Below are positions 1 through 64,000 of a stretch of 64,000 nt of DNA, piece after piece (positions within the stretch are counted from its first letter, which is position 1; each line of letters opens with the position of its first letter). The stretch covers positions 2,356,001-2,420,000 of the forward strand of contig NZ_LT629737.1 of the NCBI RefSeq assembly GCF_900104765.1, given 5' to 3'. The notes under the pieces are model-generated. The model ran no database searches. It was not told the DNA's origin and saw only the letters and a program-made list of their open reading frames with translations. The translations under genes were made by a program, and so were the position numbers. Source of the stretch: Gillisia sp. Hel1_33_143. GTDB lineage: Bacteria; Bacteroidota; Bacteroidia; Flavobacteriales; Flavobacteriaceae.

Positions 1-740
1 GCAAGTTCAATGTCACAAGTTGCACCGGCCTCTTGCATATGGTATCCGGAGATACTAATACTATTGAATTTTGGCATGTTTTGAGAAGTGTACTCAAAAA
101 TGTCTGAAATGATCTTCATAGAAGGAGTAGGTGGGTAGATATAAGTATTACGCACCATAAATTCTTTTAGAATATCATTTTGAATGGTTCCTGAAAGGTC
201 TTTTCTATCTACACCTTGTTCTTCTGCCGCCACTATATAAAAGGCCATGATAGGAAGTACCGCTCCATTCATAGTCATAGATACAGACATTTTATCTAAT
301 GGGATCTGATCGAATAAGATTTTCATATCTTCCACAGAATCTATGGCAACACCTGCTTTTCCAACATCTCCTACCACGCGTTCATGATCGCTATCATAAC
401 CTCTATGCGTAGGAAGATCAAAAGCTACTGAAAGTCCTTTTTGCCCTGCAGCTAAATTTCTTCTATAAAAAGCATTGCTTTCTTCTGCGGTAGAAAAACC
501 TGCGTATTGGCGAATGGTCCAAGGTCTGCTCACATACATGGTGCTATAAGGTCCTCTTAAGAAAGGAGGAATTCCTGCAGCAAAATTTAAATGCTCTGCA
601 TTTTCTATATCCATTGCGGAATAGGTCGGTTTTAAATCGATCTCTTCTGCGGTTTTAAAAACTTTAGAGTTATCAGAATTTTTAGTTTCGCTAGAAACCG
701 AACTCTTTAAAGTGATATTTTGAAGATTTTTTCTAGGCAT
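1..740 (-). CDS. scpA: Methylmalonyl-CoA mutase large subunit, N-terminal part (cut by window edge)
   Basis: Reading the minus strand from the ATG at 740-738 gives an open frame that runs off the left edge of the window, so about 246 N-terminal residues are visible. The protein begins [12 protein letters not shown] and contains the mutase landmarks [32 protein letters not shown] and [15 protein letters not shown] of the catalytic TIM barrel. The enzyme isomerises (R)-methylmalonyl-CoA and succinyl-CoA using adenosylcobalamin. The cobalamin-binding domain would lie in the unseen C-terminal part. The small-subunit gene ends 66 bp upstream, so the pair is very probably cotranscribed. With the propionyl-CoA carboxylase genes at 35370-38936 it completes propionyl-CoA to succinyl-CoA conversion. 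Confidence 0.93.
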
Positions 741-806
741 TGCTTGTAAATTCTTCTAGCTGAAAAATATCAGCAGTTATATTTTAATAGTATTTCGTGA
801 CTGAAA

Positions 807-2171
807 TTACTCTTTTTCTAATCGCTCTTGTTCAGATCTTTCTGATAATCTTCTCTCTAAAATTGGAGAGATCAAGGTTTTTCTAGGATTCATCTTCAAA
901 AATGGAAACAATTCTAAATCCGCCTTCATTTTATCTTCAGGATTCTCATATTTGTTGGTGCCTATCAGCACTAATTCACCTTTGTCAAATTTCTCTTGCT
1001 CCAATTTAGCACTTTCAGCTATTTTTCTTTGAATGATCCCTTCCTTCAATTCTTTTAAAAATCCACCTCCAGCTTCAATTTCTTTAAATATTTCCAAGGC
1101 TTTTTCTGCAAATTGCTGAGTCAAACTTTCTATATAATAAGCTCCTTCTGCAGCGTTGGAAACTTTATCAAAATAGCTTTCAGTCTTTAAAATAAGTAAC
1201 TGATTTCTAGCTATTCTATCTCCAAACTCATTATTCTTATGATAAATTGCATCATAAGGCATATTGTAGACAGCATCTGCACCTCCAAGTACAGCGCTCA
1301 TTGTCTGTGTGGTGGTTCTAAGTAGGTTTACATTAAAATCGTATAAGGTCTTGTCTCGTTTTGTAGGTTGAGCCAATACATAACATTTTTCATTGATACC
1401 ATATTCTGAAGCCAAGCTGGCATATAAAATACGAAGTGCTCTGATCTTGGCGATCTCAAAGAAATAATTGGTTCCGGAAGCCACAATAAAATCGATCTCC
1501 AGATCTTTATTTTCTGAAAAATGATTTAGGTATTCATTTGCATGAGCTAGAGCATAAGCCAATTCTTGTGGAATAGTGGCACCTGCATTTTGGTATAAAC
1601 CAGAATCTACGCTCAGCACTGATTTAAAATCAGCTGATTTTGATACGATCTTAGATAAGATTTCGTGATCTTTTTTAAGATCAAAGTACCAATTCCCCGA
1701 ACGGGCAAAATTTCCAACAATATCAATATGAAGTCTTATTTGATGATCTGTACCGCTTATAAAAGTAAGCAACTCCTCAAAAGTGCTCTCTGGTAAAAAC
1801 TCAAAATTTAAGTAGATAGGAGTATCTTTAAGAGAGATATCTTTGAATAACTTCTGAAAATCTGTCTTCTCAGAAGAAATGATAAACCATAAACTTTCGG
1901 CACCTTTGGTAAGTACTTCAAGAGCCCTTTTATTACTTTTTTCTTCTGAAACCACGAAGATCTTTTCACAGATCTGCCAATTCTTTGGAGAATTTATACT
2001 GAATGTTTTTTCAACATCTTCAGCATTATAAAATGGTTTTATATGAATGCCATCTCTACTTTTAAAAACAAGCTTCTCGTTATAATCTGCTCCTTTTAAA
2101 TCAACTTGGATCTTTTGCTTCCATTGTTTGGCAGAAACCTCTTCAAATTCCTGAAATAAAGGCTGACTCAT
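807..2171 (-). CDS. mutA: Methylmalonyl-CoA mutase small (beta) subunit
   Basis: This 454-residue protein starts MSQPLFQEFEEVSAKQWKQK and resembles the MutA partner of heterodimeric methylmalonyl-CoA mutases. The N-terminal segment to about residue 60 is the linker that wraps the large subunit, followed by a degenerate barrel. At about 450 residues it lacks the C-terminal cobalamin-like domain found in longer small subunits. It is thought to have a structural or stabilising role, with catalysis in the large subunit encoded immediately downstream (start at 740). The identification rests on family resemblance plus the conserved mutA-mutB gene order. Confidence 0.9.
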   Translation of the reverse strand: MSQPLFQEFEEVSAKQWKQKIQVDLKGADYNEKLVFKSRDGIHIKPFYNAEDVEKTFSINSPKNWQICEKIFVVSEEKSNKRALEVLTKGAESLWFIISSEKTDFQKLFKDISLKDTPIYLNFEFLPESTFEELLTFISGTDHQIRLHIDIVGNFARSGNWYFDLKKDHEILSKIVSKSADFKSVLSVDSGLYQNAGATIPQELAYALAHANEYLNHFSENKDLEIDFIVASGTNYFFEIAKIRALRILYASLASEYGINEKCYVLAQPTKRDKTLYDFNVNLLRTTTQTMSAVLGGADAVYNMPYDAIYHKNNEFGDRIARNQLLILKTESYFDKVSNAAEGAYYIESLTQQFAEKALEIFKEIEAGGGFLKELKEGIIQRKIAESAKLEQEKFDKGELVLIGTNKYENPEDKMKADLELFPFLKMNPRKTLISPILERRLSERSEQERLEKE

Positions 2172-2218
2172 TGTTTAGTTTTTTTAAGATTAGGCAAAAT
2201 GTAAAAAACGTAAGGCGT

Positions 2219-2533
2219 TTAATTTACAGTATCATATTCAATAATGTAAATATCTTCATTTGGCCTTTTCATATAATATTGTTGCCTTGCAAAGCTTTCT
2301 AGTTCAAAAGAATCGTCCAGACTTTCCATAGTTGCTTTGTCTTTAGCGATCTCTTTTTTGTAATATTCTTTGTTGGTATTAAGCTCGTCTACCTTTTGGT
2401 TGAGTTCTCGCTGAATGTACCATGAGTTACTATCTAAAAAAAGCATCCAGAAGGTAAAGATCAGAAGCAACAGAACGTATCTATTACTAATGATTTTGAA
2501 CCATCTTTTTTGTCTAAGCTGCTTTAGATTCAT
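2219..2533 (-). CDS. Septum formation initiator family protein (DivIC/FtsB-like)
   Basis: This small bitopic protein has 104 residues: a basic cytoplasmic tail (MNLKQLRQKRWFKIISNRY), one membrane helix at about residues 20-36, and a charged helical coiled-coil stretch at about 40-75. This is the architecture of DivIC/FtsB, which bridges FtsL and the FtsQ-like proteins in the divisome. It is encoded 19 bp downstream of uridine kinase and lies just before the mutA/scpA pair on the same strand. This udk-divIC-mutAB order is, from memory, common in Flavobacteriaceae. The length and topology fit the family, and sequence conservation in it is normally low. Confidence 0.82.
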   Translation of the reverse strand: MNLKQLRQKRWFKIISNRYVLLLLIFTFWMLFLDSNSWYIQRELNQKVDELNTNKEYYKKEIAKDKATMESLDDSFELESFARQQYYMKRPNEDIYIIEYDTVN

Positions 2534-2552
2534 AGTTTTTAAAGATACAAAA

Positions 2553-3161
2553 TTAACCCAATCTCTCTTTAATGATGGTTTGAACGATATCTACCGCCAC
2601 CGTATTGTATCTATTGGTAGGAATTATAATATCTGCAAATTCTTTGGTTGGCTCAATAAATTGTTGATGCATAGGTTTTAATGTTGTCTGGTAACGCCAA
2701 AGTACTTCTTCCAGATCTCTACCGCGATCATTAATATCTCTTTTTAGTCTTCTAATTAGACGCTCATCACTATCTGCATGCACGTATATTTTAATATCGA
2801 ACATATCTCTGATGTCTGTATGAGTAAGAATCAGAATTCCTTCAACTATGATTACCTTTTTTGGCTGTGTAGTCACTGTCTCACCTGTACGGTTATGATC
2901 TTTAAAAGAATATACAGGTTGTTCGATGGTTTTGCCTGCTTTCAGATCTTTTAAATGAGAGACTAAAAGATCAAAATCTATAGATTTTGGATGATCAAAA
3001 TTTATCTTTTTTCGTTCCTCCATTGGCAGATGGCTGGTATCCTGATAATATGAATCTTGAGAAATTACATCAACTTCATCATTATTCAATTCATCTAAAA
3101 TTTGTCTAACCACGGTAGTTTTACCACTTCCGGTTCCACCAGCAATTCCTATAATTAACAT
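2553..3161 (-). CDS. udk: Uridine kinase
   Basis: This is a 202-residue P-loop kinase. The Walker A motif GGTGSGKTT is at residues 8-16, followed by the QDSYY segment and the DHP(K)SIDFDLL segment typical of uridine/cytidine kinases. It phosphorylates uridine and cytidine to UMP and CMP in pyrimidine salvage, using ATP or GTP, and is cytoplasmic. The length matches bacterial Udk (about 205-215 residues). A TAACTTTG -7 element lies 20 bp before the start codon, so this is probably the first gene of the udk-divIC-mutA-scpA run. Confidence 0.95.
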   Translation of the reverse strand: MLIIGIAGGTGSGKTTVVRQILDELNNDEVDVISQDSYYQDTSHLPMEERKKINFDHPKSIDFDLLVSHLKDLKAGKTIEQPVYSFKDHNRTGETVTTQPKKVIIVEGILILTHTDIRDMFDIKIYVHADSDERLIRRLKRDINDRGRDLEEVLWRYQTTLKPMHQQFIEPTKEFADIIIPTNRYNTVAVDIVQTIIKERLG

Positions 3162-3180
3162 AAATACTAAAATTTATGGG

Positions 3181-3188
3181 CAAAGTTA
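3181..3188 (-). promoter_or_regulatory. -7 promoter element for udk
   Basis: TAACTTTG on the minus strand matches the Bacteroidota sigma-A -7 consensus TAnnTTTG. It would place the transcription start about 16 nt before the udk ATG, a leader length similar to other genes here. No clear -33 element was recognised. Confidence 0.5.
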
Positions 3189-3253
3189 ATTATTACTTTT
3201 AAAAGCCGGCCTTTGGATTTTAATTTAATGGTAGTATGTAGAACTTTTTTTTC

Positions 3254-3706
3254 TTACTCTTTCACAGCTTTTACTTCTTCTAGAGTGATAGGGTTATCGT
3301 TGGTATTTCCCCAAGAACTCATGGTATAATTAAGCACGTCTGCTACTTCCTGATCTGTAAGACCCATTGGGGCCATTACGTTATTATATTCTACATCATT
3401 TACTACTATAGGCCCATTTAAGCCATATTTAACCGCATGTATACTTTCAGCTCTTTTTTCTGTTAACCAATTAGAGCCGTCTAGTGGTGGAAAGCTACCA
3501 GCAATACCTTTTCCTGATGGTAAGTGGCAGGTAGCGCATAGATTATTATAAACTTCTTTTCCCTGTGGATATTCATTTTGAGTGGAAGTAGTTGTAGATT
3601 TAGGTTTGTCTCCAATTACTATTTTTTCTGTGTTATCATTCTTATTCTCGTCTGATTTGCATCCAACGATCAATACCATTATAAAAAGACTTAATATTAA
3701 TCTCAT
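3254..3706 (-). CDS. Cytochrome c lipoprotein (single haem)
   Basis: This 150-residue protein has a type II signal peptide with its lipobox Cys at residue 16 (LIVGC), a Ser/Thr/Asn-rich linker, and a class I cytochrome c domain with the haem-binding motif CATCH at residues 57-61. A methionine axial ligand is plausible in the MAPMG segment near residue 110. It is likely anchored in the periplasm. Its ATG overlaps the stop of the upstream sugar dehydrogenase gene (ATGA), so the two are translationally coupled. It is a good candidate for the electron acceptor of that quinoprotein. Confidence 0.88.
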   Translation of the reverse strand: MRLILSLFIMVLIVGCKSDENKNDNTEKIVIGDKPKSTTTSTQNEYPQGKEVYNNLCATCHLPSGKGIAGSFPPLDGSNWLTEKRAESIHAVKYGLNGPIVVNDVEYNNVMAPMGLTDQEVADVLNYTMSSWGNTNDNPITLEEVKAVKE

Positions 3707-4836
3707 TTTTCAGTTTTAGTGGTTTTTACTTCTATTAATTTAATAATTCCTTTTCCCTCTACGGCGGCATAAATGTATCCGTCTGGCGCTTGGCGAACAT
3801 CGCGAAATCTTCCTAGATCTTCAAAAAGTTTCTCTCTTTTAACAACTTTTTCACCTTCTAGTATATCCAATTCAAGGTATTGAAATTTTAATGATCCTAC
3901 CAATAAATTTCCTTTAAGATTCGGATATTTATCTGAAGTGATAAATGCCATTCCGCTAGGAGCAATAGAAGGTACCCAATAGTAAATTGGCTCTTCTATT
4001 CCTGGTTTGGATGTTTCTGAAGTAATACTAGTGCCGTTATAATTTTTACCATAAGTAACTACTGGCCATCCATAGTTGGCTCCTTTTTTAATGATATTTA
4101 TTTCATCTCCACCCATAGGCCCGTGTTCATGCTCCCAGATCTCTCCAGTTTCCGGATGTAAGATTAAACCTTGTGGATTTCTATGCCCATAGCTATAAAT
4201 AGCAGTTTTTGCATTATTTTGACCAACAAATGGATTATCATTTGGTATGGATCCATCATCATTAAGCCTATATATTTTACCGTTATCTCTGGTAATATTC
4301 TGAGGATTGATATCTCTTTCTCCACGCTCTCCTGCAGAGAAGTAAAGATATCCTTCATTATCAAAAGCTATTCTCGAGCCAAAATGTTGTCCTTTAGTAG
4401 TGTTTGGGGAAGCTTTGTAAAGGACTTCTTTATTTGTAAGCTTATTTTCGCTTAATTGAGCACGCATAATTGCGGTATTACCTCCATCTCCTTCACCTTC
4501 TGAAGAGGAATAAGTAATGTAGATCCACCCATTATTTTTATAATCTGGATGTAGTACAATGTCTAATAAACCGCCCTGCCCTCTAACATACACCTCCGGA
4601 ACGCCAGATACGGCTACTTTTTTACCATCCTTAAAATGTATCAACTCGCCACTTTTTTCTGTAATGAGCATACTTCCATCCGGTAAAAATGCTATTCCCC
4701 ACGGAATTTGAAGTCCGTCTACCACCATTTCATAGTCATAATAATAGGAGGAAGGGGTAATACTAGTATCCTTTTGTGCGCACGCAGAAAATGCAATTAA
4801 AAGAAGGCTTAAAAACGAGAATTTTAAGTATTTCAT
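3703..4836 (-). CDS. PQQ-dependent aldose sugar dehydrogenase family protein (secreted)
   Basis: I place the start at the ATG at 4836, giving 377 residues that begin MKYLKFSFLSLLLIAFSACA, a clean lipoprotein signal peptide. An ATG at 4890 would add an 18-residue tail that spoils it. The mature part is a six-bladed propeller of the soluble glucose/aldose sugar dehydrogenase family, with PWGIAFLPDGSMLITEK at the first blade, GHRNPQG, and EHGPMGGDEIN near the active site. It should oxidise aldoses to lactones in the periplasm. The ATGA overlap with the cytochrome c gene downstream supports a dehydrogenase-cytochrome unit. Confidence 0.88.
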   Translation of the reverse strand: MKYLKFSFLSLLLIAFSACAQKDTSITPSSYYYDYEMVVDGLQIPWGIAFLPDGSMLITEKSGELIHFKDGKKVAVSGVPEVYVRGQGGLLDIVLHPDYKNNGWIYITYSSSEGEGDGGNTAIMRAQLSENKLTNKEVLYKASPNTTKGQHFGSRIAFDNEGYLYFSAGERGERDINPQNITRDNGKIYRLNDDGSIPNDNPFVGQNNAKTAIYSYGHRNPQGLILHPETGEIWEHEHGPMGGDEINIIKKGANYGWPVVTYGKNYNGTSITSETSKPGIEEPIYYWVPSIAPSGMAFITSDKYPNLKGNLLVGSLKFQYLELDILEGEKVVKREKLFEDLGRFRDVRQAPDGYIYAAVEGKGIIKLIEVKTTKTEK

Positions 4837-4931
4837 AAATTTATTTTGTGTTGAAGTTACTAAAAAACTACCTATAGAGCTGTGAAACAAGTGTTAAGGC
4901 ACTTTAGATATTTTTTGATTTTTCTTTGCAC

Positions 4932-4965
4932 TTTGTAGGTACATTAAAAGTTATTCTTATATTTG
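4932..4965 (+). promoter_or_regulatory. Promoter of tRNA-Pro
   Basis: TATATTTG at 4958-4965 is a full match to the TAnnTTTG -7 element. TTTG at 4932-4935 is a possible -33 element 22 bp before it. Transcription would begin near 4969. A short hairpin (GATAAGC...GCTTATC, 4979-4999) lies in the 5' leader before the tRNA. Confidence 0.65.
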
Positions 4966-5013
4966 CACCCGCTATGACGATAAGCTTTCATTGCTTATCA
5001 CAAAGATAACCTT

Positions 5014-5091
5014 CGGGGTGTAGCGTAGCCCGGTTATCGCGCCTGCTTTGGGAGCAGGAGGCCGCAGGTTCGAATCCTGCCACCCCGACCA
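5014..5091 (+). tRNA. tRNA-Pro (anticodon TGG)
   Basis: The acceptor stem CGGGGTG (5014-5020) pairs with CACCCCG (5081-5087), followed by discriminator A and an encoded CCA at 5089-5091. The anticodon stem CCTGC/GCAGG (5042-5046/5054-5058) encloses the loop TTTGGGA with anticodon TGG at 5049-5051. The T arm GCAGGTTCGAATCCTGC is standard. The total is 78 nt with no intron. A strong terminator follows within a few bases. Confidence 0.97.
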
Positions 5092-5094
5092 AAT

Positions 5095-5126
5095 AAAAGC
5101 CTTGAACATTTGTTCAGGGCTTTTTT
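5095..5126 (+). terminator. Rho-independent terminator of tRNA-Pro
   Basis: AAAAGCCTTGAACA and TGTTCAGGGCTTTT form a long hairpin that ends in a T6 run (5121-5126), directly after the tRNA CCA end. It may also serve the convergent adaptor gene, because the A-run on the other side gives T residues on the minus strand. Confidence 0.85.
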
Positions 5127-5161
5127 GTGTATATAAATCTTCCAAACATAGAAGATTATAT

Positions 5162-6319
5162 TTATTCTTCCTTTATTAACGGAAAGGCTCCTTTAGTCAC
5201 AAATTGATCATCTGGTTTAAAATCTTTGCTATTTGTAATAACGGTAAAACCGTTATAAACATCTCCTAATTTTACCTCACGACGTTTAAACACATAGCCA
5301 CTATCTGTTCTGTCTACTAAAATCAGAACATAGTTAGTATTATCTAGAGACACTATACTCTCTGTAGGAAGCGCTTTTGCCTTCTTTTCAGCTGTTTGGA
5401 TCTGAGCTTCTACAAACATTCCGGTAGCAAATTTATTTTTTAAACTTTCATCTTTAAAATGCCCATGCACCTTCACTGTTCTTTTTTCACTATTAATAGA
5501 AGTTCCTACCAAATGAACTTCTCCTTCTATGGTATCATTATTTGCCTCAGGAATGCTGAATTTTATTTCCTGATCTTTTTTGATATTCATCAGATCTTTT
5601 TCAAAAACATCTAGCTCTATATGTAAATGATCTCTATCTATAATTTGCATTAAATTTTGAGCTGCAGAAACATACATTCCATTATTGATATTCATTTCTG
5701 TAATACTCCCTGTAATAGGCGAATAAATTCTAATTTGAGAAGAAATAGAACCTTTTTCTATGGCATCAGGAGACAAATTTAACATTTGTAACTTTTTGCG
5801 AAGCGCTTGGTATTTAGCCAAATTTCTTTTGTAGTCGCTTTCAGCTTTTAGATAATTCTTCTCTGAAGTTATATTTTCTTCTATGAGCGTTTTTTGACGT
5901 TCATACTCAGATTTCAAATATTTCATCTGCTCCATAGCATCTAAATAATCTTGTTGCATCTGAATGTACTCTGGATTTTCCAAACTAAGCAGAAATTGTC
6001 CTTTTTTAACCGAGTCACCAATAAGCAGTGGTGTCTGTCTAACATATCCATCTGCAAAGGAGCTAATGACCGCTTTATTTTCTGGTGGAACATCTATAAC
6101 TCCGGTAGCAGCTACACTAACAGGAAAATATTTTTCAGTAAGCTTATCAATTTTCATATTGCTCCCATCAAATTGAGCAACGCTTAAAGTTATTTCTCCT
6201 TTCTTAGCAGTGCTTTCACCGCTATTAACGTCTTTAGGCGTTTCTTCATTATTTCCGCACGAATATATTGCCGAGACTATAGTGAGTACTAGAAGATATC
6301 TTTGAATATTAATATACAT
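5162..6319 (-). CDS. Efflux RND periplasmic adaptor lipoprotein (CusB/CzcB-like)
   Basis: This is a 385-residue membrane-fusion protein. The signal peptide ends at a lipobox Cys at residue 21 (AIYSC). A barrel/lipoyl half-motif around residues 85-110 (VRQTPLLIGDSVKKGQFLL) is followed by an alpha-hairpin coiled coil at about 120-170, the second lipoyl half (IYSPITGSITEMNINNGMYV), and a beta-barrel with a C-terminal membrane-proximal domain. It links the inner-membrane RND pump to an outer-membrane channel. It is encoded 9 bp downstream of the CusA-TolC fusion, so all three functions are in one transcription unit. Cu, Ag, Zn or Co are possible substrates. The sequence does not decide which. Confidence 0.9.
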   Translation of the reverse strand: MYINIQRYLLVLTIVSAIYSCGNNEETPKDVNSGESTAKKGEITLSVAQFDGSNMKIDKLTEKYFPVSVAATGVIDVPPENKAVISSFADGYVRQTPLLIGDSVKKGQFLLSLENPEYIQMQQDYLDAMEQMKYLKSEYERQKTLIEENITSEKNYLKAESDYKRNLAKYQALRKKLQMLNLSPDAIEKGSISSQIRIYSPITGSITEMNINNGMYVSAAQNLMQIIDRDHLHIELDVFEKDLMNIKKDQEIKFSIPEANNDTIEGEVHLVGTSINSEKRTVKVHGHFKDESLKNKFATGMFVEAQIQTAEKKAKALPTESIVSLDNTNYVLILVDRTDSGYVFKRREVKLGDVYNGFTVITNSKDFKPDDQFVTKGAFPLIKEE

Positions 6320-6328
6320 GGGCAGAAG

Positions 6329-9300
6329 TTATAAGGTTAGGTAATTTAGTTGAAGCACCGTTTTATTATATGCATTCAAATTTTCATAATAAGTAAGGAT
6401 GATAGCATAAGAGTTTTCTAAACTTTGGATGTATTCAAAAAAATCTATCTCTCCATTTTTAAAGCTCATAGTAGCAGTTTTAATGATTTCCTTAGAAAGC
6501 TCTTTTCCTTCGCTTTCGTAATAAGAAAGTGCTTGTTCATGTTTATTCATTTGCTGCAACAGCTGGTTATATTCAGAATTTAATCTGTTCTCGTAATCTT
6601 TGGCATCTTGAATAGAAGCACTTTTTGCAAAATTTGCTGCTTTTATTTTTGAAGAATTTCCAAAGAATAAGATAGGTATATGTATTCCAACCTGATATCC
6701 TCTTAAAGGATCTTCTACCATATCATTATTAAATTGAAAATAATTTAGACTAATATCTGGCAATAACTGTTGTTTCTCCAATCCGGCTTGAGCCTTAAAA
6801 TAATCAGTTTTATTGCGATACAGATCGATCCCAGGATTACCTTCAATCCCCAGATTGTCTAATGCCACTTTATCTAATTTCCAGGTTTGAATAATAACGT
6901 CCTTATCTGTATTTAATAATGGTTTAAGTTTCTCATAAGAGATATTAAGTTCATTTTGTGCTTGTTTTAGTTGTGTCTCTAACTGTTTCTGTTTAGATCT
7001 GGCGGTGATCTTTTCTAAATAATTAGTTTCTCCAAGTTCAAACCTTCTCTTGGCAGCATATGCAAACTTTTGGTAAAGACTATCAAGATCTTTGTAAGCT
7101 GAAATTTTAGCATTTTCATACTGAAGCTGATAATAAACCTCAGCAACCTGCTGTTCTATTCTAAGTTTTTTAAGCTGAAAAGAACTTTGTGCTTCTCTAA
7201 ATTGAGCTTTACGAACTTTTTTTCTGGCAAGATAAACCGTAGGGAAATCGAAGAACTGTCTGATTCCAATAACGTTCAGAGATTTATCTAAAGCTCTGTT
7301 ACTTTCATCTTTTCCAAAATACCCTTCGGTTTTATCAAAAGTAAAGGCAGTACCAATTAAAGCGTCAGATTCATTAATTCTTAGAGAAGATGCTTTTAGT
7401 CCAAGATTATTTTCAAGAGCAATTTCTTTAAGATCTTGAACATTTTCTATAGTTATTACTTGAGTCTCTTGAGAAAACGCAGAAAATCCGAAAAGTAAAA
7501 GGATAACACTAAGTGGCTTTATCTTTAAATTTTTAGTATCTGCTTCTTTCTTCTTTTTTTCTTTGCTGAATAGAGAATATATCACCGGCAACACAATTAG
7601 TGTTAACAGGGTAGAAGTGATTAATCCACCAATAACAACAGTTGCAAGTGGGCGTTGAACTTCTGCTCCCGCTCCAGAAGATACCGCCATCGGTAAAAAT
7701 CCTAAAGCAAAAGCAGAGGCGGTTAAAAGTACAGCACGTAATCTATTCTGTGCACCATTTACAATTAGGTCATCGTCATTTTTCATACCGTCTTCCCTTA
7801 GTTCTTTAAAATGTTCTATCAATACTATTCCATTTAGTACAGCGATCCCAAATAGTGCAATAAAACCAACACCGGCAGAAATGCTAAATGGCATGCCACG
7901 TGCCCACAATAATAAGATGCCGCCTACGGCTGCTAATGGTATAGCAGAAAAAATCATCAATGCTTCTCTAATTGTTCCAAAAGCGAAGTAGAGTAGGATA
8001 AATATAAGTATCAGGGCAATGGGTACTGCTACCTTAAGTCTTGCAGTGGCGCTTTGTAAATTTTCAAATTGACCTCCATACGTAATAGTATATCCCGGAG
8101 GCAGGCTAATATTAGGTTCTACAATTCCTTTTATTTTATCTACTACTGTTTGAAGATCACTATCTCTAACGTTTACACCCACTACAATACGTCTTTGTGT
8201 ATTATCTCTAGAAATTTTTGCAGCTCCTTTTTGATAGGTTATATCTGCAAGTTCGCTTAGCGGAATTTTCGCTCCAGATGGCGTATCTACATACAGATTC
8301 TTTAAGTTAGAAATATCCTTCCTACTTTCCTTTTGAAGCCTTAGAACCATATCAAAACGTTTTTCTCCCTCAAAAACACTCCCTGCGGTTTCTCCGGAAA
8401 ATCCCATAGTTATTACTTTGTTGAGATCTGCGATATTAAGGCCATATCTCGCAATTTTCTCTCTATTGAAATTTACATTCATTTGAGGAAGTCCCACAAT
8501 TTTTTCAACCGTTATATCTGAAGCTCCTTCTACATCTCTAATCAGGTTTTTGATCTTCTGAGCTTTTGAGTTTAAAATATCTAGATTTTCTCCAAAGATC
8601 TTAATGGCTATATCTGCTCTCACTCCCGTTATCAATTCATTGAAACGCATCTCTATAGGCTGAGTGAATTCTATTTCCATTCCAGGTATTATTGCCAGCG
8701 CTTCTTTAAATCGTTCTGCAAGTTCATCTTTGGTTTTAGCTGAAACCCATTCAGATTTAGGCTTAAGAGATATTATAACATCACTTTCTTCCATAGACAT
8801 AGGGTCTGTAGGAACTTCTGCTGCACCAATTCTACTTACAACTTGTTCTACTTCAGGGAAACTATCCAGAAGAATATTTTCAATTTCTGTGGTAGTTTCT
8901 ATTGTTTTACTCAAAGAAGTTCCTGTTTTTAGTACAGGCTGAATTACAAAATCCCCTTCATCTAATTGCGGAATAAATTCACCTCCCCTACGGCTGAATA
9001 TATATCCGGAGAATATTAGGAGAGCAATAGCAATACCTAATACAAGTTTCTTTTTATTTAAGGCCCAAATGATGGCAGGTTTATAACTTCGATTTAAAAA
9101 TTTTATAAGTCTCACAGAAATATTCTTCTCAGACTGCTCCTTAGATCTTAGAAAGAGAGCAGAAGCCACCGGAACGTATGTTAAACACAAAATCATTGCA
9201 CCTATTAATGCAAAACTGAAGGTAAGTGCCATAGGTCTGAACATTTTGCCTTCCACACCCGTTAAAGATAGAATTGGAATAAAAACGATTAGAATGATAA

Positions 9301-10672
9301 GTTGCCCGAAAATAGCAGAGTTCATCATCTTTGAAGAACTATTAAAGGTGACGCGATCTTTAAGATTTTTTAGTTCTTGTTTTCCTAAATTTTCATATTC
9401 TTTATGTTTTTTCGTGATCTCAAAGGCCGTAAATTCTACAATAATAACGGCTCCATCTATTATAATACCAAAATCTATAGCCCCTAAGCTCATCAAATTT
9501 GCATCTACTCCAAAGATGTACATTAAAGAAAGTGCGAATAGAAGACATAGCGGTATTACAGATGCCACTACTAAACCAGAGCGAAAATTACCTAATAGTA
9601 ATACCACAACAAAAATTACGATAAGGCATCCTACAATAAGGTTTTCTGCAATGGTAAAAGTAGTTCTTCCAATTAATTCACTTCTATCTAAGAAAGGCTT
9701 AATCACTACCCCTTCAGGTAGCGAAGTAGCAATCTCTGAAACCCTTGCTTTTACATCTTCTATTACCTTGTTAGAGTTTGCTCCTTTTAACATCATTACT
9801 TGCCCAAGTACGGTTTCTCCTTTTCCGTTGGCTGTAATGGCACCAAAACGGGTGGCTTGACCAAATCCAACTTCAGCTACATCTTTTATAAAAACAGGTA
9901 TACCATTATCATTCTCCACCACGATATTTCTAATATCATCTAAAGAGGATACGCGTCCTTGTCCCCGTATAAAATAAGCTTGATTTACTTTTTCTATATA
10001 TCCACCACCTGCAACGCTATTGTTATTCTCTAATGCACTAAATATCTTCGATATAGAAATATGCATTGCATTCAATTTTTTTGAATTGATGGCAACTTCA
10101 TACTCTTTTACATAACCTCCCCACGCATTGATTTCTACCACACCTCTAATGCCAGAAAGCTGCCTTTTTACCAACCAGTCTTGAATGGTTCTAAGATCTT
10201 CTGCAGAGTAACGGTCTTCAAATCCTGGCTCGGTATCTAAAGTATATTGATAGATCTCACCTAATCCGGTAGTGATTGGCCCCATTTGTGGCTTACCAAA
10301 ACCTTCGGGAATCTTTTCTGAAGCCGATTTAATTTTTTCTGCAATAAGTTGTCTTGGGAGATAAGTGCCTAGATCTTCTTCAAAAACAATGGTAACTACA
10401 GATAATCCAAATTTAGAGACCGATCTAATTTCTTTTACTCCGGGCAAGTTCGCCATTTCCAGTTCTACAGGATAGGTAATATATTGTTCCATATCTTGAG
10501 TAGAAAGATTCTGGGAAGTAGTAATTACCTGTACTTGATTATTGGTTACATCTGGTACAGCACCAATAGGAATTTGAGAAAGCGAATAGATCCCAAAACC
10601 AACAATGAAGATCGTAAAAAGCAAGATTATTAGCTTGTGTGAAATACTAAATTTAATGATACGATCGAGCAT
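6329..10672 (-). CDS. cusA: CusA/CzcA heavy-metal RND pump fused to a TolC-like outer-membrane domain
   Basis: This protein has 1447 residues. About 1-1045 is a complete heavy-metal RND transporter: a first membrane helix at 10-30, porter and docking domains, two groups of membrane helices, and the HME-type proton-relay signature DFGxxxDGAxxxxE near 398-411. About residue 1050-1067 is a signal-peptide-like stretch (PLSVILLLFGFSAFSQE). About 1068-1447 resembles a TolC/CusC-type coiled-coil channel. Stand-alone CusA is about 1040 residues. Such fusions are known in Bacteroidota. The pump would expel divalent or monovalent metal ions using the proton gradient. Its start lies 55 bp after the end of the broken kinase gene, and the adaptor follows. 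Confidence 0.92.
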   Translation of the reverse strand: MLDRIIKFSISHKLIILLFTIFIVGFGIYSLSQIPIGAVPDVTNNQVQVITTSQNLSTQDMEQYITYPVELEMANLPGVKEIRSVSKFGLSVVTIVFEEDLGTYLPRQLIAEKIKSASEKIPEGFGKPQMGPITTGLGEIYQYTLDTEPGFEDRYSAEDLRTIQDWLVKRQLSGIRGVVEINAWGGYVKEYEVAINSKKLNAMHISISKIFSALENNNSVAGGGYIEKVNQAYFIRGQGRVSSLDDIRNIVVENDNGIPVFIKDVAEVGFGQATRFGAITANGKGETVLGQVMMLKGANSNKVIEDVKARVSEIATSLPEGVVIKPFLDRSELIGRTTFTIAENLIVGCLIVIFVVVLLLGNFRSGLVVASVIPLCLLFALSLMYIFGVDANLMSLGAIDFGIIIDGAVIIVEFTAFEITKKHKEYENLGKQELKNLKDRVTFNSSSKMMNSAIFGQLIILIVFIPILSLTGVEGKMFRPMALTFSFALIGAMILCLTYVPVASALFLRSKEQSEKNISVRLIKFLNRSYKPAIIWALNKKKLVLGIAIALLIFSGYIFSRRGGEFIPQLDEGDFVIQPVLKTGTSLSKTIETTTEIENILLDSFPEVEQVVSRIGAAEVPTDPMSMEESDVIISLKPKSEWVSAKTKDELAERFKEALAIIPGMEIEFTQPIEMRFNELITGVRADIAIKIFGENLDILNSKAQKIKNLIRDVEGASDITVEKIVGLPQMNVNFNREKIARYGLNIADLNKVITMGFSGETAGSVFEGEKRFDMVLRLQKESRKDISNLKNLYVDTPSGAKIPLSELADITYQKGAAKISRDNTQRRIVVGVNVRDSDLQTVVDKIKGIVEPNISLPPGYTITYGGQFENLQSATARLKVAVPIALILIFILLYFAFGTIREALMIFSAIPLAAVGGILLLWARGMPFSISAGVGFIALFGIAVLNGIVLIEHFKELREDGMKNDDDLIVNGAQNRLRAVLLTASAFALGFLPMAVSSGAGAEVQRPLATVVIGGLITSTLLTLIVLPVIYSLFSKEKKKKEADTKNLKIKPLSVILLLFGFSAFSQETQVITIENVQDLKEIALENNLGLKASSLRINESDALIGTAFTFDKTEGYFGKDESNRALDKSLNVIGIRQFFDFPTVYLARKKVRKAQFREAQSSFQLKKLRIEQQVAEVYYQLQYENAKISAYKDLDSLYQKFAYAAKRRFELGETNYLEKITARSKQKQLETQLKQAQNELNISYEKLKPLLNTDKDVIIQTWKLDKVALDNLGIEGNPGIDLYRNKTDYFKAQAGLEKQQLLPDISLNYFQFNNDMVEDPLRGYQVGIHIPILFFGNSSKIKAANFAKSASIQDAKDYENRLNSEYNQLLQQMNKHEQALSYYESEGKELSKEIIKTATMSFKNGEIDFFEYIQSLENSYAIILTYYENLNAYNKTVLQLNYLTL

Positions 10673-11204
10673 AGGAATATTTTATCTAAGTCAAATATAG
10701 ACCTGATCTCTAAGTTAAGAGAAATTTCTAGCTTAAGATTGGCTTAAATAGTATTTTAAAACTGGTGCCTCCTTCTAATTGGCTTTCTAATTCTATTTTA
10801 GCACCAATAGCGTCTGCAGATTTTTTAGCAATAGATAATCCAAGTCCGTTTCCTTTAATATGCTTATGTTGCAACGCATTAGATCTATAGAAGCTATTAA
10901 ATATTTTCTGAATATCTTCTTTTTTGATACCTATCCCATTGTCGGTAATAGTACAAATTATGGCTTCCTTTCTTGCTTCTAGAACTATAGATATAATTCC
11001 ATTTTCATAAGAGTATTTAACGGCATTTTGAATAATATTATCTAGAATTAGATGTGCGTTATATCTAGGTACAACATAATCTCGATTGGTTTGAAGCTTT
11101 AATTTAACCTGTAGATTCTTATGCTGAATTGCTTCTTTGTTTTTATACACTATTTCATCTACCAAGGTAGAAAGTAAGGTTACATCTTTAGACTTGTACT
11201 TTCC

Positions 11205-11218
11205 TGAAATAGGTTGAC
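11205..11218. repeat. Left terminal inverted repeat of the IS3 element
   Basis: TGAAATAGGTTGAC is exactly the reverse complement of 12527-12540. The matching stops at the next inner base. Confidence 0.9.
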
Positions 11219-11248
11219 TAAAAATTAAACCTTTTAGCACTATACCTA

Positions 11249-11638
11249 ATGAAAGAACAAAATGAACACTGTCGAAAAACTTCCTACAAAAAAGTAGGGT
11301 ATGATCTTAAGCTAGTTATTATTGATCAGATCCAGAATGCACAAATCTCTATCAATCATGCTTCCGATAAATATGAGGTTTCCAGAGCTTCCATCTATTA
11401 TTGGTTGAAAAAATACAGTACTTTAGAACAAAAGAAACAAGGGATGAGCAAGAAAGATGAGATCAAGAAACTCAAAGAAAAAATAGAGGAATTAGAGTTT
11501 GTAAAAGACTTCCAACAAGACATTATTGCTGACATGGAACTTATTACCGGAGTTGATATGTCAAAAAAGTCATTGCCCAAAACATTAGCAGACGAGATCG
11601 AAAAAAAGAAGCAAAACCGTTTAAAAGAAAATGGTTGA
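11249..11638 (+). CDS. IS3-family transposase OrfA (helix-turn-helix subunit)
   Basis: This 129-residue protein has an N-terminal helix-turn-helix (ISINHASDKYEVSRASIYYW) and a leucine-zipper-like helix (EIKKLKEKIEELEFVKDFQQ) used for multimerisation. Near its end, codons AAA AAG preceded by A form the heptamer A_AAA_AAG at 11602-11608, the classic -1 frameshift site of IS3 elements. Slippage moves translation into the orfB frame, giving ...EIEKK joined to EAKPFKRKWLIQCFG. That frame is open from before the heptamer. OrfA alone usually acts as a repressor or regulator of transposition. Confidence 0.92.
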   Translation: MKEQNEHCRKTSYKKVGYDLKLVIIDQIQNAQISINHASDKYEVSRASIYYWLKKYSTLEQKKQGMSKKDEIKKLKEKIEELEFVKDFQQDIIADMELITGVDMSKKSLPKTLADEIEKKKQNRLKENG

Positions 11639-12501
11639 TCCAATGTTTTGGGGTTTCCAAACAAGCTTTTTATAAGCGCTTAAAATCTCATCAGAACAGG
11701 CAAACAGAGCAACAGCTAATTATTCGACTCATCAAAGAGTATCGGAGTCAGTATGGACTGCGTACCGGTGGAATTAAACTGTATCAGGAATTAAAGGCTG
11801 ATATGGACAGACTCGGTATTAAAATAGGAAGGGATAAATTCTATCGAGTAATGCGAATGAATAACCTGCTCGTTCCTAAATTAAAGCGGTTCCATATCAC
11901 AACCGATTCAAAACACCGGTTCTTTAAATACAAAAACCTCGTAAAAGACAAAGTTCCCACCAGGCCGGAACAACTTTGGGTAAGCGATATTACCTATATC
12001 AAAACGCAGAACGGACACAGTTACTTGGCATTAGTCACAGACGCCTATTCTAAGCAAATTATGGGTTATAAATTGGCAAGCCATATGAAGACATCACTTT
12101 GCATCGATGCGCTTAAAATGGCCATTAAAAACAGGAAATACAAGAATCAGAAACTCATTCATCATTCAGATCGTGGAATTCAGTATTGCAATCCCCAATA
12201 CACCAGCTTTACTGAGGAACATGGAATACAAATGAGCATGACCGAGAAATACGACCCATACGAGAATGCCATGGCTGAGAGAATCAACAGAACCCTTAAA
12301 TATGAATATGATTTAAAACGGACTATAAAAAATACTAACTTAGCGAAGAAGATGGTCAAACGAGCTGTTGAGATTTACAACAACAAAAGACCTCATTTTA
12401 GTCTCAAATTGAACACCCCTAACTTTGTTCATTTGAATCGAAATGTAGACTATCATTCCTACAAAAGGAACAAACAAAATTTAGAATTATTAACCATTTA
12501 A
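11635..12501 (+). CDS. IS3-family transposase OrfB (DDE integrase domain)
   Basis: This is the catalytic half of the transposase. An HTH_21-like segment (RSQYGLRTGGIKLYQEL) precedes an RNase-H-fold domain with the DDE triad at Asp118 (VSDITYI), Asp179 (HHSDRGIQY) and Glu215 (NAMAERINRT). The last two are 36 positions apart, as in the DD(35)E signature. Read alone it would need a TTG start at 11635 that overlaps the orfA stop. More likely the active protein is the OrfAB fusion made by -1 frameshifting at 11602-11608. All catalytic residues are present and the frame is intact, so the element may still be mobile. Confidence 0.93.
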   Translation: MIQCFGVSKQAFYKRLKSHQNRQTEQQLIIRLIKEYRSQYGLRTGGIKLYQELKADMDRLGIKIGRDKFYRVMRMNNLLVPKLKRFHITTDSKHRFFKYKNLVKDKVPTRPEQLWVSDITYIKTQNGHSYLALVTDAYSKQIMGYKLASHMKTSLCIDALKMAIKNRKYKNQKLIHHSDRGIQYCNPQYTSFTEEHGIQMSMTEKYDPYENAMAERINRTLKYEYDLKRTIKNTNLAKKMVKRAVEIYNNKRPHFSLKLNTPNFVHLNRNVDYHSYKRNKQNLELLTI

Positions 12502-12526
12502 ATTGTCGGAAATTGAATCAAAAATG

Positions 12527-12540
12527 GTCAACCTATTTCA
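12527..12540. repeat. Right terminal inverted repeat of the IS3 element
   Basis: GTCAACCTATTTCA is a perfect inverted copy of 11205-11218. It marks the right end of the insertion, where the kinase reading frame resumes on the minus strand. Confidence 0.9.
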
Positions 12541-13494
12541 GTATAATACAACTCGGAAATGGTAGGAGCGTCCATTCTAGCTAAAGTGAGTAGTTGGTCC
12601 AAGGTAAAGCTCATAGTATCTATAACTCCTAGACTGTACTCTATTTTTTCTACGTATTCGGCGGCACTGCGTTCTTTTTGAATTAGCACTTCTAGATTTC
12701 CTCTTAATGAAGCTAATGGTGTACGGAGCTCATGAGAAGCGTCTGATGTAAATTGGCGTTCTCTCTCTATAGTTCTTTCAATTCTATTTAAGAGTTCATT
12801 TATGGCCGATGATAGTTCGTGTAGTTCATCTTTTTTCTGAGGTAAAGCTACTCGGTCATTTAGATTATTTCTGGTAATTTTATTAGTTGTAGCAATTATA
12901 GATCTTATGGGAGCAATACTTCTACCGGCAAGAAAGCTAGAGATGAAAAATAGACCAATAATTATTAGAGGGTAGAGAAGTAGTAAGGTATTTCCAAGAT
13001 TTCTAATTACTCTGGTAGAACCTTCCAAAGACATTGCCGCAACCACGTATCCTTTTAAAACATCATTTTTCTCTATTGGCAATTGTACCTGGCGTATTGG
13101 CTCATTAGATAGGATTGTATTAAAATGCTAACCGGCTTTTTGATTTGCTGAGGTTGCTAATTCCTTATCTTTAAGGTTTGGAGACTTGTCAAATAATTTT
13201 CCGTTTGTTCCTGATAGCTGAATAAATACAGGATTAACCTGAACTTCTACATGTTCGCGTTCTTCCAATTCCTCTTTATTAGAGAAATAAATACTATCAT
13301 TAGAAATAGTGATCTCCTGGGTATGCTTTTGGATCTCAAAGTTCAGATCTTTATCTAGATTTGCGTAAACAGTACTTTTAACTACAAAAAAGATCACCAA
13401 AAAAACCAGTCCAACAATAAGGGCAGTGGCAACTATATAATGATAAGCGATCCTATTTTTAAAATTTAGTTTCATTCTGCTTTTTGTAACTTAT

Positions 13495-14169
13495 CTAAGA
13501 TCTAGGTTCTTTAATAATATATCCAACCCCGCGAATGGTCTCAATTAAATTGTTTTGGACATTTAAATTAAGTTTCTTTCTTAATGAATTTATATAGACA
13601 TCAATAACGCTAGAATCATAATCAAAATGAATATTCCAAACCTTGCGGATGATCTCGGTCCTCTCGCAAACTTTACCTTTATGCTGAAGTAAATATTGAA
13701 GCAGTTCAAATTCTCTTTGAGTTAGGTGTACTTCATCTATATCATTATAAACTTGATGGGTGGAAATATTTAAAACTATTTTTCCTACAGTTAATTTATG
13801 TTCTTCTTTAGCACCTTTTCTTAATTGAACCTTAATACGTTCTAGTAATTCTTTAAAATGAAATGGTTTTTTGATAAAATCATTGGCTCCGCTTTTCAAG
13901 CCTAGAACGGTTTCATCTACTGTATCTTTCGCGGTTAAAAAGATAATTGGTGTTTCTTTATCATGATTTCTAAAATTACTACAGATCTCAATGCCGCTCA
14001 TACCGGGAAGCATCCAGTCTAGAAGCAATAGATCATAATTCTTGGCAAGTGCCAATTCTAATCCTTTGCTGCCATCATCGGCTACCTCTACGGTAAAGCC
14101 ATTTTCCTCTAATCCCTGTTTCACAAAATTGGCAATACCAACTTCATCTTCTACAAGTAATAATTTCAT
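13495..14169 (-). CDS. OmpR-family response regulator (probable metal-efflux regulator)
   Basis: This 224-residue protein has a receiver domain (acidic pair E7/D8, phosphoacceptor Asp51 in LLLLDWMLPG, Thr79, Lys101) and a C-terminal winged-helix DNA-binding domain ending in the RGVGYII segment. It is intact, whereas its partner kinase, encoded 20 bp downstream, is not. The gene order regulator-kinase-CusA-CusB suggests it controls the metal pump (CusR/CzcR-like role). With no cognate kinase it may be phosphorylated by acetyl phosphate or another kinase, or act unphosphorylated. A tandem repeat at 14216-14234 may be its own operator. Confidence 0.9.
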   Translation of the reverse strand: MKLLLVEDEVGIANFVKQGLEENGFTVEVADDGSKGLELALAKNYDLLLLDWMLPGMSGIEICSNFRNHDKETPIIFLTAKDTVDETVLGLKSGANDFIKKPFHFKELLERIKVQLRKGAKEEHKLTVGKIVLNISTHQVYNDIDEVHLTQREFELLQYLLQHKGKVCERTEIIRKVWNIHFDYDSSVIDVYINSLRKKLNLNVQNNLIETIRGVGYIIKEPRS

Positions 14170-14215
14170 CTTACAAATTTTAATTTTTATTCTTTAATAG
14201 CTCTTAATAAATACC

Positions 14216-14234
14216 TTAAGATTCAATTAAGATT
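14216..14234 (-). promoter_or_regulatory. Possible operator: two direct repeats 11 bp apart
   Basis: The octamer TTAAGATT occurs at 14216-14223 and again at 14227-14234, an 11-bp period typical of OmpR/PhoB-family binding sites. It lies 47-65 bp upstream of the response-regulator start. A weak -7-like element (TAAAATTTG, 14182-14174, minus) sits between the repeats and the start codon. Autoregulation is inferred and not shown. Confidence 0.35.
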
Positions 14235-14365
14235 TAAAGGAGGAATATCATATTTATATTATTCTATCGCTCATAATTTGGTATTATCTCTATTTTATAG
14301 GAAGTTTCAAAAAGATCAAGGTTCAACTAAAGATCGGTTTTTAAAAATCTCATTAGAACTTTTAT

Positions 14366-15073
14366 TTAAGCGAGATTTACTCCAAAAAAATAACCTACAA
14401 CAGCCGTTAATCCCATGGCAACAGTACCCCAAAAAGTTATTCTAAGAACAGCTTTTGCAATATTAGATCCTCCAGCTTTGGCGGCTAAGGCCCCCAGAAT
14501 TATCAAGAAAATAGTGGCAAAACCATACAAGTAATACTCCATAGATTGAACCGGTAGAAAAAGAACTACTAATAATGGTAGCACGCCACCTACGGTAAAG
14601 GAGGCTCCAGATGCAAAAGCAGCCTGAATTGGTTTTGCTTGGCTTATCTCATTAATTCCCAATTCATCTCTAATATGGGCGGCCAGTACATCATGCTCGG
14701 TTAGCTCTTTGGCTACAATTAGTGCGGTATCTTTTTTAAGTCCTCTTTTTTCATAGATCTCTGCAAGGCGCTGCAATTCTAATTCTGGAGTTTCTTCTAA
14801 TTCTATTTTTTCTCTGGCGATATCTGCACTTTCCACGTCGGTTTGTGAGCTAACAGAGACATATTCTCCGGCAGCCATAGAAAGTGCACCTGCTACCAAT
14901 CCTGCCAACGTGGCCAGAATAATAGGCTCTCTTAAGTCGCTGGCAGCTGCTACCCCTATGGCTAAACTTGCAGTAGAAAGAATACCATCATTTGCACCCA
15001 AAACTGCCGCTCTTAACCAATTACTTCTATGTATGTAATGATTATCCAAATAGTCGTCTACTGTTTCGCTCAT
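14366..15073 (-). CDS. VIT1/CCC1 family membrane transporter (iron/manganese)
   Basis: This 235-residue protein has about five membrane helices and the family motif LGANDGILSTASLAIGVAAAS in the first helix, followed by AGEYVSVSSQTD and a cytoplasmic helical metal-binding loop rich in Glu (about residues 85-135). Members move Fe(II) or Mn(II) out of the cytoplasm, into vacuoles in plants and yeast. It stands alone, divergent from the secreted protein at 15337, next to the metal-efflux locus. The intergenic stretch 15074-15336 holds both 5' regions. I found no full-consensus -7 element for either gene there. Confidence 0.87.
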   Translation of the reverse strand: MSETVDDYLDNHYIHRSNWLRAAVLGANDGILSTASLAIGVAAASDLREPIILATLAGLVAGALSMAAGEYVSVSSQTDVESADIAREKIELEETPELELQRLAEIYEKRGLKKDTALIVAKELTEHDVLAAHIRDELGINEISQAKPIQAAFASGASFTVGGVLPLLVVLFLPVQSMEYYLYGFATIFLIILGALAAKAGGSNIAKAVLRITFWGTVAMGLTAVVGYFFGVNLA

Positions 15074-15336
15074 CGGTATGCCTTATTAATGTTAAGTTTG
15101 AATTATGAAAATAAGAGGTGTTCCTATTTTTACTGAAGATAATTAAATAAATCCAACAAGATTAGTATTTAATAGCAGCTTAGAAATAAGATATGTTCTA
15201 GATAGCACGAATAATTTTATTCTAAACTTTTAAGTTGATTCAACAAGAGTTTAGTCTACTATATATTTAGAAATATAAATTCTTATATTTATAAAAATGA
15301 ACGGCACTTCGGGCTGGTTCTATAAAACATAATAAC

Positions 15337-15936
15337 ATGAAAAATTTTATAACATTAATAGCAGTTTTAATTGGAATCTCCGGCTTTTCTCAAGATAAAG
15401 AAAGAACTAGTTTACCAGTAGCTATTCAAATTAAAACCGCTGTACTCGCCGCTCCAGAAGATCAAAGAGAAGGAGCAATGGTATATGGATATAGCGAGAG
15501 TGGAGAATTAGAGGTGCTTAGAGAAGGATCTAATTATATGGTTTGTATAGGAGATGACCCTTCCAAAGAAGGAATTCAGGTTACCTGTTATTCTAAAAAG
15601 TTAGAGCCATTTATGGAACGAGGAAGAGCGTTAAAAGCTGCAGGGAGATCTGAAGCTGAAAAAAGACAAATTAGAGCAAAAGAAGCTGCAGATGGAAGTT
15701 TAGAGATGCCGGATGCTCCAAGTGCCTTATTTGTTCTTAGCGGTTCTGAAGAAAATTACAATAAAAATACGGGTGATCTAAAAGATGGTAAATTTAGATA
15801 TGTAGTTTACATTCCTTATGCAACTGCAGAATCTACAGGTTTGCCTATAAAGCCAGAAGCTCCGGGAATGCCATGGATCATGGATCCGGGAACTCATAGA
15901 GCACATATAATGATTTCTCCAATTAGTAAGAACTAA
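15337..15936 (+). CDS. Secreted protein of unknown function
   Basis: This 199-residue protein has a signal peptide (MKNFITLIAVLIGISGFSQ) and no membrane helix after it. The mature part includes DPSKEGIQVTCYSKKLEPFM, PSALFVLSG and the C-terminal segment GMPWIMDPGTHRAHIMIS, which suggests a globular periplasmic or secreted fold with conserved His and Trp. I do not recognise the family with confidence. It is flanked by the divergent VIT gene and the LTA-synthase-like gene, neither of which explains it. Confidence 0.75.
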   Translation: MKNFITLIAVLIGISGFSQDKERTSLPVAIQIKTAVLAAPEDQREGAMVYGYSESGELEVLREGSNYMVCIGDDPSKEGIQVTCYSKKLEPFMERGRALKAAGRSEAEKRQIRAKEAADGSLEMPDAPSALFVLSGSEENYNKNTGDLKDGKFRYVVYIPYATAESTGLPIKPEAPGMPWIMDPGTHRAHIMISPISKN

Positions 15937-16071
15937 GTTTAAGAACTTATTCCTCTGTGAAGAATTGACAATAGAAATAAAAAATTAGTTTTTTGAGCTA
16001 TAATTCATATCGTATTTACATATTTGTATTGTCTTGTTTGAGCTTATATTTAAGAAATAACTCTATTTTGA

Positions 16072-18123
16072 ATGCCTGAAAATTACACCGAAAAGGAGCA
16101 CACTACTTTTTTAAGAATAAAATCTTTAGTTCAATCTTTTGCAGCGCTCTCACTTATATGGTTAGCCTTGATATTTCTATTAAGCGTTATAGAAGTTTCT
16201 CTAAATTCTAATTTCCACGGTCTTCCTTTAGGTTTCTTAAAGCTATTGATGTGGAGTTTTTATATAGATCTGCTTTTTTGGTTAAAGTTCATTCCATTAC
16301 TTTTTATTCTTTATGCGATATTATATCTAATAGCTCCTAAGCTAGCAAACATCAGTTTCAAACTATTTATATCCTTAATATTCGTAATTCAACTATTACT
16401 TATAAGTTATTTTAATACCGCTTTGGTAATGTTGGGAGCAGATCTTTTTGGCTATTCGCTTGAAGATATAACCCAAACCGTGGGAGCATCTGGGGGAGTA
16501 AGTATAGTATCTGCTGTATTATTTATCCTTCTGGTGTTATTTAACGTTGTAATTTTAAATTTACTCCCAAAGCGATTTAAATTGAATTTTATTTTGGCTG
16601 CAGTAATAGTTATACTAGCAGTAATCTATATTCCGGTTAACGCTATAACTTCATGGAATAAAGTCAACTTAAAATCTGATTATGCCAATAACCTGATTAC
16701 TAATAAATCTGAACATTTTTATAGCGCAGCCTATGATCATTATTTTCCAGAAATTTATGAAATTGATATCTATGCAGATTCTTATATTGGAGATTTTATA
16801 GACAAGCTTACCAAAGCTATCCCATTTGAATATGTAGATGAAGAGAATTATCCCTTTTTACATAAGGATATAGAAAATGATGTACTAACTCCTTTTTTTG
16901 AGCCAGGAACAGAAAAACCGAATATTGTAATAATATTAGTAGAAGGATTAGGAAGGGCGTTTACTAATAGCGGCGCTTATTTAGGTAATTTCACCCCATA
17001 TCTAGATTCCCTTTCTTCAGAAAGTTTATACTGGAAAAACTTTATGAGCGAGGGTGGAAGAACTTTTGCCGTGCTTCCATCTATACTAGGTTCTTTGCCG
17101 TTCGGGCAAAATGGTTATTTAGCAATGGGACCAAAGATGCCTGAACAATTATCTATGATCAATCTTTTAAATGCAAATGGATATAGAACTTCTTTTTATT
17201 ATGGAGGAGATTCGGGATTTGATAATATGTCTCAATATTTAAAGCTTAATAATATAGATGAGATCAATGATCTAAGCACATTCCCATCATCTAAGTATCC
17301 AAAGTTACCAGCTAATAATGGATTCTCTTGGGGATATAGCGATAAGGCGTTGTACCAGTATTATTTAGATACTAGGCCAGTAAGTAGCTCTCAACCGCAA
17401 TTAAGCGTGCTTTTAACACTTGCAACTCATAGTCCTTTTCTAATTGAAGAGAAAGAAAGGTATACAAAGAAATTTGAGGAACGACTTACTGAATTAGGTT
17501 TTGATAACAGTAAAAAAGAAAATTACAGAAATTACGAAAAGCAATATGTAAGCATTTTATATGCAGATGATGCTATAAAAGAATTTATGGACAGCTATAG
17601 AAAAAGAGCAGATTTTAAGAACACCATTTTTCTTATAACCGGAGATCACAGAATTCCAGAAATTCCTATGAGTACTAAATTAGATAGGTACCATGTACCC
17701 TTCATTGTTTATTCTCCTATGCTTAAAAGGACTGCTGAAATGAATTCTGTTTCAACTCATTTTGATATTGCTCCAAGTTTGTTATCATTTTTAGAGACCA
17801 ATTACAGTATAAAGTTACCAGCAACTATGAGTTGGGTAGGAAAAGGTTTAGATACTACCAGAGCTTTCCAAAATATACATGAAGTTCCGTTAATGCAAAC
17901 CAAAACAGATCTTATAGATTTTATAATGGGCGAATATCATTTAAACGGAGATAACCTTTATAAATTTAACGAGAAAATGGAAGAGGTATTAATAGATGAT
18001 GCAGATAAAAAAGCACAACTTATTAATGCTTTTAATTTGTTTAAAAAGCGGAATGCTGAAATTATTAAAGGAAGAAAGATCGTGCCAGATTCCGTATTTC
18101 AGAACTACACCATGTCTAATTAA
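16072..18123 (+). CDS. LTA synthase family membrane sulfatase/phosphoglycerol transferase
   Basis: This is a 683-residue protein. Five membrane helices in about the first 190 residues are followed by an extracytoplasmic alkaline-phosphatase-superfamily domain. The metal and nucleophile region is visible as VEGLG (Glu at about 290), EGGRTF (nucleophile Thr at about 329) and TGDHRIPE (Asp/His near 524). This is the plan of LtaS, OpgB and related enzymes that transfer phosphoglycerol or phosphoethanolamine to cell-surface glycans. Gram-negative Bacteroidota lack lipoteichoic acid, so the acceptor is more likely an envelope glycan. It ends 3 bp from the convergent gene at 18127. Confidence 0.85.
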   Translation: MPENYTEKEHTTFLRIKSLVQSFAALSLIWLALIFLLSVIEVSLNSNFHGLPLGFLKLLMWSFYIDLLFWLKFIPLLFILYAILYLIAPKLANISFKLFISLIFVIQLLLISYFNTALVMLGADLFGYSLEDITQTVGASGGVSIVSAVLFILLVLFNVVILNLLPKRFKLNFILAAVIVILAVIYIPVNAITSWNKVNLKSDYANNLITNKSEHFYSAAYDHYFPEIYEIDIYADSYIGDFIDKLTKAIPFEYVDEENYPFLHKDIENDVLTPFFEPGTEKPNIVIILVEGLGRAFTNSGAYLGNFTPYLDSLSSESLYWKNFMSEGGRTFAVLPSILGSLPFGQNGYLAMGPKMPEQLSMINLLNANGYRTSFYYGGDSGFDNMSQYLKLNNIDEINDLSTFPSSKYPKLPANNGFSWGYSDKALYQYYLDTRPVSSSQPQLSVLLTLATHSPFLIEEKERYTKKFEERLTELGFDNSKKENYRNYEKQYVSILYADDAIKEFMDSYRKRADFKNTIFLITGDHRIPEIPMSTKLDRYHVPFIVYSPMLKRTAEMNSVSTHFDIAPSLLSFLETNYSIKLPATMSWVGKGLDTTRAFQNIHEVPLMQTKTDLIDFIMGEYHLNGDNLYKFNEKMEEVLIDDADKKAQLINAFNLFKKRNAEIIKGRKIVPDSVFQNYTMSN

Positions 18124-18126
18124 ATA

Positions 18127-19287
18127 TCAATCGTTAAGGTTTTGGTTATAATCTTCTAAAATTTCTGAAAGCATAGGGCGATAGAACTTCCAAAAGAAAC
18201 TTTTTCTTTCTAGAGCATCTTGTTCGTTATAAAAAAATCCTTCAAAAAAACCAATGCCTTTAAAATAAGAGCTGGTAATATTTACTGCATTATCACTAAA
18301 GTCTCCTGAAAAATAATAGAAGATATAGTCTTGGTCTTTATGCATGGTCACTGCAGGGAACGTGGTTGGAATACCATACTTTTTAAGTTCATTTTTGCCG
18401 GCATTGTTAGCGCTTATCTCAAATTTAGAGACCACATCGTTCACTTCTAAATTAGGTATCATAATATCAAACCAAAAGGGATATTTAATCTTCTCTGGTA
18501 ATGATAAATGCTCCTGTGCATAATCATTACTAACTATATGTGGTAATGACTCTGTAAGATGTTCATCTTTCTGCAATATTACTACTTCATCCTTATCATT
18601 AACAAAGGCAATTCCAGACTTTGTGAACGGCCACTTCCTTTTATGTGTGTTTTCATAATTTCTTATGAGCCATTGTGGAATCTCTTTATTTATGCTGATA
18701 TCTAAATTGTCAAAATAGCGTGCCGTCCAACCAGTCCATTTTAATTGAAACATATTTTCAAACTGATTCCTATTTTCAGACTGTGTGGGAGAACCAATCG
18801 TGTTGAATTCGGTTATGATAAGTTTCTTTTTCTCTTTCATTAAGCGCAAAAGTTCAATGTCTTTAGAACTTAAACCACCATATAACATACCGGAACGCTC
18901 ACCAACGTCTTCTTTCTTAAACCACTCATTATTATAAATGCCATAAGTATCTGTAAAATAGACCATATCTGCATCTAAGCTTAACTGCTCTAGCTGATTT
19001 TTGGAGAAGCGCTCTAAACCTTTAATTCTGAATTTTTCATCTTTTTGGGGGAAGAATCCGTAGTAATCATGGCTGATATCATAAGCATCTTTAGTGGTCT
19101 TAGTATAACGTTCATGATTTAAGATCCAGTTTAAAGAAATATGTTCCTGGCCTTCTTTAGTAAGCATGGTTTTATCGATTATTGCAACTACAAGTTTGGT
19201 TTTTGGAGTTATTACCCATGCCATCCACATTATTAATGGAAGAAAAATTATAACTATAAAAATGAGCTTGAAGATCTTTTTACGCAT
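18127..19287 (-). CDS. Membrane-anchored periplasmic protein of unknown function
   Basis: This 386-residue protein has one N-terminal membrane helix (about residues 5-27) and a large extracytoplasmic part. Segments such as LSLDADMVYFTDTYGIYNNEW and KKKLIITEFNTIGSPT resemble an alpha/beta domain that handles a cut-off decision, like class I glutamine-amidotransferase-like folds, but no catalytic motif is clear. I do not recognise the family. It starts 2 bp after the stop of the YaiO-like gene, so the two are cotranscribed and probably work together at the envelope, perhaps in export or modification of a polysaccharide. Confidence 0.7.
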   Translation of the reverse strand: MRKKIFKLIFIVIIFLPLIMWMAWVITPKTKLVVAIIDKTMLTKEGQEHISLNWILNHERYTKTTKDAYDISHDYYGFFPQKDEKFRIKGLERFSKNQLEQLSLDADMVYFTDTYGIYNNEWFKKEDVGERSGMLYGGLSSKDIELLRLMKEKKKLIITEFNTIGSPTQSENRNQFENMFQLKWTGWTARYFDNLDISINKEIPQWLIRNYENTHKRKWPFTKSGIAFVNDKDEVVILQKDEHLTESLPHIVSNDYAQEHLSLPEKIKYPFWFDIMIPNLEVNDVVSKFEISANNAGKNELKKYGIPTTFPAVTMHKDQDYIFYYFSGDFSDNAVNITSSYFKGIGFFEGFFYNEQDALERKSFFWKFYRPMLSEILEDYNQNLND

Positions 19288-19289
19288 AT

Positions 19290-20561
19290 TTAGAACCTTT
19301 TATTATAACCTACACCAATTTGAAACTGATTTCCTTTAACGCCTTGTTGGTATTCTTGGTTCTCAAGTTCTGCAGAAATAAATATAACATTAGTTGTATT
19401 AAAGCTTCTTCTGTAACCTATAGAGATATCACTAGTCTTAAGTTTATAAGTATCTCCATTATTATATAAAATGTTGTTAGTAGGATCGTCTGGAGATAAA
19501 CCAGTTCCTACAGAAAAGCTTAAAAAATCATCTGCACCACCAATATAATATCTTACGTTTAAGGTTAAAGACTGAGATAGAGATTCGTTAGAAGGGGTGA
19601 GATACGTTCTTAAATTGAACCAATAATTTTTATAGTATTTTCCCAATGATGCGGTGTAAATCCAAGTTTCATCTGAGAATTTTAGCATTCTAAAACCTGC
19701 CTCTGCCTCCATAGACCACGGCAAATTTGCGTAAAGAGAAAAACCCGCTCTAAGTTGTGGAAAAATTCCATCTTTTTTAGCGATTCCAGCACTTACATAG
19801 GTGTAAAAAGTATTGGAAATTCTGGGATAAGCATCCACTTCAAATTGAACACCATCAGTTTGAAATCTGTTTGCGTAGTTAACTCTACCGGTTATAGATC
19901 CAAATTTTGTTTGTCTTCCATAGTCTACACTTGCAAGATGCCATGGATCATCAAAGCGTTTGTCAAAATACACGAAATCATAGGTTAGTCCTATAATATT
20001 TTTTGAAGAAGCATTTTTTATACTTTCACTTAAACCTCTAGCTTTAGAGTATTGAGGGTTGATCTTTAGAAGCTCATTAACCGTTTTATTAGCTTCGGGA
20101 AATTCTCTTAGATCTGTTAAAATACGTGCTTTTAAATAAAGCAATTCTTCAGACTTTGGATGGTATTCCAATCCATTATTTACGATCGCCTTAGCCTTTT
20201 TTGAATCATCATTCCAATATTCCAAACTTCCATATGCCAAACTACCATCTTCATGTCCCGGGTTCTTTTCTAATACTCGGTTAAATTCTACGCGAGCACT
20301 ATCCACCTTGTCTGTCCAAGTATATAATCTTCCTAAAAATATGCGGATATCTGCGTAGTCTGGGCTAATTTCTAGAGCCTTTTTGGTTAGGGCAATTGCT
20401 TTTGGATAGTTATCATCATCAAAAGCGGTGTTACGCGCCTTTATAAAAAGCTCATCAGAGCTAAGATCTTCCTGAGCAAAAGTATTGGGAATTTGGAGCA
20501 TTAGAACGAAAAAAGCAAACAGAGCTTGACTTTTAATTCTACTAGAACTGGGGTAATTCAT
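19290..20561 (-). CDS. YaiO family outer-membrane beta-barrel protein with TPR repeats
   Basis: This is a 423-residue protein. A signal peptide (cleavage after about residue 29, TFAQE) is followed by TPR repeats over about 30-170 (for example ALEISPDYADIRIFLGRLYT and ILTDLREFPEANKTVNELLK) and a C-terminal beta-barrel of about 230 residues ending in an aromatic residue (GVGYNKRF). The TPR-plus-barrel plan recalls PgaA-like exopolysaccharide exporters. It heads a two-gene unit with the anchored unknown at 18127-19287. A TATCTTTG -7 element lies upstream. Confidence 0.82.
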   Translation of the reverse strand: MNYPSSSRIKSQALFAFFVLMLQIPNTFAQEDLSSDELFIKARNTAFDDDNYPKAIALTKKALEISPDYADIRIFLGRLYTWTDKVDSARVEFNRVLEKNPGHEDGSLAYGSLEYWNDDSKKAKAIVNNGLEYHPKSEELLYLKARILTDLREFPEANKTVNELLKINPQYSKARGLSESIKNASSKNIIGLTYDFVYFDKRFDDPWHLASVDYGRQTKFGSITGRVNYANRFQTDGVQFEVDAYPRISNTFYTYVSAGIAKKDGIFPQLRAGFSLYANLPWSMEAEAGFRMLKFSDETWIYTASLGKYYKNYWFNLRTYLTPSNESLSQSLTLNVRYYIGGADDFLSFSVGTGLSPDDPTNNILYNNGDTYKLKTSDISIGYRRSFNTTNVIFISAELENQEYQQGVKGNQFQIGVGYNKRF

Positions 20562-20594
20562 AAGAATTTATAAAATAGGTTAAAACTTGGGGTA

Positions 20595-20602
20595 CAAAGA
20601 TA
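20595..20602 (-). promoter_or_regulatory. -7 promoter element for the YaiO-like operon
   Basis: TATCTTTG on the minus strand fits TAnnTTTG and would start transcription about 30 nt before the ATG at 20561. No convincing -33 element was found at the usual distance. Confidence 0.45.
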
Positions 20603-20937
20603 TGTGCTTTCAATTGGACTTATAAAGAGCCAATAATAGTATGCTTCATAATTAATTAAAGATATATAATTTTAAAAAAGACACAATGATTTTGATAAAA
20701 AGAAATATCAGACAAGAATATTTCAGTAGAAAAATTCTAGGCTAGCGACTGAGGTGGGTGTGGATTTTAATTTTGGAAAACAATATTTTTCTTTTCGATC
20801 TGCTCTTCTATAAAATTATCTTAATAAAAAAAGCAGATCTAATGGGAGTGCCTTTGAAAATAGCCTTTTTATAAATTCTCGCTATTAATGTTAGAATTGC
20901 GAATGAAGGAATTTCAAAAAAGATAAGATTTAAAGGC
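20603..20937. other. Intergenic stretch without a recognisable gene
   Basis: This AT-rich stretch lies between the YaiO promoter and the end of the 5'-nucleotidase-family gene. The only structure seen is an inverted repeat, GATCTGCT (20797-20804) and AGCAGATC (20832-20839), with a 27-nt spacer. No tRNA-like fold, start-codon-led frame with a plausible protein, or operator palindrome was found. Confidence 0.5.
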
Positions 20938-22554
20938 TTATTTATTTTTAATTACTACTTCTCCCATTCTTTTAGGAAAAGAAAGTTCTTCCATTTCCTT
21001 AAGATTTTTCAGTACAAACTCTGTAAGAATGGTGTCTGTTTTTACAATATTAGTGCTTTTTCCAAATTCATCGTAATTATGAATTCCGTTAAGCATTCCC
21101 GCATGCGTAACTACTTTATAAAGTTTGGTTGGATTTAGATCTTCATTTTGAATTTTAATGGCATCAATTCTTTGCCCTATCGGCTTCTTGAGATCTAAGT
21201 GATATTGTATCCCTGAAGATTGAATTAATCCACCTACCGTCTTAAATTTGTCTATAGGGTTTAAGTTGGTAGCTGTTTGTTCCAGCGTTCTTCTTATTTG
21301 TTCCCCTGTCATCTCCAACGTAACTATTTTAGCAGGATGCGGCAAAAGTTTATAGATATCTTCTGAAGTGATTTCACCTTTTAAAGAAATCCCATATCCA
21401 ACTCCAGGCAAGAACGCTGCATTTGCCTTAAATTTATCTACCATAAAGCTGGTAACCATTTTATCAAAAGGACTTTCAGATTTATATTGTCTTCCAATTA
21501 CAGTATTCGTTTTGGTAATCTTTTCTTCTAATTGAGATTTATATGGTTTTCTAAGTATAGAGATCATATGCTTCATTTCTGGATCTGGAGACATTTTATC
21601 ATGCCACAGGTAATGATAATTAGCATTTAGCGCTATAATCTTATTATTGCTAACTTGGATTTCAGTTTCTCCTAAAATAGCTCCATCAGAAAGAGCTTGA
21701 ACAATATAAGTATCGTTTATTTTTATGGGTGGCGATATTACGTCATGACTGTGTGCACCTACAATAAGATCTACACCATCAATTTCTTCAGCAATAACTT
21801 TATCTACTGCCATTCCCTCATGAGATAACAAGACAATAATAGCTGCTTTTTTACTGATTATGGGAAGATACTTTTTTATGGCATCGATCCCGGTTTCAAA
21901 TTTTAAACCTTCAATGTTTTTAGAATTCCCTGTAAGTGGTGTGTTTCTGTAACCTAAAGAAAGAATAGCAATAGAAATTCCTTGTTTTTCTATGATAATA
22001 TAGGGTTCACCAAAAACCGGAGTTCCAGTTTTTTCATCTATAATATTAGCAGCGCGCATCGGAAAATTTGCCAATTTTTGAAGCTCATCGGTTCGCTCTA
22101 ATCCATAATCAAAATCATGATTTCCAAGCGCCAGAAGATCGTAACCAACTTGGTTCATCATACTAATCATGGCTTCCCCTTTGGTAAGATTTCCTAATTG
22201 ATCATCACTAAAAGTATCACCGCCATCTAATAATATCACCTTATCATTTCCTTTTTCAGTTCTTATAGATTTTATAGCTGCTGCCATATAATCAAAACCT
22301 CCAATAAAGGCTTTACGGTCAAATCTCATTAAGTTGTCTATAGAATCTCCCGTTTGTGCGGTAGCATTATCTAAAGTTGTTTCAAAAGGCATATAAGAAC
22401 CATGCATGTCATTGGTGTGCAGTATAGCAATAGTTTTTGCCTTATTTTCCATAGCATTATTTTGAAGCACCGTTTTCTTATTGGTATTGCAGCTTACTAT
22501 AATAAGTGCAAGCATTCCATAAAAAGGCAAAAAGTATTTAATATTATTGGTCAT
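20938..22554 (-). CDS. 5'-nucleotidase/SoxB-superfamily metallophosphatase lipoprotein
   Basis: This 538-residue protein has a lipobox Cys at residue 22. The N-terminal dinuclear metal domain shows HTNDMHG, LLDGGDTFSD, ALGNHDFDYG, LLSHEG and GAHSHD. The C-terminal domain includes LEMTGEQIRRTLEQT and VGGLIQSSGIQYHLD. These match the UshA/5'-nucleotidase superfamily, which also contains the thiosulfohydrolase SoxB. The NHD dyad is the nucleotidase form and not the SoxB GHWEF form, so nucleotide or other phosphoester hydrolysis is the safer call. It is transcribed divergently from the thiosulfate-dehydrogenase-like gene and shares its operator, which hints at a role in sulfur metabolism. Confidence 0.85.
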   Translation of the reverse strand: MTNNIKYFLPFYGMLALIIVSCNTNKKTVLQNNAMENKAKTIAILHTNDMHGSYMPFETTLDNATAQTGDSIDNLMRFDRKAFIGGFDYMAAAIKSIRTEKGNDKVILLDGGDTFSDDQLGNLTKGEAMISMMNQVGYDLLALGNHDFDYGLERTDELQKLANFPMRAANIIDEKTGTPVFGEPYIIIEKQGISIAILSLGYRNTPLTGNSKNIEGLKFETGIDAIKKYLPIISKKAAIIVLLSHEGMAVDKVIAEEIDGVDLIVGAHSHDVISPPIKINDTYIVQALSDGAILGETEIQVSNNKIIALNANYHYLWHDKMSPDPEMKHMISILRKPYKSQLEEKITKTNTVIGRQYKSESPFDKMVTSFMVDKFKANAAFLPGVGYGISLKGEITSEDIYKLLPHPAKIVTLEMTGEQIRRTLEQTATNLNPIDKFKTVGGLIQSSGIQYHLDLKKPIGQRIDAIKIQNEDLNPTKLYKVVTHAGMLNGIHNYDEFGKSTNIVKTDTILTEFVLKNLKEMEELSFPKRMGEVVIKNK

Positions 22555-22576
22555 AACTATAATTTTAGAGAGCGGA

Positions 22577-22621
22577 CTAATTTAAAAGTATGATGAGCTA
22601 TTATATGTAACATTTGTTACA
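22577..22621 (-). promoter_or_regulatory. Minus-strand use of the TGTAAC palindrome: candidate promoter of the nucleotidase-family gene
   Basis: From the centre of the palindrome at 22606-22621, 29.5 bp on the minus strand leads to TAAATTAG (22584-22577), one mismatch from TAnnTTTG. The spacing equals that of the plus-strand promoters of this regulon. The predicted transcript would start about 18 nt before the ATG at 22554, the leader length seen at 25916, 32961 and 40086. Confidence 0.5.
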
Positions 22622-22650
22622 CATTTAAGAACTTCTAATCTTTAGGTTTG
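22606..22650 (+). promoter_or_regulatory. Crp/Fnr-type operator and -7 element upstream of tsdA-like gene
   Basis: TGTAACATTTGTTACA (22606-22621) is a perfect 16-bp palindrome. Its centre is 29.5 bp before TAGGTTTG (22643-22650), a full TAnnTTTG match. This puts the operator near -41.5, the class II activator position. The leader to the ATG at 22742 is about 88 nt. It is one of five such arrangements in this window. Confidence 0.8.
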
Positions 22651-22741
22651 TTACTAATTTCGCTTATTAAACTTATCTTAGTATTACCATCTTTTATGTT
22701 AAGAAATTTATTTTAATGGGTGACGATTAATTTCAAGAGCG

Positions 22742-23773
22742 ATGACTATTTATAGAAAATTAAGCAAATCGATTGCCTTTTTATTCGGATCAGTATTAGC
22801 AATAATAGTGGTGATATTCTTAGGTATTTATCTTTATAGTTCAGATCCTTACTTGTTTAAAGATAAGCAAATACTTGCGGAAAACTGGCAGCCAAAAGAT
22901 GTAGAAGCTGAAATGAGTGCTGGATTTGTAGATTCTCAAATTAAATATGGATATCAGCTTATTTCTGAATCTCCAAAATACATGGGACCTCAGGCAAAAG
23001 ATCCTGAAATGAGATATGCAGGTAATAATCTTGCATGTATGAATTGCCATTTAAAAGCGGGAACGCAGCCGGGTTCTGCTTCTTGGATAGGAGTTACCAA
23101 TAGATTTCCTCAGTTTAGAGGTAGATCTAATAGCGATGGAACTATAGAGGATAGAATTAATGGATGCATGCAACGCAGTATGAATGGAGACAAGCTGCCA
23201 ACAGATTCAAAAGAAATGAAAGCCATAGTTGCTTATATGGAATGGTTAACTGAAGATATGCCTGCAGAACGAGAAAAGGATTTCAAAGGATATGCTAAAG
23301 TTGAACTTCCCACTGTTGCTGTTGATTTTGATAAAGGTAAAGATCTATTTTCTAAAGAATGTACAGTGTGTCACGGAGATAACGGACAGGGCGTAAAATT
23401 GGCAGATTCTACAAAAGGATACCAATACCCTCCACTTTGGGGCCCGGATAGTTATAATAATGGTGCAGGAATGCACAGAGTAATCACCGCTGCACAATTT
23501 ATTAAAGGAAATATGCCTTTTGGACAAGCAACCTGGAAGTCTCCAAAACTTACAGATGAAGAGGCTTACAATCTGGCAGGGTATATCAATAGTTTCAGTA
23601 GACCTCAAAAAGAAGGTTTAAGTAAAGATTATCCAGATCTTAAACTAAAACCAGTTTCTACACCTTACGGCCCTTACGCAGATAATTTTTCGGTAGAACA
23701 ACATCAATTTGGACCGTTTCAGCCTATAATGGACTACTACAAACAGAAATATGATATAACTAAAAACAAATGA
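22742..23773 (+). CDS. tsdA: TsdA-like dihaem cytochrome c (probable thiosulfate dehydrogenase), membrane anchored
   Basis: This is a 343-residue protein. An N-terminal membrane helix (about 12-33) is followed by two cytochrome c domains with haem motifs C99-MN-C102-H103 and C207-TV-C210-H211. The segment YAGNNLACMNCHLKAG, together with RINGCMQRSMNG, is the thiosulfate dehydrogenase pattern. Cys142 in the latter is the likely axial ligand of the first haem. TsdA couples two thiosulfates to tetrathionate, or works in reverse. The stop overlaps the start of the porin-like gene (ATGA), and the operator at 22606-22621 suggests sulfur-responsive control. Confidence 0.82.
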   Translation: MTIYRKLSKSIAFLFGSVLAIIVVIFLGIYLYSSDPYLFKDKQILAENWQPKDVEAEMSAGFVDSQIKYGYQLISESPKYMGPQAKDPEMRYAGNNLACMNCHLKAGTQPGSASWIGVTNRFPQFRGRSNSDGTIEDRINGCMQRSMNGDKLPTDSKEMKAIVAYMEWLTEDMPAEREKDFKGYAKVELPTVAVDFDKGKDLFSKECTVCHGDNGQGVKLADSTKGYQYPPLWGPDSYNNGAGMHRVITAAQFIKGNMPFGQATWKSPKLTDEEAYNLAGYINSFSRPQKEGLSKDYPDLKLKPVSTPYGPYADNFSVEQHQFGPFQPIMDYYKQKYDITKNK

Positions 23774-25128
23774 TAAAGAAATTCTTCTTCCTTCTACTTC
23801 TAATTTTGTGTTTTCCTTCATTAATAATAGCTCAGGAAAATTCAGAAAATAAAAATCGAAGTGTCTTTTCAGGTCAAATTCGTAGTTATTACATGAATAC
23901 TGTAAATAAAGGATCTTTAAAAGATTTTAAAGCCTTGGCAGTAGGAGGTAAATTAAAATATCAATATTTATTTAATGAGAATCTAGAGTTTGGAGTAGCA
24001 GTTTATAATTCAACAAATTTAGGTTTACAAGATCTTACTAGTCCAGATTTGGCAACAGGGAAAGTGAGTAGGTATGAAGAAGGACTGTTTGATAGGTTAA
24101 ATTTAGATAACAAGACCATATTTATTTTAGGAGAGCTCTACGTAGATTATAGTTTGGAAAAACATTCTTTTAGTTTAGGTAGAATGAAGCTAAAATCTCC
24201 GTTGATAAACCCTCAGGATGGTAGAATGATCCCAAGTCTTTTTCAAGGCTTTATGTATAAGTTTGATCGAGATAAAAAGACTCATTTTCAAACCGGTATT
24301 TTTAATGCAGTAGCTCCTAGATCTACAGGGGAGTTTTATTCTATAGGAGAAAGTATAGGTACTTATGGAGCAGGTAGAAATTTTGAAGGAAAAGATTCGC
24401 AGTATGCGAATAACACCAATTCAGATTTTCTCATTATCTCGAGTGCAAATTTTAATCTTACCAAAGAGCTTAGTTTTGATACTTGGAATTATTACATAGA
24501 TAATGTTTCTAATTCATTTTATATCAAACCAAAGATTGCAGTAGCTCCTAGCGTAGATCTAGAAATGGAATGGTTGCATCAAAACAAGATTGGAAACGGA
24601 GGGAATGAAATAGATTCTTTAAGCTACTTTAGATCTAATACTTCAGATGTTTTAGGAATAAAGATGAAATATAAATGGGCGCAAAGTAATTCTTCTATTT
24701 CTTTAGCGTACGATAGGATCTTACCTCATGGTCAGTTTGTATTTCCTAGAGAATGGGGAAGAGAGTTTTTGTTCAGTTTTCAAAAGAGAGAACGTAGCGA
24801 GGGTACTGCAGATAATCATGCTTTAGTAATGTATTATGAAAATACATTTCCGCTACTAGATCCAAAATCTAAGATTCAAACTATTTTTAGCGTAGGCCAT
24901 CAATGGAAACCTTCTGTTCTAGATCCAAAATTGAATAAATATGCCGTTCCAGATTATACGCATGTTAATTTAGATATCTTCTTTTTCTTTGATAAAATAA
25001 AAAATCTTCAGCCGGAACTATTATTGGTGGCTAAATTTGCTAATGGAGATTTTCCTGATAATCCTAACTTTTATTTGAACAAAACAGATCTTTTTCATGC
25101 AGATCTGATTTTGAATTATAACTTTTAA
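23770..25128 (+). CDS. OprD-like outer-membrane porin
   Basis: This 452-residue protein has a signal peptide (cleavage near residue 21, SLIIA). The remainder alternates beta strands and turns and ends with Phe (LILNYNF), as in outer-membrane barrels. The segment SLGRMKLKSPLINPQDGRMIPSLFQG resembles the OprD-family pattern in which two strands bracket a conserved DxRMxP motif. Because it is translationally coupled to the TsdA-like gene, it may admit thiosulfate or release tetrathionate. The substrate is an inference from context. Confidence 0.75.
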   Translation: MIKKFFFLLLLILCFPSLIIAQENSENKNRSVFSGQIRSYYMNTVNKGSLKDFKALAVGGKLKYQYLFNENLEFGVAVYNSTNLGLQDLTSPDLATGKVSRYEEGLFDRLNLDNKTIFILGELYVDYSLEKHSFSLGRMKLKSPLINPQDGRMIPSLFQGFMYKFDRDKKTHFQTGIFNAVAPRSTGEFYSIGESIGTYGAGRNFEGKDSQYANNTNSDFLIISSANFNLTKELSFDTWNYYIDNVSNSFYIKPKIAVAPSVDLEMEWLHQNKIGNGGNEIDSLSYFRSNTSDVLGIKMKYKWAQSNSSISLAYDRILPHGQFVFPREWGREFLFSFQKRERSEGTADNHALVMYYENTFPLLDPKSKIQTIFSVGHQWKPSVLDPKLNKYAVPDYTHVNLDIFFFFDKIKNLQPELLLVAKFANGDFPDNPNFYLNKTDLFHADLILNYNF

Positions 25129-25208
25129 GAGCGAAGAACTTAAAAACATATAATTAGTAGGTTCAAAAAAATGGTAGTAATTTTAAACTGTTAACCAATA
25201 TATTATTC

Positions 25209-25841
25209 ATGATCGAATCTCTTACAGAGGCTTATTCCTTTATTTTTGAAAAAGAATTAATAGAAGAAATGGCGGAAGTTGGCCATCTAAAATCTATAAA
25301 AGAAGGAGAGAAAATAATTGAAATTGGCGATTTTGTTACCCATATGCCTTTACTTATTAGTGGGGCTATTAAGATCTTAAGAGAAGATAAGGATGGCGAT
25401 GAATTGTTGCTTTATTTTCTGGAAAGAGGGGATACTTGCGCTATGACGCTTTCATGCTGTTTAGGCGAAACAAAAAGTGAAATTCGTGCGGTTTCTGAGA
25501 AGCCTACAGAAATTATAATGATCCCTATAGAAAAGATGGAGGAGTGGATAGCAAAATATAAAACCTGGAGACATTTTGTTTTTGAAAGTTATCATTCTCG
25601 CCTTACCGAAATGTTGGATACTATAGATACTATTGCTTTTCTAAATATGGATGAACGGCTAATGAGGTATCTTCAAGATAAAGCAAAGATCAATCAAAAT
25701 GAATTACTTCAGGTAACCCACCAAGATATAGCTTATGATCTTCATACTTCAAGAGTTGTAATTTCTAGATTGCTTAAAAAATTAAAATTAGAAGGTAAAA
25801 TTGAGCTTCAAAGAAACAGTATTAAAGTGCTGTCTTTATAA
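25209..25841 (+). CDS. Crp/Fnr-family transcriptional regulator, candidate regulator of the sulfur cluster
   Basis: This is a 210-residue protein. A cyclic-nucleotide-binding-like beta-roll (about 15-115), a dimerisation helix (about 118-150) and a C-terminal winged helix with recognition segment TSRVVISRLLKKLK are visible. The beta-roll carries GDTCAMTLSCCLGE with Cys77, Cys83 and Cys84. There is no N-terminal Fe-S cluster Cys set as in Fnr. Cysteines at the effector site suggest thiol, persulfide or redox sensing. It lies 81 bp after the porin gene in the tsdA operon direction. It is the only Crp/Fnr protein in the window and the likely binder of the TGTAAC-N4-GTTACA palindromes. Confidence 0.88.
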   Translation: MIESLTEAYSFIFEKELIEEMAEVGHLKSIKEGEKIIEIGDFVTHMPLLISGAIKILREDKDGDELLLYFLERGDTCAMTLSCCLGETKSEIRAVSEKPTEIIMIPIEKMEEWIAKYKTWRHFVFESYHSRLTEMLDTIDTIAFLNMDERLMRYLQDKAKINQNELLQVTHQDIAYDLHTSRVVISRLLKKLKLEGKIELQRNSIKVLSL

Positions 25842-25849
25842 TTTTCATA

Positions 25850-25894
25850 TGTAACTATTGTTACTGTGCGCGCCGTGCTAAGTCTCTACTTTTG
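25850..25894 (+). promoter_or_regulatory. Crp/Fnr-type operator and -7 element upstream of tauE
   Basis: TGTAACTATTGTTACT (25850-25865) has its centre 29.5 bp before TACTTTTG (25887-25894), a full TAnnTTTG match. The inferred start is near 25899, leaving a leader of about 17 nt to the ATG at 25916. Confidence 0.8.
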
Positions 25895-25915
25895 TATAGA
25901 ATTAAAAATTGGTAA

Positions 25916-26716
25916 ATGGAATTGATAGATATTTTAGGTTACGTTGGAGCGTTTTTGATAGGTGGAGTTTTAGGTTTGATAGGTGGAGGAGGTTCCATCT
26001 TAACAGTTCCAATTTTAGTATATTTATTAGCGATCAACCCGGTTACCGCTACGGCATATTCCTTATTTGTAGTTGGATCTGCTTCTTTAGTTGGAGCTGG
26101 AAGAAATCTGCAAAAAGGCTTAGTTGAATTTAAAACAGCTATCTCCTTTGCCATTCCTGCTTTTATAGCTGTTTTTAGTACCAGAAAATTCTTAGTTCCT
26201 GCAATTCCTTCAGAAATTTTTACAATTGGCGGTTACATTCTTACTAAGAATATTGCGATCATGTTGTTTTTTGCCATTTTAATGTTGGCAGCCTCTTTTT
26301 CTATGATTGTTGATAGAAAGACACTTCTCGCAAATAAAGATGAAAATGCTAAGGCAAACTATAAGGCATTGATTCCTTTAGGCTTTATTACAGGAATTAT
26401 TACCGGACTTGTGGGTGCAGGAGGTGGATTTATCATCATTCCTATACTCGTAATCTTGGCAAAACTACCAATGAAAAAGGCAGTGGGAACTTCGCTATTT
26501 ATTATTGCTATCAATTCTCTTATAGGCTTTTTAGGAGATCTTGGAAATGTAGATATAGATTGGATCTTCTTACTTCTTTTCACCGGAATAGCAATTGTTG
26601 GAATTTTTGTAGGTATATATCTTGCCAATTTTATAGATGGGAAAAAATTGAAAAAGGCTTTTGGATGGTTTGTATTAATCATGGGCTTTTATATTATCTA
26701 TAAAGAAATCTCTTAA
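25916..26716 (+). CDS. TauE/SafE family membrane transporter (sulfite/sulfur-compound exporter)
   Basis: This 266-residue integral membrane protein has about eight helices and the two internal family repeats, each with a glycine-rich signature (GVLGLIGGGGSILTVPIL near residues 20-37 and GIITGLVGAGGGFIIIPIL near 160-178). TauE/SafE proteins export sulfite, sulfoacetate or related anions, or take part in their uptake. The operator immediately upstream ties it to thiosulfate and persulfide genes. Export of toxic sulfite made by the persulfide dioxygenase at 33867 is a reasonable role. Confidence 0.88.
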   Translation: MELIDILGYVGAFLIGGVLGLIGGGGSILTVPILVYLLAINPVTATAYSLFVVGSASLVGAGRNLQKGLVEFKTAISFAIPAFIAVFSTRKFLVPAIPSEIFTIGGYILTKNIAIMLFFAILMLAASFSMIVDRKTLLANKDENAKANYKALIPLGFITGIITGLVGAGGGFIIIPILVILAKLPMKKAVGTSLFIIAINSLIGFLGDLGNVDIDWIFLLLFTGIAIVGIFVGIYLANFIDGKKLKKAFGWFVLIMGFYIIYKEIS

Positions 26717-26729
26717 TTTTAAAGATAGG

Positions 26730-27179
26730 ATGATAACTGAAAAAGATTGGATGTATGTTTTACTTCAATTTATCCTGTTTGGTGTTTACTTAATAGAAAT
26801 TGATCTTATTACTATAAGTATGCCCGAATGGTTTAAATTGGGGGTATTGACTTTTTCAGTCTTAGGAATTATAATAATAGTACTAAGCTTTTATCAATTG
26901 GGAAGCAACTTATCCCCATTTCCTTCTCCTGTTAAGAATGCAGATTTAATAACAACCGGAATATTTAAATATTTAAGACACCCTATCTATACTGGAATAT
27001 TATTAATCTTGTTCTCTGTCGCTATTTATAATACTTCGGAATATAAACTAATTATAAGTATACTTCTTTTAATTTTATTTCAGTTTAAATCAAAATATGA
27101 AGAATCTAGGTTGATTGCCAATTTTGAGAACTATAAAGATTATATGAAAGACACGGGTAAATTCATTCCTAAATTATAA
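26730..27179 (+). CDS. Isoprenylcysteine carboxyl methyltransferase-like membrane protein
   Basis: This 149-residue protein has four membrane helices. The C-terminal part shows TTGIFKYLRHPIYTGIL and KYEESRLIANFENYKDYM, the SAM-binding and Glu-rich hallmarks of the ICMT/PEMT-type membrane methyltransferases. It starts 13 bp after tauE and so probably shares its promoter. The substrate is unknown. Methylation of a lipid, thiol or small sulfur compound are all possible, and the sequence alone does not choose. Confidence 0.8.
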   Translation: MITEKDWMYVLLQFILFGVYLIEIDLITISMPEWFKLGVLTFSVLGIIIIVLSFYQLGSNLSPFPSPVKNADLITTGIFKYLRHPIYTGILLILFSVAIYNTSEYKLIISILLLILFQFKSKYEESRLIANFENYKDYMKDTGKFIPKL

Positions 27180-27237
27180 AACATCTTTATAAAAATATAT
27201 AACGAATTCGGCTAAAATTTAGAATTAAAAAAAAACG

Positions 27238-27855
27238 ATGCAAAATAGAGCTACTCACTGGGAAAATATTTATCAAACAAAAGATATAAGTACGGTGAGC
27301 TGGTACCAGCCAACGCCGTCAACATCTTTAGAATTAATAGCTGATTGTAATTTGGATAAGGATGCGGCTATCATAGATATTGGGGGAGGAGATAGTTTTT
27401 TACCAGATCATCTTCTTGCGCTAGGGTATACAAATATCACCGTGTTAGATATTTCTGAAAAGGCTTTATCTAATGCTAAATTACGTTTAGGTGAAGATGC
27501 TAGTAAAATTAAATGGATTCTGGAAGATGTAACTAAATTTTGTCCTAAGCAAAAGTATGATCTATGGCATGATAGGGCTGCTTTTCATTTTTTTAGAGAT
27601 GATAAAGAGATAGAAGCCTATGTAAAGTTAGTTTCTGAGAATTTAATAGATAATGGAAAAGCAATTATAATTACATTTTCTAACAATGGTCCAACAAAAT
27701 GTAGTGGTATTGAGATCTCTCAATACTCTAAAGATGAGCTTTCACAAGTATTTGCTCAGGATTTATTCATAGATAAATGTATAAATGTAAACCATACTAC
27801 TCCTTCCAATGCTGTTCAAAATTTCACCTTTTGCACCTTCAGAAAGAAAGGTTGA
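27238..27855 (+). CDS. Class I SAM-dependent methyltransferase
   Basis: This 205-residue protein begins MQNRATHWENIYQTKDISTV, the typical start of small bacterial methyltransferases of the Methyltransf_25/thiopurine-methyltransferase-like group. SAM-binding motif I is at about residues 42-52 (IIDIGGGDSFL), the acidic end of strand 2 is VLDIS, and motif IV is DLWHDRAAFHFF. Similar proteins in bacteria methylate toxic oxyanions or thiols, but that is family knowledge and not visible here. It lies 58 bp after the ICMT-like gene in the same direction. Confidence 0.82.
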   Translation: MQNRATHWENIYQTKDISTVSWYQPTPSTSLELIADCNLDKDAAIIDIGGGDSFLPDHLLALGYTNITVLDISEKALSNAKLRLGEDASKIKWILEDVTKFCPKQKYDLWHDRAAFHFFRDDKEIEAYVKLVSENLIDNGKAIIITFSNNGPTKCSGIEISQYSKDELSQVFAQDLFIDKCINVNHTTPSNAVQNFTFCTFRKKG

Positions 27856-27890
27856 GGTCTTAGAGAATCGTACATTCGTAATCATAAGTT

Positions 27891-27927
27891 TTTAAGCTGA
27901 AATTGTTTAATTTCAGCTTAAATTTTA
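27891..27927 (+). terminator. Hairpin terminator after the methyltransferase gene
   Basis: TTTAAGCTGAAATT (27891-27904) and AATTTCAGCTTAAA (27909-27922) form a perfect 14-bp stem with a 4-nt loop, followed by TTTTATT. It sits between the methyltransferase stop and the next ATG at 27938, so it may separate the tauE unit from the MBL-fold unit. Confidence 0.65.
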
Positions 27928-27937
27928 TTGAACATTT

Positions 27938-28969
27938 ATGAATTTCAAAACTTTTGGTAAATTACCTTCAGAAGATAGATTACAGAAAATAGAGCAAGTT
28001 GATAATTATAGGGAGGGTGAATTTAAGAATGTAGAAACAACTTCACTAAATCCTGACAATGTTTCTACTTTTAAGATGCTCCGTGCTTTTTATAATAAAC
28101 CAAAAGATGTTAAACCAGATAGAGAAATTCCTAATAAGAAAATAGATCTAAGTTCTATTGAAGCAGAAAAACCAACAATTGTTTGGTTTGGACATTCTTC
28201 TTATCTAATTACTCACAACAATTTTAAGATCTTGGTAGATCCTGTTTTTAGCGGTAATGCTTCTCCGGTTAATATCTTCGGAAAATCATTTTCTGGAGCA
28301 GATAATTATGAGGTTGAAGACCTTCCTGAAATTGATCTTTTAATACTTACCCATGATCATTATGATCATCTGGATTTTCCTACCATAGAAAAACTTCACG
28401 CAAAAACTAAGAAAATAATTACCTCTTTGGGTGTAGCTTCTCATTTAGAATATTGGGGAGTTTTTCCAAATAAAATTACAGAGCTCAATTGGTGGGAATA
28501 TATAACGATCAATAAAAATTTAAAAATTACAGCAACTCCTGCCCGTCATTTTTCAGGAAGAGGATTTACAAGAGCAAAAACTTTGTGGTCATCCTTTGTG
28601 CTAGAATTAGATAGATATAAGATTTTTATTGGAGCAGATTCGGGGTATGACGATCAATTTAAAAGAATAGGAGCTCATTTTAAAGGTTTTGATATTGCAT
28701 TTCTGGAATGTGGGCAATACAGTGCACATTGGCCACAAATACATATGTTTCCCGAAGAAACCGTTAAAGCTGCGAAAGATCTAGATACTAAAATTGTATT
28801 CCCAGTTCACTGGGCTAAATTTATGCTTTCTACGCATCCTTGGAATCAATCTATCAAAAGATTTATTAAAGAGGCTGCAGTACAAGAGCAGGAATATATC
28901 GCTCCAATTATTGGCGAAAGTTATGTATTGGGTGAGAACTATATGCAAACCAATTGGTGGGATTTTTAA
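27938..28969 (+). CDS. MBL-fold metal-dependent hydrolase (UlaG/NAPE-PLD-like)
   Basis: This 343-residue protein has a metallo-beta-lactamase fold. The metal ligands are visible as LILTHDHYDHLD (HxHxDH, near residues 135-146), HFSGRG (near 205), GADSGYD (near 230) and a late HW. The N-terminal part of about 60 residues before WFGHSSYLI is typical of the group containing N-acyl-phosphatidylethanolamine phospholipase D and UlaG-like lactonases. The exact substrate cannot be told. It precedes the GNAT gene by 12 bp in the same direction. Confidence 0.83.
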   Translation: MNFKTFGKLPSEDRLQKIEQVDNYREGEFKNVETTSLNPDNVSTFKMLRAFYNKPKDVKPDREIPNKKIDLSSIEAEKPTIVWFGHSSYLITHNNFKILVDPVFSGNASPVNIFGKSFSGADNYEVEDLPEIDLLILTHDHYDHLDFPTIEKLHAKTKKIITSLGVASHLEYWGVFPNKITELNWWEYITINKNLKITATPARHFSGRGFTRAKTLWSSFVLELDRYKIFIGADSGYDDQFKRIGAHFKGFDIAFLECGQYSAHWPQIHMFPEETVKAAKDLDTKIVFPVHWAKFMLSTHPWNQSIKRFIKEAAVQEQEYIAPIIGESYVLGENYMQTNWWDF

Positions 28970-28981
28970 ACTTATACGTAT

Positions 28982-29380
28982 ATGAACTTTACTTTTACAT
29001 TTAATGAGATTCCAAATATTCAGGATATTATAACTATCTATGATACAGCTGTGCTTAAAAGACCAACAGAAAGTGCCGAGAGAATTGCAAAAATGTATGA
29101 GAATTCTAGTTTGATAATTGCTGCATGGCATGATGAAAAACTCATTGGAGTTGCCAGATCACTAACAGATTTTAGTTATTGTTGCTATCTCTCAGATCTT
29201 GCTATTCACCCCGAGTATCAAAAGCATGGAATTGGTAAAAAATTGATAGATCTTACCAAAAAGAAAATAGGGGATGAGTGTATGTTACTATTATTGTCAG
29301 TTCCAACGGCTATGGAATATTACCCGAAAGTTGGTTTTGAAAAAGTAGAAAATGGATTTATAATAAACCGTAAAAAATAA
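28982..29380 (+). CDS. GNAT family N-acetyltransferase
   Basis: This 132-residue protein has the acetyl-CoA pyrophosphate-binding motif HPEYQKHGIGKKLI (about residues 77-90) and the C-terminal beta strand with YYPKVGFEKVENGFII typical of single-domain GNATs. The acceptor is unknown. It sits between the MBL hydrolase and the halotyrosine-dehalogenase-like gene, with gaps of 12 and 6 bp, so the three are almost certainly cotranscribed. Confidence 0.87.
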   Translation: MNFTFTFNEIPNIQDIITIYDTAVLKRPTESAERIAKMYENSSLIIAAWHDEKLIGVARSLTDFSYCCYLSDLAIHPEYQKHGIGKKLIDLTKKKIGDECMLLLLSVPTAMEYYPKVGFEKVENGFIINRKK

Positions 29381-29386
29381 ATAGCG

Positions 29387-30100
29387 ATGTCTTCTTCATT
29401 TAAAATATCGAATTCAGAAAATAAAATTGAGATCAACGGTTTTGTTCATAAGCGTTACAACTCATTAGGTCTCGATCAAACAGAAATGCTTTCCAGATCT
29501 CAGAATTTTTTTGATAAGATGAATGTTAGAAGATCAATTAGAGAATTTTCAGATAGAGAAGTATCCAGAGAAATCATAGAAAATATTATCAGAACTGCTT
29601 CTACCGCGCCATCTGGAGCACATAAACAACCTTGGACGTTTTGTGCAGTTTCTAATCCGCTTATAAAATCCAAGATCCGTAAAGCTGCAGAACTTGAAGA
29701 GAAGGAGAATTATGAAAAGCGAATGAGTGAGCGATGGAAAGAAGATCTTCTAACTTTTGGTACCGATGCTAATAAACCTTTTCTAGAAAAAGCACCATGG
29801 CTTATAATAGCATTCAAGAAAGCTTATGAAATGGATGAGAAGGGCTCAAAACAAAATAATTATTATGTAAATGAATCTGTTGGTATTGCCTGCGGAATGT
29901 TAATTACTGCCATTCACAATGCCGGGCTGGTAACCTTAACGCATACTCCTAGTCCAATGAATTTCTTAACAACGGTACTAAATAGACCTGCCAACGAGCG
30001 TGCATTCTTACTTCTTCCTGTGGGTTATCCTGAAGATCCCTGCTATGTTCCAGACATAGAAAGAAAAGGATTAAGTGAAGTAAGTGAATTCTATGAATAA
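29387..30100 (+). CDS. Iodotyrosine deiodinase-like flavoprotein (nitroreductase superfamily)
   Basis: This 237-residue FMN-dependent protein contains RRSIREFSDREV, STAPSGAHKQPW, ESVGIACGMLITAIHNAGLVT, TPSPMNFL and LLPVGYP, the pattern of iodotyrosine deiodinase (IYD) and not of ordinary nitroreductases. The three residues that clamp the halotyrosine zwitterion in the human enzyme (Glu, Tyr four later, Lys twenty-one after the Tyr) are present as Glu105, Tyr109 and Lys130. Reductive dehalogenation of iodo-, bromo- or chlorotyrosine is therefore likely. Halotyrosines are plausible in seawater. It closes the MBL-GNAT-IYD unit. Confidence 0.85.
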   Translation: MSSSFKISNSENKIEINGFVHKRYNSLGLDQTEMLSRSQNFFDKMNVRRSIREFSDREVSREIIENIIRTASTAPSGAHKQPWTFCAVSNPLIKSKIRKAAELEEKENYEKRMSERWKEDLLTFGTDANKPFLEKAPWLIIAFKKAYEMDEKGSKQNNYYVNESVGIACGMLITAIHNAGLVTLTHTPSPMNFLTTVLNRPANERAFLLLPVGYPEDPCYVPDIERKGLSEVSEFYE

Positions 30101-30142
30101 TTCTTTCAATTTATTATAGATTATAAGAATAAAGAAAGAATA

Positions 30143-30180
30143 AAAAATGCCGTCATGAGGTTATCTTGACGACATTTTTT
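30143..30180. terminator. Bidirectional terminator between convergent genes
   Basis: AAAAAATGCCGTCA (30143-30156) pairs with TGACGACATTTTTT (30167-30180) with one mismatch. The A and T runs on either side serve both the IYD-like unit (plus) and the DsrE operon (minus). Confidence 0.8.
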
Positions 30181-30202
30181 AATTTGGATAACTGTTAATG
30201 AT

Positions 30203-30625
30203 CTAAAGTTCTATACTCAAATACCCTTTTTTCTGAAGTTCAAAATCATACAAAATTCCGTTTGATACAACTTCTAATTCTCTAGGCAGATCTTTGGCTT
30301 TCACTCCGAATTTTTTCATAGAAAATCCACAAACCACAATTTTTACATTCTCGTTTTTGGCAGCTTCTAAAAATGGCTTCATGTTATCTTTATCTGTTAA
30401 TTCTTTTACAGTTTTCCCACAAATAATAACCTGAAACTCGCCATATTTTTCCTGATCTTGTTCTTGAAGCGCTTTTGCAGTTAATAGTATAGGTTTTAAT
30501 TGAGGTACATTTTTAGTGAGAACTACGTAGTTGTTCTTATGGTTATCCAAAGTAGATTTTTGATCTTGAGCAGATGCTGTAAACAGAGCTAAAATTATTG
30601 CAAATGTTGATAATAGCGTTTTCAT
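30203..30625 (-). CDS. Secreted DsrE-family protein
   Basis: This 140-residue protein has a cleavable signal peptide (MKTLLSTFAIILALFTASA) and a DsrE-like alpha/beta domain. Cys99 in IVVCGFSMKKFGV lies at the position of the sulfur-carrying Cys of DsrE/TusD proteins, and Cys69 is in VIICGKT. DsrE proteins relay persulfide sulfur. A secreted version would act in the periplasm. Its ATG overlaps the stop of the DoxX gene (30622-30625), and both lie behind the TGTAAC operator at 31509. This is the third gene of a small secreted protein-DoxX-DsrE operon. Confidence 0.85.
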   Translation of the reverse strand: MKTLLSTFAIILALFTASAQDQKSTLDNHKNNYVVLTKNVPQLKPILLTAKALQEQDQEKYGEFQVIICGKTVKELTDKDNMKPFLEAAKNENVKIVVCGFSMKKFGVKAKDLPRELEVVSNGILYDFELQKKGYLSIEL

Positions 30626-31029
30626 ATTATTTGTCTTTGTGTATTATTAAAATCATTTAGTATAAAAAAAAGTAAGCCACCCAAAATGGCTATATTTTTG
30701 AATAATGGGCCTAGGGTGGTCATTTGACCCACCTGCACCGTAAGTGTTATTGGTATAAGTATTAAAGCTAGTATAATGGCTGAGATCTTAGTTTTAAACC
30801 CAATCATTAAGCTGAATCCTGCAATAAGCATAATTATTCCAGAGACTATAATTGGATATGTGGGTTCTCCAAAGAGATATCCCAAAGCTTTAAACCTTGC
30901 CTGATTCATTTTGTAAATAGTTCGCTCTACGTATATTAAATGACTTGAGCTGGCAACTAAGAAGATGCCGCTTAGCATAACTCTAAATAGTACCACCGAG
31001 TTATGATTCACCCAAAGTTTAGGTTTCAT
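30622..31029 (-). CDS. DoxX-like membrane protein
   Basis: I prefer the ATG at 31029 (MKPKLWVNHNSVVLFRVM). An ATG at 31068 would add 13 hydrophobic residues of uncertain value. The protein has four membrane helices with GIFLVASSSHLIY near the N-terminus, GIIMLIAGFSLMIGFKTK and LGPLFKNIAILGGLLFFIL, as in the DoxX/DoxD superfamily. DoxD and DoxA form thiosulfate:quinone oxidoreductase in archaea. Here a similar membrane role, passing electrons from the secreted sulfur carrier to quinone, is an inference. It is cotranscribed with the DsrE protein. Confidence 0.78.
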   Translation of the reverse strand: MKPKLWVNHNSVVLFRVMLSGIFLVASSSHLIYVERTIYKMNQARFKALGYLFGEPTYPIIVSGIIMLIAGFSLMIGFKTKISAIILALILIPITLTVQVGQMTTLGPLFKNIAILGGLLFFILNDFNNTQRQII

Positions 31030-31123
31030 AATTAGTGAAATTGATAAATTAATAAATGGAAGAGCCATATAATCTTAGTACAGATTATATATAGGTCTAC
31101 CGTAATTTTAACTGAATAAATAA

Positions 31124-31474
31124 CTAAACTTGAGGAGGGGGATAAAAATGGTTTATAAAGCCATCTGTACGCGAACTGGCTTTATAATGGTATTTTTGAA
31201 AATTAAGTATGGTTTGGACTGATATAAAAACTGGTTGTGGTACTTGTAGCGCAATTGGGCAGGATACTTCTACAGGGATAACTTTATAATTCTTATCAGT
31301 TATATTTTGATGATCAAAATTTAAAGTTTTGATCTTAGCTTTAGGACATGTGCTCTTAACCATTGCAATCCTAGCGCCTTCAAAATTTGATATGGCAATG
31401 CCAACATCCATCGCAATTAATTTGCTAAGGAAGATCACAGTTAATATTATGGAAAGAGTGTTCTTTTTGCACAT
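31124..31474 (-). CDS. Small secreted protein of unknown function, first gene of a sulfur operon
   Basis: This 116-residue protein has an N-terminal signal-like segment (MCKKNTLSIILTVIFLSKL). The mature part has two Cys-Pro pairs (KSTCPKAK and EVSCPIAL) and ends in HFYPPPQV. I do not recognise the family. It resembles small Cys-containing envelope proteins found beside transporters in Bacteroidota, but that is only an impression. It is the first gene behind the operator at 31509-31524. The -7 element (31487-31480) lies so close that the transcript would start only 1-2 nt before the ATG, meaning leaderless. Confidence 0.7.
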   Translation of the reverse strand: MCKKNTLSIILTVIFLSKLIAMDVGIAISNFEGARIAMVKSTCPKAKIKTLNFDHQNITDKNYKVIPVEVSCPIALQVPQPVFISVQTILNFQKYHYKASSRTDGFINHFYPPPQV

Positions 31475-31479
31475 TGTGG

Positions 31480-31524
31480 CAAATATAGGTGCTCAGTTCT
31501 AAGATTTATGTAACCAATGTTACA
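31480..31524 (-). promoter_or_regulatory. Crp/Fnr-type operator and -7 element upstream of the DoxX-DsrE operon
   Basis: TGTAACCAATGTTACA (31509-31524) is a perfect palindrome. On the minus strand its centre is 29.5 bp before TATATTTG (31487-31480), a full TAnnTTTG match. The inferred start near 31475 almost coincides with the ATG at 31474. Confidence 0.8.
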
Positions 31525-31634
31525 AAATGTTTATCATGAATATACTCGATATATCATTAAAATATAAGAGCGCATTAAACATAAACGATATTAATTTATA
31601 GAACATATTTTGATACTTGTCTATATAGATAAAT

Positions 31635-31668
31635 AAAAAAGCCCTTGGGTAATACCAAAGGGCTTTTA
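31635..31668. terminator. Terminator after the aldo/keto reductase gene
   Basis: AAAAAAGCCCTTGG and CCAAAGGGCTTTT form a strong hairpin with a 6-nt loop. On the minus strand it is followed by a T-run, and it lies 18 bp after the aldo/keto reductase stop codon. Confidence 0.85.
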
Positions 31669-31685
31669 ATTACTATAATTAATAA

Positions 31686-32687
31686 TTAAGAGGGAGTAAC
31701 CGCTCTATCATCAATTAAGTTTTCAGCTTTCAATTCTTTCCAGAAATCAGATGGTATTTTAACATCTAAGAATTTCATATTTTCTTTTGGCTGATTAGGA
31801 TGGCTTCCACCAACCAATAAAATATCAACTTCTTCTGGAGCGTAAGAAAATTGCATAGAGGCAGTACTAAGATCTACATTATGCTTATCTGCAATAGCTC
31901 TTATTTTCTTATATTTTTCCTGAACTTCTTTTGGCATTTCACCTTGGTAATTATATCTGTCTTTACCTGCAAGAAGTCCTGCATTAAAAGGTGCTCCAAC
32001 CATTAAAGATGCTCTACTATCTGAAATTGCAGGAAATAATCTATCTATAGAATCTTTGTGATCTACCATAGAATATTGTATAGCAGATAGAAAAATATCC
32101 GGATCTGCAACTTCTAGGGTCTTTAAGATTGGTTCAATAGTATTTACTCCAAGTCCCCAACCTTTAATAATTCCTTCTTCTCTCATTTTTGTTAACTCTG
32201 GCATTGCACCTTTTTTAGCAACTTCAAAATGATCTAACCAAGTTACTCCATCTTCGTACTCTTCATTATGGTCTGGAGACAAGTCATGTATAAAAACGTA
32301 ATCTAAACGCTCTACTCCAAGACGTTGTAAACTATCTTCAACAGATCTTCTTACAGCTTCTGCAGAATAATCGTATTTATAATCGAAAGGAGCTGGATTC
32401 ACCCAAATGGTTTCCGGCATTTTTCCGGTATTTGCTTTCAATATTCTACCCACTTTGGTAGATAATACATATTCATCTCTGTTCTTATTATGCAAAAAGT
32501 GTCCAAATCTTCTTTCACTTAATCCTAATCCATACCAAGGAGAAGTATCATATTGTCTAATTCCTGCATCCCAAGCTGCTTCTAAAGTTTCTTGCGCTCT
32601 TGCATCAGAAACTTCTTCAAATCCGTTTCCTATTGCAACTCCACCAAATGCTAATTTGTGTTCTAAATTCAATTTCTTCGTACTCAT
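31686..32687 (-). CDS. Aldo/keto reductase (D-threo-aldose 1-dehydrogenase/fucose dehydrogenase-like)
   Basis: This 333-residue NAD(P)-dependent TIM-barrel oxidoreductase has the catalytic Tyr in YDTSPWYGLGLSERRFG (residues near 44-60), the VSTKVGR-like Lys segment (YVLSTKVGRIL) and YVFIHDLSPD. The long version of the Tyr segment is typical of the group that includes L-fucose and D-threo-aldose 1-dehydrogenases. It is a single-gene unit between the DsrE operon and the sterol-desaturase-like gene. The operator at 32896 does not face it: no -7 element lies at the matching distance on the minus strand. Confidence 0.88.
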   Translation of the reverse strand: MSTKKLNLEHKLAFGGVAIGNGFEEVSDARAQETLEAAWDAGIRQYDTSPWYGLGLSERRFGHFLHNKNRDEYVLSTKVGRILKANTGKMPETIWVNPAPFDYKYDYSAEAVRRSVEDSLQRLGVERLDYVFIHDLSPDHNEEYEDGVTWLDHFEVAKKGAMPELTKMREEGIIKGWGLGVNTIEPILKTLEVADPDIFLSAIQYSMVDHKDSIDRLFPAISDSRASLMVGAPFNAGLLAGKDRYNYQGEMPKEVQEKYKKIRAIADKHNVDLSTASMQFSYAPEEVDILLVGGSHPNQPKENMKFLDVKIPSDFWKELKAENLIDDRAVTPS

Positions 32688-32895
32688 AACTTTTCTTTTT
32701 CATTTAATTGGTGGCGTAAAAATACCGGAGGTATAGGTTTTATTATCCTTTTTTAACTTTCGCTAACATCCAAATCTTAAGCAATGTTAATAGAGAGAAA
32801 AACATTATTTATCATTTCTGAGGTGCTGTAAAAGGCAATAATTTTTAAGCGGAAATAGCAGCGTGCTGAAAGTCAATTTATTAAAAAATAGCATC

Positions 32896-32940
32896 TGTAA
32901 CATAAGTTACTGTCATAAGTAATTTGAATGTGTATTTTTG
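32896..32940 (+). promoter_or_regulatory. Crp/Fnr-type operator and -7 element upstream of the persulfide dioxygenase operon
   Basis: TGTAACATAAGTTACT (32896-32911) has its centre 29.5 bp before TATTTTTG (32933-32940), a full TAnnTTTG match. The inferred start is near 32945, about 17 nt before the TTG start at 32961. The short leader agrees with the other regulon members. Confidence 0.8.
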
Positions 32941-32960
32941 CTTAAGAATTAATAAAATAG

Positions 32961-33851
32961 TTGGAAAAGTATTTAAAGATCATACAAGAATCGTTTTCAG
33001 GATATTTTAATTACCTGATCACAGAAATCACAAATCCGTCATGGACAAATTATTTGTATTGGCTACTTGCGGTTTCAATTTTAGTATGGAGTTTAGAAAT
33101 TATATTGCCTTGGAGAGAAAAGCAAAAGATTTTTAGAAAAGGATTTTGGTTAGATTCATTTTATATCCTCTTTAATTTTTTCTTATTCTCTTTAATAGGA
33201 TATAACGCTCTTTCAAATGTTGGTGTAGAATTATTCAATGATTTTCTAGGGCTTTTTGAAATAGAAAATATTGTAGCTTTTAAAGTTCAAGATTTTCCGG
33301 TTTGGGCTCAATTGCTCATCATGTTTGTGATTGCAGATTTTGTGCAATGGAACGTGCATAGGCAATTACATAAACGAGCTTGGCTTTGGGAATTCCATAA
33401 AGTGCACCATAGTGTAAAAGAAATGGGGTTTGCCGCTCAGTTTAGATTTCACTTTATGGAGACAATTATTTATAAGACAGTGCAATATATTCCTTTAGCA
33501 ATGATAGGCTTTGGAATTCAGCAATTCTTTATAGTACATATGTTTGCGGTTTTTGTTGGCCACTTAAATCATGCAAATGTAGGTTGGAATTATGGCTGGT
33601 TAGGCTACATTTTCAACAACCCAAGGATGCATATTTGGCATCATTCGAAAGAATTACCAAACGATCATTCTTTTGGGATGAACTTCGGATTATCGCTTAG
33701 CATTTGGGATTATCTCTTTGGAACGGCCTATATTCCGAAGAGTGGGAAAAATATAATTATAGGTTTTAATGGAGATGAAGATTTTCCTGAAGATTTCGGA
33801 AATCAGATGTTATTTCCATTCAAAAAGAACAGAACAAATAAAGTAGAATAA
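32961..33851 (+). CDS. Sterol desaturase/fatty-acid hydroxylase family membrane protein
   Basis: This 296-residue protein has four to five membrane helices and the di-iron histidine boxes HRQLHKRAW, HKVHHSVKE, HLNHANVGW and MHIWHHSKE. It starts at TTG (32961), since the next in-frame ATG is about 120 residues later. The 17-nt distance from the predicted transcription start supports this. The family hydroxylates or desaturates lipids using O2. It is encoded 15 bp before the persulfide dioxygenase and behind the sulfur operator, so its product may be a sulfur-conditional lipid change. That link is inferred. Confidence 0.85.
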   Translation: MEKYLKIIQESFSGYFNYLITEITNPSWTNYLYWLLAVSILVWSLEIILPWREKQKIFRKGFWLDSFYILFNFFLFSLIGYNALSNVGVELFNDFLGLFEIENIVAFKVQDFPVWAQLLIMFVIADFVQWNVHRQLHKRAWLWEFHKVHHSVKEMGFAAQFRFHFMETIIYKTVQYIPLAMIGFGIQQFFIVHMFAVFVGHLNHANVGWNYGWLGYIFNNPRMHIWHHSKELPNDHSFGMNFGLSLSIWDYLFGTAYIPKSGKNIIIGFNGDEDFPEDFGNQMLFPFKKNRTNKVE

Positions 33852-33866
33852 CAAAAAGGTAAAAAG

Positions 33867-35207
33867 ATGAAGATAAAACAATTTAAAGATGCTCCTTTAG
33901 CACATTATTCTTATGCAATTATAAGTAATGGAGAAATGGCTTTGGTAGATCCTAGCAGAAATCCAATGCAGTATTACAAATTTGCTGAAGAGAATAATGC
34001 TAAGATAGTAGCGGTTTTTGAAACGCATCCACATGCCGATTTCGTTAGTAGTCATTTACAAATTAGCGAACAAACGGGTGCAAAGATCTATGTAAGTAAA
34101 CTTTTAGGAGTAGATTATACCCACACATCTTTTGATGATGGAGATACTTTAAAAATGGGAGATATCACTTTTAAAGCCATTAATACTCCTGGACATTCTC
34201 CAGATAGTATTACCATAGTTGCAGAGCAAGGTGGAAACACAGCTTTATTTACCGGTGATACCTTATTTATTGGTAATGTTGGGAGACCAGATCTTAGAGA
34301 AAATGCTGGGAACATGAAGGCGAAGAGAGTAGAATTGGCAAAAGATATGTACAATACTATTCAAACTAAATTTAATGAGCTGCCAGATGGCGCCTTGGTT
34401 TATCCGGCGCACGGAGCTGGGTCTTTATGTGGTAAGAATATGAGCGATGCTGCATCTAGTACTCTTGGTAACGAAAGACAAGGAAACTGGGCTTTTAAAG
34501 ATCAAACAGAAGAAGAATTTGTAGAAGAGATCTTAAAAGATCAGCCATTTATCCCTTCATATTTCGGATTCAATGTAGACATCAACAAAACAGGAGCGGT
34601 TAACGATAAGATCGCTAAAGCAGAAGTTAAGTTGAATCTTTTGGTTGAAGATGTGGAAGAAGATGTTACTGTAGTAGACGTGAGAGATGGAGATGCTTAT
34701 AAAGCAGGTCATTTACCTAACGCTATCAATATTATGGCAAGAGCCGAAGGTGATAAATATGAAACTTGGTTAGGAGCCATCATAGAGCCTAAAGAGGCGT
34801 TTTATCTTGTTGTGAATAGTGTAGAGGATATCGAAGATATTTTAGAGCGTACAGCTAAAATTGGATACGAAAAACAATTAAAAGGCATAGTTACTTTAGC
34901 TGATTCAGTTTCAGAAAAATCTGAAGATCTTGATGTAAAAGATTTTGGAGCGCATCCAGATAAGTATACCATTGTAGATATTAGAAATGCAAGTGAGGTT
35001 GCAGAAGGTAAGATCTTTGAAAGCGCAATTGCAATTCCTTTAAACGAATTGAGAGATCGTTACAAAGAGATCCCAACAGAGCATCCAATAGTGGTGCACT
35101 GTGCCGGAGGATATAGATCTGCAGCAGGAAGCAGTATTCTTGAAAATAAATTTAAATCTACTACTGTCTATGATCTTAGTGAAGCGATCAAACAATTTTC
35201 AGAATAA
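33867..35207 (+). CDS. Persulfide dioxygenase-rhodanese fusion (ETHE1-like MBL fold plus two rhodanese domains)
   Basis: This 446-residue protein has three domains. About 1-245 is a glyoxalase II-like MBL domain with the ETHE1-type ligands THPHADFVSSH, FTGDTLFIGNVGRPDLRE and YPAHGAGSLCG. About 260-345 is a rhodanese domain that has lost its Cys (YLVVNSVED). About 355-446 is a second rhodanese with catalytic Cys412 in HCAGGYRS. The enzyme oxidises glutathione or low-molecular-weight persulfide to sulfite, while the rhodanese moves sulfane sulfur. It shares the operator at 32896 with the desaturase-like gene. Confidence 0.92.
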   Translation: MKIKQFKDAPLAHYSYAIISNGEMALVDPSRNPMQYYKFAEENNAKIVAVFETHPHADFVSSHLQISEQTGAKIYVSKLLGVDYTHTSFDDGDTLKMGDITFKAINTPGHSPDSITIVAEQGGNTALFTGDTLFIGNVGRPDLRENAGNMKAKRVELAKDMYNTIQTKFNELPDGALVYPAHGAGSLCGKNMSDAASSTLGNERQGNWAFKDQTEEEFVEEILKDQPFIPSYFGFNVDINKTGAVNDKIAKAEVKLNLLVEDVEEDVTVVDVRDGDAYKAGHLPNAINIMARAEGDKYETWLGAIIEPKEAFYLVVNSVEDIEDILERTAKIGYEKQLKGIVTLADSVSEKSEDLDVKDFGAHPDKYTIVDIRNASEVAEGKIFESAIAIPLNELRDRYKEIPTEHPIVVHCAGGYRSAAGSSILENKFKSTTVYDLSEAIKQFSE

Positions 35208-35230
35208 TTTTATTGTTTTCTAGAGGAGTT

Positions 35231-35264
35231 AAACCCGAAATGTTCTTGACATTTCGGGTTTTTC
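35231..35264 (+). terminator. Terminator of the persulfide dioxygenase operon
   Basis: AAACCCGAAATG (35231-35242) pairs perfectly with CATTTCGGGTTT (35250-35261) around a 7-nt loop, ending in a short T-run. It lies 24 bp after the stop codon. Confidence 0.88.
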
Positions 35265-35369
35265 ATTTTATAAAATTTCAGATTTGATTGAAGGAATCTC
35301 AAAAAATACTTCAACATTTTTCTATATTTACAACATTCGTTTGAAAAGCGGACTTTGAAATAAAGATTT

Positions 35370-35855
35370 ATGGAAAAAAAGTATAAAGTCTCGGTGAATG
35401 ATTCATACGACTATAAATTCACCCAAGATCAGATCAATTCATTAGACACACAAGAACTCAATGCTACTCAGTTTCATATTTTAGAAGAGCACCAATCTTT
35501 TAAAGCAGAAATTCTCAAAGCAGATTTCTATAATAAATCCTACACCGTTAAGATCAACTCTAATATCTATGAGGTTGCTATTACCAATGAGCTCGATATG
35601 CTTATTGCAGATATGGGACTTTCCCTTGGATCTGCTCAGCAAATAAATGATATTAAAGCACCAATGCCGGGTCTAATTCTAGATGTAAATGTTAAAGAAG
35701 GAGATGAGGTAAAAGAAGGTGATTATCTTATTGTTTTGGAAGCCATGAAAATGGAGAACACACTTACTTCTCCCGGAGACGGAGTTATTAAAAAGATTAG
35801 TGTGGAGAAAGGCCAGACAGTAGAAAAAAATCAGTTGTTAATTGAATTAGAATAA
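35370..35855 (+). CDS. Biotin carboxyl carrier protein (acyl-CoA carboxylase subunit)
   Basis: This 161-residue protein has a C-terminal biotinyl domain (APMPGLILDVNVKEGDEV...) with biotinylated Lys127 in EAMKMEN. The N-terminal 85 residues form a beta-rich linker domain as in propionyl-CoA carboxylase carriers of Bacteroidota. A TATATTTA element at 35332-35339 is one base off the -7 consensus. The biotin carboxylase and carboxyltransferase genes follow, so the three form a heteromeric carboxylase. Confidence 0.92.
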   Translation: MEKKYKVSVNDSYDYKFTQDQINSLDTQELNATQFHILEEHQSFKAEILKADFYNKSYTVKINSNIYEVAITNELDMLIADMGLSLGSAQQINDIKAPMPGLILDVNVKEGDEVKEGDYLIVLEAMKMENTLTSPGDGVIKKISVEKGQTVEKNQLLIELE

Positions 35856-35861
35856 TTGAAG

Positions 35862-37301
35862 ATGAAAAAGATATTAGTTGCCAATCGTGGTGAGATAGCA
35901 TTAAGGGTAATGAAAACTGCCCAGAAAATGGGTATTAAAACGGTAGCGGTTTTCTCTACTGCCGATAGAAATTCCCCTCATGTAAAATTTGCAGATGAAG
36001 CGGTTTGTATTGGAGCAGCTCCTTCTAACGAGTCTTATTTATTAGGAGATAAAATTATAGAAGTTGCTAAAGAACTTGGCGTTGATGGAATTCATCCCGG
36101 ATATGGGTTTTTAAGTGAGAATGCAGACTTTGCTGAAAAAGTTGAAAAAAACAATATCACTTGGATAGGTCCTGGTTCTAAGGCTATAAAAGTAATGGGA
36201 AGCAAATTAGCTGCTAAAGACGCGGTTAAAAAGTATGATATCCCGATGGTTCCCGGAATAGACGAAGCTATTACAGATGTTGAGAAAGCAAAGAAAATAG
36301 CCAAAGAGATAGGATTCCCTATTTTGATCAAAGCTTCTGCAGGTGGTGGTGGAAAAGGAATGCGAGTAGTAGAAAAGGAGAAGGAACTTGCAGACCAGAT
36401 GAAAAGAGCTATTAGCGAAGCAGAATCTGCTTTTGGTGATGGTTCTGTTTTTATTGAGAAATATGTGGGTTCTCCACGTCATATCGAAATTCAGGTGCTT
36501 GCAGATACGCATGGGAATACGGTACATTTATTTGAAAGAGAATGCAGTATTCAACGTCGTCATCAAAAAGTAGTAGAAGAAGCACCCTCAGTTATTCTTA
36601 CTGAAGAGAAAAGAAAATTGATGGGAGAAGCGGCTATTAAAGTTGCTAAATCTTGCGATTATGTTGGTGCAGGAACCGTTGAATTTTTGATGGATGAAAA
36701 CCTGAATTTCTATTTCTTAGAAATGAATACAAGGCTACAAGTAGAACATCCCGTAACAGAATTTATTACCGGAATAGACTTAGTAGAGCAACAGATAAAA
36801 GTAGCCAGAGGAGAGAAATTAGAATTTTCTCAAGAAGACCTCACGATCAACGGCCATGCCGTGGAGTTGAGAGTTTATGCTGAAGACCCAATGGGAGATT
36901 TTATGCCAAGTGTAGGAACTTTAGAAAGATATAGAGGTCCGGAAGGGGAAGGAATTCGTTTAGACGATGGTTTTGAAGAAGGTATGGAAGTGCCTATTTA
37001 TTACGACCCGATGTTGGCGAAATTGATCACCTATGGTAAGACTCGAGAAGAAGCAATTCAGTTAATGATAAAAGCTATTGATGCTTATGAAGTAAAAGGT
37101 GTGATGACCACTTTACCTTTTGGAAAGTTCGTTTTTGAACATGAAGCATTCAGAAGTGGAAATTTTGATACTCATTTTGTGAAGAATTATTATTCAGCTG
37201 AAAAATTAAAATCTAAGATCGCAGAAGAAGCAAAATTAGCAGGTTTAATTGCTTTAAAGAGATATTTAAAAGATCAGGAGTTGGTAAGATTACCACATTA
37301 A
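35862..37301 (+). CDS. accC: Biotin carboxylase (propionyl/acyl-CoA carboxylase alpha-type subunit)
   Basis: This is an ATP-grasp enzyme of 479 residues from the ATG at 35862. A TTG at 35856, directly after the carrier stop codon, would add only two residues. It has the N-terminal KILVANRGEIALRVMKTA, the glycine loop ASAGGGGKGMR, HIEIQVLAD, ERECSIQRRHQKV and EMNTRLQVEHPVTE. It carboxylates biotin on the carrier encoded just before. Paired with the beta subunit at 37395 it would turn propionyl-CoA into methylmalonyl-CoA. The assignment to propionyl-CoA over acetyl-CoA follows from gene context. Confidence 0.92.
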   Translation: MKKILVANRGEIALRVMKTAQKMGIKTVAVFSTADRNSPHVKFADEAVCIGAAPSNESYLLGDKIIEVAKELGVDGIHPGYGFLSENADFAEKVEKNNITWIGPGSKAIKVMGSKLAAKDAVKKYDIPMVPGIDEAITDVEKAKKIAKEIGFPILIKASAGGGGKGMRVVEKEKELADQMKRAISEAESAFGDGSVFIEKYVGSPRHIEIQVLADTHGNTVHLFERECSIQRRHQKVVEEAPSVILTEEKRKLMGEAAIKVAKSCDYVGAGTVEFLMDENLNFYFLEMNTRLQVEHPVTEFITGIDLVEQQIKVARGEKLEFSQEDLTINGHAVELRVYAEDPMGDFMPSVGTLERYRGPEGEGIRLDDGFEEGMEVPIYYDPMLAKLITYGKTREEAIQLMIKAIDAYEVKGVMTTLPFGKFVFEHEAFRSGNFDTHFVKNYYSAEKLKSKIAEEAKLAGLIALKRYLKDQELVRLPH

Positions 37302-37394
37302 TTAGAGCGACGTTCTGAACTTATTTCAGAGTCTCAATGACCGCGAAAACTTCGAATATTTAGATCAAACAAAAATTAAAATCATAATTAAATT

Positions 37395-38936
37395 ATGAGT
37401 CAGAATATAGAAAAATTGAATGATAAAGTTGCTCAGGCACATTTGGGTGGGGGAGAAAAAAGAATTGCTAAGCAACATGAAAAGAAAAAATTAACAGCAA
37501 GAGAACGCGTAGATTATTTATTGGATGAAGGTTCTTTTGAAGAAATAGGAATTTTAGTTACGCATAGAACTACAGATTTTGGAATGGAAAAACAACAGAT
37601 CTATGGAGATGGTGTTGTTACCGGTTATGGTACCATTCACGGGAGATTAGTATATGTTTTTGCACAAGATTTTACCGTATTTGGTGGAGCCTTGTCTGAA
37701 ACTCATGCCGAAAAGATCTGTAAAGTAATGGATCATGCCATGAAAGTAGGAGCTCCAATTATTGGATTGAACGATTCTGGAGGAGCTCGTATTCAAGAAG
37801 GAGTTAGATCTCTTGGCGGATATGCAGATATCTTCTACAGAAATGTTCAAGCATCGGGGGTCATTCCTCAAATTTCTGCAATTATGGGGCCTTGTGCCGG
37901 TGGAGCCGTTTATTCTCCTGCCATGACAGATTTTACCTTGATGGTAGAAGATACAAGTTATATGTTCGTTACCGGGCCTAACGTGGTAAAAACGGTTACT
38001 AATGAAGAAGTAACTTCAGAAGAATTAGGAGGAGCAAGTACACATTCTACAAAATCTGGGGTAACGCATATAACTTCATTTAACGATATTACCTGCTTAG
38101 AAGACATCAAGAAATTGATGAGCTATTTGCCTCAAAATAATAGGGAAACCACTGCAAAATTACCTTATGAATTGGGTGATGAAATTAGAGAGTCTTTAGA
38201 TTCTATGGTGCCAGATAGCGCCAATAAACCTTATGATATGCATGAGGTGATTAAAGGTATTATAGATGCAGATTCTTTTTATGAGATCCATAAAGATTAT
38301 GCAGAGAATATCATTGTTGGTTTTGCTCGATTGGGAGGAAGAAGTATTGGTATTGTAGCCAATCAGCCAATGAGCCTTGCCGGAGTACTAGACGTAGATT
38401 CTTCAAAAAAAGCAGCAAGATTCACCAGGTTCTGTGATTGTTTTAATATTCCACTTTTAGTATTAGTAGATGTTCCTGGCTTCTTGCCGGGTACAGATCA
38501 AGAATGGAATGGGATCATTTTGCATGGTGCTAAGCTACTTTACGCTTTAAGTGAAGCAACAGTGCCAAGAGTTACTGTTATTACTAGAAAAGCTTATGGG
38601 GGAGCCTATGATGTTATGAATTCTAAACACATTGGAGCAGATCTAAACTTTGCATGGCCAACAGCAGAGATTGCGGTGATGGGAGCGAAGGGTGCCAGTG
38701 AGATCATTTTCAGAAAAGAGATCCAAGAAGCGGAGAATCCAGAAGTTAAACTTTCTGAAAAGGAAGCAGAATATGCAGAGAAATTTGCAAACCCGTTTGA
38801 AGCTGCAAAACGTGGATTTATAGATGAGGTTATTATGCCTCGAGATACCAGAAAGAAATTATTGAAAGCATTTAGCATGCTGGAGAATAAGAAAGTAATG
38901 AGAATTGATAGAAAGCACGGGAATATTCCGCTTTAA
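37395..38936 (+). CDS. Acyl-CoA (propionyl-CoA) carboxylase carboxyltransferase beta subunit
   Basis: This 513-residue carboxyltransferase has both crotonase-fold halves. The acyl-CoA oxyanion region is [14 protein letters not shown] and [16 protein letters not shown] in the first half. The biotin-side [25 protein letters not shown]-like segment and [13 protein letters not shown] are in the second. Length and motifs match propionyl-CoA carboxylase beta. It transfers CO2 from carboxybiotin to propionyl-CoA, the substrate step before methylmalonyl-CoA mutase at the left edge of the window. Confidence 0.92.
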
Positions 38937-38969
38937 GAAATTATTACTTATTAGTTAGAATAAATATTT

Positions 38970-39036
38970 GCAGCCAGACTTTTAGTTGAATTCTTTGTTT
39001 TTAAGAGATTCTTCTCAAAGTCTGGCCGCATTTTTT
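38970..39036 (+). terminator. Long stem-loop after the carboxylase genes
   Basis: GCCAGACTTT (38973-38982) is complementary to AAAGTCTGGC (39017-39026). The flanking TGC and GCA extend the stem with one mismatch. The 34-nt loop is longer than in normal terminators, and a T6 run follows (39031-39036). It is probably a terminator but an attenuator of the next gene is possible. Confidence 0.6.
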
Positions 39037-39086
39037 GTTTGAAAACGGAATAATCGTTTTATTAGTTTAAATATTCAAGTTGACTT

Positions 39087-39986
39087 ATGCATAAATTCAA
39101 TAAAATAGTAGCTGTAGATAATACGAAACTTCAGGAAAACGCCATAGATGAATTGAAGAAATACAGTGAAGGCAAAGTTGAAATTCATAATGATTATCCT
39201 CTTACAAATGCAGAAATTATAAAACGTATTGGTGATGCTGAAGCAGTGCTAGTATCTTGGCATACTCAGATTAGTGAAGAGGTTATTGCTGCATGCCCTA
39301 ATTTGAAATATATAGGCATGTGTAGTACTTTATTCAACGAAGAATCTGCCAATGTTGCTGTGAACTTTGCGCGACAAAATGGAATAGAAGTCACAGGAAT
39401 TAATGATTATGGAGATCCTGGAGTAGCAGAGTATATTATTTCAACGTTGATACATCTGCTCCATGGTTTTGGTGAAAAGCAATGGAGAGAAATGCCGGTT
39501 GAACTTACCAATAGAAAAATAGGAATTATAGGTCTAGGTGTAACTGGGAAGTTACTTGCAAAATGTCTTCTGCCATTTGGTGCAGACCTATATTACTTCA
39601 GTAAGAGCAGAAAAAAAGACTGGGAAGAAAAAGGTGTTAAATATCTTAGTTTAGAGGAGTTGCTGAACACTTCAGAGATTATAAGCATTCATCTCCCTAA
39701 AAATGTACAATTATTAAATGAAAGAGAATTTGAAGTTTTGGGTTCTGGTAAAATTTTGGTCAATACTTCTTTAGGTTTGCCTTTCAACGAAGAAGCCTTA
39801 AAAAACTGGATAAAAGATTCTTCGAATTATGCAATTTTTGATGGTGATGCTAAAAATGCGCTAGACGGAAGAATATTAAAGAATAAAAATATAATCTTTT
39901 CAAAAAAAAGTGCTGGCTGGTCTGCAGAAACGGAAATTCGTCTATCTAAAAAAGTTGTTCAAAATGTCAAGAATTATTTGAAATAG
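39087..39986 (+). CDS. D-2-hydroxyacid dehydrogenase family protein lacking the usual catalytic residues
   Basis: This 299-residue protein has the two-domain fold and NAD-binding motif GIIGLGVTGKLLAKCL. The sites that normally carry the catalytic Arg (NT-x-RG) and His (TPH-x-AG) read NTSLG (Leu229) and SKKSAGW (Lys274), and the acidic residue segment is also altered. It may bind NAD and a keto or hydroxy acid without normal turnover, or use another chemistry. It lies between the carboxylase operon and the YeeE pair, with no operator of its own seen. Confidence 0.8.
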   Translation: MHKFNKIVAVDNTKLQENAIDELKKYSEGKVEIHNDYPLTNAEIIKRIGDAEAVLVSWHTQISEEVIAACPNLKYIGMCSTLFNEESANVAVNFARQNGIEVTGINDYGDPGVAEYIISTLIHLLHGFGEKQWREMPVELTNRKIGIIGLGVTGKLLAKCLLPFGADLYYFSKSRKKDWEEKGVKYLSLEELLNTSEIISIHLPKNVQLLNEREFEVLGSGKILVNTSLGLPFNEEALKNWIKDSSNYAIFDGDAKNALDGRILKNKNIIFSKKSAGWSAETEIRLSKKVVQNVKNYLK

Positions 39987-40019
39987 TTCACCATTCATGT
40001 TAAGTTTCCTTTATTGTAG

Positions 40020-40064
40020 TGTAACAAATGTTACTTCAATAATCGATAGAATACCTTTTCTTTG
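40020..40064 (+). promoter_or_regulatory. Crp/Fnr-type operator and weak -7 element upstream of the YeeE/YedE pair
   Basis: TGTAACAAATGTTACT (40020-40035) has its centre 29.5 bp before TTTCTTTG (40057-40064), one base off TAnnTTTG. The inferred start is near 40069, about 18 nt before the ATG at 40086. The weaker -7 element fits activator dependence. Confidence 0.75.
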
Positions 40065-40085
40065 CATCACTAAAAAAAATAAAAT

Positions 40086-40643
40086 ATGGAATGGATTTTT
40101 GAACCATGGCCTTGGTATGTTGCCGGCCCATTAATTGCTTTAATTATGTTTTTGCTGATATTTATAGGTAAGCAATTTGGAATGTCTTCTAATCTTAGAA
40201 CGATGTGTACCATATGCGGAGCAGATAAAAAAGCAGATTTTTTTGATTTCAATTGGAAAGATCAACGATGGAACTTGGTGGTGGTATTAGGAGCAGTAAT
40301 TGGAGGTTTTATTGGAGCTCACTTCTTATCTAATGATATTAGCGTGGCGATTAACCCAGATACTGTTGCAAATCTACAAGCTATGGGAATTGAGAGTGCA
40401 GGAAAAGCTTATTTACCTACAGAATTATTTGGAGTAGGAGCCTTTACTGATATTAAATCTCTTGCTATCTTATTAATTGGTGGTTTGTTGATTGGATTTG
40501 GTGCAAGATATGCCGGAGGTTGTACTTCTGGGCATGCTATTTCCGGATTAAGCAATTTACAATTACCTTCTTTGATCGCAGTAATAGGATTTTTTGTAGG
40601 TGGATTATTTATGATCCATGTTTTATTCCCTTTAATTTTTTAA
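40086..40643 (+). CDS. YeeE/YedE family transporter, first half (thiosulfate/sulfur uptake)
   Basis: This 185-residue membrane protein has about four helices. It carries CTICGADKKADFFDFNWKDQRWN (Cys41, Cys44) and the YeeE signature YAGGCTSGHAISG with Cys146. In TsuA/YeeE, conserved cysteines along the pore pass thiosulfate inward by transient contacts. Here the transporter is split: the second half is encoded 3 bp downstream. The operator at 40020 places uptake under the same control as thiosulfate oxidation genes. Confidence 0.87.
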   Translation: MEWIFEPWPWYVAGPLIALIMFLLIFIGKQFGMSSNLRTMCTICGADKKADFFDFNWKDQRWNLVVVLGAVIGGFIGAHFLSNDISVAINPDTVANLQAMGIESAGKAYLPTELFGVGAFTDIKSLAILLIGGLLIGFGARYAGGCTSGHAISGLSNLQLPSLIAVIGFFVGGLFMIHVLFPLIF

Positions 40644-40646
40644 AAT

Positions 40647-41060
40647 ATGAGAACACTTAGTTATTTATTTATAGGAATATTTTTTGGAATTGTAATGTTC
40701 AAGTCTGAAGCAGCTTCATGGTTCAGAATTTATGAAATGTTCAATTTTCAATCATTTCACATGTATGGGATCATTGGATCTGCATTGGTAATTGGTATTG
40801 TAGGTATTCAATTGATCAAGAGAAATAATATAAAATCATTTTATGGAGAACCTATAAAGTTCACCCCTAAAGATAAAGGAGTAAGCAGGTATCTGTTTGG
40901 TGGAATTATCTTCGGACTTGGTTGGGCTTTGGCAGGTGCTTGTCCTGGACCAATCTATACCTTAATAGGAGCGGGATTCCTTCCTATTATCGTTGTTCTT
41001 ATAGGTTCTTTGTTGGGAACTTTTATTTATGGACTGCTTCGTAAGAAATTACCTCATTAA
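40647..41060 (+). CDS. YeeE/YedE family transporter, second half (DUF6691-like)
   Basis: This 137-residue membrane protein has about four helices and the second-half signature ALAGACPGPIYTLIGAG with Cys99. Together with the preceding protein it rebuilds the pseudo-symmetric YeeE fold. The gap of 3 bp indicates one transcript and probably coupled translation. The stop codon overlaps that of the convergent TRIC gene by a few bases (41057-41060). Confidence 0.85.
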   Translation: MRTLSYLFIGIFFGIVMFKSEAASWFRIYEMFNFQSFHMYGIIGSALVIGIVGIQLIKRNNIKSFYGEPIKFTPKDKGVSRYLFGGIIFGLGWALAGACPGPIYTLIGAGFLPIIVVLIGSLLGTFIYGLLRKKLPH

Positions 41061-41689
41061 TTGTCTTCATCTCCGGCAGTAATATAGAAAAATGGTAGTG
41101 AGATCTTGTATTTCACTACCACTAATCTTATACTTATAACAATAAGTGCAGTAACAATGTAGATCACATCTTCCTGAACTCCCAGATAATATAAGATTAC
41201 ATAGGCCAACCCTCCTGTAAGAGAAGCGGTGGCGTAGATCTCCTTTCTAAAGATAACAGGAATTTCATTACATAGGATATCTCTAATAACTCCTCCAAAA
41301 GTACCTGTCATTGCACCAATAGCTATAGATATTACAGGATGTAAATTATTCTGAATTCCGGCTTCTACTCCAATTATTGTAAAGATCCCTAAACCTATGG
41401 TATCAAAAAGAAAGAGGGAAGTTTTAAGATAATTGATCTGATTCCTGAAAATAATGGTTAGAATAGTTACCACTCCAATGAGGTATATATAACTGATATC
41501 TTCCATCCACATAACCGGAGTATTCCCTATAAGAATATCGCGCAAAGTACCTCCCCCAATAGCAGTTACAAATGCTATAATAAATGTGCCAAAAAGGTCT
41601 AATCTTCTACTCATAGCAGCAAGTGCGCCAGAGATAGCAAATGCAATTGTACCTAGTAGGTCTAATATATTGAATAGTGATATATCCAT
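41057..41689 (-). CDS. TRIC-type cation channel family membrane protein (UPF0126)
   Basis: This 210-residue protein has seven membrane helices and two internal repeats, each with a glycine-rich proline-poor signature (GTIAFAISGALAAMSRRLDLFG, TAIGGGTLRDILIG, then GTFGGVIRDILCNEIPVIF). This is the prokaryotic trimeric intracellular cation channel family, thought to conduct K+ or other monovalent cations. It is a single gene, convergent with the YeeE pair and divergent from trxB. Confidence 0.88.
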   Translation of the reverse strand: MDISLFNILDLLGTIAFAISGALAAMSRRLDLFGTFIIAFVTAIGGGTLRDILIGNTPVMWMEDISYIYLIGVVTILTIIFRNQINYLKTSLFLFDTIGLGIFTIIGVEAGIQNNLHPVISIAIGAMTGTFGGVIRDILCNEIPVIFRKEIYATASLTGGLAYVILYYLGVQEDVIYIVTALIVISIRLVVVKYKISLPFFYITAGDEDN

Positions 41690-41858
41690 AGATTGGCAAA
41701 GGTAATTTTTAATGTATAATTTCGACTAAGGATTACCTATTTTACGAAGAATTTTGAAAAAGTATAAGGTTAAACTATAAATAAATAGTAAATCTTAAGA
41801 ACAATTAATCGGAGGTTTTGGTTAAAGTTTCTATTTTTACAATCATAAAATTATTGAA

Positions 41859-42833
41859 ATGACTGAGAACGTTGAAAAAATAAAATGTCTTATCATAGGA
41901 TCGGGTCCTGCAGGATATACTGCTGCAATTTATGCAGCTCGCGCAGATATGAAACCTATTATGTATACAGGAATGGAGCCGGGTGGACAACTTACTACTA
42001 CTACAGAAGTTGATAATTTTCCAGGATATCCACAAGGAATTGATGGTCCTGCCATGATGGTAGATCTTCAAAAGCAGGCAGAAAGATTTGGAACCGAAGT
42101 TAGAATTGGAATGGTTACCGAAGTAGATCTTAGCAAAGAAATTGGTGGAATACATAAAGCTTGCATAGATAACTCTCATTGGGTGGAAGCAGAAACTGTA
42201 ATTATATCTACAGGAGCAACTGCCAAATATCTAGGTTTGCCAAGCGAGCAACGCTTAAGAGGTGGAGGAGTTTCTGCCTGTGCAGTTTGTGATGGATTCT
42301 TTTATAAAGGCCAGGATGTAGCAATTGTTGGTGGTGGAGATACCGCTGCAGAAGAAGCTACCTACCTTGCTAATATTTGTAATAAAGTTACGATGTTAGT
42401 TAGAAAAGACGAAATGAAAGCTTCTAAAGCTATGCAGCATAGAGTTACTACCACTAAGAATATAGATCTTAGATATAATACCGTTATAGACGAAGTGTTA
42501 GGAGAGCAGGTAGTTGAAGGTTTGAGAATGAAGAACAATCAAACTGGAGAAATGGAGACTATAGATATTACAGGTCTTTTTATTGCTATTGGGCATAAGC
42601 CTAATACCGATATTTTTAAAGGTCAGTTAGATATGGACGATTCCGGATATTTAGTAACCAAAGGAAAAAGCACTAAAACTAATCTTCCCGGTGTTTTTGC
42701 TTCGGGAGATGTGCAGGATAAAGAATATCGCCAAGCTATTACTGCCGCAGGTACAGGTTGTATGGCTGCTTTAGATGCAGAGCGCTATTTGAGTGTTGTA
42801 GAGGAACAAAAAGTGGATGAAGTAACGGCTTAG
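41859..42833 (+). CDS. trxB: Thioredoxin-disulfide reductase
   Basis: This 324-residue flavoprotein has the FAD-binding GSGPAGYTAAIYAARADM near the N-terminus, the redox-active CAVC at Cys141 and Cys144 (VSACAVCDGFF), an NADPH-binding VGGGDTAAEEATYL and the C-terminal FASGDVQDKEYRQAITAAG. It reduces thioredoxin with NADPH in the cytoplasm. It stands alone with a strong terminator directly after it. Reduced thioredoxin could also help release sulfur from persulfides made by the neighbouring cluster, but that is only a thought from location. Confidence 0.96.
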   Translation: MTENVEKIKCLIIGSGPAGYTAAIYAARADMKPIMYTGMEPGGQLTTTTEVDNFPGYPQGIDGPAMMVDLQKQAERFGTEVRIGMVTEVDLSKEIGGIHKACIDNSHWVEAETVIISTGATAKYLGLPSEQRLRGGGVSACAVCDGFFYKGQDVAIVGGGDTAAEEATYLANICNKVTMLVRKDEMKASKAMQHRVTTTKNIDLRYNTVIDEVLGEQVVEGLRMKNNQTGEMETIDITGLFIAIGHKPNTDIFKGQLDMDDSGYLVTKGKSTKTNLPGVFASGDVQDKEYRQAITAAGTGCMAALDAERYLSVVEEQKVDEVTA

Positions 42834-42852
42834 ATCACTTATTATATGAAAT

Positions 42853-42884
42853 AAAAAAGTCCCGATAATTATCGGGACTTTTTT
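42853..42884. terminator. Terminator after trxB
   Basis: AAAAAAGTCCCGATAA and TTATCGGGACTTTTTT form a perfect hairpin of 16 bp per side ending in a T6 run. Its symmetry lets it also end transcription of the convergent lipoprotein gene. Confidence 0.92.
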
Positions 42885-42899
42885 GTTATAAACTTTATG

Positions 42900-43127
42900 C
42901 TAATCTACTTTTACCTTTTTCGTTACAGTACCGTCATCATCTTTGGTGATCTTGATCTTCTTATCATCGGTCTTGATCTTAACCTTGTCACCATCGTTTT
43001 TAACTTTTACTTCTACACCATTTTCTGTAGATAAATCATCTGCATCATCGTTTACATTTTCTCTACAGGAAACTAATGATATACTTACAACAGTAACTAG
43101 TAGTAATGAACTAAAAAATCTTTTCAT
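42900..43127 (-). CDS. Small lysine/aspartate-rich lipoprotein
   Basis: This 75-residue protein has a signal peptide ending in lipobox LVSC (Cys21). The mature part is almost entirely charged, with KVK, KIK and DDD blocks. I do not recognise a domain. A repeated strand-like pattern (EVKVKND, KVKIKTD, KIKITKD) resembles the end of the PspC-like protein encoded upstream (VSIKIDEDG, IKINKNR, VEIDKNGIRI), which may mean shared ancestry or shared function in sensing. Confidence 0.6.
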   Translation of the reverse strand: MKRFFSSLLLVTVVSISLVSCRENVNDDADDLSTENGVEVKVKNDGDKVKIKTDDKKIKITKDDDGTVTKKVKVD

Positions 43128-43169
43128 AAATTTTATGTTTAGGTTTATCCTATTAAAGATAGTCTTATT

Positions 43170-43361
43170 TTAGATAATATGGTTATTAAGATTAAGATCA
43201 TCATTTTTATGAAAAGAGCAAGTATTCACGTTCCTGCTAGTATCACATTGTTCGGTTCTAATTTGATCTACTACTTTATTCTTTTCTGTTTTTTCTATAA
43301 CAGTGAAGCTAGAGATCAAACTTATAATATATACTATTACTAATTTTACCAGAGCTGTCAT
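43170..43361 (-). CDS. Small membrane-anchored protein of unknown function
   Basis: This 63-residue frame begins 2 bp after the stop of the PspC-domain gene. It encodes an N-terminal hydrophobic helix (LVKLVIVYIISLISSF) and a short polar tail with two Cys. The tight spacing behind the PspC gene favours a real gene. The short length and lack of a recognised family keep confidence low. Confidence 0.45.
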   Translation of the reverse strand: MTALVKLVIVYIISLISSFTVIEKTEKNKVVDQIRTEQCDTSRNVNTCSFHKNDDLNLNNHII

Positions 43362-43363
43362 GG

Positions 43364-45148
43364 CTAGTCGGTTTGAATTCTAATACCATTCTTGTCTATT
43401 TCAACTTTTTTACTTCGATTCTTATTGATCTTTATTCCATCTTCATCGATCTTAATACTAACTTTAGAAGTAGAATCGTTCTCATTTGTAATAGAAGCTT
43501 CAAATTCATTGTCTTCTTCATTCCAAGTAGCCTCATTCTCATCATCCCATGAATCGTCATCTTCCCAAGAATCATCGTAATGATTAAGCGGACATTCTTT
43601 GCATAAAGTTCCATCTTCCGTTATGATCAAGAAATTATCTTCTTCTCCAGACTTCAAAATATTTCCGAAGTTATGACGATTGGTAAAAGAAGTAGTATTT
43701 CTATCTGCTCTAAGCGTTGTTCCTTCTGGCAAGTAAACCACCACACGTATTTTTTGATCTCTAAAGTAATTTTTTGCATTGGTTGTTAGATATGAATTCA
43801 GCAGTAATTCATTTCCTGAAAATTTAGTGCCGTAATCTATACTTTGAGCTCGTTGTCTAGCATCTTTGTAATCTGAACCTTCTGCTTTTTTAATGATCTC
43901 TATTCGTCCTAAAGAATCTTTAGTAGATCTTATCACTACATCAATATCTGTATTATAGATGATCTGATTATCATCATCATCATACTTTAACTTTACAGAA
44001 TTTCCGTGCACGCTAGAAGCATATGTAGGATTGTATCTCATACTTAGATACATGGTATCTTTAGCAGTAACTGGTAAATTTTCAGTAATGATAAACTCGC
44101 CATCAAAGGCTCTTTTCGTGGCTTGAGAGACTCCAATTATAGAAAGTCCTATCAAGGATAATAACCATAACCCTAATAGCACTAGTTTTGTAGGAGTACC
44201 TAAAGATTTCAGGTTCTTAACCAATATCTTCAAGCCTAAAATGAAAAGGAAGAATACTGGTATTCCTGCTACAAAGAAGGCTAATAAAGAGATTAACCAA
44301 AGCGGAGCTCCTATTCCTGCCATTTCTACATAATCTGTCCACGGAGCATCTATAATTCCGAAAGTTCCTACTGTAAATAAAGCTATAAAAAGCCCAATAA
44401 GTATAGAACCTGCAACTAATAGGATCATGATACCGATAAATTTAACAAAGATGTTTAGCATAAATAGAATGGCAGCGCTTATTCCAGTAGCAGCAGAGGT
44501 TGCTCCAGATCTTGCTTGCTTCCCGTACTTCTCATAATCTACGCTTTTTACCTTTCCTGCTACATCGTCAAAACCTTCACGAATTTTACGCTCGATGTTA
44601 GAAATATTAACCTCTTCTCCTCGCATAGAAAGTTTGTCTGCAGTGGTTTTTGCTTCAGGAACAAATATCCAGAGTGCAATGTAGATCAATAAGAATGCAC
44701 CACTAGAAGCTATGGTTAAAATTACCCATAGTAGTCTTACCCATATAGATTCTATTCCCATATAATGAGCTAATCCAGAAGATACCCCTCCAACATAAGA
44801 ATGATCTGTATCTCTAAACAGTTGTTTTCCGGTAGTTTTAGTCTGAGAATATGAGTAAGAGGGCTCGTCTTCAAAGATCTCTTCATCTACCATATAATCT
44901 TCAGGTTGGCCCATGATGGTAATTACTTCATCTACTTCTTTATAACTTATTACCTGGCGTTCATTCCTTATCTTTTCTCCGAATAATTCAGCTATACGCG
45001 CCTCTATATCGGCTATAATTTCGTCTTTACCTTGAGTGTTGTTTAAAGAACGTTTTATTGTGTCAAGGTAATGTTGCAATTTAGCGTAAGCATCTTCGTC
45101 TATATGAAAGAAAACGCCTGCAAGATTTATGTTTACTGTCTTATTCAT
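43364..45148 (-). CDS. PspC-domain membrane protein with C-terminal adhesin-like beta domain
   Basis: This is a 594-residue protein. The N-terminal soluble part (1-105) precedes a PspC domain at about 105-165 (RDTDHSYVGGVSSGLAHYMGIE, then a membrane helix), further membrane helices to about residue 330, and a beta-rich, acidic C-terminal part with KIDEDGIKIN-type strand repeats. PspC proteins sense or stabilise envelope stress. Its start overlaps the stop of the PadR gene by 8 bp, so its synthesis is coupled to that regulator. Confidence 0.85.
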   Translation of the reverse strand: MNKTVNINLAGVFFHIDEDAYAKLQHYLDTIKRSLNNTQGKDEIIADIEARIAELFGEKIRNERQVISYKEVDEVITIMGQPEDYMVDEEIFEDEPSYSYSQTKTTGKQLFRDTDHSYVGGVSSGLAHYMGIESIWVRLLWVILTIASSGAFLLIYIALWIFVPEAKTTADKLSMRGEEVNISNIERKIREGFDDVAGKVKSVDYEKYGKQARSGATSAATGISAAILFMLNIFVKFIGIMILLVAGSILIGLFIALFTVGTFGIIDAPWTDYVEMAGIGAPLWLISLLAFFVAGIPVFFLFILGLKILVKNLKSLGTPTKLVLLGLWLLSLIGLSIIGVSQATKRAFDGEFIITENLPVTAKDTMYLSMRYNPTYASSVHGNSVKLKYDDDDNQIIYNTDIDVVIRSTKDSLGRIEIIKKAEGSDYKDARQRAQSIDYGTKFSGNELLLNSYLTTNAKNYFRDQKIRVVVYLPEGTTLRADRNTTSFTNRHNFGNILKSGEEDNFLIITEDGTLCKECPLNHYDDSWEDDDSWDDENEATWNEEDNEFEASITNENDSTSKVSIKIDEDGIKINKNRSKKVEIDKNGIRIQTD

Positions 45149-45485
45149 GATTCTTAGATTTTTGCATGGTTACTATAGTTACAGCAGTTTGTAGTTCGTC
45201 CCAAGTATGGGTAAGTTCTGTTAGAAATAATTTTCCGGTTTCAGTTAATCCATAATATTTACGTGGAGGTCCACTAGTAGATTCTTCCCATCGATAATTG
45301 AGAAGACCTGCATTCTTAAGCCTGGTGAGTAAAGGGTAAATTGTACCTTCAACCACTAGCAATTTGGCGTCTTTTAGAGTTTCAAGAATTTCTGCTACAT
45401 AAGCATCATTGTCTTTTAACACAGAAAGAATGCAATATTCCAGGACACCTTTACGCATTTGTGCCTTCGTGTTTTCAATCTTCAT
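45141..45485 (-). CDS. PadR-family transcriptional regulator
   Basis: This 114-residue winged-helix protein has RKGVLEYCILSVLKDNDAYV near the N-terminus, VEGTIYPLLTRLKNAGLL as the recognition region and GPPRKYYGLTETGK, the PadR wing signature. Its start overlaps the DUF4870 gene stop (45482-45485) and its end overlaps the PspC gene start. It is likely an autorepressor of this operon. Confidence 0.92.
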   Translation of the reverse strand: MKIENTKAQMRKGVLEYCILSVLKDNDAYVAEILETLKDAKLLVVEGTIYPLLTRLKNAGLLNYRWEESTSGPPRKYYGLTETGKLFLTELTHTWDELQTAVTIVTMQKSKNHE

Positions 45486-46006
45486 AGCGTTTGATTTTGA
45501 GTGTTGTTAAACTGTTCATTTTTTGATGTATGATCTCCACTATTTGTGGAACTGATGAAATTGATGGTAATAGGGTATTTATAGTTATGCCCGTCTTTGG
45601 CTTTAATTGTCGCAGAAATTACAGCAACAAGATCTGTGATGAATAAACCTAGGAGTATGATCCCGATAATGATCATAAAAACTATTAAAGGAATAGCAGT
45701 ATTTAGATTGCCTACTCTTATAGAATCTTCAGAAAAGAAAAGGGGACCCTGTTCACTTATATTCATTCCCATAATTACTATTCCAGATATTCCAATAGCT
45801 GCAACTAATACAAAGTATAAGAACATACTTATTTGAAAGTTGAGCGCTTTTTTGCCATGATCGTCTACAAATGGATCTTGTTTTTTAGCGGTCCATAGTA
45901 TCAATGGAAAAATAAAATTTCCTAAGGGGATAAAATATTTTGAAAATGTTGACAGATGGATGAAGGCTGCAACTGTTTTATCCGGGTTTGTGGTTTGTGT
46001 GTTCAT
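45482..46006 (-). CDS. DUF4870-domain membrane protein
   Basis: The ATG at 46006 gives MNTQTTNPDKTVAAFIHL, 174 residues. An upstream ATG at 46030 lies inside the TATATTTG -7 element and cannot be used by a transcript that starts after it. The protein has three to four membrane helices and the segment VDDHGKKALNFQISMFLY, typical of DUF4870/Tic20-like proteins. It leads the DUF4870-PadR-PspC operon. Function is unknown, probably envelope related. Confidence 0.85.
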   Translation of the reverse strand: MNTQTTNPDKTVAAFIHLSTFSKYFIPLGNFIFPLILWTAKKQDPFVDDHGKKALNFQISMFLYFVLVAAIGISGIVIMGMNISEQGPLFFSEDSIRVGNLNTAIPLIVFMIIIGIILLGLFITDLVAVISATIKAKDGHNYKYPITINFISSTNSGDHTSKNEQFNNTQNQTL

Positions 46007-46027
46007 GATGAATGGTTTTATCTTATA

Positions 46028-46035
46028 CAAATATA
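46028..46035 (-). promoter_or_regulatory. -7 element of the DUF4870-PadR-PspC operon
   Basis: TATATTTG on the minus strand is a full TAnnTTTG match. A TTTG about 22 bp upstream may be the -33 element. The predicted start leaves about 18 nt before the ATG at 46006, so it also settles the start choice. Confidence 0.65.
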
Positions 46036-46152
46036 TATCTAAAAGAAGGTATTATGCAAAGCAAAGTACTGTATATATTTAAAATTTATGAAACTTTAAC
46101 ATTTCGGTATGTTTAGAAATTTGAATACTTTTATGAAAAATATTACTGAATA

Positions 46153-46608
46153 ATGAAGCTATCACCTAGTAAACTCAATAAATACGTACTTTTTAAACTT
46201 CCTAGTGCTTGGCTTACCGGAGTAAGAGTTAAAGAAATTAATGAGAATCAATGTACAGTGTCTGTAAAACATAGATGGATCAATCAAAATCCTTTTAACT
46301 CGATGTATTTTGCAGTGCAGGCAATGGCGGCAGAATTAAGTACCGGGGCGTTGGTAATTGGGAATATTCAACAGAGCGGAAGAAAGATCTCCATGTTGGT
46401 AGCGCAAAATAAAAGTACTTTCTCAAAAAAAGCTACCGGTCGAATTAATTTTGTTTGTAAGGATGGATATTTAATTTCAGAAGCTATTCAAAAAACCATT
46501 GCCACTGGAGATGGACAAACATTTTGGATGAAATCTATTGGTACTAATGAGGAGGGAATAGTAGTTTCCACATTTGAATTTGAATGGACAGTAAGAATTA
46601 AGAAATAA
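46153..46608 (+). CDS. DUF4442-type hotdog-fold thioesterase-like protein
   Basis: This 151-residue protein contains SAWLTGVRVKEINENQCTVSV, RWINQNPFNSMYFAVQAMAAE and a C-terminal strand set, the pattern of DUF4442/PaaI-like hotdog proteins. Such proteins hydrolyse acyl-CoA thioesters or bind acyl chains. The conserved N-P-F-x-S-M-Y-F segment lies where the catalytic acid and helix of the hotdog fold sit. It is followed 24 bp later by the AIM24-like gene in the same direction. Confidence 0.78.
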   Translation: MKLSPSKLNKYVLFKLPSAWLTGVRVKEINENQCTVSVKHRWINQNPFNSMYFAVQAMAAELSTGALVIGNIQQSGRKISMLVAQNKSTFSKKATGRINFVCKDGYLISEAIQKTIATGDGQTFWMKSIGTNEEGIVVSTFEFEWTVRIKK

Positions 46609-46632
46609 ATCTTTTAATTAAAATAAAGTCTT

Positions 46633-47433
46633 ATGAACTCACATGAAATAGATTACGAGATCTTTGGGGAAGAGATGCAGTATGTAGAATTGGAACTAGA
46701 TCCTTCTGAAGCGGTTATTGCTGAAGCTGGAAACTTTATGATGATGGATAGCGGTATTAAAATGGATACTATTTTTGGAGACGGCTCTGCTCAAAACGAA
46801 GGATTTTTAGGAAAGGTTCTTGGGGCTGGTAAACGTTTGCTCACCGGAGAAAGTTTATTTATGACCGTTTTTACTAATTATGTTCAGGGTAAAAAGAAGG
46901 TAAGTTTTGCATCTCCATATCCGGGAAAGATCATTCCAATAGATCTAAACATTTTTAATGGAAAGTTTATTTGCCAAAAAGATGCTTTCTTATGTGCAGC
47001 AAAAGGAGTTGCTATAGGAGTGGAATTCAGCAGAAAGTTAGGTAGAGGGTTTTTTGGAGGAGAAGGTTTCATTATGCAGAAACTAGAAGGTGATGGATTG
47101 GCATTTGTACATGCCGGAGGTACCATGGCAAAAAAGGTGTTATTACCTGGAGAAAAGTTAAATGTAGATACAGGTTGTATAATAGGATTTACTCAGGATA
47201 TCAACTATGATATTGAATTTGTAGGAGGTATTAAAAATACTTTTTTTGGCGGAGAAGGGCTATTCTTTGCTACCCTTACGGGGCCGGGAACCGTTTACGT
47301 CCAGTCATTACCGTTTAGTAGATTAGCTAACAGAGTATTGCAGGCTGCTCCCCAAGGTGGAGGTAAAGATAAAGGAGAAGGTAGTATTCTCGGCGGAATT
47401 GGAGACATTATTAGTGGTGATAATAGGTTCTAA
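46633..47433 (+). CDS. TIGR00266/AIM24 family protein
   Basis: This 266-residue protein has a repetitive beta-structure: [59 protein letters not shown] and [23 protein letters not shown] are its hallmarks. The C-terminal tail is glycine rich. AIM24-like proteins in bacteria have an undefined role. In yeast a relative supports mitochondrial inner-membrane structure. It is probably cotranscribed with the thioesterase-like gene. Confidence 0.87.
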
Positions 47434-47471
47434 AAGTTAAATAAAAGTAAGTATCGCAAACGTTTTCGTTT

Positions 47472-47479
47472 TAATTTTG
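47472..47479 (+). promoter_or_regulatory. -7 element upstream of the 64-residue protein gene
   Basis: TAATTTTG matches TAnnTTTG and would give a leader of about 90 nt to the ATG at 47572. No clear -33 element was found. Confidence 0.4.
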
Positions 47480-47571
47480 TACCTTTAATTGAAATTAAAA
47501 TTCTAGGCTTATAGACCACTTCTACTTATTATATTTCAATTTTTAACAATAACCTAAACCAGTATCAAATT

Positions 47572-47766
47572 ATGGCGAGAGCGATGTTTGAATACACCAA
47601 GACAATCCTTAACAAGGTGAGTTTTGATGCTGTTCTTTTCTGTAGAGAAGTAGAAAAAGCACTCCAGAGATTATTACCTCATGAAATTGAGGAATTAAAA
47701 ATATGGATTGTCTCACTTACAAAACAGAATCCGGAATTAAACCAATGTTTAATATACTTAGATTAA
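47572..47766 (+). CDS. Small conserved-looking protein of unknown function
   Basis: This 64-residue protein is mostly helical (KVSFDAVLFCREVEKALQRL, EIEELKIWIVSLT) with no signal peptide. It has its own promoter-like element upstream and a strong terminator just after the stop, so it looks like a real single gene. I recall similar small proteins in other Flavobacteriaceae but cannot name a family. An alternative start is the ATG two codons before the FEYTK segment. Confidence 0.7.
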   Translation: MARAMFEYTKTILNKVSFDAVLFCREVEKALQRLLPHEIEELKIWIVSLTKQNPELNQCLIYLD

Positions 47767-47767
47767 T

Positions 47768-47793
47768 AAAAAAGCGGCAATTTGCCGCTTTTA
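47768..47793. terminator. Bidirectional terminator between the 64-residue protein gene and oxyR
   Basis: AAAAGCGGCAA (47770-47780) and TTGCCGCTTTT (47782-47792) form an 11-bp stem with A and T runs on both sides. It abuts the oxyR stop at 47794. Confidence 0.85.
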
Positions 47794-48747
47794 TTATTTT
47801 GAAGATTTTTGATTGTTAAGAGGACTAATGATCTTAACATTTTGAAAAGCTATGGCTCCCTTAACAACTCCAGCTATGGTTGCTCTTAGTGCTTCAATTA
47901 TCTGCATTTTAAGTTCACTCTTGTTATAGATCAAACTCACTTCTCTTGCAGGAATTGGATCTTCAAACATTTTTAAGTTTTTACTTTCAGACTCCTTTAG
48001 ATCTAAAGTATGCAAATAGGGCAGAAGGGTCATTCCTAAACCTTCATTGGAAAGTTTAATAAGAGTTTCAAAACTACCGCTTTCTATTTGAAAATGATCA
48101 CCATCGTAATTTCTAGAAGCTTTACAAAGATTTAAAATACCATCTTTAAAACAATGTCCGTCTTCAAGTAACAACATATCATCTACATCCAAACTCTCTG
48201 TAGTTATCTTTCCAGTATTAGACAATCTGTGGCCAGATGGTACATATGCTACAAATGGCTCATAATACAAGACCTGCTCTTTAATTCCATCTATCTCTAG
48301 AGGTGTTGCTGCAATTGCCGCATCTAAATGTCCTTCCTTAAGTCTTTCTACTATAGCTTCTGTGTGAAGTTCTTCAATCTTTAATTTTACTTTTGGATAT
48401 TTTTTAATGAAATTATTTAAAAACATTGGTAAAAGTGTAGGCATTACCGTTGGAATTACTCCAAGCCTAAATTCTCCTCCTATAAATCCTTTTTGCTGAT
48501 CTACAATATCTTGGATCCTGTCACTCTCATTAACAATATTTCTAGCCTGATTTACTATTTTCTTACCTGTCTCAGTAAGTTGAATAGGTTTCTTGGTTCG
48601 ATCAAAAATTTGAATATCCAATTCATCTTCCAGTTTTTGAATTTGCATACTCAACGTTGGTTGCGTAACAAATACCTTTTGAGCTGCCTTGGTAAAATTT
48701 TGATGTTCTGCCACCGCTAGAACGTACTGTAACTGAGTAATAGTCAT
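47794..48747 (-). CDS. oxyR: OxyR-type LysR-family regulator
   Basis: This 317-residue protein has an N-terminal winged helix (MTITQLQYVLAVAEHQNFTK...) and a C-terminal LysR effector domain. The redox pair is conserved as Cys199 and Cys208 in GHCFKDGILNLC, the same numbering as in E. coli OxyR. It forms a disulfide on peroxide and activates catalase and peroxidase genes. No target gene is adjacent, as the DUF2141 gene next door is on the same strand upstream. Confidence 0.93.
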   Translation of the reverse strand: MTITQLQYVLAVAEHQNFTKAAQKVFVTQPTLSMQIQKLEDELDIQIFDRTKKPIQLTETGKKIVNQARNIVNESDRIQDIVDQQKGFIGGEFRLGVIPTVMPTLLPMFLNNFIKKYPKVKLKIEELHTEAIVERLKEGHLDAAIAATPLEIDGIKEQVLYYEPFVAYVPSGHRLSNTGKITTESLDVDDMLLLEDGHCFKDGILNLCKASRNYDGDHFQIESGSFETLIKLSNEGLGMTLLPYLHTLDLKESESKNLKMFEDPIPAREVSLIYNKSELKMQIIEALRATIAGVVKGAIAFQNVKIISPLNNQKSSK

Positions 48748-48769
48748 AAAGTCGTTATTTGATCGGTCA

Positions 48770-48799
48770 CAAAGGTATTGATTAATTCTATACTACAAA
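48770..48799 (-). promoter_or_regulatory. Promoter of oxyR
   Basis: TACCTTTG (48777-48770, minus) is a full TAnnTTTG match, with TTTG (48799-48796) as a -33 element 18 bp upstream. The predicted start is about 19 nt before the ATG at 48747. Confidence 0.65.
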
Positions 48800-48827
48800 T
48801 TATTATTTAATGATTTGCCTATAGTGA

Positions 48828-49250
48828 CTAATTCAATTTGATATTCATATCTATATCTTTATTTGCTACCTCAAATTTTGCTTCTTCCCATTCTGGAGGA
48901 CCATACATATTTACAGCGTTATTTGAAATGCCGTATCTTTCTTTAGGCATTCCACTTGGCTCAAAATCCATTTGATCATTGCCATTCATATCATGGAAAC
49001 AGGAGATAGCATACGTTCCTTTTGGTACATTTTCAAATGTTATTTGGGCTACGCCATCAACAACTTCACTTTTAGCCATAAATTCTGGTTTGGCCTTCAT
49101 AAATGTAGATTGTGTGTAGAGACCAAATAGAACAGACCCATCGTTAGTTTTTATGTTCTCAATTTTAACTGAAATCTTAGAACTTTCTTCAGTTTGAGCG
49201 TAAAAACTCATGGTAAGTAGTAATGCGATTAATACGGTTAATTTTTTCAT
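48828..49250 (-). CDS. DUF2141-domain secreted protein
   Basis: This 140-residue protein has a signal peptide (MKKLTVLIALLLTMSFYAQ). The mature part is a beta-sandwich with SVKIENIKTNDGSVLFGLY, FENVPKGTYAISCFHDMNGN and DFEPSGMPKERYGIS, the typical DUF2141 pattern. The role is unknown, probably periplasmic or outer-membrane associated. It ends 80 bp before the start of oxyR on the same strand. Confidence 0.85.
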   Translation of the reverse strand: MKKLTVLIALLLTMSFYAQTEESSKISVKIENIKTNDGSVLFGLYTQSTFMKAKPEFMAKSEVVDGVAQITFENVPKGTYAISCFHDMNGNDQMDFEPSGMPKERYGISNNAVNMYGPPEWEEAKFEVANKDIDMNIKLN

Positions 49251-49392
49251 ATTTGTTGATTTTTAAATTGTTAAGATAAATATATAACCAATTATACTAT
49301 CTAATTAAATAAAGATCCTCAACTGTACAAATTGATGGATCAACTGTAATAATTAGTTAAAATGTTTAATCTAGTATGCTTAACATTCAAAA

Positions 49393-50721
49393 TTACAGAA
49401 TTCCACGTGCTTTGATTTCTAAATATTTATTGATAGTATTTAGGGTAAGATCTTTAGGCTTGGTAAGAACTGTTTGGATTCCATTTTGTAGTAAAAGCTT
49501 TTGCATTAATCTTTTTTCTGAGGCGAATTCTTGAGCGATGATCTTATGAGCAATATCCTGAATCTTGCTAGCATCATTACCTATAACACTGTTAATCTCT
49601 GTATTCTCGAAGAAGATCACAACGAGGACATGTTTTTTCGCTATAGCTTTTAAATAGGGAAGCTCTCTTTTAATGGCATTAGTATGTTCAAAATTGCTAT
49701 AAAGCATGATCATACTACGATGTTTTATTTGTTTATTAATAGTAGCGTATAGCAATCCAAAATCTGAATCTAGAAATTCTGTTTTGATATTGTATAAAGT
49801 CTCTAGTATAGAAAGCAGGTTTGTTTTTTTAGAATTGGCAGTTACTATCTTACCGGAGGTATTGGAAAAAGACATCATGCCTACTTTATCTTTTTTTTGT
49901 AGGGCTACGTTAGAGAAAGCTAAGGTGCTATTAATAGCATAATCCAATAAGCTAAGATTTTCAAATGGCATCTTCATCACACGGCCTGTGTCTATTATAG
50001 AATAAATAGGTTGGGCTTTTTCTTCTTGATATTGATTGACCATCAAGGAGCCTCGTTTTGCTGTGGCCTTCCAATTAATATTTCTTATATCATCCCCAAG
50101 TATATATTCTTTTATCTGCTCAAACTCTTGGGTATGCCCGATTCTTCTTATCTTCTTTAATCCTGGTTGTCTTAAACGCTTATCTATAGCTAGAAAGTCG
50201 TATGCTTTCATTTGAATAAAAGATGGATAAACCTTTACCGCTTGCCCATGTTCAAAAACCTGCCTTTTTTTTAGCAATTTTAATTTAGTGGATATGAATA
50301 TGTTGAGATTCCCGAAAAAATATTCTCCTCTTTCATAAGGTTTGATGGTATATTCAAAACTATTTTTAGAATCAGCTTTCATTTCTAAAGCCTGCAGAAA
50401 ATCACGTTTTTGGAATTGAACTGGAAGTTCATCTATTACTTCAATATAGATCTTAAATGTATAAATGCTCCAAATTTTAATTATAACGGCATTGCTATCA
50501 GAATTAGAGAACTTATCGGGTAATATCCGCTCAGATCGTATACCATTCTTAGAAAACAATAAAAGGCCATCTAAACATACAACAGCACAAAGCACCATTG
50601 CTATCACCCATGTGATTGCATACAATTCTATTATCCAATAAGAGAACAAAAATAATACGGCCAGTATAAAAAGTGCCCAGAAAAATCTCTGATGAAAATA
50701 GATTGCCTTTAAGAATTTCAC
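49393..50721 (-). CDS. DUF58-domain protein (BatA/BatB-linked type)
   Basis: This 442-residue protein has two membrane helices at the N-terminus (about 12-55) and a DUF58 domain with the signature LGDDIRNINWKATAKRGSLMV near 205-225, followed by a von Willebrand factor A-like fold (YSIIDTGRVM...). It is encoded directly after the MoxR gene with no gap, the last gene of a six-gene operon. DUF58 proteins work with MoxR chaperones in envelope quality control or assembly. The operon order is conserved in Bacteroidota. Confidence 0.9.
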   Translation of the reverse strand: MKFLKAIYFHQRFFWALFILAVLFLFSYWIIELYAITWVIAMVLCAVVCLDGLLLFSKNGIRSERILPDKFSNSDSNAVIIKIWSIYTFKIYIEVIDELPVQFQKRDFLQALEMKADSKNSFEYTIKPYERGEYFFGNLNIFISTKLKLLKKRQVFEHGQAVKVYPSFIQMKAYDFLAIDKRLRQPGLKKIRRIGHTQEFEQIKEYILGDDIRNINWKATAKRGSLMVNQYQEEKAQPIYSIIDTGRVMKMPFENLSLLDYAINSTLAFSNVALQKKDKVGMMSFSNTSGKIVTANSKKTNLLSILETLYNIKTEFLDSDFGLLYATINKQIKHRSMIMLYSNFEHTNAIKRELPYLKAIAKKHVLVVIFFENTEINSVIGNDASKIQDIAHKIIAQEFASEKRLMQKLLLQNGIQTVLTKPKDLTLNTINKYLEIKARGIL

Positions 50722-51729
50722 TTACCTAGGGATTTCAATTGAATTAGTAATCATTTCAATTACATTTTCTGGAGTTACTCCTTCCATTTCTCTTTCTGGA
50801 GAAAGAATTATTCTATGGGCAAGAACAGGAGACAGAACTTTTTTTATATCTTCTGGAATTACAAAATCTCTCCCATGTATTGCTGCCATAGCTTTTGAAG
50901 CATTCATAACTGCTATAGAAGCTCGTGGCGAAGCACCTAAGTATAGATGAGGGTGATTTCTTGTCTTAATTACTAGCTGAGCAATGTAATTGAAAAGTTT
51001 ATCTTCTATAATTATTTCTTGTATCTGCTCCTGAAGATGTTTTAAGGAGGTAGGAGAAAGAACAGCCTCAATTTGCACCTCAGGAGGGGTACCTTTTCTA
51101 TTATGGTGAGATTTTAATATCTCAATCTCCTCTTCCTGATTTGGATAATCTACTTTTATTTTGAAAAGGAATCTGTCTAACTGTGCTTCTGGTAACGCAT
51201 AAGTACCTTCCTGCTCTATAGGGTTCTGGGTGGCTAAAACCATAAACGGAGGTTGCATCTTATATTTATTCCCATCTATAGTGATCTGCCTTTCTTCCAT
51301 CACCTCGAACAAGGCTGCCTGTGTCTTTGCAGGAGCTCTATTAATCTCATCTATTAATACGACATTAGAAAAAATAGGTCCTGGTTTAAATTCGAATTCT
51401 GATGTTTTTAGACTTAATATGGAAGTTCCCAGAACATCACTTGGCATTAGATCTGGAGTAAATTGAATTCTGCTGAACTCAGTTTGAAGCGTTTTTGCAA
51501 AAAGTTTTGCTGTAATAGTTTTTGCTACTCCTGGTACTCCTTCAATTAATACATGGCCGTTAGCTAATAATGCGGTTATTAAGAGCTCAATAAAATTATC
51601 TTGCCCTATGATCACCTTGTTAAGTTGTAACTTTAATTTAGCTATAGCCTGCTGTAATTCATCCAGCGGTATTCTATTATTAAAATTCAATTCTTGATTT
51701 TCTAAAGATTCGTTATTCATTACTGGCAT
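50722..51729 (-). CDS. MoxR family AAA+ ATPase
   Basis: This 335-residue protein has Walker A GVPGVAKT, Walker B LIDEINRAPAKTQAAL, sensor 1 ATQNPIEQEG and the arginine region LPEAQLDRFLFKI, the standard MoxR set. It is an ATP-driven chaperone for metal or cofactor insertion or for complex assembly. Its N-terminus overlaps the DUF4350 gene by 17 bp, and the DUF58 gene follows immediately. Confidence 0.94.
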   Translation of the reverse strand: MPVMNNESLENQELNFNNRIPLDELQQAIAKLKLQLNKVIIGQDNFIELLITALLANGHVLIEGVPGVAKTITAKLFAKTLQTEFSRIQFTPDLMPSDVLGTSILSLKTSEFEFKPGPIFSNVVLIDEINRAPAKTQAALFEVMEERQITIDGNKYKMQPPFMVLATQNPIEQEGTYALPEAQLDRFLFKIKVDYPNQEEEIEILKSHHNRKGTPPEVQIEAVLSPTSLKHLQEQIQEIIIEDKLFNYIAQLVIKTRNHPHLYLGASPRASIAVMNASKAMAAIHGRDFVIPEDIKKVLSPVLAHRIILSPEREMEGVTPENVIEMITNSIEIPR

Positions 51730-52921
51730 ATTTTAATGTCTGGATTGTGCGATGGATTTCTTCTAATTCAATTTTAGAGAGCTCTTCTTTTTTAGAGAGC
51801 TCTGTGATCTTTTTAAATTTAGATCTAATATCTTCTTTGCTTAGATCTAGCTTAGCGGAAAGATCTACGAAGAATTCTTCATTTAAGTTATTGGTATCTA
51901 GTCTATAATGAGTTCTAAGATATTCATATAAATGTTGAATATCTTTAAGTGCTAAACTTTTAAATTGCTTTTGCTCCAAGTAAAGTTCTGAAATGGTTTG
52001 AGAATATTCATAACTTTTATTTTTTAGAGGAGTTACTACTGGAATAGCTCGTTGCTTTCTCTTCCCTTCAAAAATTATAAATAATCCGGCAGCAATAAGT
52101 ACAAAGTAATATGCCCATTTAAGTGCTTTGTTATTCAATAATATATATAGGGGAGAAGTATGATAAACTTTCCCTGATTTATAATGATCATCCCAATAAA
52201 CTTTAGTTTTAGCAGGGATATACGCTAAAGCATTTTCAGCATATCTGTAATTAGTATCTGAAAGCAGAAAATAGTTGCTAAAAACTTCGGGCATAGTATG
52301 TAGGTAGATTTGTCCATTTCCAAATTTAGAGCTTATGAAATTTGAATAAGCCCTATTTTTCTCATCGAATGAACTTGCATTTACCACTCCTAAAGTTTCC
52401 TGATGCAAGCTATCAGATTTTTCCAGTCTAATAATTCTTCGTTCTTGATCTAAATGATAAGGACGCTTCCTCCAAAAAGACTTTTTGGTTAAATTAAGAT
52501 AGGGTTGTTGTTTAAAATTTTCACCCGGATTAACAGTAAAAGGCTCAATATCGAGAGTGTCTAAAAGATTTTTTGAAATATTATTAGCAGATAGGTATAA
52601 ATTATTTCCCTTAGAAACCCATGTTAGAAGTTTATCTAATTCTGCCTGATCAATAAAAATATTATCATTCAGGAAAAAATAAGTGCCTTTCGGGTCTTCT
52701 TCAGATAAAAACTCAAATGGTGACTGTCTTACTTTTTGAATCTCATGCGTGCCTGCATCTGTCCAAGTCTCATAGAGTACATAACTTCCTAAAGCTATTT
52801 TATCTGATTCCAAATAACTAGCATTCCAATTAATAGGTCTACTTGTAGTAGCTTCCAAATAAGTAAGTATAACTAAAAGAAGTAGAAATGCTCCGAAAAT
52901 GAGCTTAAAGCTTTTACTCAT
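51713..52921 (-). CDS. DUF4350-domain membrane protein
   Basis: This 402-residue protein has an N-terminal membrane helix and the DUF4350 segment (LGSYVLYETWTDAGTHEIQK, FLNDNIFIDQAELDKLLTWV, GNNLYLSANN), a central membrane helix near residue 270 (WAYYFVLIAAGLFIIFEGK) and a helical cytoplasmic tail. Its start overlaps the DUF4129 gene (52914-52921). This is part of the MoxR operon. Function is unknown. Confidence 0.83.
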   Translation of the reverse strand: MSKSFKLIFGAFLLLLVILTYLEATTSRPINWNASYLESDKIALGSYVLYETWTDAGTHEIQKVRQSPFEFLSEEDPKGTYFFLNDNIFIDQAELDKLLTWVSKGNNLYLSANNISKNLLDTLDIEPFTVNPGENFKQQPYLNLTKKSFWRKRPYHLDQERRIIRLEKSDSLHQETLGVVNASSFDEKNRAYSNFISSKFGNGQIYLHTMPEVFSNYFLLSDTNYRYAENALAYIPAKTKVYWDDHYKSGKVYHTSPLYILLNNKALKWAYYFVLIAAGLFIIFEGKRKQRAIPVVTPLKNKSYEYSQTISELYLEQKQFKSLALKDIQHLYEYLRTHYRLDTNNLNEEFFVDLSAKLDLSKEDIRSKFKKITELSKKEELSKIELEEIHRTIQTLKYASNE

Positions 52922-53675
52922 CTTTTAAGGAATTTAGATCATTTTTAATCCCTTTAAATGATTCCTGAGCTCTCTGAAATTCTTTTTCACCAATATTAAA
53001 ATTCCCATACCAGATAAAATCATAAAGCCTTATAATATTTTTAAAGGATGCTTTTAGCTCTAGATTCTTAATTTCAGCTAAATAATCATCATTGGTTTTC
53101 TGGAATTCGTAGTTTATAGTTCCTTCAGAATTAAAAATCTTAAGAAGTTGTAAATAGTAATACCGGATAGCAAGTCTATAATCTTGAGCTTGAATGGCAG
53201 ACGAAATAAGTTCCTCTATATTTTTGGACCTTATGATCTCTTCCTCAGCATTAATATAAAAAGTGGTGTCTTTATTTTTATGTAGCATGGAAGTTGAGGC
53301 GCTCAACTTACTAAAAAGCCATCCTATTAAAAGAACTAAAATACCAAGTAAGAAGTAAGGTAAGATTTTTAAAAGCAAAGAAACGGCGGTACTAGTGCCA
53401 AATTGTTCAAAGAACCAAGTTACAAATTGATTATATTTTAATCTTAGCCAATTTTTAAATCTAGCCCACCACCCGTCGCTTTCTGCATTATTTAAATATG
53501 CAAAATCTTTAGAATTCTTAAATTCTTCAATTTTATTTGGATTGAAGGGTACTGTAGAAATTAGTGTATCGCTGTTAGAAATCTGCGTAATTGTATCATT
53601 ATTGATACTAACCTGAGCTTTTGATGGAAAGCTTAAGAGTAAGGAGAAGAATAATACGATTACACTAAATTTCAT
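52914..53675 (-). CDS. DUF4129-domain membrane protein
   Basis: This 253-residue protein has a signal peptide (SFPSKAQ), a periplasmic segment of about 80 residues, one membrane helix near residue 110-130 (ILPYFLLGILVLLIGWLF) and a cytoplasmic DUF4129 helical domain (ALQAQDYRLAIRYYYLQLLK-like). DUF4129 commonly sits beside MoxR and DUF58 genes and may act as an assembly partner. It is encoded 2 bp after the membrane-protein gene at 53678. Confidence 0.83.
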   Translation of the reverse strand: MKFSVIVLFFSLLLSFPSKAQVSINNDTITQISNSDTLISTVPFNPNKIEEFKNSKDFAYLNNAESDGWWARFKNWLRLKYNQFVTWFFEQFGTSTAVSLLLKILPYFLLGILVLLIGWLFSKLSASTSMLHKNKDTTFYINAEEEIIRSKNIEELISSAIQAQDYRLAIRYYYLQLLKIFNSEGTINYEFQKTNDDYLAEIKNLELKASFKNIIRLYDFIWYGNFNIGEKEFQRAQESFKGIKNDLNSLKDE

Positions 53676-53677
53676 TG

Positions 53678-54532
53678 TTAGTTCCCTAAGTTATCTATGT
53701 TCTCATAAGTTCCTGTGAAATTTTTCTTTTCATTCAAACTAAAATAAATAAAGGCGATACAAATTACAGAAACGGTAGCAAGGAGATAATTTACAATAGA
53801 CCCAAAAACATTAAGAATTACAAAAACCCAATCTGCCTCTGCAGTTGCCGCAGATACTTCTCCAGATTTAGTGAAGATTCCCATAACGGTGTAAATCACA
53901 GCAGGTAACTGAAAAATATAACCTATTATGTAGATCAAAATTCCAAAAACTATTAGCGTAAAGAAGGTATACCACCAATTATCTTTAATGTAGTGTAGAC
54001 AGGAGGAAATAGTTTCTGTAAGACTTTCTTCATTAAAGATCATTACTGCAGTACCAATACTAAGGGGTACCATAAGATAGATTCCCGGTAATACCAGTAA
54101 AAATAATCCTGCAATTACCAAAATTGCGGAAACTATAAAGAAGAGAAAGAACTTTGCGAAGTAATTGCGATGTCCTTGTTTAATTTCCTCTTCTACTACT
54201 ATACCATTATTAATGATATAAGATTTTATATAATTTAATACGGTAGCGTATAAAGATGAATAAAAAATTAATAAGGCTAGGGCAAATACCAAAAATGCTA
54301 TTGAGAACTCTGCTGTTCTGCTTTGCATTAGTGTTGCAGGACTGTTACCTCCAGAAACCATATAAGAATAATAAGTAAGAGCAGCAACCAACAATAAAAA
54401 TGCAGGTCCTGCAATCTTAAAAATGATCTTAAATAAGGGTTTAAAATTTTGTCTAAAAAACGAAAAGGTATCGCTTAGGATAGCTCCAAGATCTCGTTCC
54501 TTCTTAAATTCAATGTAATTTTTCTGCTGCAT
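53678..54532 (-). CDS. Six-helix membrane protein of unknown function
   Basis: This 284-residue protein has about six membrane helices. Segments such as DLGAILSDTFSFFRQNFKPLF and LFLLVLPGIYLMVPLSIGTAVMIFNE resemble the membrane domain often annotated as glycerophosphoryl diester phosphodiesterase membrane domain, but no phosphodiesterase catalytic part is present. Its start overlaps the SpoIIM-like gene by about 23 bp. Part of the MoxR operon. Confidence 0.72.
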   Translation of the reverse strand: MQQKNYIEFKKERDLGAILSDTFSFFRQNFKPLFKIIFKIAGPAFLLLVAALTYYSYMVSGGNSPATLMQSRTAEFSIAFLVFALALLIFYSSLYATVLNYIKSYIINNGIVVEEEIKQGHRNYFAKFFLFFIVSAILVIAGLFLLVLPGIYLMVPLSIGTAVMIFNEESLTETISSCLHYIKDNWWYTFFTLIVFGILIYIIGYIFQLPAVIYTVMGIFTKSGEVSAATAEADWVFVILNVFGSIVNYLLATVSVICIAFIYFSLNEKKNFTGTYENIDNLGN

Positions 54533-55490
54533 TAGGTTGCTGTTTTTTATATAAATAGATTGGATAATAGACGTAATAGAATAATATGGTTATTAGTGAA
54601 ATAGTAATTATTAAAATTGCTAGCCAATCTGGCATCTCTGTAATTCTAGTTACAAAACCCTCAAGAAATCCTGCAATTATAAAGAATGGTATAGTACTCA
54701 TAACTATCTTAAGTCCATTCTTTATACCAGCAATAAATGATGTTAATCTAGTATAAGTGCCAGGAAAAAGTATTGCTTTTCCTAAAACTAATCCTGCACA
54801 TCCCGCTACAATGATAACCGAGATCTCTATGGTACCATGAATCCAAATTGTTCTCGCAGACTCCCAAAGCAACCCGTTTTGATAGAAAAAATATTGAAAG
54901 GATCCTAACATAATGGCATTTTGCATAAGCACTAAGGCCGTTCCAAGTCCGCCAATAATACCTAAAGTATAAGCCATTAGAGAGACTTTTATATTATTAA
55001 TAGTAATTCCCAAGAACATATCTATCTGCCCCATTTTTTTGTAAACCGCCATAGGATCATTATTTGAAATGTTCTCCAGGGTCATATTCACATATCCATC
55101 GCCAAGGATAGCTCTTACAAAAGTTCCATCACTGGCTGCAGAAAATATTCCTACTATCACAAAGGTGCTAAATATTAGAAAGCTTAACAGTAATTGGCGT
55201 TGATGTTTATAAAAAAATAGCGGGAAATCTTTTACGTAAAAATTATAAAATGCATTTCCAGATTCTTTCTTATTGCTATATATCTTTTGGTGTGCAGAAG
55301 ATGCAATTTGATTAAGATATGCAACTGTGTTACTTCCAGAATAGAAGGTTTTAGCGTAGCTAAGATCGTCTGTAATTTCAAGATATAGAGCAGAAATAAT
55401 TTCAGGAGCTATTGTTTTATAATTCTGAAGCTCATTTTCAAATTTCAGCCATTTATTCTTATTTTGCTTCACGAAAGCAGCCTCACGCAT
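54510..55490 (-). CDS. SpoIIM-like membrane protein, first gene of the MoxR operon
   Basis: This 326-residue protein has an N-terminal helical cytoplasmic domain of about 95 residues and about five membrane helices. Landmarks of the stage II sporulation protein M family are FNNIKVSLMAYTLGIIGG-like (INNIKVSLMAYTLGIIGGLG), IWIHGTIEISVIIVAG and GLVLGKAILFPG. In non-sporulating bacteria such proteins occur with RDD and MoxR/DUF58 genes. It is divergent from the RDD gene at 55526, with 35 bp between the two start codons. Confidence 0.87.
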   Translation of the reverse strand: MREAAFVKQNKNKWLKFENELQNYKTIAPEIISALYLEITDDLSYAKTFYSGSNTVAYLNQIASSAHQKIYSNKKESGNAFYNFYVKDFPLFFYKHQRQLLLSFLIFSTFVIVGIFSAASDGTFVRAILGDGYVNMTLENISNNDPMAVYKKMGQIDMFLGITINNIKVSLMAYTLGIIGGLGTALVLMQNAIMLGSFQYFFYQNGLLWESARTIWIHGTIEISVIIVAGCAGLVLGKAILFPGTYTRLTSFIAGIKNGLKIVMSTIPFFIIAGFLEGFVTRITEMPDWLAILIITISLITILFYYVYYPIYLYKKQQPNAAEKLH

Positions 55491-55525
55491 AGATGGTTAT
55501 TATTTCTCTCAAAGAAACGTATTTA

Positions 55526-56239
55526 ATGGATAATTTTCAAATAGAAACAGCCCAAAATATTGGTATTCAACAAAAAATTGCAGGTATAGGAGATAGGGTG
55601 CTTGCCTTCTTGATAGATCTGTTTATTTTAGTGGTGTATGGTATTATTTCTACCATTTCCATGTCTAGTTTATTGGGAGATAGAGGAGAGACCTATATGA
55701 TCTATATGGTGATAGGGCTGCCGGTATTTCTATACTTTCTTTTATGGGAGACTTTTTATAACGGTCAGACTCCGGGAAAATCTATAATGAAGATCAGGGT
55801 TGTTCAGCTAGATGGTTCCAGACCCAGATTTAGTCAATATCTCATTAGATGGTTATTACGTACTATAGATATTTCTTTAGGAAGTGGGAGTATTGCAGTG
55901 GTAAGTATATTGATGTCTGGAAAAGGACAAAGATTAGGAGATATGGCTGCGAAAACCACCGTTATTAGTGAGAAAAAAGATATTACTATAGCAGATACCT
56001 TAATTACAGATATTTCTGAAGACTACAAACCAAGATATCCACAAGTAACTATTTTAAAAGATAAAGATATTCAAGATATCAAGGCTATGTTTAGGAAAGC
56101 TCAATTTAATGGAAATCATCATATAATAGTAACTCTTTCACAAAAAATAGCAGATCTTCTAGAAGTCACGCCAGAGGAAAAGCCAATAGACTTTGTAGAG
56201 AAAATTATTAAGGATTACAATTATTTTACCCAGAAGTAA
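55526..56239 (+). CDS. RDD-family membrane protein
   Basis: I place the start at the ATG at 55526 (MDNFQIETAQNIGIQQKIA), 237 residues. An ATG at 55493 adds 11 residues and would overlap the promoter space of the divergent gene. Three membrane helices are seen, with the RDD motifs GIGDRVLAFLIDLFIL and WLLRTIDISLGSGSIA, then a cytoplasmic tail of about 100 residues. It is next to a SpoIIM-like protein, a common pairing. Function is unknown. Confidence 0.87.
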   Translation: MDNFQIETAQNIGIQQKIAGIGDRVLAFLIDLFILVVYGIISTISMSSLLGDRGETYMIYMVIGLPVFLYFLLWETFYNGQTPGKSIMKIRVVQLDGSRPRFSQYLIRWLLRTIDISLGSGSIAVVSILMSGKGQRLGDMAAKTTVISEKKDITIADTLITDISEDYKPRYPQVTILKDKDIQDIKAMFRKAQFNGNHHIIVTLSQKIADLLEVTPEEKPIDFVEKIIKDYNYFTQK

Positions 56240-56243
56240 AATA

Positions 56244-56984
56244 TCATTCTAACACTTCAACCTTGATGGTAATATTAATAAGAGGCCATTCTCCCTGTCC
56301 AACTTCTTGATTGTTTATTTCATCTACCACGTCCATACCTTTAACCACTTTTCCATACACAGTGTGCTCATTATCTAAATGATGAGCACCTCTATGATCT
56401 TGAACTATAAAAAACTCTACGGGAGAAGAGGCATCACTAACGTTTTGCTCTGCATATTTGGCAGCAGAAAATGAACCTCTGTTATGCGTATGTCTAGCAC
56501 TGGTCTCACTTGGAATAAGATAGGACCCTATATTATTTCTTTTTAGAGCTGTTTCAGGATTATCTGAATTACCACCTTGTATAACAAATCCTTTTGCGAC
56601 TCTATGAAAAAAGGTACCATCAAAATATCCATGTTTTGCCAAGAAGATAAAATTGGCTCTATGTAATGGAGTATCTTTAAATAGCTCCACATCAATATTT
56701 CCAAATCTAGTAATGATCCTCACCTTGGTTTCCGGGTTCTTTTTACCATAATCTGTTAGAAAAGGTATCAACTCTTCCTGAACGAGCATGGGCTTATCTC
56801 GTTTGGTTAAAATATCAATACTATCAATATCTTTATTTTTTGCTACCTCTTTTACAGGTTCTTTCTTGGTTACAGAAGTGCTTACAGGGTCTTGTGTATT
56901 AATTTTCTTTGTTTTTTGCGTATCTTCACAACTTGCCAATAAAAGGCAGAAAACGCAAAATATAATAGATAGTTGTCTGATCAT
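56244..56984 (-). CDS. Cyclophilin-type peptidyl-prolyl isomerase lipoprotein
   Basis: I start at the ATG at 56984, giving MIRQLSIIFCVFCLLLASCE with lipobox Cys19. A longer frame to 57113 reads through an unlikely tail that would cross into the Nudix gene. The cyclophilin domain (about 95-245) has FFHRVAKGFVIQGG, GSFSAAKYAEQNVSDASS, FFIVQDH and VYGKVVKGMDVVDEI. It folds proteins in the periplasm. Its start codon shares the bases AT with the Nudix start codon (CATG at 56982-56985). Confidence 0.9.
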   Translation of the reverse strand: MIRQLSIIFCVFCLLLASCEDTQKTKKINTQDPVSTSVTKKEPVKEVAKNKDIDSIDILTKRDKPMLVQEELIPFLTDYGKKNPETKVRIITRFGNIDVELFKDTPLHRANFIFLAKHGYFDGTFFHRVAKGFVIQGGNSDNPETALKRNNIGSYLIPSETSARHTHNRGSFSAAKYAEQNVSDASSPVEFFIVQDHRGAHHLDNEHTVYGKVVKGMDVVDEINNQEVGQGEWPLINITIKVEVLE

Positions 56985-57624
56985 GAATTTTGATGAATTT
57001 AAATATAAGATCTCAAATTTAAAGAATTTAGAACTTCCGGGAGAATCAGCGCAAATTAAATTGGCACCGGCTATGCGTGTTTCAGAATTAAAGACCTTAG
57101 ATATAGCTTCCAAAAAGCCTAATAAAGCTGGAGTTATGGCTATTTTCTATCCTAATGATCGCCAAGTTACCAATTTAGTATTAATACTAAGAAAGACTTA
57201 TAGAGGTGTTCACTCCAATCAGGTAGGTTTTCCGGGAGGAAGAGCAGAGGTGTTTGACAAGAATATGAAATCTACCGCCCTACGAGAAACAGAAGAAGAG
57301 GTGGGCATTCCAAGAAATGAAGTCACCGTAGTTAAAAAACTTACTAAATTATATATTCCTCCAAGTAATTTTTGGGTACATCCTTATGTAGGTTTATTAA
57401 ATGCAACTCCAAAATTAATTAAACAAGAATCTGAAGTAGAAAAGATCTTAGAGATAGATATAGATGAGTTTCTAGATGAGAGAAATCTAATCTCTAAAAA
57501 ATTAAGCACTTCTTACGCGAAAGATATTGATGTTCCTGCTTTCTCTCTTAATGGTCATATTGTTTGGGGCGCTACTGCCATGATGCTTAGTGAACTTAAA
57601 GAGCTCCTCATAAAATCACTTTAG
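56983..57624 (+). CDS. Nudix hydrolase of the CoA-pyrophosphatase type
   Basis: This is a 213-residue protein from the ATG at 56983 (MNFDEFKYKISNL). The Nudix box GGRAEVFDKNMKSTALRETEEEVGI is complete, preceded by SNQVGFPGG, the NUDT7/8-type signature seen in coenzyme A diphosphatases (LLRxxxxxxHxGqvsFPGG). It would cleave CoA or other nucleotide diphosphates. It is divergent from the cyclophilin gene and heads a unit with the acyltransferase at 57686. Confidence 0.88.
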   Translation: MNFDEFKYKISNLKNLELPGESAQIKLAPAMRVSELKTLDIASKKPNKAGVMAIFYPNDRQVTNLVLILRKTYRGVHSNQVGFPGGRAEVFDKNMKSTALRETEEEVGIPRNEVTVVKKLTKLYIPPSNFWVHPYVGLLNATPKLIKQESEVEKILEIDIDEFLDERNLISKKLSTSYAKDIDVPAFSLNGHIVWGATAMMLSELKELLIKSL

Positions 57625-57685
57625 ATCTATTTATTATATTTGCCAATTTTAACAGAAATTAACAGTTTAATAGTTGAAGTAATTA

Positions 57686-58492
57686 ATGGGACTATTTAAA
57701 AGAAATCCATTTGGACATATCTTATTAATAAAGAAGTGGCTAATTAGAATTTTTGGCTTGCTAACCCATAGAAGATACCGTGGGTTTAATGAACTTAAGA
57801 TAGAAGGGTCTGAGATCATTAAAAATTTACCTCATAATAATGTTCTTTTCGTTTCCAATCATCAAACCTATTTCGCAGATGTGGTAGCAATGTTTCATGT
57901 ATTCAATGCCAGTCTAAGTGGGAGGGTAGATTCTATTAAAAACGTTGGTTATATCTGGCAACCTAAATTAAATGTATATTATGTTGCAGCTAAAGAAACG
58001 ATGCAAGCCGGACTTCTTACTAGAATTATGGCCTATGCTGGTGCTATTTCTGTAGAAAGAACGTGGCGAGCTAAGGGTCAGGAAGTACAGCGAGAAGTAA
58101 ATCTTAATGATACCCAAAGTATAGGTATAGCTTTAGAAGATGGATGGGTGATTACTTTTCCTCAAGGTACAACCAAACCCTTTAAACCCATTAGAAAAGG
58201 AACGGCACATATAATAAAGCAATATAAACCTATCGTAATTCCGGTAGTGATAGATGGATTTAGAAGATCATTTGATAAAAAAGGTTTAAGAATCAAAAAG
58301 CGAGGAATTCTACAATCTTTTCAGATCAAAGAACCCTTAGATATAGATTATGATAATGAATCTGTGGAAGAGATTGTAAAAAAACTAGAGTATGCTATAG
58401 AGCAACACACCTCCTTTTTAAAGGTTATTCCAACAGAAGAATTAGATGCTATAGAGAAACTTAATGAGCAAAGAAGCTGGGAACAGTATTAA
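57686..58492 (+). CDS. 1-acylglycerol-3-phosphate acyltransferase-like protein (PlsC family)
   Basis: This 268-residue protein has the acyltransferase motifs SNHQTYFAD (HX4D, near residues 56-64), GAISVERTWRA, TFPQGTTKPFKPIRKGTAH (glycerolipid-binding) and PVVIDGFRRSF. It would acylate lysophosphatidic acid or a related acceptor. It follows the Nudix gene by 61 bp, and the link is unclear. Convergent with the sigma operon, 18 bp away. Confidence 0.9.
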   Translation: MGLFKRNPFGHILLIKKWLIRIFGLLTHRRYRGFNELKIEGSEIIKNLPHNNVLFVSNHQTYFADVVAMFHVFNASLSGRVDSIKNVGYIWQPKLNVYYVAAKETMQAGLLTRIMAYAGAISVERTWRAKGQEVQREVNLNDTQSIGIALEDGWVITFPQGTTKPFKPIRKGTAHIIKQYKPIVIPVVIDGFRRSFDKKGLRIKKRGILQSFQIKEPLDIDYDNESVEEIVKKLEYAIEQHTSFLKVIPTEELDAIEKLNEQRSWEQY

Positions 58493-58510
58493 TTTTTAAT
58501 CCTATTACTA

Positions 58511-58966
58511 TCATATAAATTTTTGGATCACTTTATTTTCCTGTTGAGCAATTTTATCTTTTCTAGTTCCAAGGATAACTCCAAAGATGAGTCCGAAAAC
58601 TACTCCGAAAACCAGGTTAATACTATTATCTAAGGTAGCAGTAAGAAGCAGCCCAAGCGGTAATCCGAAGATAGTCATACCTAAAGTAGTATAAAGATCT
58701 CGATAGTAGTTTTTGGGTATAATACCAAGATCTGTCTTAATAATATGAAGAATGCTATGATATGTCATATCCAATAAATTTTGAATCTTTATTGAATTAT
58801 CTATAGCACAGGAATTCACCTTATCTATTTGATAATTTATTTTATAACAAACCTCTTCCGGTATGTTCTTCGATTTGATTTCGGCGATCAACATCTTCAG
58901 ATTAGAGATTGAAACATATAGTTCTAAATCTCTATCCTCAGATAACTCCAAGTGATGTATGTGCAT
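58511..58966 (-). CDS. Small membrane protein of unknown function in the ECF sigma operon
   Basis: This 151-residue protein has a helical soluble first half and two membrane helices near 95-130, the second rich in glycine (FGVVFGLIFGVILGTRK). No family is recognised. It is the third gene after the ECF sigma factor and the larger membrane protein (10 bp gap), all on the minus strand. Confidence 0.65.
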   Translation of the reverse strand: MHIHHLELSEDRDLELYVSISNLKMLIAEIKSKNIPEEVCYKINYQIDKVNSCAIDNSIKIQNLLDMTYHSILHIIKTDLGIIPKNYYRDLYTTLGMTIFGLPLGLLLTATLDNSINLVFGVVFGLIFGVILGTRKDKIAQQENKVIQKFI

Positions 58967-58976
58967 AATAGAATCC

Positions 58977-59621
58977 CTAATTTTCTATTTCAAGTCTTTT
59001 AAGTTCCTTATAGTTTTTTTGAAGTCTGTTTAATAAGATGCCATAAAGCAGTTTGTAAAACAACCAGATGAGCCCTAAGAATACAAGCATAAAAACTACA
59101 AAACCAACAATTAATAAAAGCCATTGCGAAGTGTCAAAATCGTATAGGGACGGATTTTTGATCTCCAGATTGGCGGTATGATATTTTAATGTAAAGTATG
59201 TATAAACTAAGAATGTAAACCCGGTAGATATAAGAATGTAACCTATATAGTATTTTACCGTTTTACGAGTGTTGATGATATTCTCCATTAAGATAGCTGC
59301 ACTATCTGTAGCTGTTATTTTTTTATAATTTTTATAGAATTTAAATATAAAATAAAATGTTATTACGTAACCAATTAGATACAATCCAATGGTAAACCAT
59401 TTTAAATGGATCTTGTCCATCTCTTTCCAGAAGTCTTGATCTGCAAGGCAGAAATTCAATATACCCCAAAATACAAATTCTAAAACGCTAATAATAAAGA
59501 TCCATCTTACAATAGAAGAAGATTTTTTCCATATCATTTTATAGAGCTGGTCATAGCTGAGTTTGGGATAATTCCCATCCTGCTTTTTCCAGTCTTTTTT
59601 TAAAAATTCTAATTCATCCAT
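58977..59621 (-). CDS. Membrane protein encoded with an ECF sigma factor (possible anti-sigma factor)
   Basis: This 214-residue protein has a cytoplasmic N-terminus (MDELEFLKKDWKKQDGNYPK) and four membrane helices with a basic loop. The N-terminal part resembles short anti-sigma-like tails in Bacteroidota, but no zinc-binding HxxxCxxC motif is present. It starts 4 bp after the sigma factor stop, so direct control of the sigma factor is plausible. Unproven. Confidence 0.68.
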   Translation of the reverse strand: MDELEFLKKDWKKQDGNYPKLSYDQLYKMIWKKSSSIVRWIFIISVLEFVFWGILNFCLADQDFWKEMDKIHLKWFTIGLYLIGYVITFYFIFKFYKNYKKITATDSAAILMENIINTRKTVKYYIGYILISTGFTFLVYTYFTLKYHTANLEIKNPSLYDFDTSQWLLLIVGFVVFMLVFLGLIWLFYKLLYGILLNRLQKNYKELKRLEIEN

Positions 59622-59625
59622 TGTT

Positions 59626-60120
59626 CTACGGATTTAATATTTTCTTTAGTTTAGTTTTCACTCTATTCATTTTCACTCTTGCATTCACTTCACTAATTCC
59701 TAATGTGTCTGAGATTTCTTTATAGTTTTTATCTTCTAGATATAAAAAAACCAGTGCCTTATCTATATCATTAAGTTCCTTTACAGCGTTATACATTAAT
59801 TTTAATTGCTGTTCTTCTTGCGGATCATATTCCTGCGCCTGAATTCTAAAATGAACCGTATCATAATCTTGCGTTTGAATACTTCTTTTCTTCTTTCTAT
59901 AAAGAGTAATTGCTGTATTAAGCGCTACTCTATACATCCAGGTGCTAAATTTAGCTTCTCCTCTAAATTTAGGGTAGGCTTTCCAAAGTTGTATGGTAAT
60001 TTCCTGAAAGAGATCATTGTGTGCAGCCTGATCATTTGTATAAATACGACAGATCTTATGCACTATGTTCTGGTGCATTTCTAAGTTCGATACAAATTGA
60101 TGTTCAAGTTCCTTGTCCAC
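59626..60120 (-). CDS. ECF-type RNA polymerase sigma factor
   Basis: This 164-residue protein has region 2 (IVHKICRIYTNDQAAHNDLFQEITIQLWKAYPKF with the FSTWMYRVALNTAI motif) and region 4 (LEDKNYKEISDTLGISEVNARVKMNRVKTKL), the helix-turn-helix for the -35. Regions 1.1 and 3 are absent. It directs transcription of a specific gene set under an unknown signal. The two membrane proteins behind it are likely partners. Confidence 0.93.
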   Translation of the reverse strand: MDKELEHQFVSNLEMHQNIVHKICRIYTNDQAAHNDLFQEITIQLWKAYPKFRGEAKFSTWMYRVALNTAITLYRKKKRSIQTQDYDTVHFRIQAQEYDPQEEQQLKLMYNAVKELNDIDKALVFLYLEDKNYKEISDTLGISEVNARVKMNRVKTKLKKILNP

Positions 60121-60217
60121 AGTAATTTTCTGATATCTATAGGTACAACAATCTAGTAAATTGTTACAAAAAATTATAATATATAGTTAATCCATGGCAA
60201 ATCTGCTAGTTAAATAT

Positions 60218-60225
60218 TAATTTTG
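60218..60225 (+). promoter_or_regulatory. -7 element of the NDH-2 gene
   Basis: TAATTTTG matches TAnnTTTG. It overlaps a TTG at 60223 that could otherwise be taken as an earlier start, so it supports the ATG at 60241. Confidence 0.6.
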
Positions 60226-60240
60226 AAAGAAACCAACTAT

Positions 60241-61548
60241 ATGAATATCCCAAGAACTAGTTTACCTAGGGTTGTTATTATTGGAGGAGGATTTGCAGGA
60301 ATGGCTTTAGCCAAAAAGTTATTGAAAGAGGAGGTGCAATTAGTGCTTTTAGATAGAAATAACTATCATACCTTTCAGCCTTTGCTATATCAAGTATCTA
60401 CCGCAGGCCTAGAACCAGATTCTATAGCATATCCTTTAAGAAAGATTATCAGAAATAGTGATAATTGCTATTTCAGGTTAACAGAGGTAAAATCCATTTC
60501 GCCAGAATCTCACACCATTCATACATCTATTGGAGAAATAATTTATGATTATTTGGTAATTGCTACTGGTTCTAAAACAAATTTCTTCGGAAATGAAAGC
60601 ATAGAGAAGAATGCTATGTGGATGAAAACAGTGCCGCAAGCATTAAACATAAGAAGTTTGATCTTGGAAAATTTAGAACAGGCAGTTATAACAGATGATC
60701 CGGAAAAGAGAAAATCTCTTTTAAATTTTGTGCTAGCAGGAGCAGGACCAACAGGTGTAGAATTAAGTGGTGCTATTGCAGAACTCAAGAATAATGTAGT
60801 ACCTAAAGATTATCCAGATCTAGATCCCAACGAGATGCAGATCCATCTTTTAGAAGGTTTAGGAAGGGTGTTACCTCCTATGAGTGAAACAGCCTCAGAA
60901 AAAGCAGAAAAATTCTTAAAAGAGCTAGGAGTTCAAATTCATCTAAATACTATGGTAGAAAGCTATGATGGTCATTTAGTAAAAACCAATAATGGACTAG
61001 AACTTAAAACAGAAACTTTTATTTGGTCTGCGGGAGTTACCGGAGCCCCGGTAAAAGGCTTAAATGCCTCAGCGCTGGTAGATAAGGCCAATAGATATGA
61101 GGTTAATGTTTTTAATCAAATTCTGGGGTATGAAAATATTTTCGCTATTGGAGATATTGCTTTAATGAAAAGTTCAGATTATCCAAAAGGTCATCCAATG
61201 GTTGCTCAACCCGCAATTCAGGAAGGACAGCATCTGGCTAAAAATTTAAAACATTTAATAAGAGGAGAGAAATTAGAGCCTTTTAATTATTTTGACAAAG
61301 GTACCATGGCAACCATCGGTAGAAATAAAGCAGTGGTAGATATTGGAAAATTTAAATTTGGAGGATTTTTTGCCTGGTTTATATGGATGTTCATTCATCT
61401 ATGGTTTCTTATTGGTTCTAGAAATAGAATAGTAACATTCTTTAATTGGGTATATAATTATGTGAATTATGATAAGGCAGCAAGATTAATTATAAGACCA
61501 TTTAAGAAGAATCGTAAAAATTTAGAGACAGATCAAAGAAAGGTTTAA
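60241..61548 (+). CDS. Type II NADH:quinone oxidoreductase-like flavoprotein
   Basis: This 435-residue protein (ATG at 60241; a TTG at 60223 lies in the promoter) has FAD-binding VVIIGGGFAGMALAKKLL, the second Rossmann motif LAGAGPTGVELSGAIAEL, and the C-terminal IFAIGDIALM, as in NDH-2. A hydrophobic C-terminal part (FFAWFIWMFIHLWFLIG) is present for membrane attachment. It transfers electrons from NADH to the quinone pool without pumping protons. It stands alone, divergent from the sigma operon. Confidence 0.9.
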   Translation: MNIPRTSLPRVVIIGGGFAGMALAKKLLKEEVQLVLLDRNNYHTFQPLLYQVSTAGLEPDSIAYPLRKIIRNSDNCYFRLTEVKSISPESHTIHTSIGEIIYDYLVIATGSKTNFFGNESIEKNAMWMKTVPQALNIRSLILENLEQAVITDDPEKRKSLLNFVLAGAGPTGVELSGAIAELKNNVVPKDYPDLDPNEMQIHLLEGLGRVLPPMSETASEKAEKFLKELGVQIHLNTMVESYDGHLVKTNNGLELKTETFIWSAGVTGAPVKGLNASALVDKANRYEVNVFNQILGYENIFAIGDIALMKSSDYPKGHPMVAQPAIQEGQHLAKNLKHLIRGEKLEPFNYFDKGTMATIGRNKAVVDIGKFKFGGFFAWFIWMFIHLWFLIGSRNRIVTFFNWVYNYVNYDKAARLIIRPFKKNRKNLETDQRKV

Positions 61549-61608
61549 TAAAAACTTTTCCTTAATCTATAATAATCGCAAAGCTGAATAACAGATATTA
61601 TAATATCT

Positions 61609-61641
61609 AAAAGCCCGTTCCATATGTGAGAGGGCTTTTTT
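61609..61641 (+). terminator. Terminator after the NDH-2 gene
   Basis: AAAAGCCC (61609-61616) pairs with GGGCTTTT (61632-61639), continuing into a T-run. The loop of 15 nt is longer than usual. Confidence 0.7.
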
Positions 61642-61823
61642 AATCTTAAGTTCACAGAAATAATATGGGAATTGCTGATTTACTATTGGAACTCTAATTC
61701 TGAGGAGATCATATCTTAAATTGATTAATTAGCAGTTCATCTGCATAAATTGACGGTTGGGTATTAAATATTGGTTTCACCTTAATAATAGAATCAATTT
61801 TGATCTTATAAAATCAACGAATT

Positions 61824-63977
61824 ATGAGATCTTACTTATTTATAATTTTCCTTTTTAGCTTCCAGTTATTTTATGCTCAAACTCAGATTACCGGAGTAGT
61901 GGTAGATACTAAAGGTAAACCTATATCTGGAGCCAACGTTTTTGTTGAAGGGACCTATAGTGGAGATACTTCTAAGGAAGATGGTTCATTTTCATTCTCC
62001 ACCAATGCTTTAGGAGAGCAATCTTTACAGATCTCGTTCTTATCATTTCAAACAGCCAGATATTTTGCGCATGTTGGTAAAATGACCTCACTAAAGATCA
62101 CTTTAAAAGAAGACCTTAATTCTTTAGATGCAGTTATTCTAAATGCCGGATCTTTTAAAGCTGGGGGTACTTCTAAAGTTTCAGTATTAAAACCATTAGA
62201 TATAGTTACAACTGCAGGAAGTGCTGGAAACATCATTGCAGCGCTACAAACATTACCGGGAACTCAGGTAGCGGGAGAGAGTGGTAGGTTGTTTGTAAGA
62301 GGTGGAGAAGCAGATGAAACACAAACCTATATTGATGGCTTAAGAGTGGCTCATCCCTACGGGGCAAGTGTGCAAAATGTTCCTAGCAGGGGAAGATTTT
62401 CACCGTTTCTATTTAAAGGTATTTCTTTTCAAACTGGCGGATATAGTGCAGAATATGGAGAAGCTCTATCCGGAGTATTACTATTAGATTCAGAAGATGA
62501 CGTGGAGCAAGATAGAACGGAAATCTCTCTTATGACAGTAGGATTGGGCATGGGAAATACTCAGAAATGGAAGGAGAGTTCATTAAGTATTAATACCTCC
62601 TATATAAATCTTGCACCTTATATGCTAATAGCGCCGCAAAATCTAGATTGGGTAAAGCCCTTTAGAACTATCTCCGGAGAGGCTATTTACAGACAATCTC
62701 TTAAGCGGGGTCTTTGGAAAACCTATGCAGCTTTTGATAATTCTAAATTTGAATTTAACAGAAAGAATATAGATCTGCCAATTCCAGAAAATATAAACCT
62801 GAAGAATAATAATTTTTACTTCAACACTTCTTACGTAGGTAATTTTGGAGATAGATGGGAACTCAATACAGGAATTAGTTATGGTAGAGGAAACAACTCC
62901 CTTAATTACAACTCCACTAGTATCAATAATACGGAGGATGCTATTCACCTAAAAATGAAAGTTAGTAATAGATTTTCAGATCACTTAAAAATTTCTGCAG
63001 GTTCAGATCTATTTTATACAGATTTTGAAGAGCAGATTGAAATACCAAAAAACGTATTGTTTAATTCTAAATTTCAAACAACCATAGGTGCTATTTATAC
63101 GGAAGCAGACATCCTATTTAGCAAATCTCTAGCTCTTAAAGTAGGTGTTCGTGCATCTTATAATAATTTACTAAAAGAAAGTAGGGTAGCGCCTAGAGTT
63201 TCCTTTGCTTATAAGACTAGTCCCTTTTCCCAATTTTCCTTTGCCTATGGGAATTTTTCTCAAACTCCTAAAACAGATTACTTAAAATTCAATGATAAAT
63301 TATCATCAGAAAATGCTTCTCACTATATTCTTAACTATCAATTCAATAAGGCAAATCGCTTGCTTAAATTAGAAGCCTATTATAAAGATTATAGAGATCT
63401 TATAAGATATACACAAGGTGAGAATTCGGAGCCAACTTTTTTGAACAATTCAGGAAATGGCTATGCTGGTGGCTTAGATATTTTTTATAGAGATGGTGCT
63501 AGTATAAAGAATTTGGAATATTGGATTTCATACTCTTACATAGATTCTAAAAGAAGATATAAGAACTTCCCAATAAAGGCTACGCCAGGTTTTATTGCAG
63601 ATCATACCCTGTCTATAGTCACCAAATATTGGATTAACGATCTTAGATCTCAGGTGGGGATTACTAATTCATTTAGTTCAGGAAGACCATATAACAATCC
63701 TAACCTATCGTCTTTTATGAGCGCGAAAACCAAAGCTTATAATAATTTGAGTTTGAGTTGGGCTTATCTTTTAAGTCCGCAGAAAATTCTTTATTTCTCA
63801 GTCTCTAATGTGTTAGGGACCAAAAATATTTTTGGATATGACTATGCTTCTACTGTAGATACTAACGGAAATTTTAGAAGGCAGGAAGTGGCTCCCACAG
63901 CAGATAGATTCTTCTTTGTAGGATTCTTTTGGACCATTAGCAACGATAAAAAAGCGAACAACCTTGAAAATCTTTAA
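61824..63977 (+). CDS. TonB-dependent receptor with CarboxypepD_reg-like domain
   Basis: This 717-residue protein has a signal peptide (MRSYLFIIFLFSFQLFYAQ), a carboxypeptidase-regulatory-like domain at about 20-95 (ITGVVVDTKGKPISGANVFV), a plug domain at about 110-215 (LPGTQVAGESGRLFVRGG, then ETQTYIDG) and a TonB-type barrel to the C-terminus. It is shorter than SusC receptors and has no SusD partner in the window. The gap 61549-61823 holds its 5' region, where no full -7 consensus was seen. The ligand is unknown. Confidence 0.9.
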   Translation: MRSYLFIIFLFSFQLFYAQTQITGVVVDTKGKPISGANVFVEGTYSGDTSKEDGSFSFSTNALGEQSLQISFLSFQTARYFAHVGKMTSLKITLKEDLNSLDAVILNAGSFKAGGTSKVSVLKPLDIVTTAGSAGNIIAALQTLPGTQVAGESGRLFVRGGEADETQTYIDGLRVAHPYGASVQNVPSRGRFSPFLFKGISFQTGGYSAEYGEALSGVLLLDSEDDVEQDRTEISLMTVGLGMGNTQKWKESSLSINTSYINLAPYMLIAPQNLDWVKPFRTISGEAIYRQSLKRGLWKTYAAFDNSKFEFNRKNIDLPIPENINLKNNNFYFNTSYVGNFGDRWELNTGISYGRGNNSLNYNSTSINNTEDAIHLKMKVSNRFSDHLKISAGSDLFYTDFEEQIEIPKNVLFNSKFQTTIGAIYTEADILFSKSLALKVGVRASYNNLLKESRVAPRVSFAYKTSPFSQFSFAYGNFSQTPKTDYLKFNDKLSSENASHYILNYQFNKANRLLKLEAYYKDYRDLIRYTQGENSEPTFLNNSGNGYAGGLDIFYRDGASIKNLEYWISYSYIDSKRRYKNFPIKATPGFIADHTLSIVTKYWINDLRSQVGITNSFSSGRPYNNPNLSSFMSAKTKAYNNLSLSWAYLLSPQKILYFSVSNVLGTKNIFGYDYASTVDTNGNFRRQEVAPTADRFFFVGFFWTISNDKKANNLENL

Positions 63978-64000
63978 CTCGCTTTAATTTTAATTACAGT

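Follow-up and report, generated by a model that had tools for sequence, protein, structure and literature searches.

A candidate Crp/Fnr-superfamily activator and its operators in a sulfide, persulfide and thiosulfate gene cluster of Gillisia sp. Hel1_33_143

The window analyzed here, a 64-kb stretch of the genome of Gillisia sp. Hel1_33_143 (a member of the mainly marine family Flavobacteriaceae), contains several sets of genes for sulfur-compound metabolism, a gene for a Crp/Fnr-superfamily protein, and five copies of a palindrome that we treat as operators, each followed by a putative -7 promoter element:

20938..22554, minus strand: SoxB-like metallophosphoesterase (Pfam Metallophos and 5_nucleotid_C), candidate divergent target
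22577..22584, minus strand: possible divergent -7 element TAAATTAG, one mismatch, directed towards the SoxB-like gene
22606..22621, no strand: operator TGTAACATTTGTTACA, between the SoxB-like (minus) and TsdA-like (plus) genes
22643..22650, plus strand: -7 element TAGGTTTG, its first base 29.5 bp beyond the centre of the operator
22742..23773, plus strand: TsdA-like dihaem thiosulfate dehydrogenase (PF21342)
23770..25128, plus strand: outer-membrane porin, OprD family
25209..25841, plus strand: Crp/Fnr-superfamily regulator with recognition helix S181-R-V-V-I-S-R187; its sole cysteines are C77, C83 and C84
25850..25865, plus strand: operator TGTAACTATTGTTACT, directly past the regulator's stop codon
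25887..25894, plus strand: -7 element TACTTTTG
25916..26716, plus strand: TauE/SafE sulfite-exporter-family protein (PF01925)
26730..27179, plus strand: ICMT/PEMT-type methyltransferase
27238..27855, plus strand: class I methyltransferase
30203..30625, minus strand: DsrE-family protein (PF02635)
30622..31068, minus strand: DoxX-family membrane protein (PF07681)
31124..31474, minus strand: small protein, first gene of the DoxX operon, no Pfam or NCBIfam match
31480..31487, minus strand: -7 element TATATTTG
31509..31524, minus strand: operator TGTAACATTGGTTACA (minus-strand reading)
32896..32911, plus strand: operator TGTAACATAAGTTACT
32933..32940, plus strand: -7 element TATTTTTG
32961..33851, plus strand: fatty-acid-hydroxylase-superfamily membrane protein (PF04116)
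33867..35207, plus strand: persulfide dioxygenase-like protein, MBL fold and rhodanese, matching 3tp9, 3r2u and ETHE1 4chl
40020..40035, plus strand: operator TGTAACAAATGTTACT
40057..40064, plus strand: -7 element TTTCTTTG, one mismatch
40086..40643, plus strand: YeeE/YedE (TsuA-type) half-transporter 1 (PF04143)
40647..41060, plus strand: YeeE/YedE half-transporter 2 (PF20398, PF04143)

The TsdA-like protein matched a solved thiosulfate dehydrogenase (4wqc) with an E-value of 3e-40, and the first half-transporter gave a short match, over 52 residues, to solved TsuA (8j4c/6leo). The best NCBIfam match of the SoxB-like protein was TIGR04486 SoxB, at 277.9 bits and below the cut-off of 550; its gene is perhaps a further member of the regulon. 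The gene at 32961, labelled desaturase-like in the earlier note, encodes instead a fatty-acid-hydroxylase-superfamily protein, as its PF04116 match indicates, and an arrangement similar to that of the small protein and DoxX was seen at another locus (L001).

The palindrome, TGTAAC-N4-GTTAC(A/T) (TGTAACNNNNGTTACW), had been reported from the letters alone at five positions of the window (22606, 25850, 31509, 32896 and 40020), with no other copy, and both statements were borne out: an exact search of the 64 kb returned these five matches and no further one, and there were 0 matches in 100 dinucleotide shuffles of the window. The spacing described at the outset also proved exact: at 5/5 sites the -7 element begins 29.5 bp from the palindrome centre, and four of the elements are full matches to TAnnTTTG, that of the 40020 site having a single mismatch. 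At 22606 the second, minus-strand element facing the SoxB-like gene lies at the same distance. When the search was extended to the whole genome, as had been proposed, the exact pattern was found in eight places on its one contig (3,475,961 bases, i.e., 3.48 Mb), five of them inside the window, and the reversed-pattern control gave one forward and one reverse match. TAnnTTTG (with 0–1 mismatch) lay at exactly 29.5 bp at seven of the eight palindromes, the -7 element of the site at 710977 being poor, and every one of the eight precedes sulfur-type genes or genes beside such genes. The regulon extends beyond what was first claimed to SQR, rhodaneses, a second dioxygenase and DoxX operon, and DUF302. 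A possible further site, at 703670, lies between a small protein with a TonB receptor and, on the opposite side, cytochrome bd subunit I. Looser matches were set aside: a one-mismatch palindrome at 54639 in the window did not appear among those followed by a -7 element at 29.5 bp, a two-mismatch site at 3447999 falls where a trypsin/PDZ (HtrA-like) gene ends, and the 30 matches at up to three mismatches in this genome are mostly noise, given 16 in the reversed control.

A scan of 299 genomes of the family for the palindrome and -7 element addressed whether the same sites occur in relatives. Among the matches listed, 124 of 150 palindrome/-7 pairs kept the 29.5-bp spacing, and the full pattern was present in 174/299 genomes versus 24/299 for its reversed form. 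In 39 fetched neighbourhoods, 92 sites had this same spacing, a gap of 22 (in 36/39 neighbourhoods), whereas 39 other gaps averaged 1.3 sites with a maximum of 4. In a class II promoter the activator site is centred a constant distance ahead of the -7/-10 element, as here, and the class II Crp/Fnr geometry first suggested for the window has genome-wide and family-wide support. The pattern also tracked the regulator, occurring in 171/255 genomes with a regulator match versus 3/44 without one; the exact pattern was absent in 84/255 family genomes with a regulator match and, in a phylum sample, in 78/99, and two genomes of the class without a regulator match (G531 and G539) had it at or next to the 29.5-bp spacing. 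A site lay near the regulator's stop codon at 48/62 loci (46/60 after removal of two duplicates), and at 14/62 none lay behind the regulator gene. In relatives, sites also precede genes for cytochrome bd, peroxiredoxin and thioredoxin. The counts of genes behind sites rest on BLAST matches to a reference set. It was assembled from the regulon of this genome and, for SulP, Prx, Trx, TolC, HMA and CydA, from regulon neighbours in relatives whose families were confirmed, which makes the counts partly circular. Based on these sequence comparisons, the same switch appears to be present across much of the Flavobacteriaceae.

The 25209 protein is a Crp/Fnr superfamily member of no named subfamily: it scored above the gathering score for PF00027 (42.4 bits) and PF13545 (37.9 bits), its fold matches included CRP, NtcA and FNR, and its NCBIfam scores fell below the cut-offs for CRP (57.8 bits, cut-off 266), FNR (20.2 bits, cut-off 228) and the NtcA equivalog (48.4 bits, cut-off 244.95). 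CRP membership also turns on the cAMP pocket residues, and in this protein that cassette is replaced. Only Crp domains were found, with no ArsR or CsoR fold. R182, V183, S186 and R187 were conserved in 39/39 regulator sequences, and the R-V of the recognition helix aligned with the R-V of NtcA, so that both sequence marks of NtcA-like DNA recognition, a GTA-N8-TAC site and an R-V-x-x-(S/T)-R helix, are present. Residue 183 covaried with a base of the half-site: V accompanied 186 A and 9 G, and E accompanied 22 A and 24 G, counted only at sites preceding an ORF that matches the reference set and excluding two loci that carry both types of regulator and one that carries none. By genus, the mean G fraction was 0.03 in 42 V genera and 0.52 in 5 E genera, an association reached in 0 of 100000 permutations. 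V-class genomes do have some G-type sites (G at 9/202 half-sites; sites at L156, L164 and L291), and the residue-183 code is therefore a preference. In two genomes with both paralogues, the E-type gene is followed after 9 bp by a G-type operator. Most E-class sites are of mixed type, with TGTAAC distal and GTCAC proximal in 16/23; a clean TGTGAC-N4-GTCAC was rejected as the E-class operator, having been found with a -7 element in range in only 4/247 genomes. Linkage, helix and covariation tie the Crp/Fnr gene inside the cluster to the sites, and the reading of these genes as one regulon held up in the genome-wide, family-wide and covariation tests.

We consider it highly probable that the 25209 protein is a class II activator of a sulfide, persulfide and thiosulfate regulon, its binding, activation and the start site all being predicted. 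As a dimer it would bind TGTAAC-N4-GTTACA, whose GTA-N8-TAC core is NtcA-like, and each recognition helix would read a half-site through R182 and V183. The 29.5 bp between operator centre and TAnnTTTG would put that centre at about -41.5 from a start placed by the -7 element, where the bound regulator could replace a -33 element and recruit RNA polymerase. The targets would then import or oxidize thiosulfate (TsdA, the YeeE pair and perhaps the SoxB-like protein), oxidize sulfide (SQR), and carry and oxidize sulfane sulfur (rhodaneses, DsrE/DoxX and persulfide dioxygenases); TauE would probably export sulfite.

The most likely signal would be sulfane sulfur, acting on C77, C83 and C84 by persulfidation or bridging, a proposal in which we place about even confidence and which is favoured because these sole cysteines of the protein replace the cyclic-nucleotide cassette, the cNMP position being occupied by TCAMTLSCC. 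Somewhat less probable is that the same regulator and sites answer to another signal, whether a thiosulfate, tetrathionate or sulfite ligand or oxygen/redox, and that the cysteines form a disulfide or are only structural: sequence analysis gives no ligand evidence, and the cytochrome bd, peroxiredoxin and thioredoxin genes behind relatives' sites fit redox too. The cysteines themselves cut both ways. T76, C77 and C83 are present in 39/39 regulator sequences, and C77 in 100/100 fetched homologues, yet C83 is absent in 22/100 (present in 78) and C84 in 42/100 (present in 58), including 13 V-type sequences with C-G-G; the AlphaFold model has a pLDDT of about 60 around them, so its confidence at the pocket is low. 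Against another signal also stand the clustering of all three in the one loop, the many targets that handle sulfane sulfur, and the lack of a four-cysteine Fe-S set in a protein with three cysteines only.

That the protein is instead a repressor in the manner of known sulfur regulators of ArsR and CsoR type, its operator overlapping the -33 region and blocking polymerase until sulfur releases it, has a precedent in the SoxR/sHdrR group, whose ArsR-type sulfane-sulfur regulators are described as repressors (PMC12423496). We think this improbable, as a repressor needs no fixed spacing and the single spacing across genera is what class II polymerase contact predicts; moreover, TTG at -33 occurs at only 3/92 sites of the fetched neighbourhoods, so the promoters look activator-dependent. 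Still less credible is a reading of the palindromes by another Crp/Fnr paralogue. Besides its five HTH_Crp_2 matches, the genome has one or more further Crp-like ORFs (one in L205, T-S-V-S-L-S-R), but among the five, R-V-x-x-S-R is found only in the 25209 protein, the other helices being P-E-S-L-I-R, T-R-A-V-V-N-R, T-E-S-L-I-R and P-E-T-I-S-R, and covariation and linkage point to its family; these paralogues were rejected on their differing helices. Chance or the base composition of an AT-rich genome does yield the palindrome alone (reversed palindrome-only controls commonly gave one or two per genome in other genomes) and is refuted as an explanation by the shuffles, the spacing peak and the reversed full-pattern counts.

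The activator reading provides a candidate regulator, an operator and a family-wide target list for sulfide and thiosulfate genes, and residue 183 with its half-site base is a mutation pair that tests the link between regulator and site directly. The operator also offers a means of finding new sulfur genes, for example those for DUF302, DUF983, the hydroxylase-like protein and the small protein. The broader proposal, that Bacteroidota have a family of sulfur-sensing Crp/Fnr activators with a cysteine loop in place of the cyclic-nucleotide pocket and paralogue regulons split by V183/E183 versus A/G, could equally prove right or wrong. The regulon had been called unreported, which stands for the open-access literature searched, where no description of it or its regulator was found.

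The closest solved sequence (E 5.5e-17), and by E-value also the first fold match (24% identity in the fold alignment), was 3dv8, a Crp/Fnr protein of Eubacterium rectale with no assigned function. Cysteines of 3dv8 align with C77 and C83, but it differs in its recognition helix, R-E-x-x-T-R; we know of no sulfur link for it. The domain order of cNMP_binding and HTH_Crp_2 is shared with CRP and FNR, which use class II geometry like that of the operators here. Unlike FNR, the 25209 protein lacks the FNR cysteine set, and unlike CRP, it has TCAMTLSCC in place of the GELGLF cassette. NtcA resembles it in superfamily, R-V helix, GTA-N8-TAC core and class II site: the GTAN8TAC sites of NtcA are located at about -41.5, and one described promoter has 22 nt between site and -10 box (PMC3898017). 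NtcA itself is a cyanobacterial regulator of nitrogen genes that responds to 2-oxoglutarate, whereas the 25209 protein has a cysteine loop, a TAnnTTTG -7 element and sulfur-gene surroundings. Activators of sulfide genes include FisR. The NreBC two-component system is another (PMC9918477). SqrR, BigR, YgaV, SoxR and sHdrR act through conserved cysteines to control sqr, pdo, rhodanese and related genes (PMC12423496), and CstR is likewise a sulfur-gene regulator, judging from a title cited in PMC9774590. These last are of ArsR or CsoR type, whereas the 25209 protein is a Crp/Fnr protein in activator position. If our reading is right, a one-component activator is added where the best-described sulfane-sulfur regulators are ArsR- or CsoR-type, and the whole sulfide, persulfide and thiosulfate pathway would be activated, the opposite logic to that of the ArsR/CsoR repressors of other phyla.

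As the earlier note had it, a pattern search found the palindrome TGTAAC-N4-GTTAC(A/T) at five places in the window and no further exact copy within it, and 100 shuffles of the window gave none. The spacing between palindrome and -7 element (TAnnTTTG), claimed to be constant, proved identical at all five sites, at four of which the element is exact and at one of which it has a single mismatch. The whole-genome search that had been proposed as a check found eight exact palindromes in the 3.48 Mb single-contig genome, three of them outside the window, with the -7 element at 29.5 bp exact in five of the eight, one mismatch away in two, and a poor fit at 710977. The sites and the genes associated with them are as follows.

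20938-22554, minus strand: SoxB-like metallophosphoesterase, back to back with the TsdA gene across the 22606 operator
22606: TsdA-like cytochrome and porin, then the regulator
25209-25841, plus strand: the regulator
25850: TauE and two methyltransferases
31509: small protein, DoxX and DsrE
32896: fatty-acid-hydroxylase-superfamily protein and persulfide dioxygenase-like protein
40020: YeeE/YedE transporter split in two halves, TsuA-related
347862 (genome coordinate, as are the next two): second small protein-DoxX-DsrE operon on one side, DUF302 gene on the other
708682: before the sulfide:quinone oxidoreductase (SQR) gene
710977: upstream of a DUF983 gene, behind which come rhodanese and cytochrome c genes

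The TsdA-like cytochrome matches the solved thiosulfate dehydrogenase 4wqc (E 3e-40), the SQR matches solved mitochondrial enzymes (E 4e-106), the persulfide dioxygenase-like protein matches 3tp9 and ETHE1, and the DUF302, DUF983 and rhodanese identities are from Pfam. The best NCBIfam match of the SoxB-like protein is the SoxB model, at 277.9 bits under its cut-off of 550, and on its side of the 22606 palindrome there is a one-mismatch -7 element at the identical distance. Because it lies 80 bp behind the porin, the regulator may share a transcription unit with the TsdA-like cytochrome and porin. Genes for an MBL-fold hydrolase, an acetyltransferase and a nitroreductase (27938-30100) lie close behind the TauE-methyltransferase genes and may belong to the same unit. 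Each of the two small protein-DoxX-DsrE operons (window 30203-31474; 208-1474 of fetched region L001) has its own operator; in the window copy, the small protein that comes first has no family match in Pfam or NCBIfam.

The sulfur-gene regulon thus extends genome-wide, beyond the window. Allowing up to three mismatches, the whole promoter pattern had 30 genomic matches versus 16 for the reversed control, the better inexact ones including 3397746, before two adjacent rhodanese genes, and 1584513, before a second persulfide dioxygenase-like gene. The DUF302 gene has a separate site at 347900 (two mismatches), and another at 710426 (three mismatches) ends about 20 bp ahead of the rhodanese start. 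A weak operator at 703670 (region L198) is flanked on one side by a cytochrome bd subunit I gene and on the other by genes for a small protein and a TonB-dependent receptor.

The occurrence of the same sites in related genomes was examined in 39 usable regions fetched for the presence of the regulator, one of which (L161) turned out to be without it. In a scan of gaps 4-45 that allowed up to one mismatch, 92 sites fell at gap 22, in 36 of the 39 regions, versus a mean of 1.3 and a maximum of 4 for the 39 gaps other than 21-23. The first genes behind these sites, with family names resting on a Pfam check of examples, were TauE and persulfide dioxygenase-like (21 each), SQR (10), rhodanese (8), outer-membrane efflux (TolC-like; 6), SulP (5), YeeE and peroxiredoxin (3 each), cytochrome c and cytochrome bd (2 each), and one each of regulator, thioredoxin, hydroxylase-like, heavy-metal-associated domain and DUF983; one gene was unknown and five sites had no gene behind them. 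Cytochrome bd subunit I genes (PF01654) follow the operator in relatives at L149 14145 and L156 2031, a placement that would fit, since cytochrome bd is sulfide-tolerant. As TTG stands 15-25 bp ahead of the -7 element in only 3 of the 92 sites, the usual -33 element seems to be missing. In a second set of palindromes, chosen by pattern and not by regulator, a gene of these kinds lay behind 28 of the 40 that have a perfect -7 element at 29.5 bp, behind 6 of the 10 whose element has one mismatch, and behind 11 of the 67 that lack it.

The palindrome is present in 15 of the 16 genomes of the genus, the window's own included, and in 248 of 299 family genomes, where the reversed control was frequent too, the pattern being so short. 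With TAnnTTTG 8-36 bases behind, it was found in 174 of the 299 versus 24 for the reversed control (read off the table), and 124 of the 150 family matches listed have the window's exact spacing, for which chance would give 1 in 29. A regulator match (E <= 1e-15, some matches weak) was found in 255 family genomes, and the full pattern occurred in 171 of these versus 3 of the 44 others (Fisher 1e-14), an association inflated by the many regulator-less genomes that are small or incomplete; completeness is 73, 84 and 87% for the three genomes that have the pattern but no regulator match. Across a phylum sample of 247 genomes the full pattern occurred in 24, of which 21 are among the 99 that have a regulator match and 3 among the 148 that lack one. 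Two of these three, G531 and G539, belong to the window's class and carry the pattern at the right or one-base-off spacing with no regulator match at E <= 1e-15 (regions L217, L218 and L237); G547, which alone lies outside the class, differs in spacing.

The Crp/Fnr gene inside the cluster is the likely reader of the operator, as had been suspected. By domains its product belongs to the Crp/Fnr superfamily, and it falls under every NCBIfam subfamily cut-off. Of 62 regulator loci, 48 have a site whose start falls in the interval from 30 bp upstream to 150 bp downstream of the regulator's stop codon (46 of 60 after each of two identical pairs is counted once); in 34 of those 48, as in the window, it starts 3-14 bp past the stop codon. 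The four other Crp-type matches of the genome, together with one more Crp-like ORF found by chance, were rejected as readers, since their helices differ from the S-R-V-V-I-S-R of the regulator, whose R182, V183, S186 and R187 are present in 39 of 39 sequences.

At residue 183, 62 of the 100 homologues obtained from 98 fetched loci have V and the other 38 have E. Of 202 half-sites beside V-type regulators 186 carry A and 9 carry G, whereas the 46 beside E-type regulators divide into 22 with A and 24 with G (Fisher 1.6e-13). Averaged by genus, to limit the counting of relatives, G stands at 0.03 over 42 V genera and 0.52 over 5 E genera, a difference reached by 0 of 100,000 label permutations. 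Both types, with countable sites, occur in at least three sampled families (f1, f3, f4), and the change is therefore not one single split. E-type sites are mostly asymmetric, with TGTAAC distal and GTCAC proximal in 16 of 23. In regions L292 and L139, V183 and E183 paralogues lie less than 7 kb apart in the same genome and the operator letters behind each differ: 9 bp past the E-type stop stands TGTGAC-N4-GTCAC or TGTGAT-N4-GTCAC (the latter with one mismatch in the palindrome and one in the -7 element), with no known target gene directly behind in either genome, and around the V-type genes there are six sites on the plus strand, four TGTAAC-N4-GTTAC, one TGTTAC-N4-GTTAC and one TGTAAC-N4-GTAAC. 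Counter to a strict code, G-type sites also occur near V-type regulators, e.g., in L156, L164 and L291.

The only cysteines of the window regulator, C77, C83 and C84, sit in the loop that in CRP holds the cyclic-nucleotide cassette motif, where the structure model of the regulator is unreliable. Among 100 fetched homologues C77 is retained in 100, C83 in 78 and C84 in 58; the closest solved protein, 3dv8, has the first two. Thirteen of the 100, all V-type (that of L284 and similar), keep C77 and have G at 83 and 84, and the L284 gene still adjoins rhodanese and thioredoxin genes. Given this loop and the tetrasulfide bridge that joins two cysteines in known ArsR-type sulfane-sulfur regulators (PMC12423496), persulfide sensing would by analogy be the likeliest signal.

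Among the open-access papers listed, none describes a Crp/Fnr protein that regulates sulfur oxidation in Bacteroidota, and to that extent the description of the regulon as unreported stands. A Crp/Fnr class II regulon as such is already known; what would be new are the pathway it targets, the cysteine loop and the putative activator logic. There is a resemblance to NtcA: its helix S-T-R-V-T-V-T-R aligns with that of the regulator, and it binds GTA-N8-TAC centred near -41.5, in one promoter at a distance of 22 nt from the -10 box (PMC3898017). The operator found here likewise contains GTA-N8-TAC, and its GTTAC is separated from the -7 element by 22 bases.
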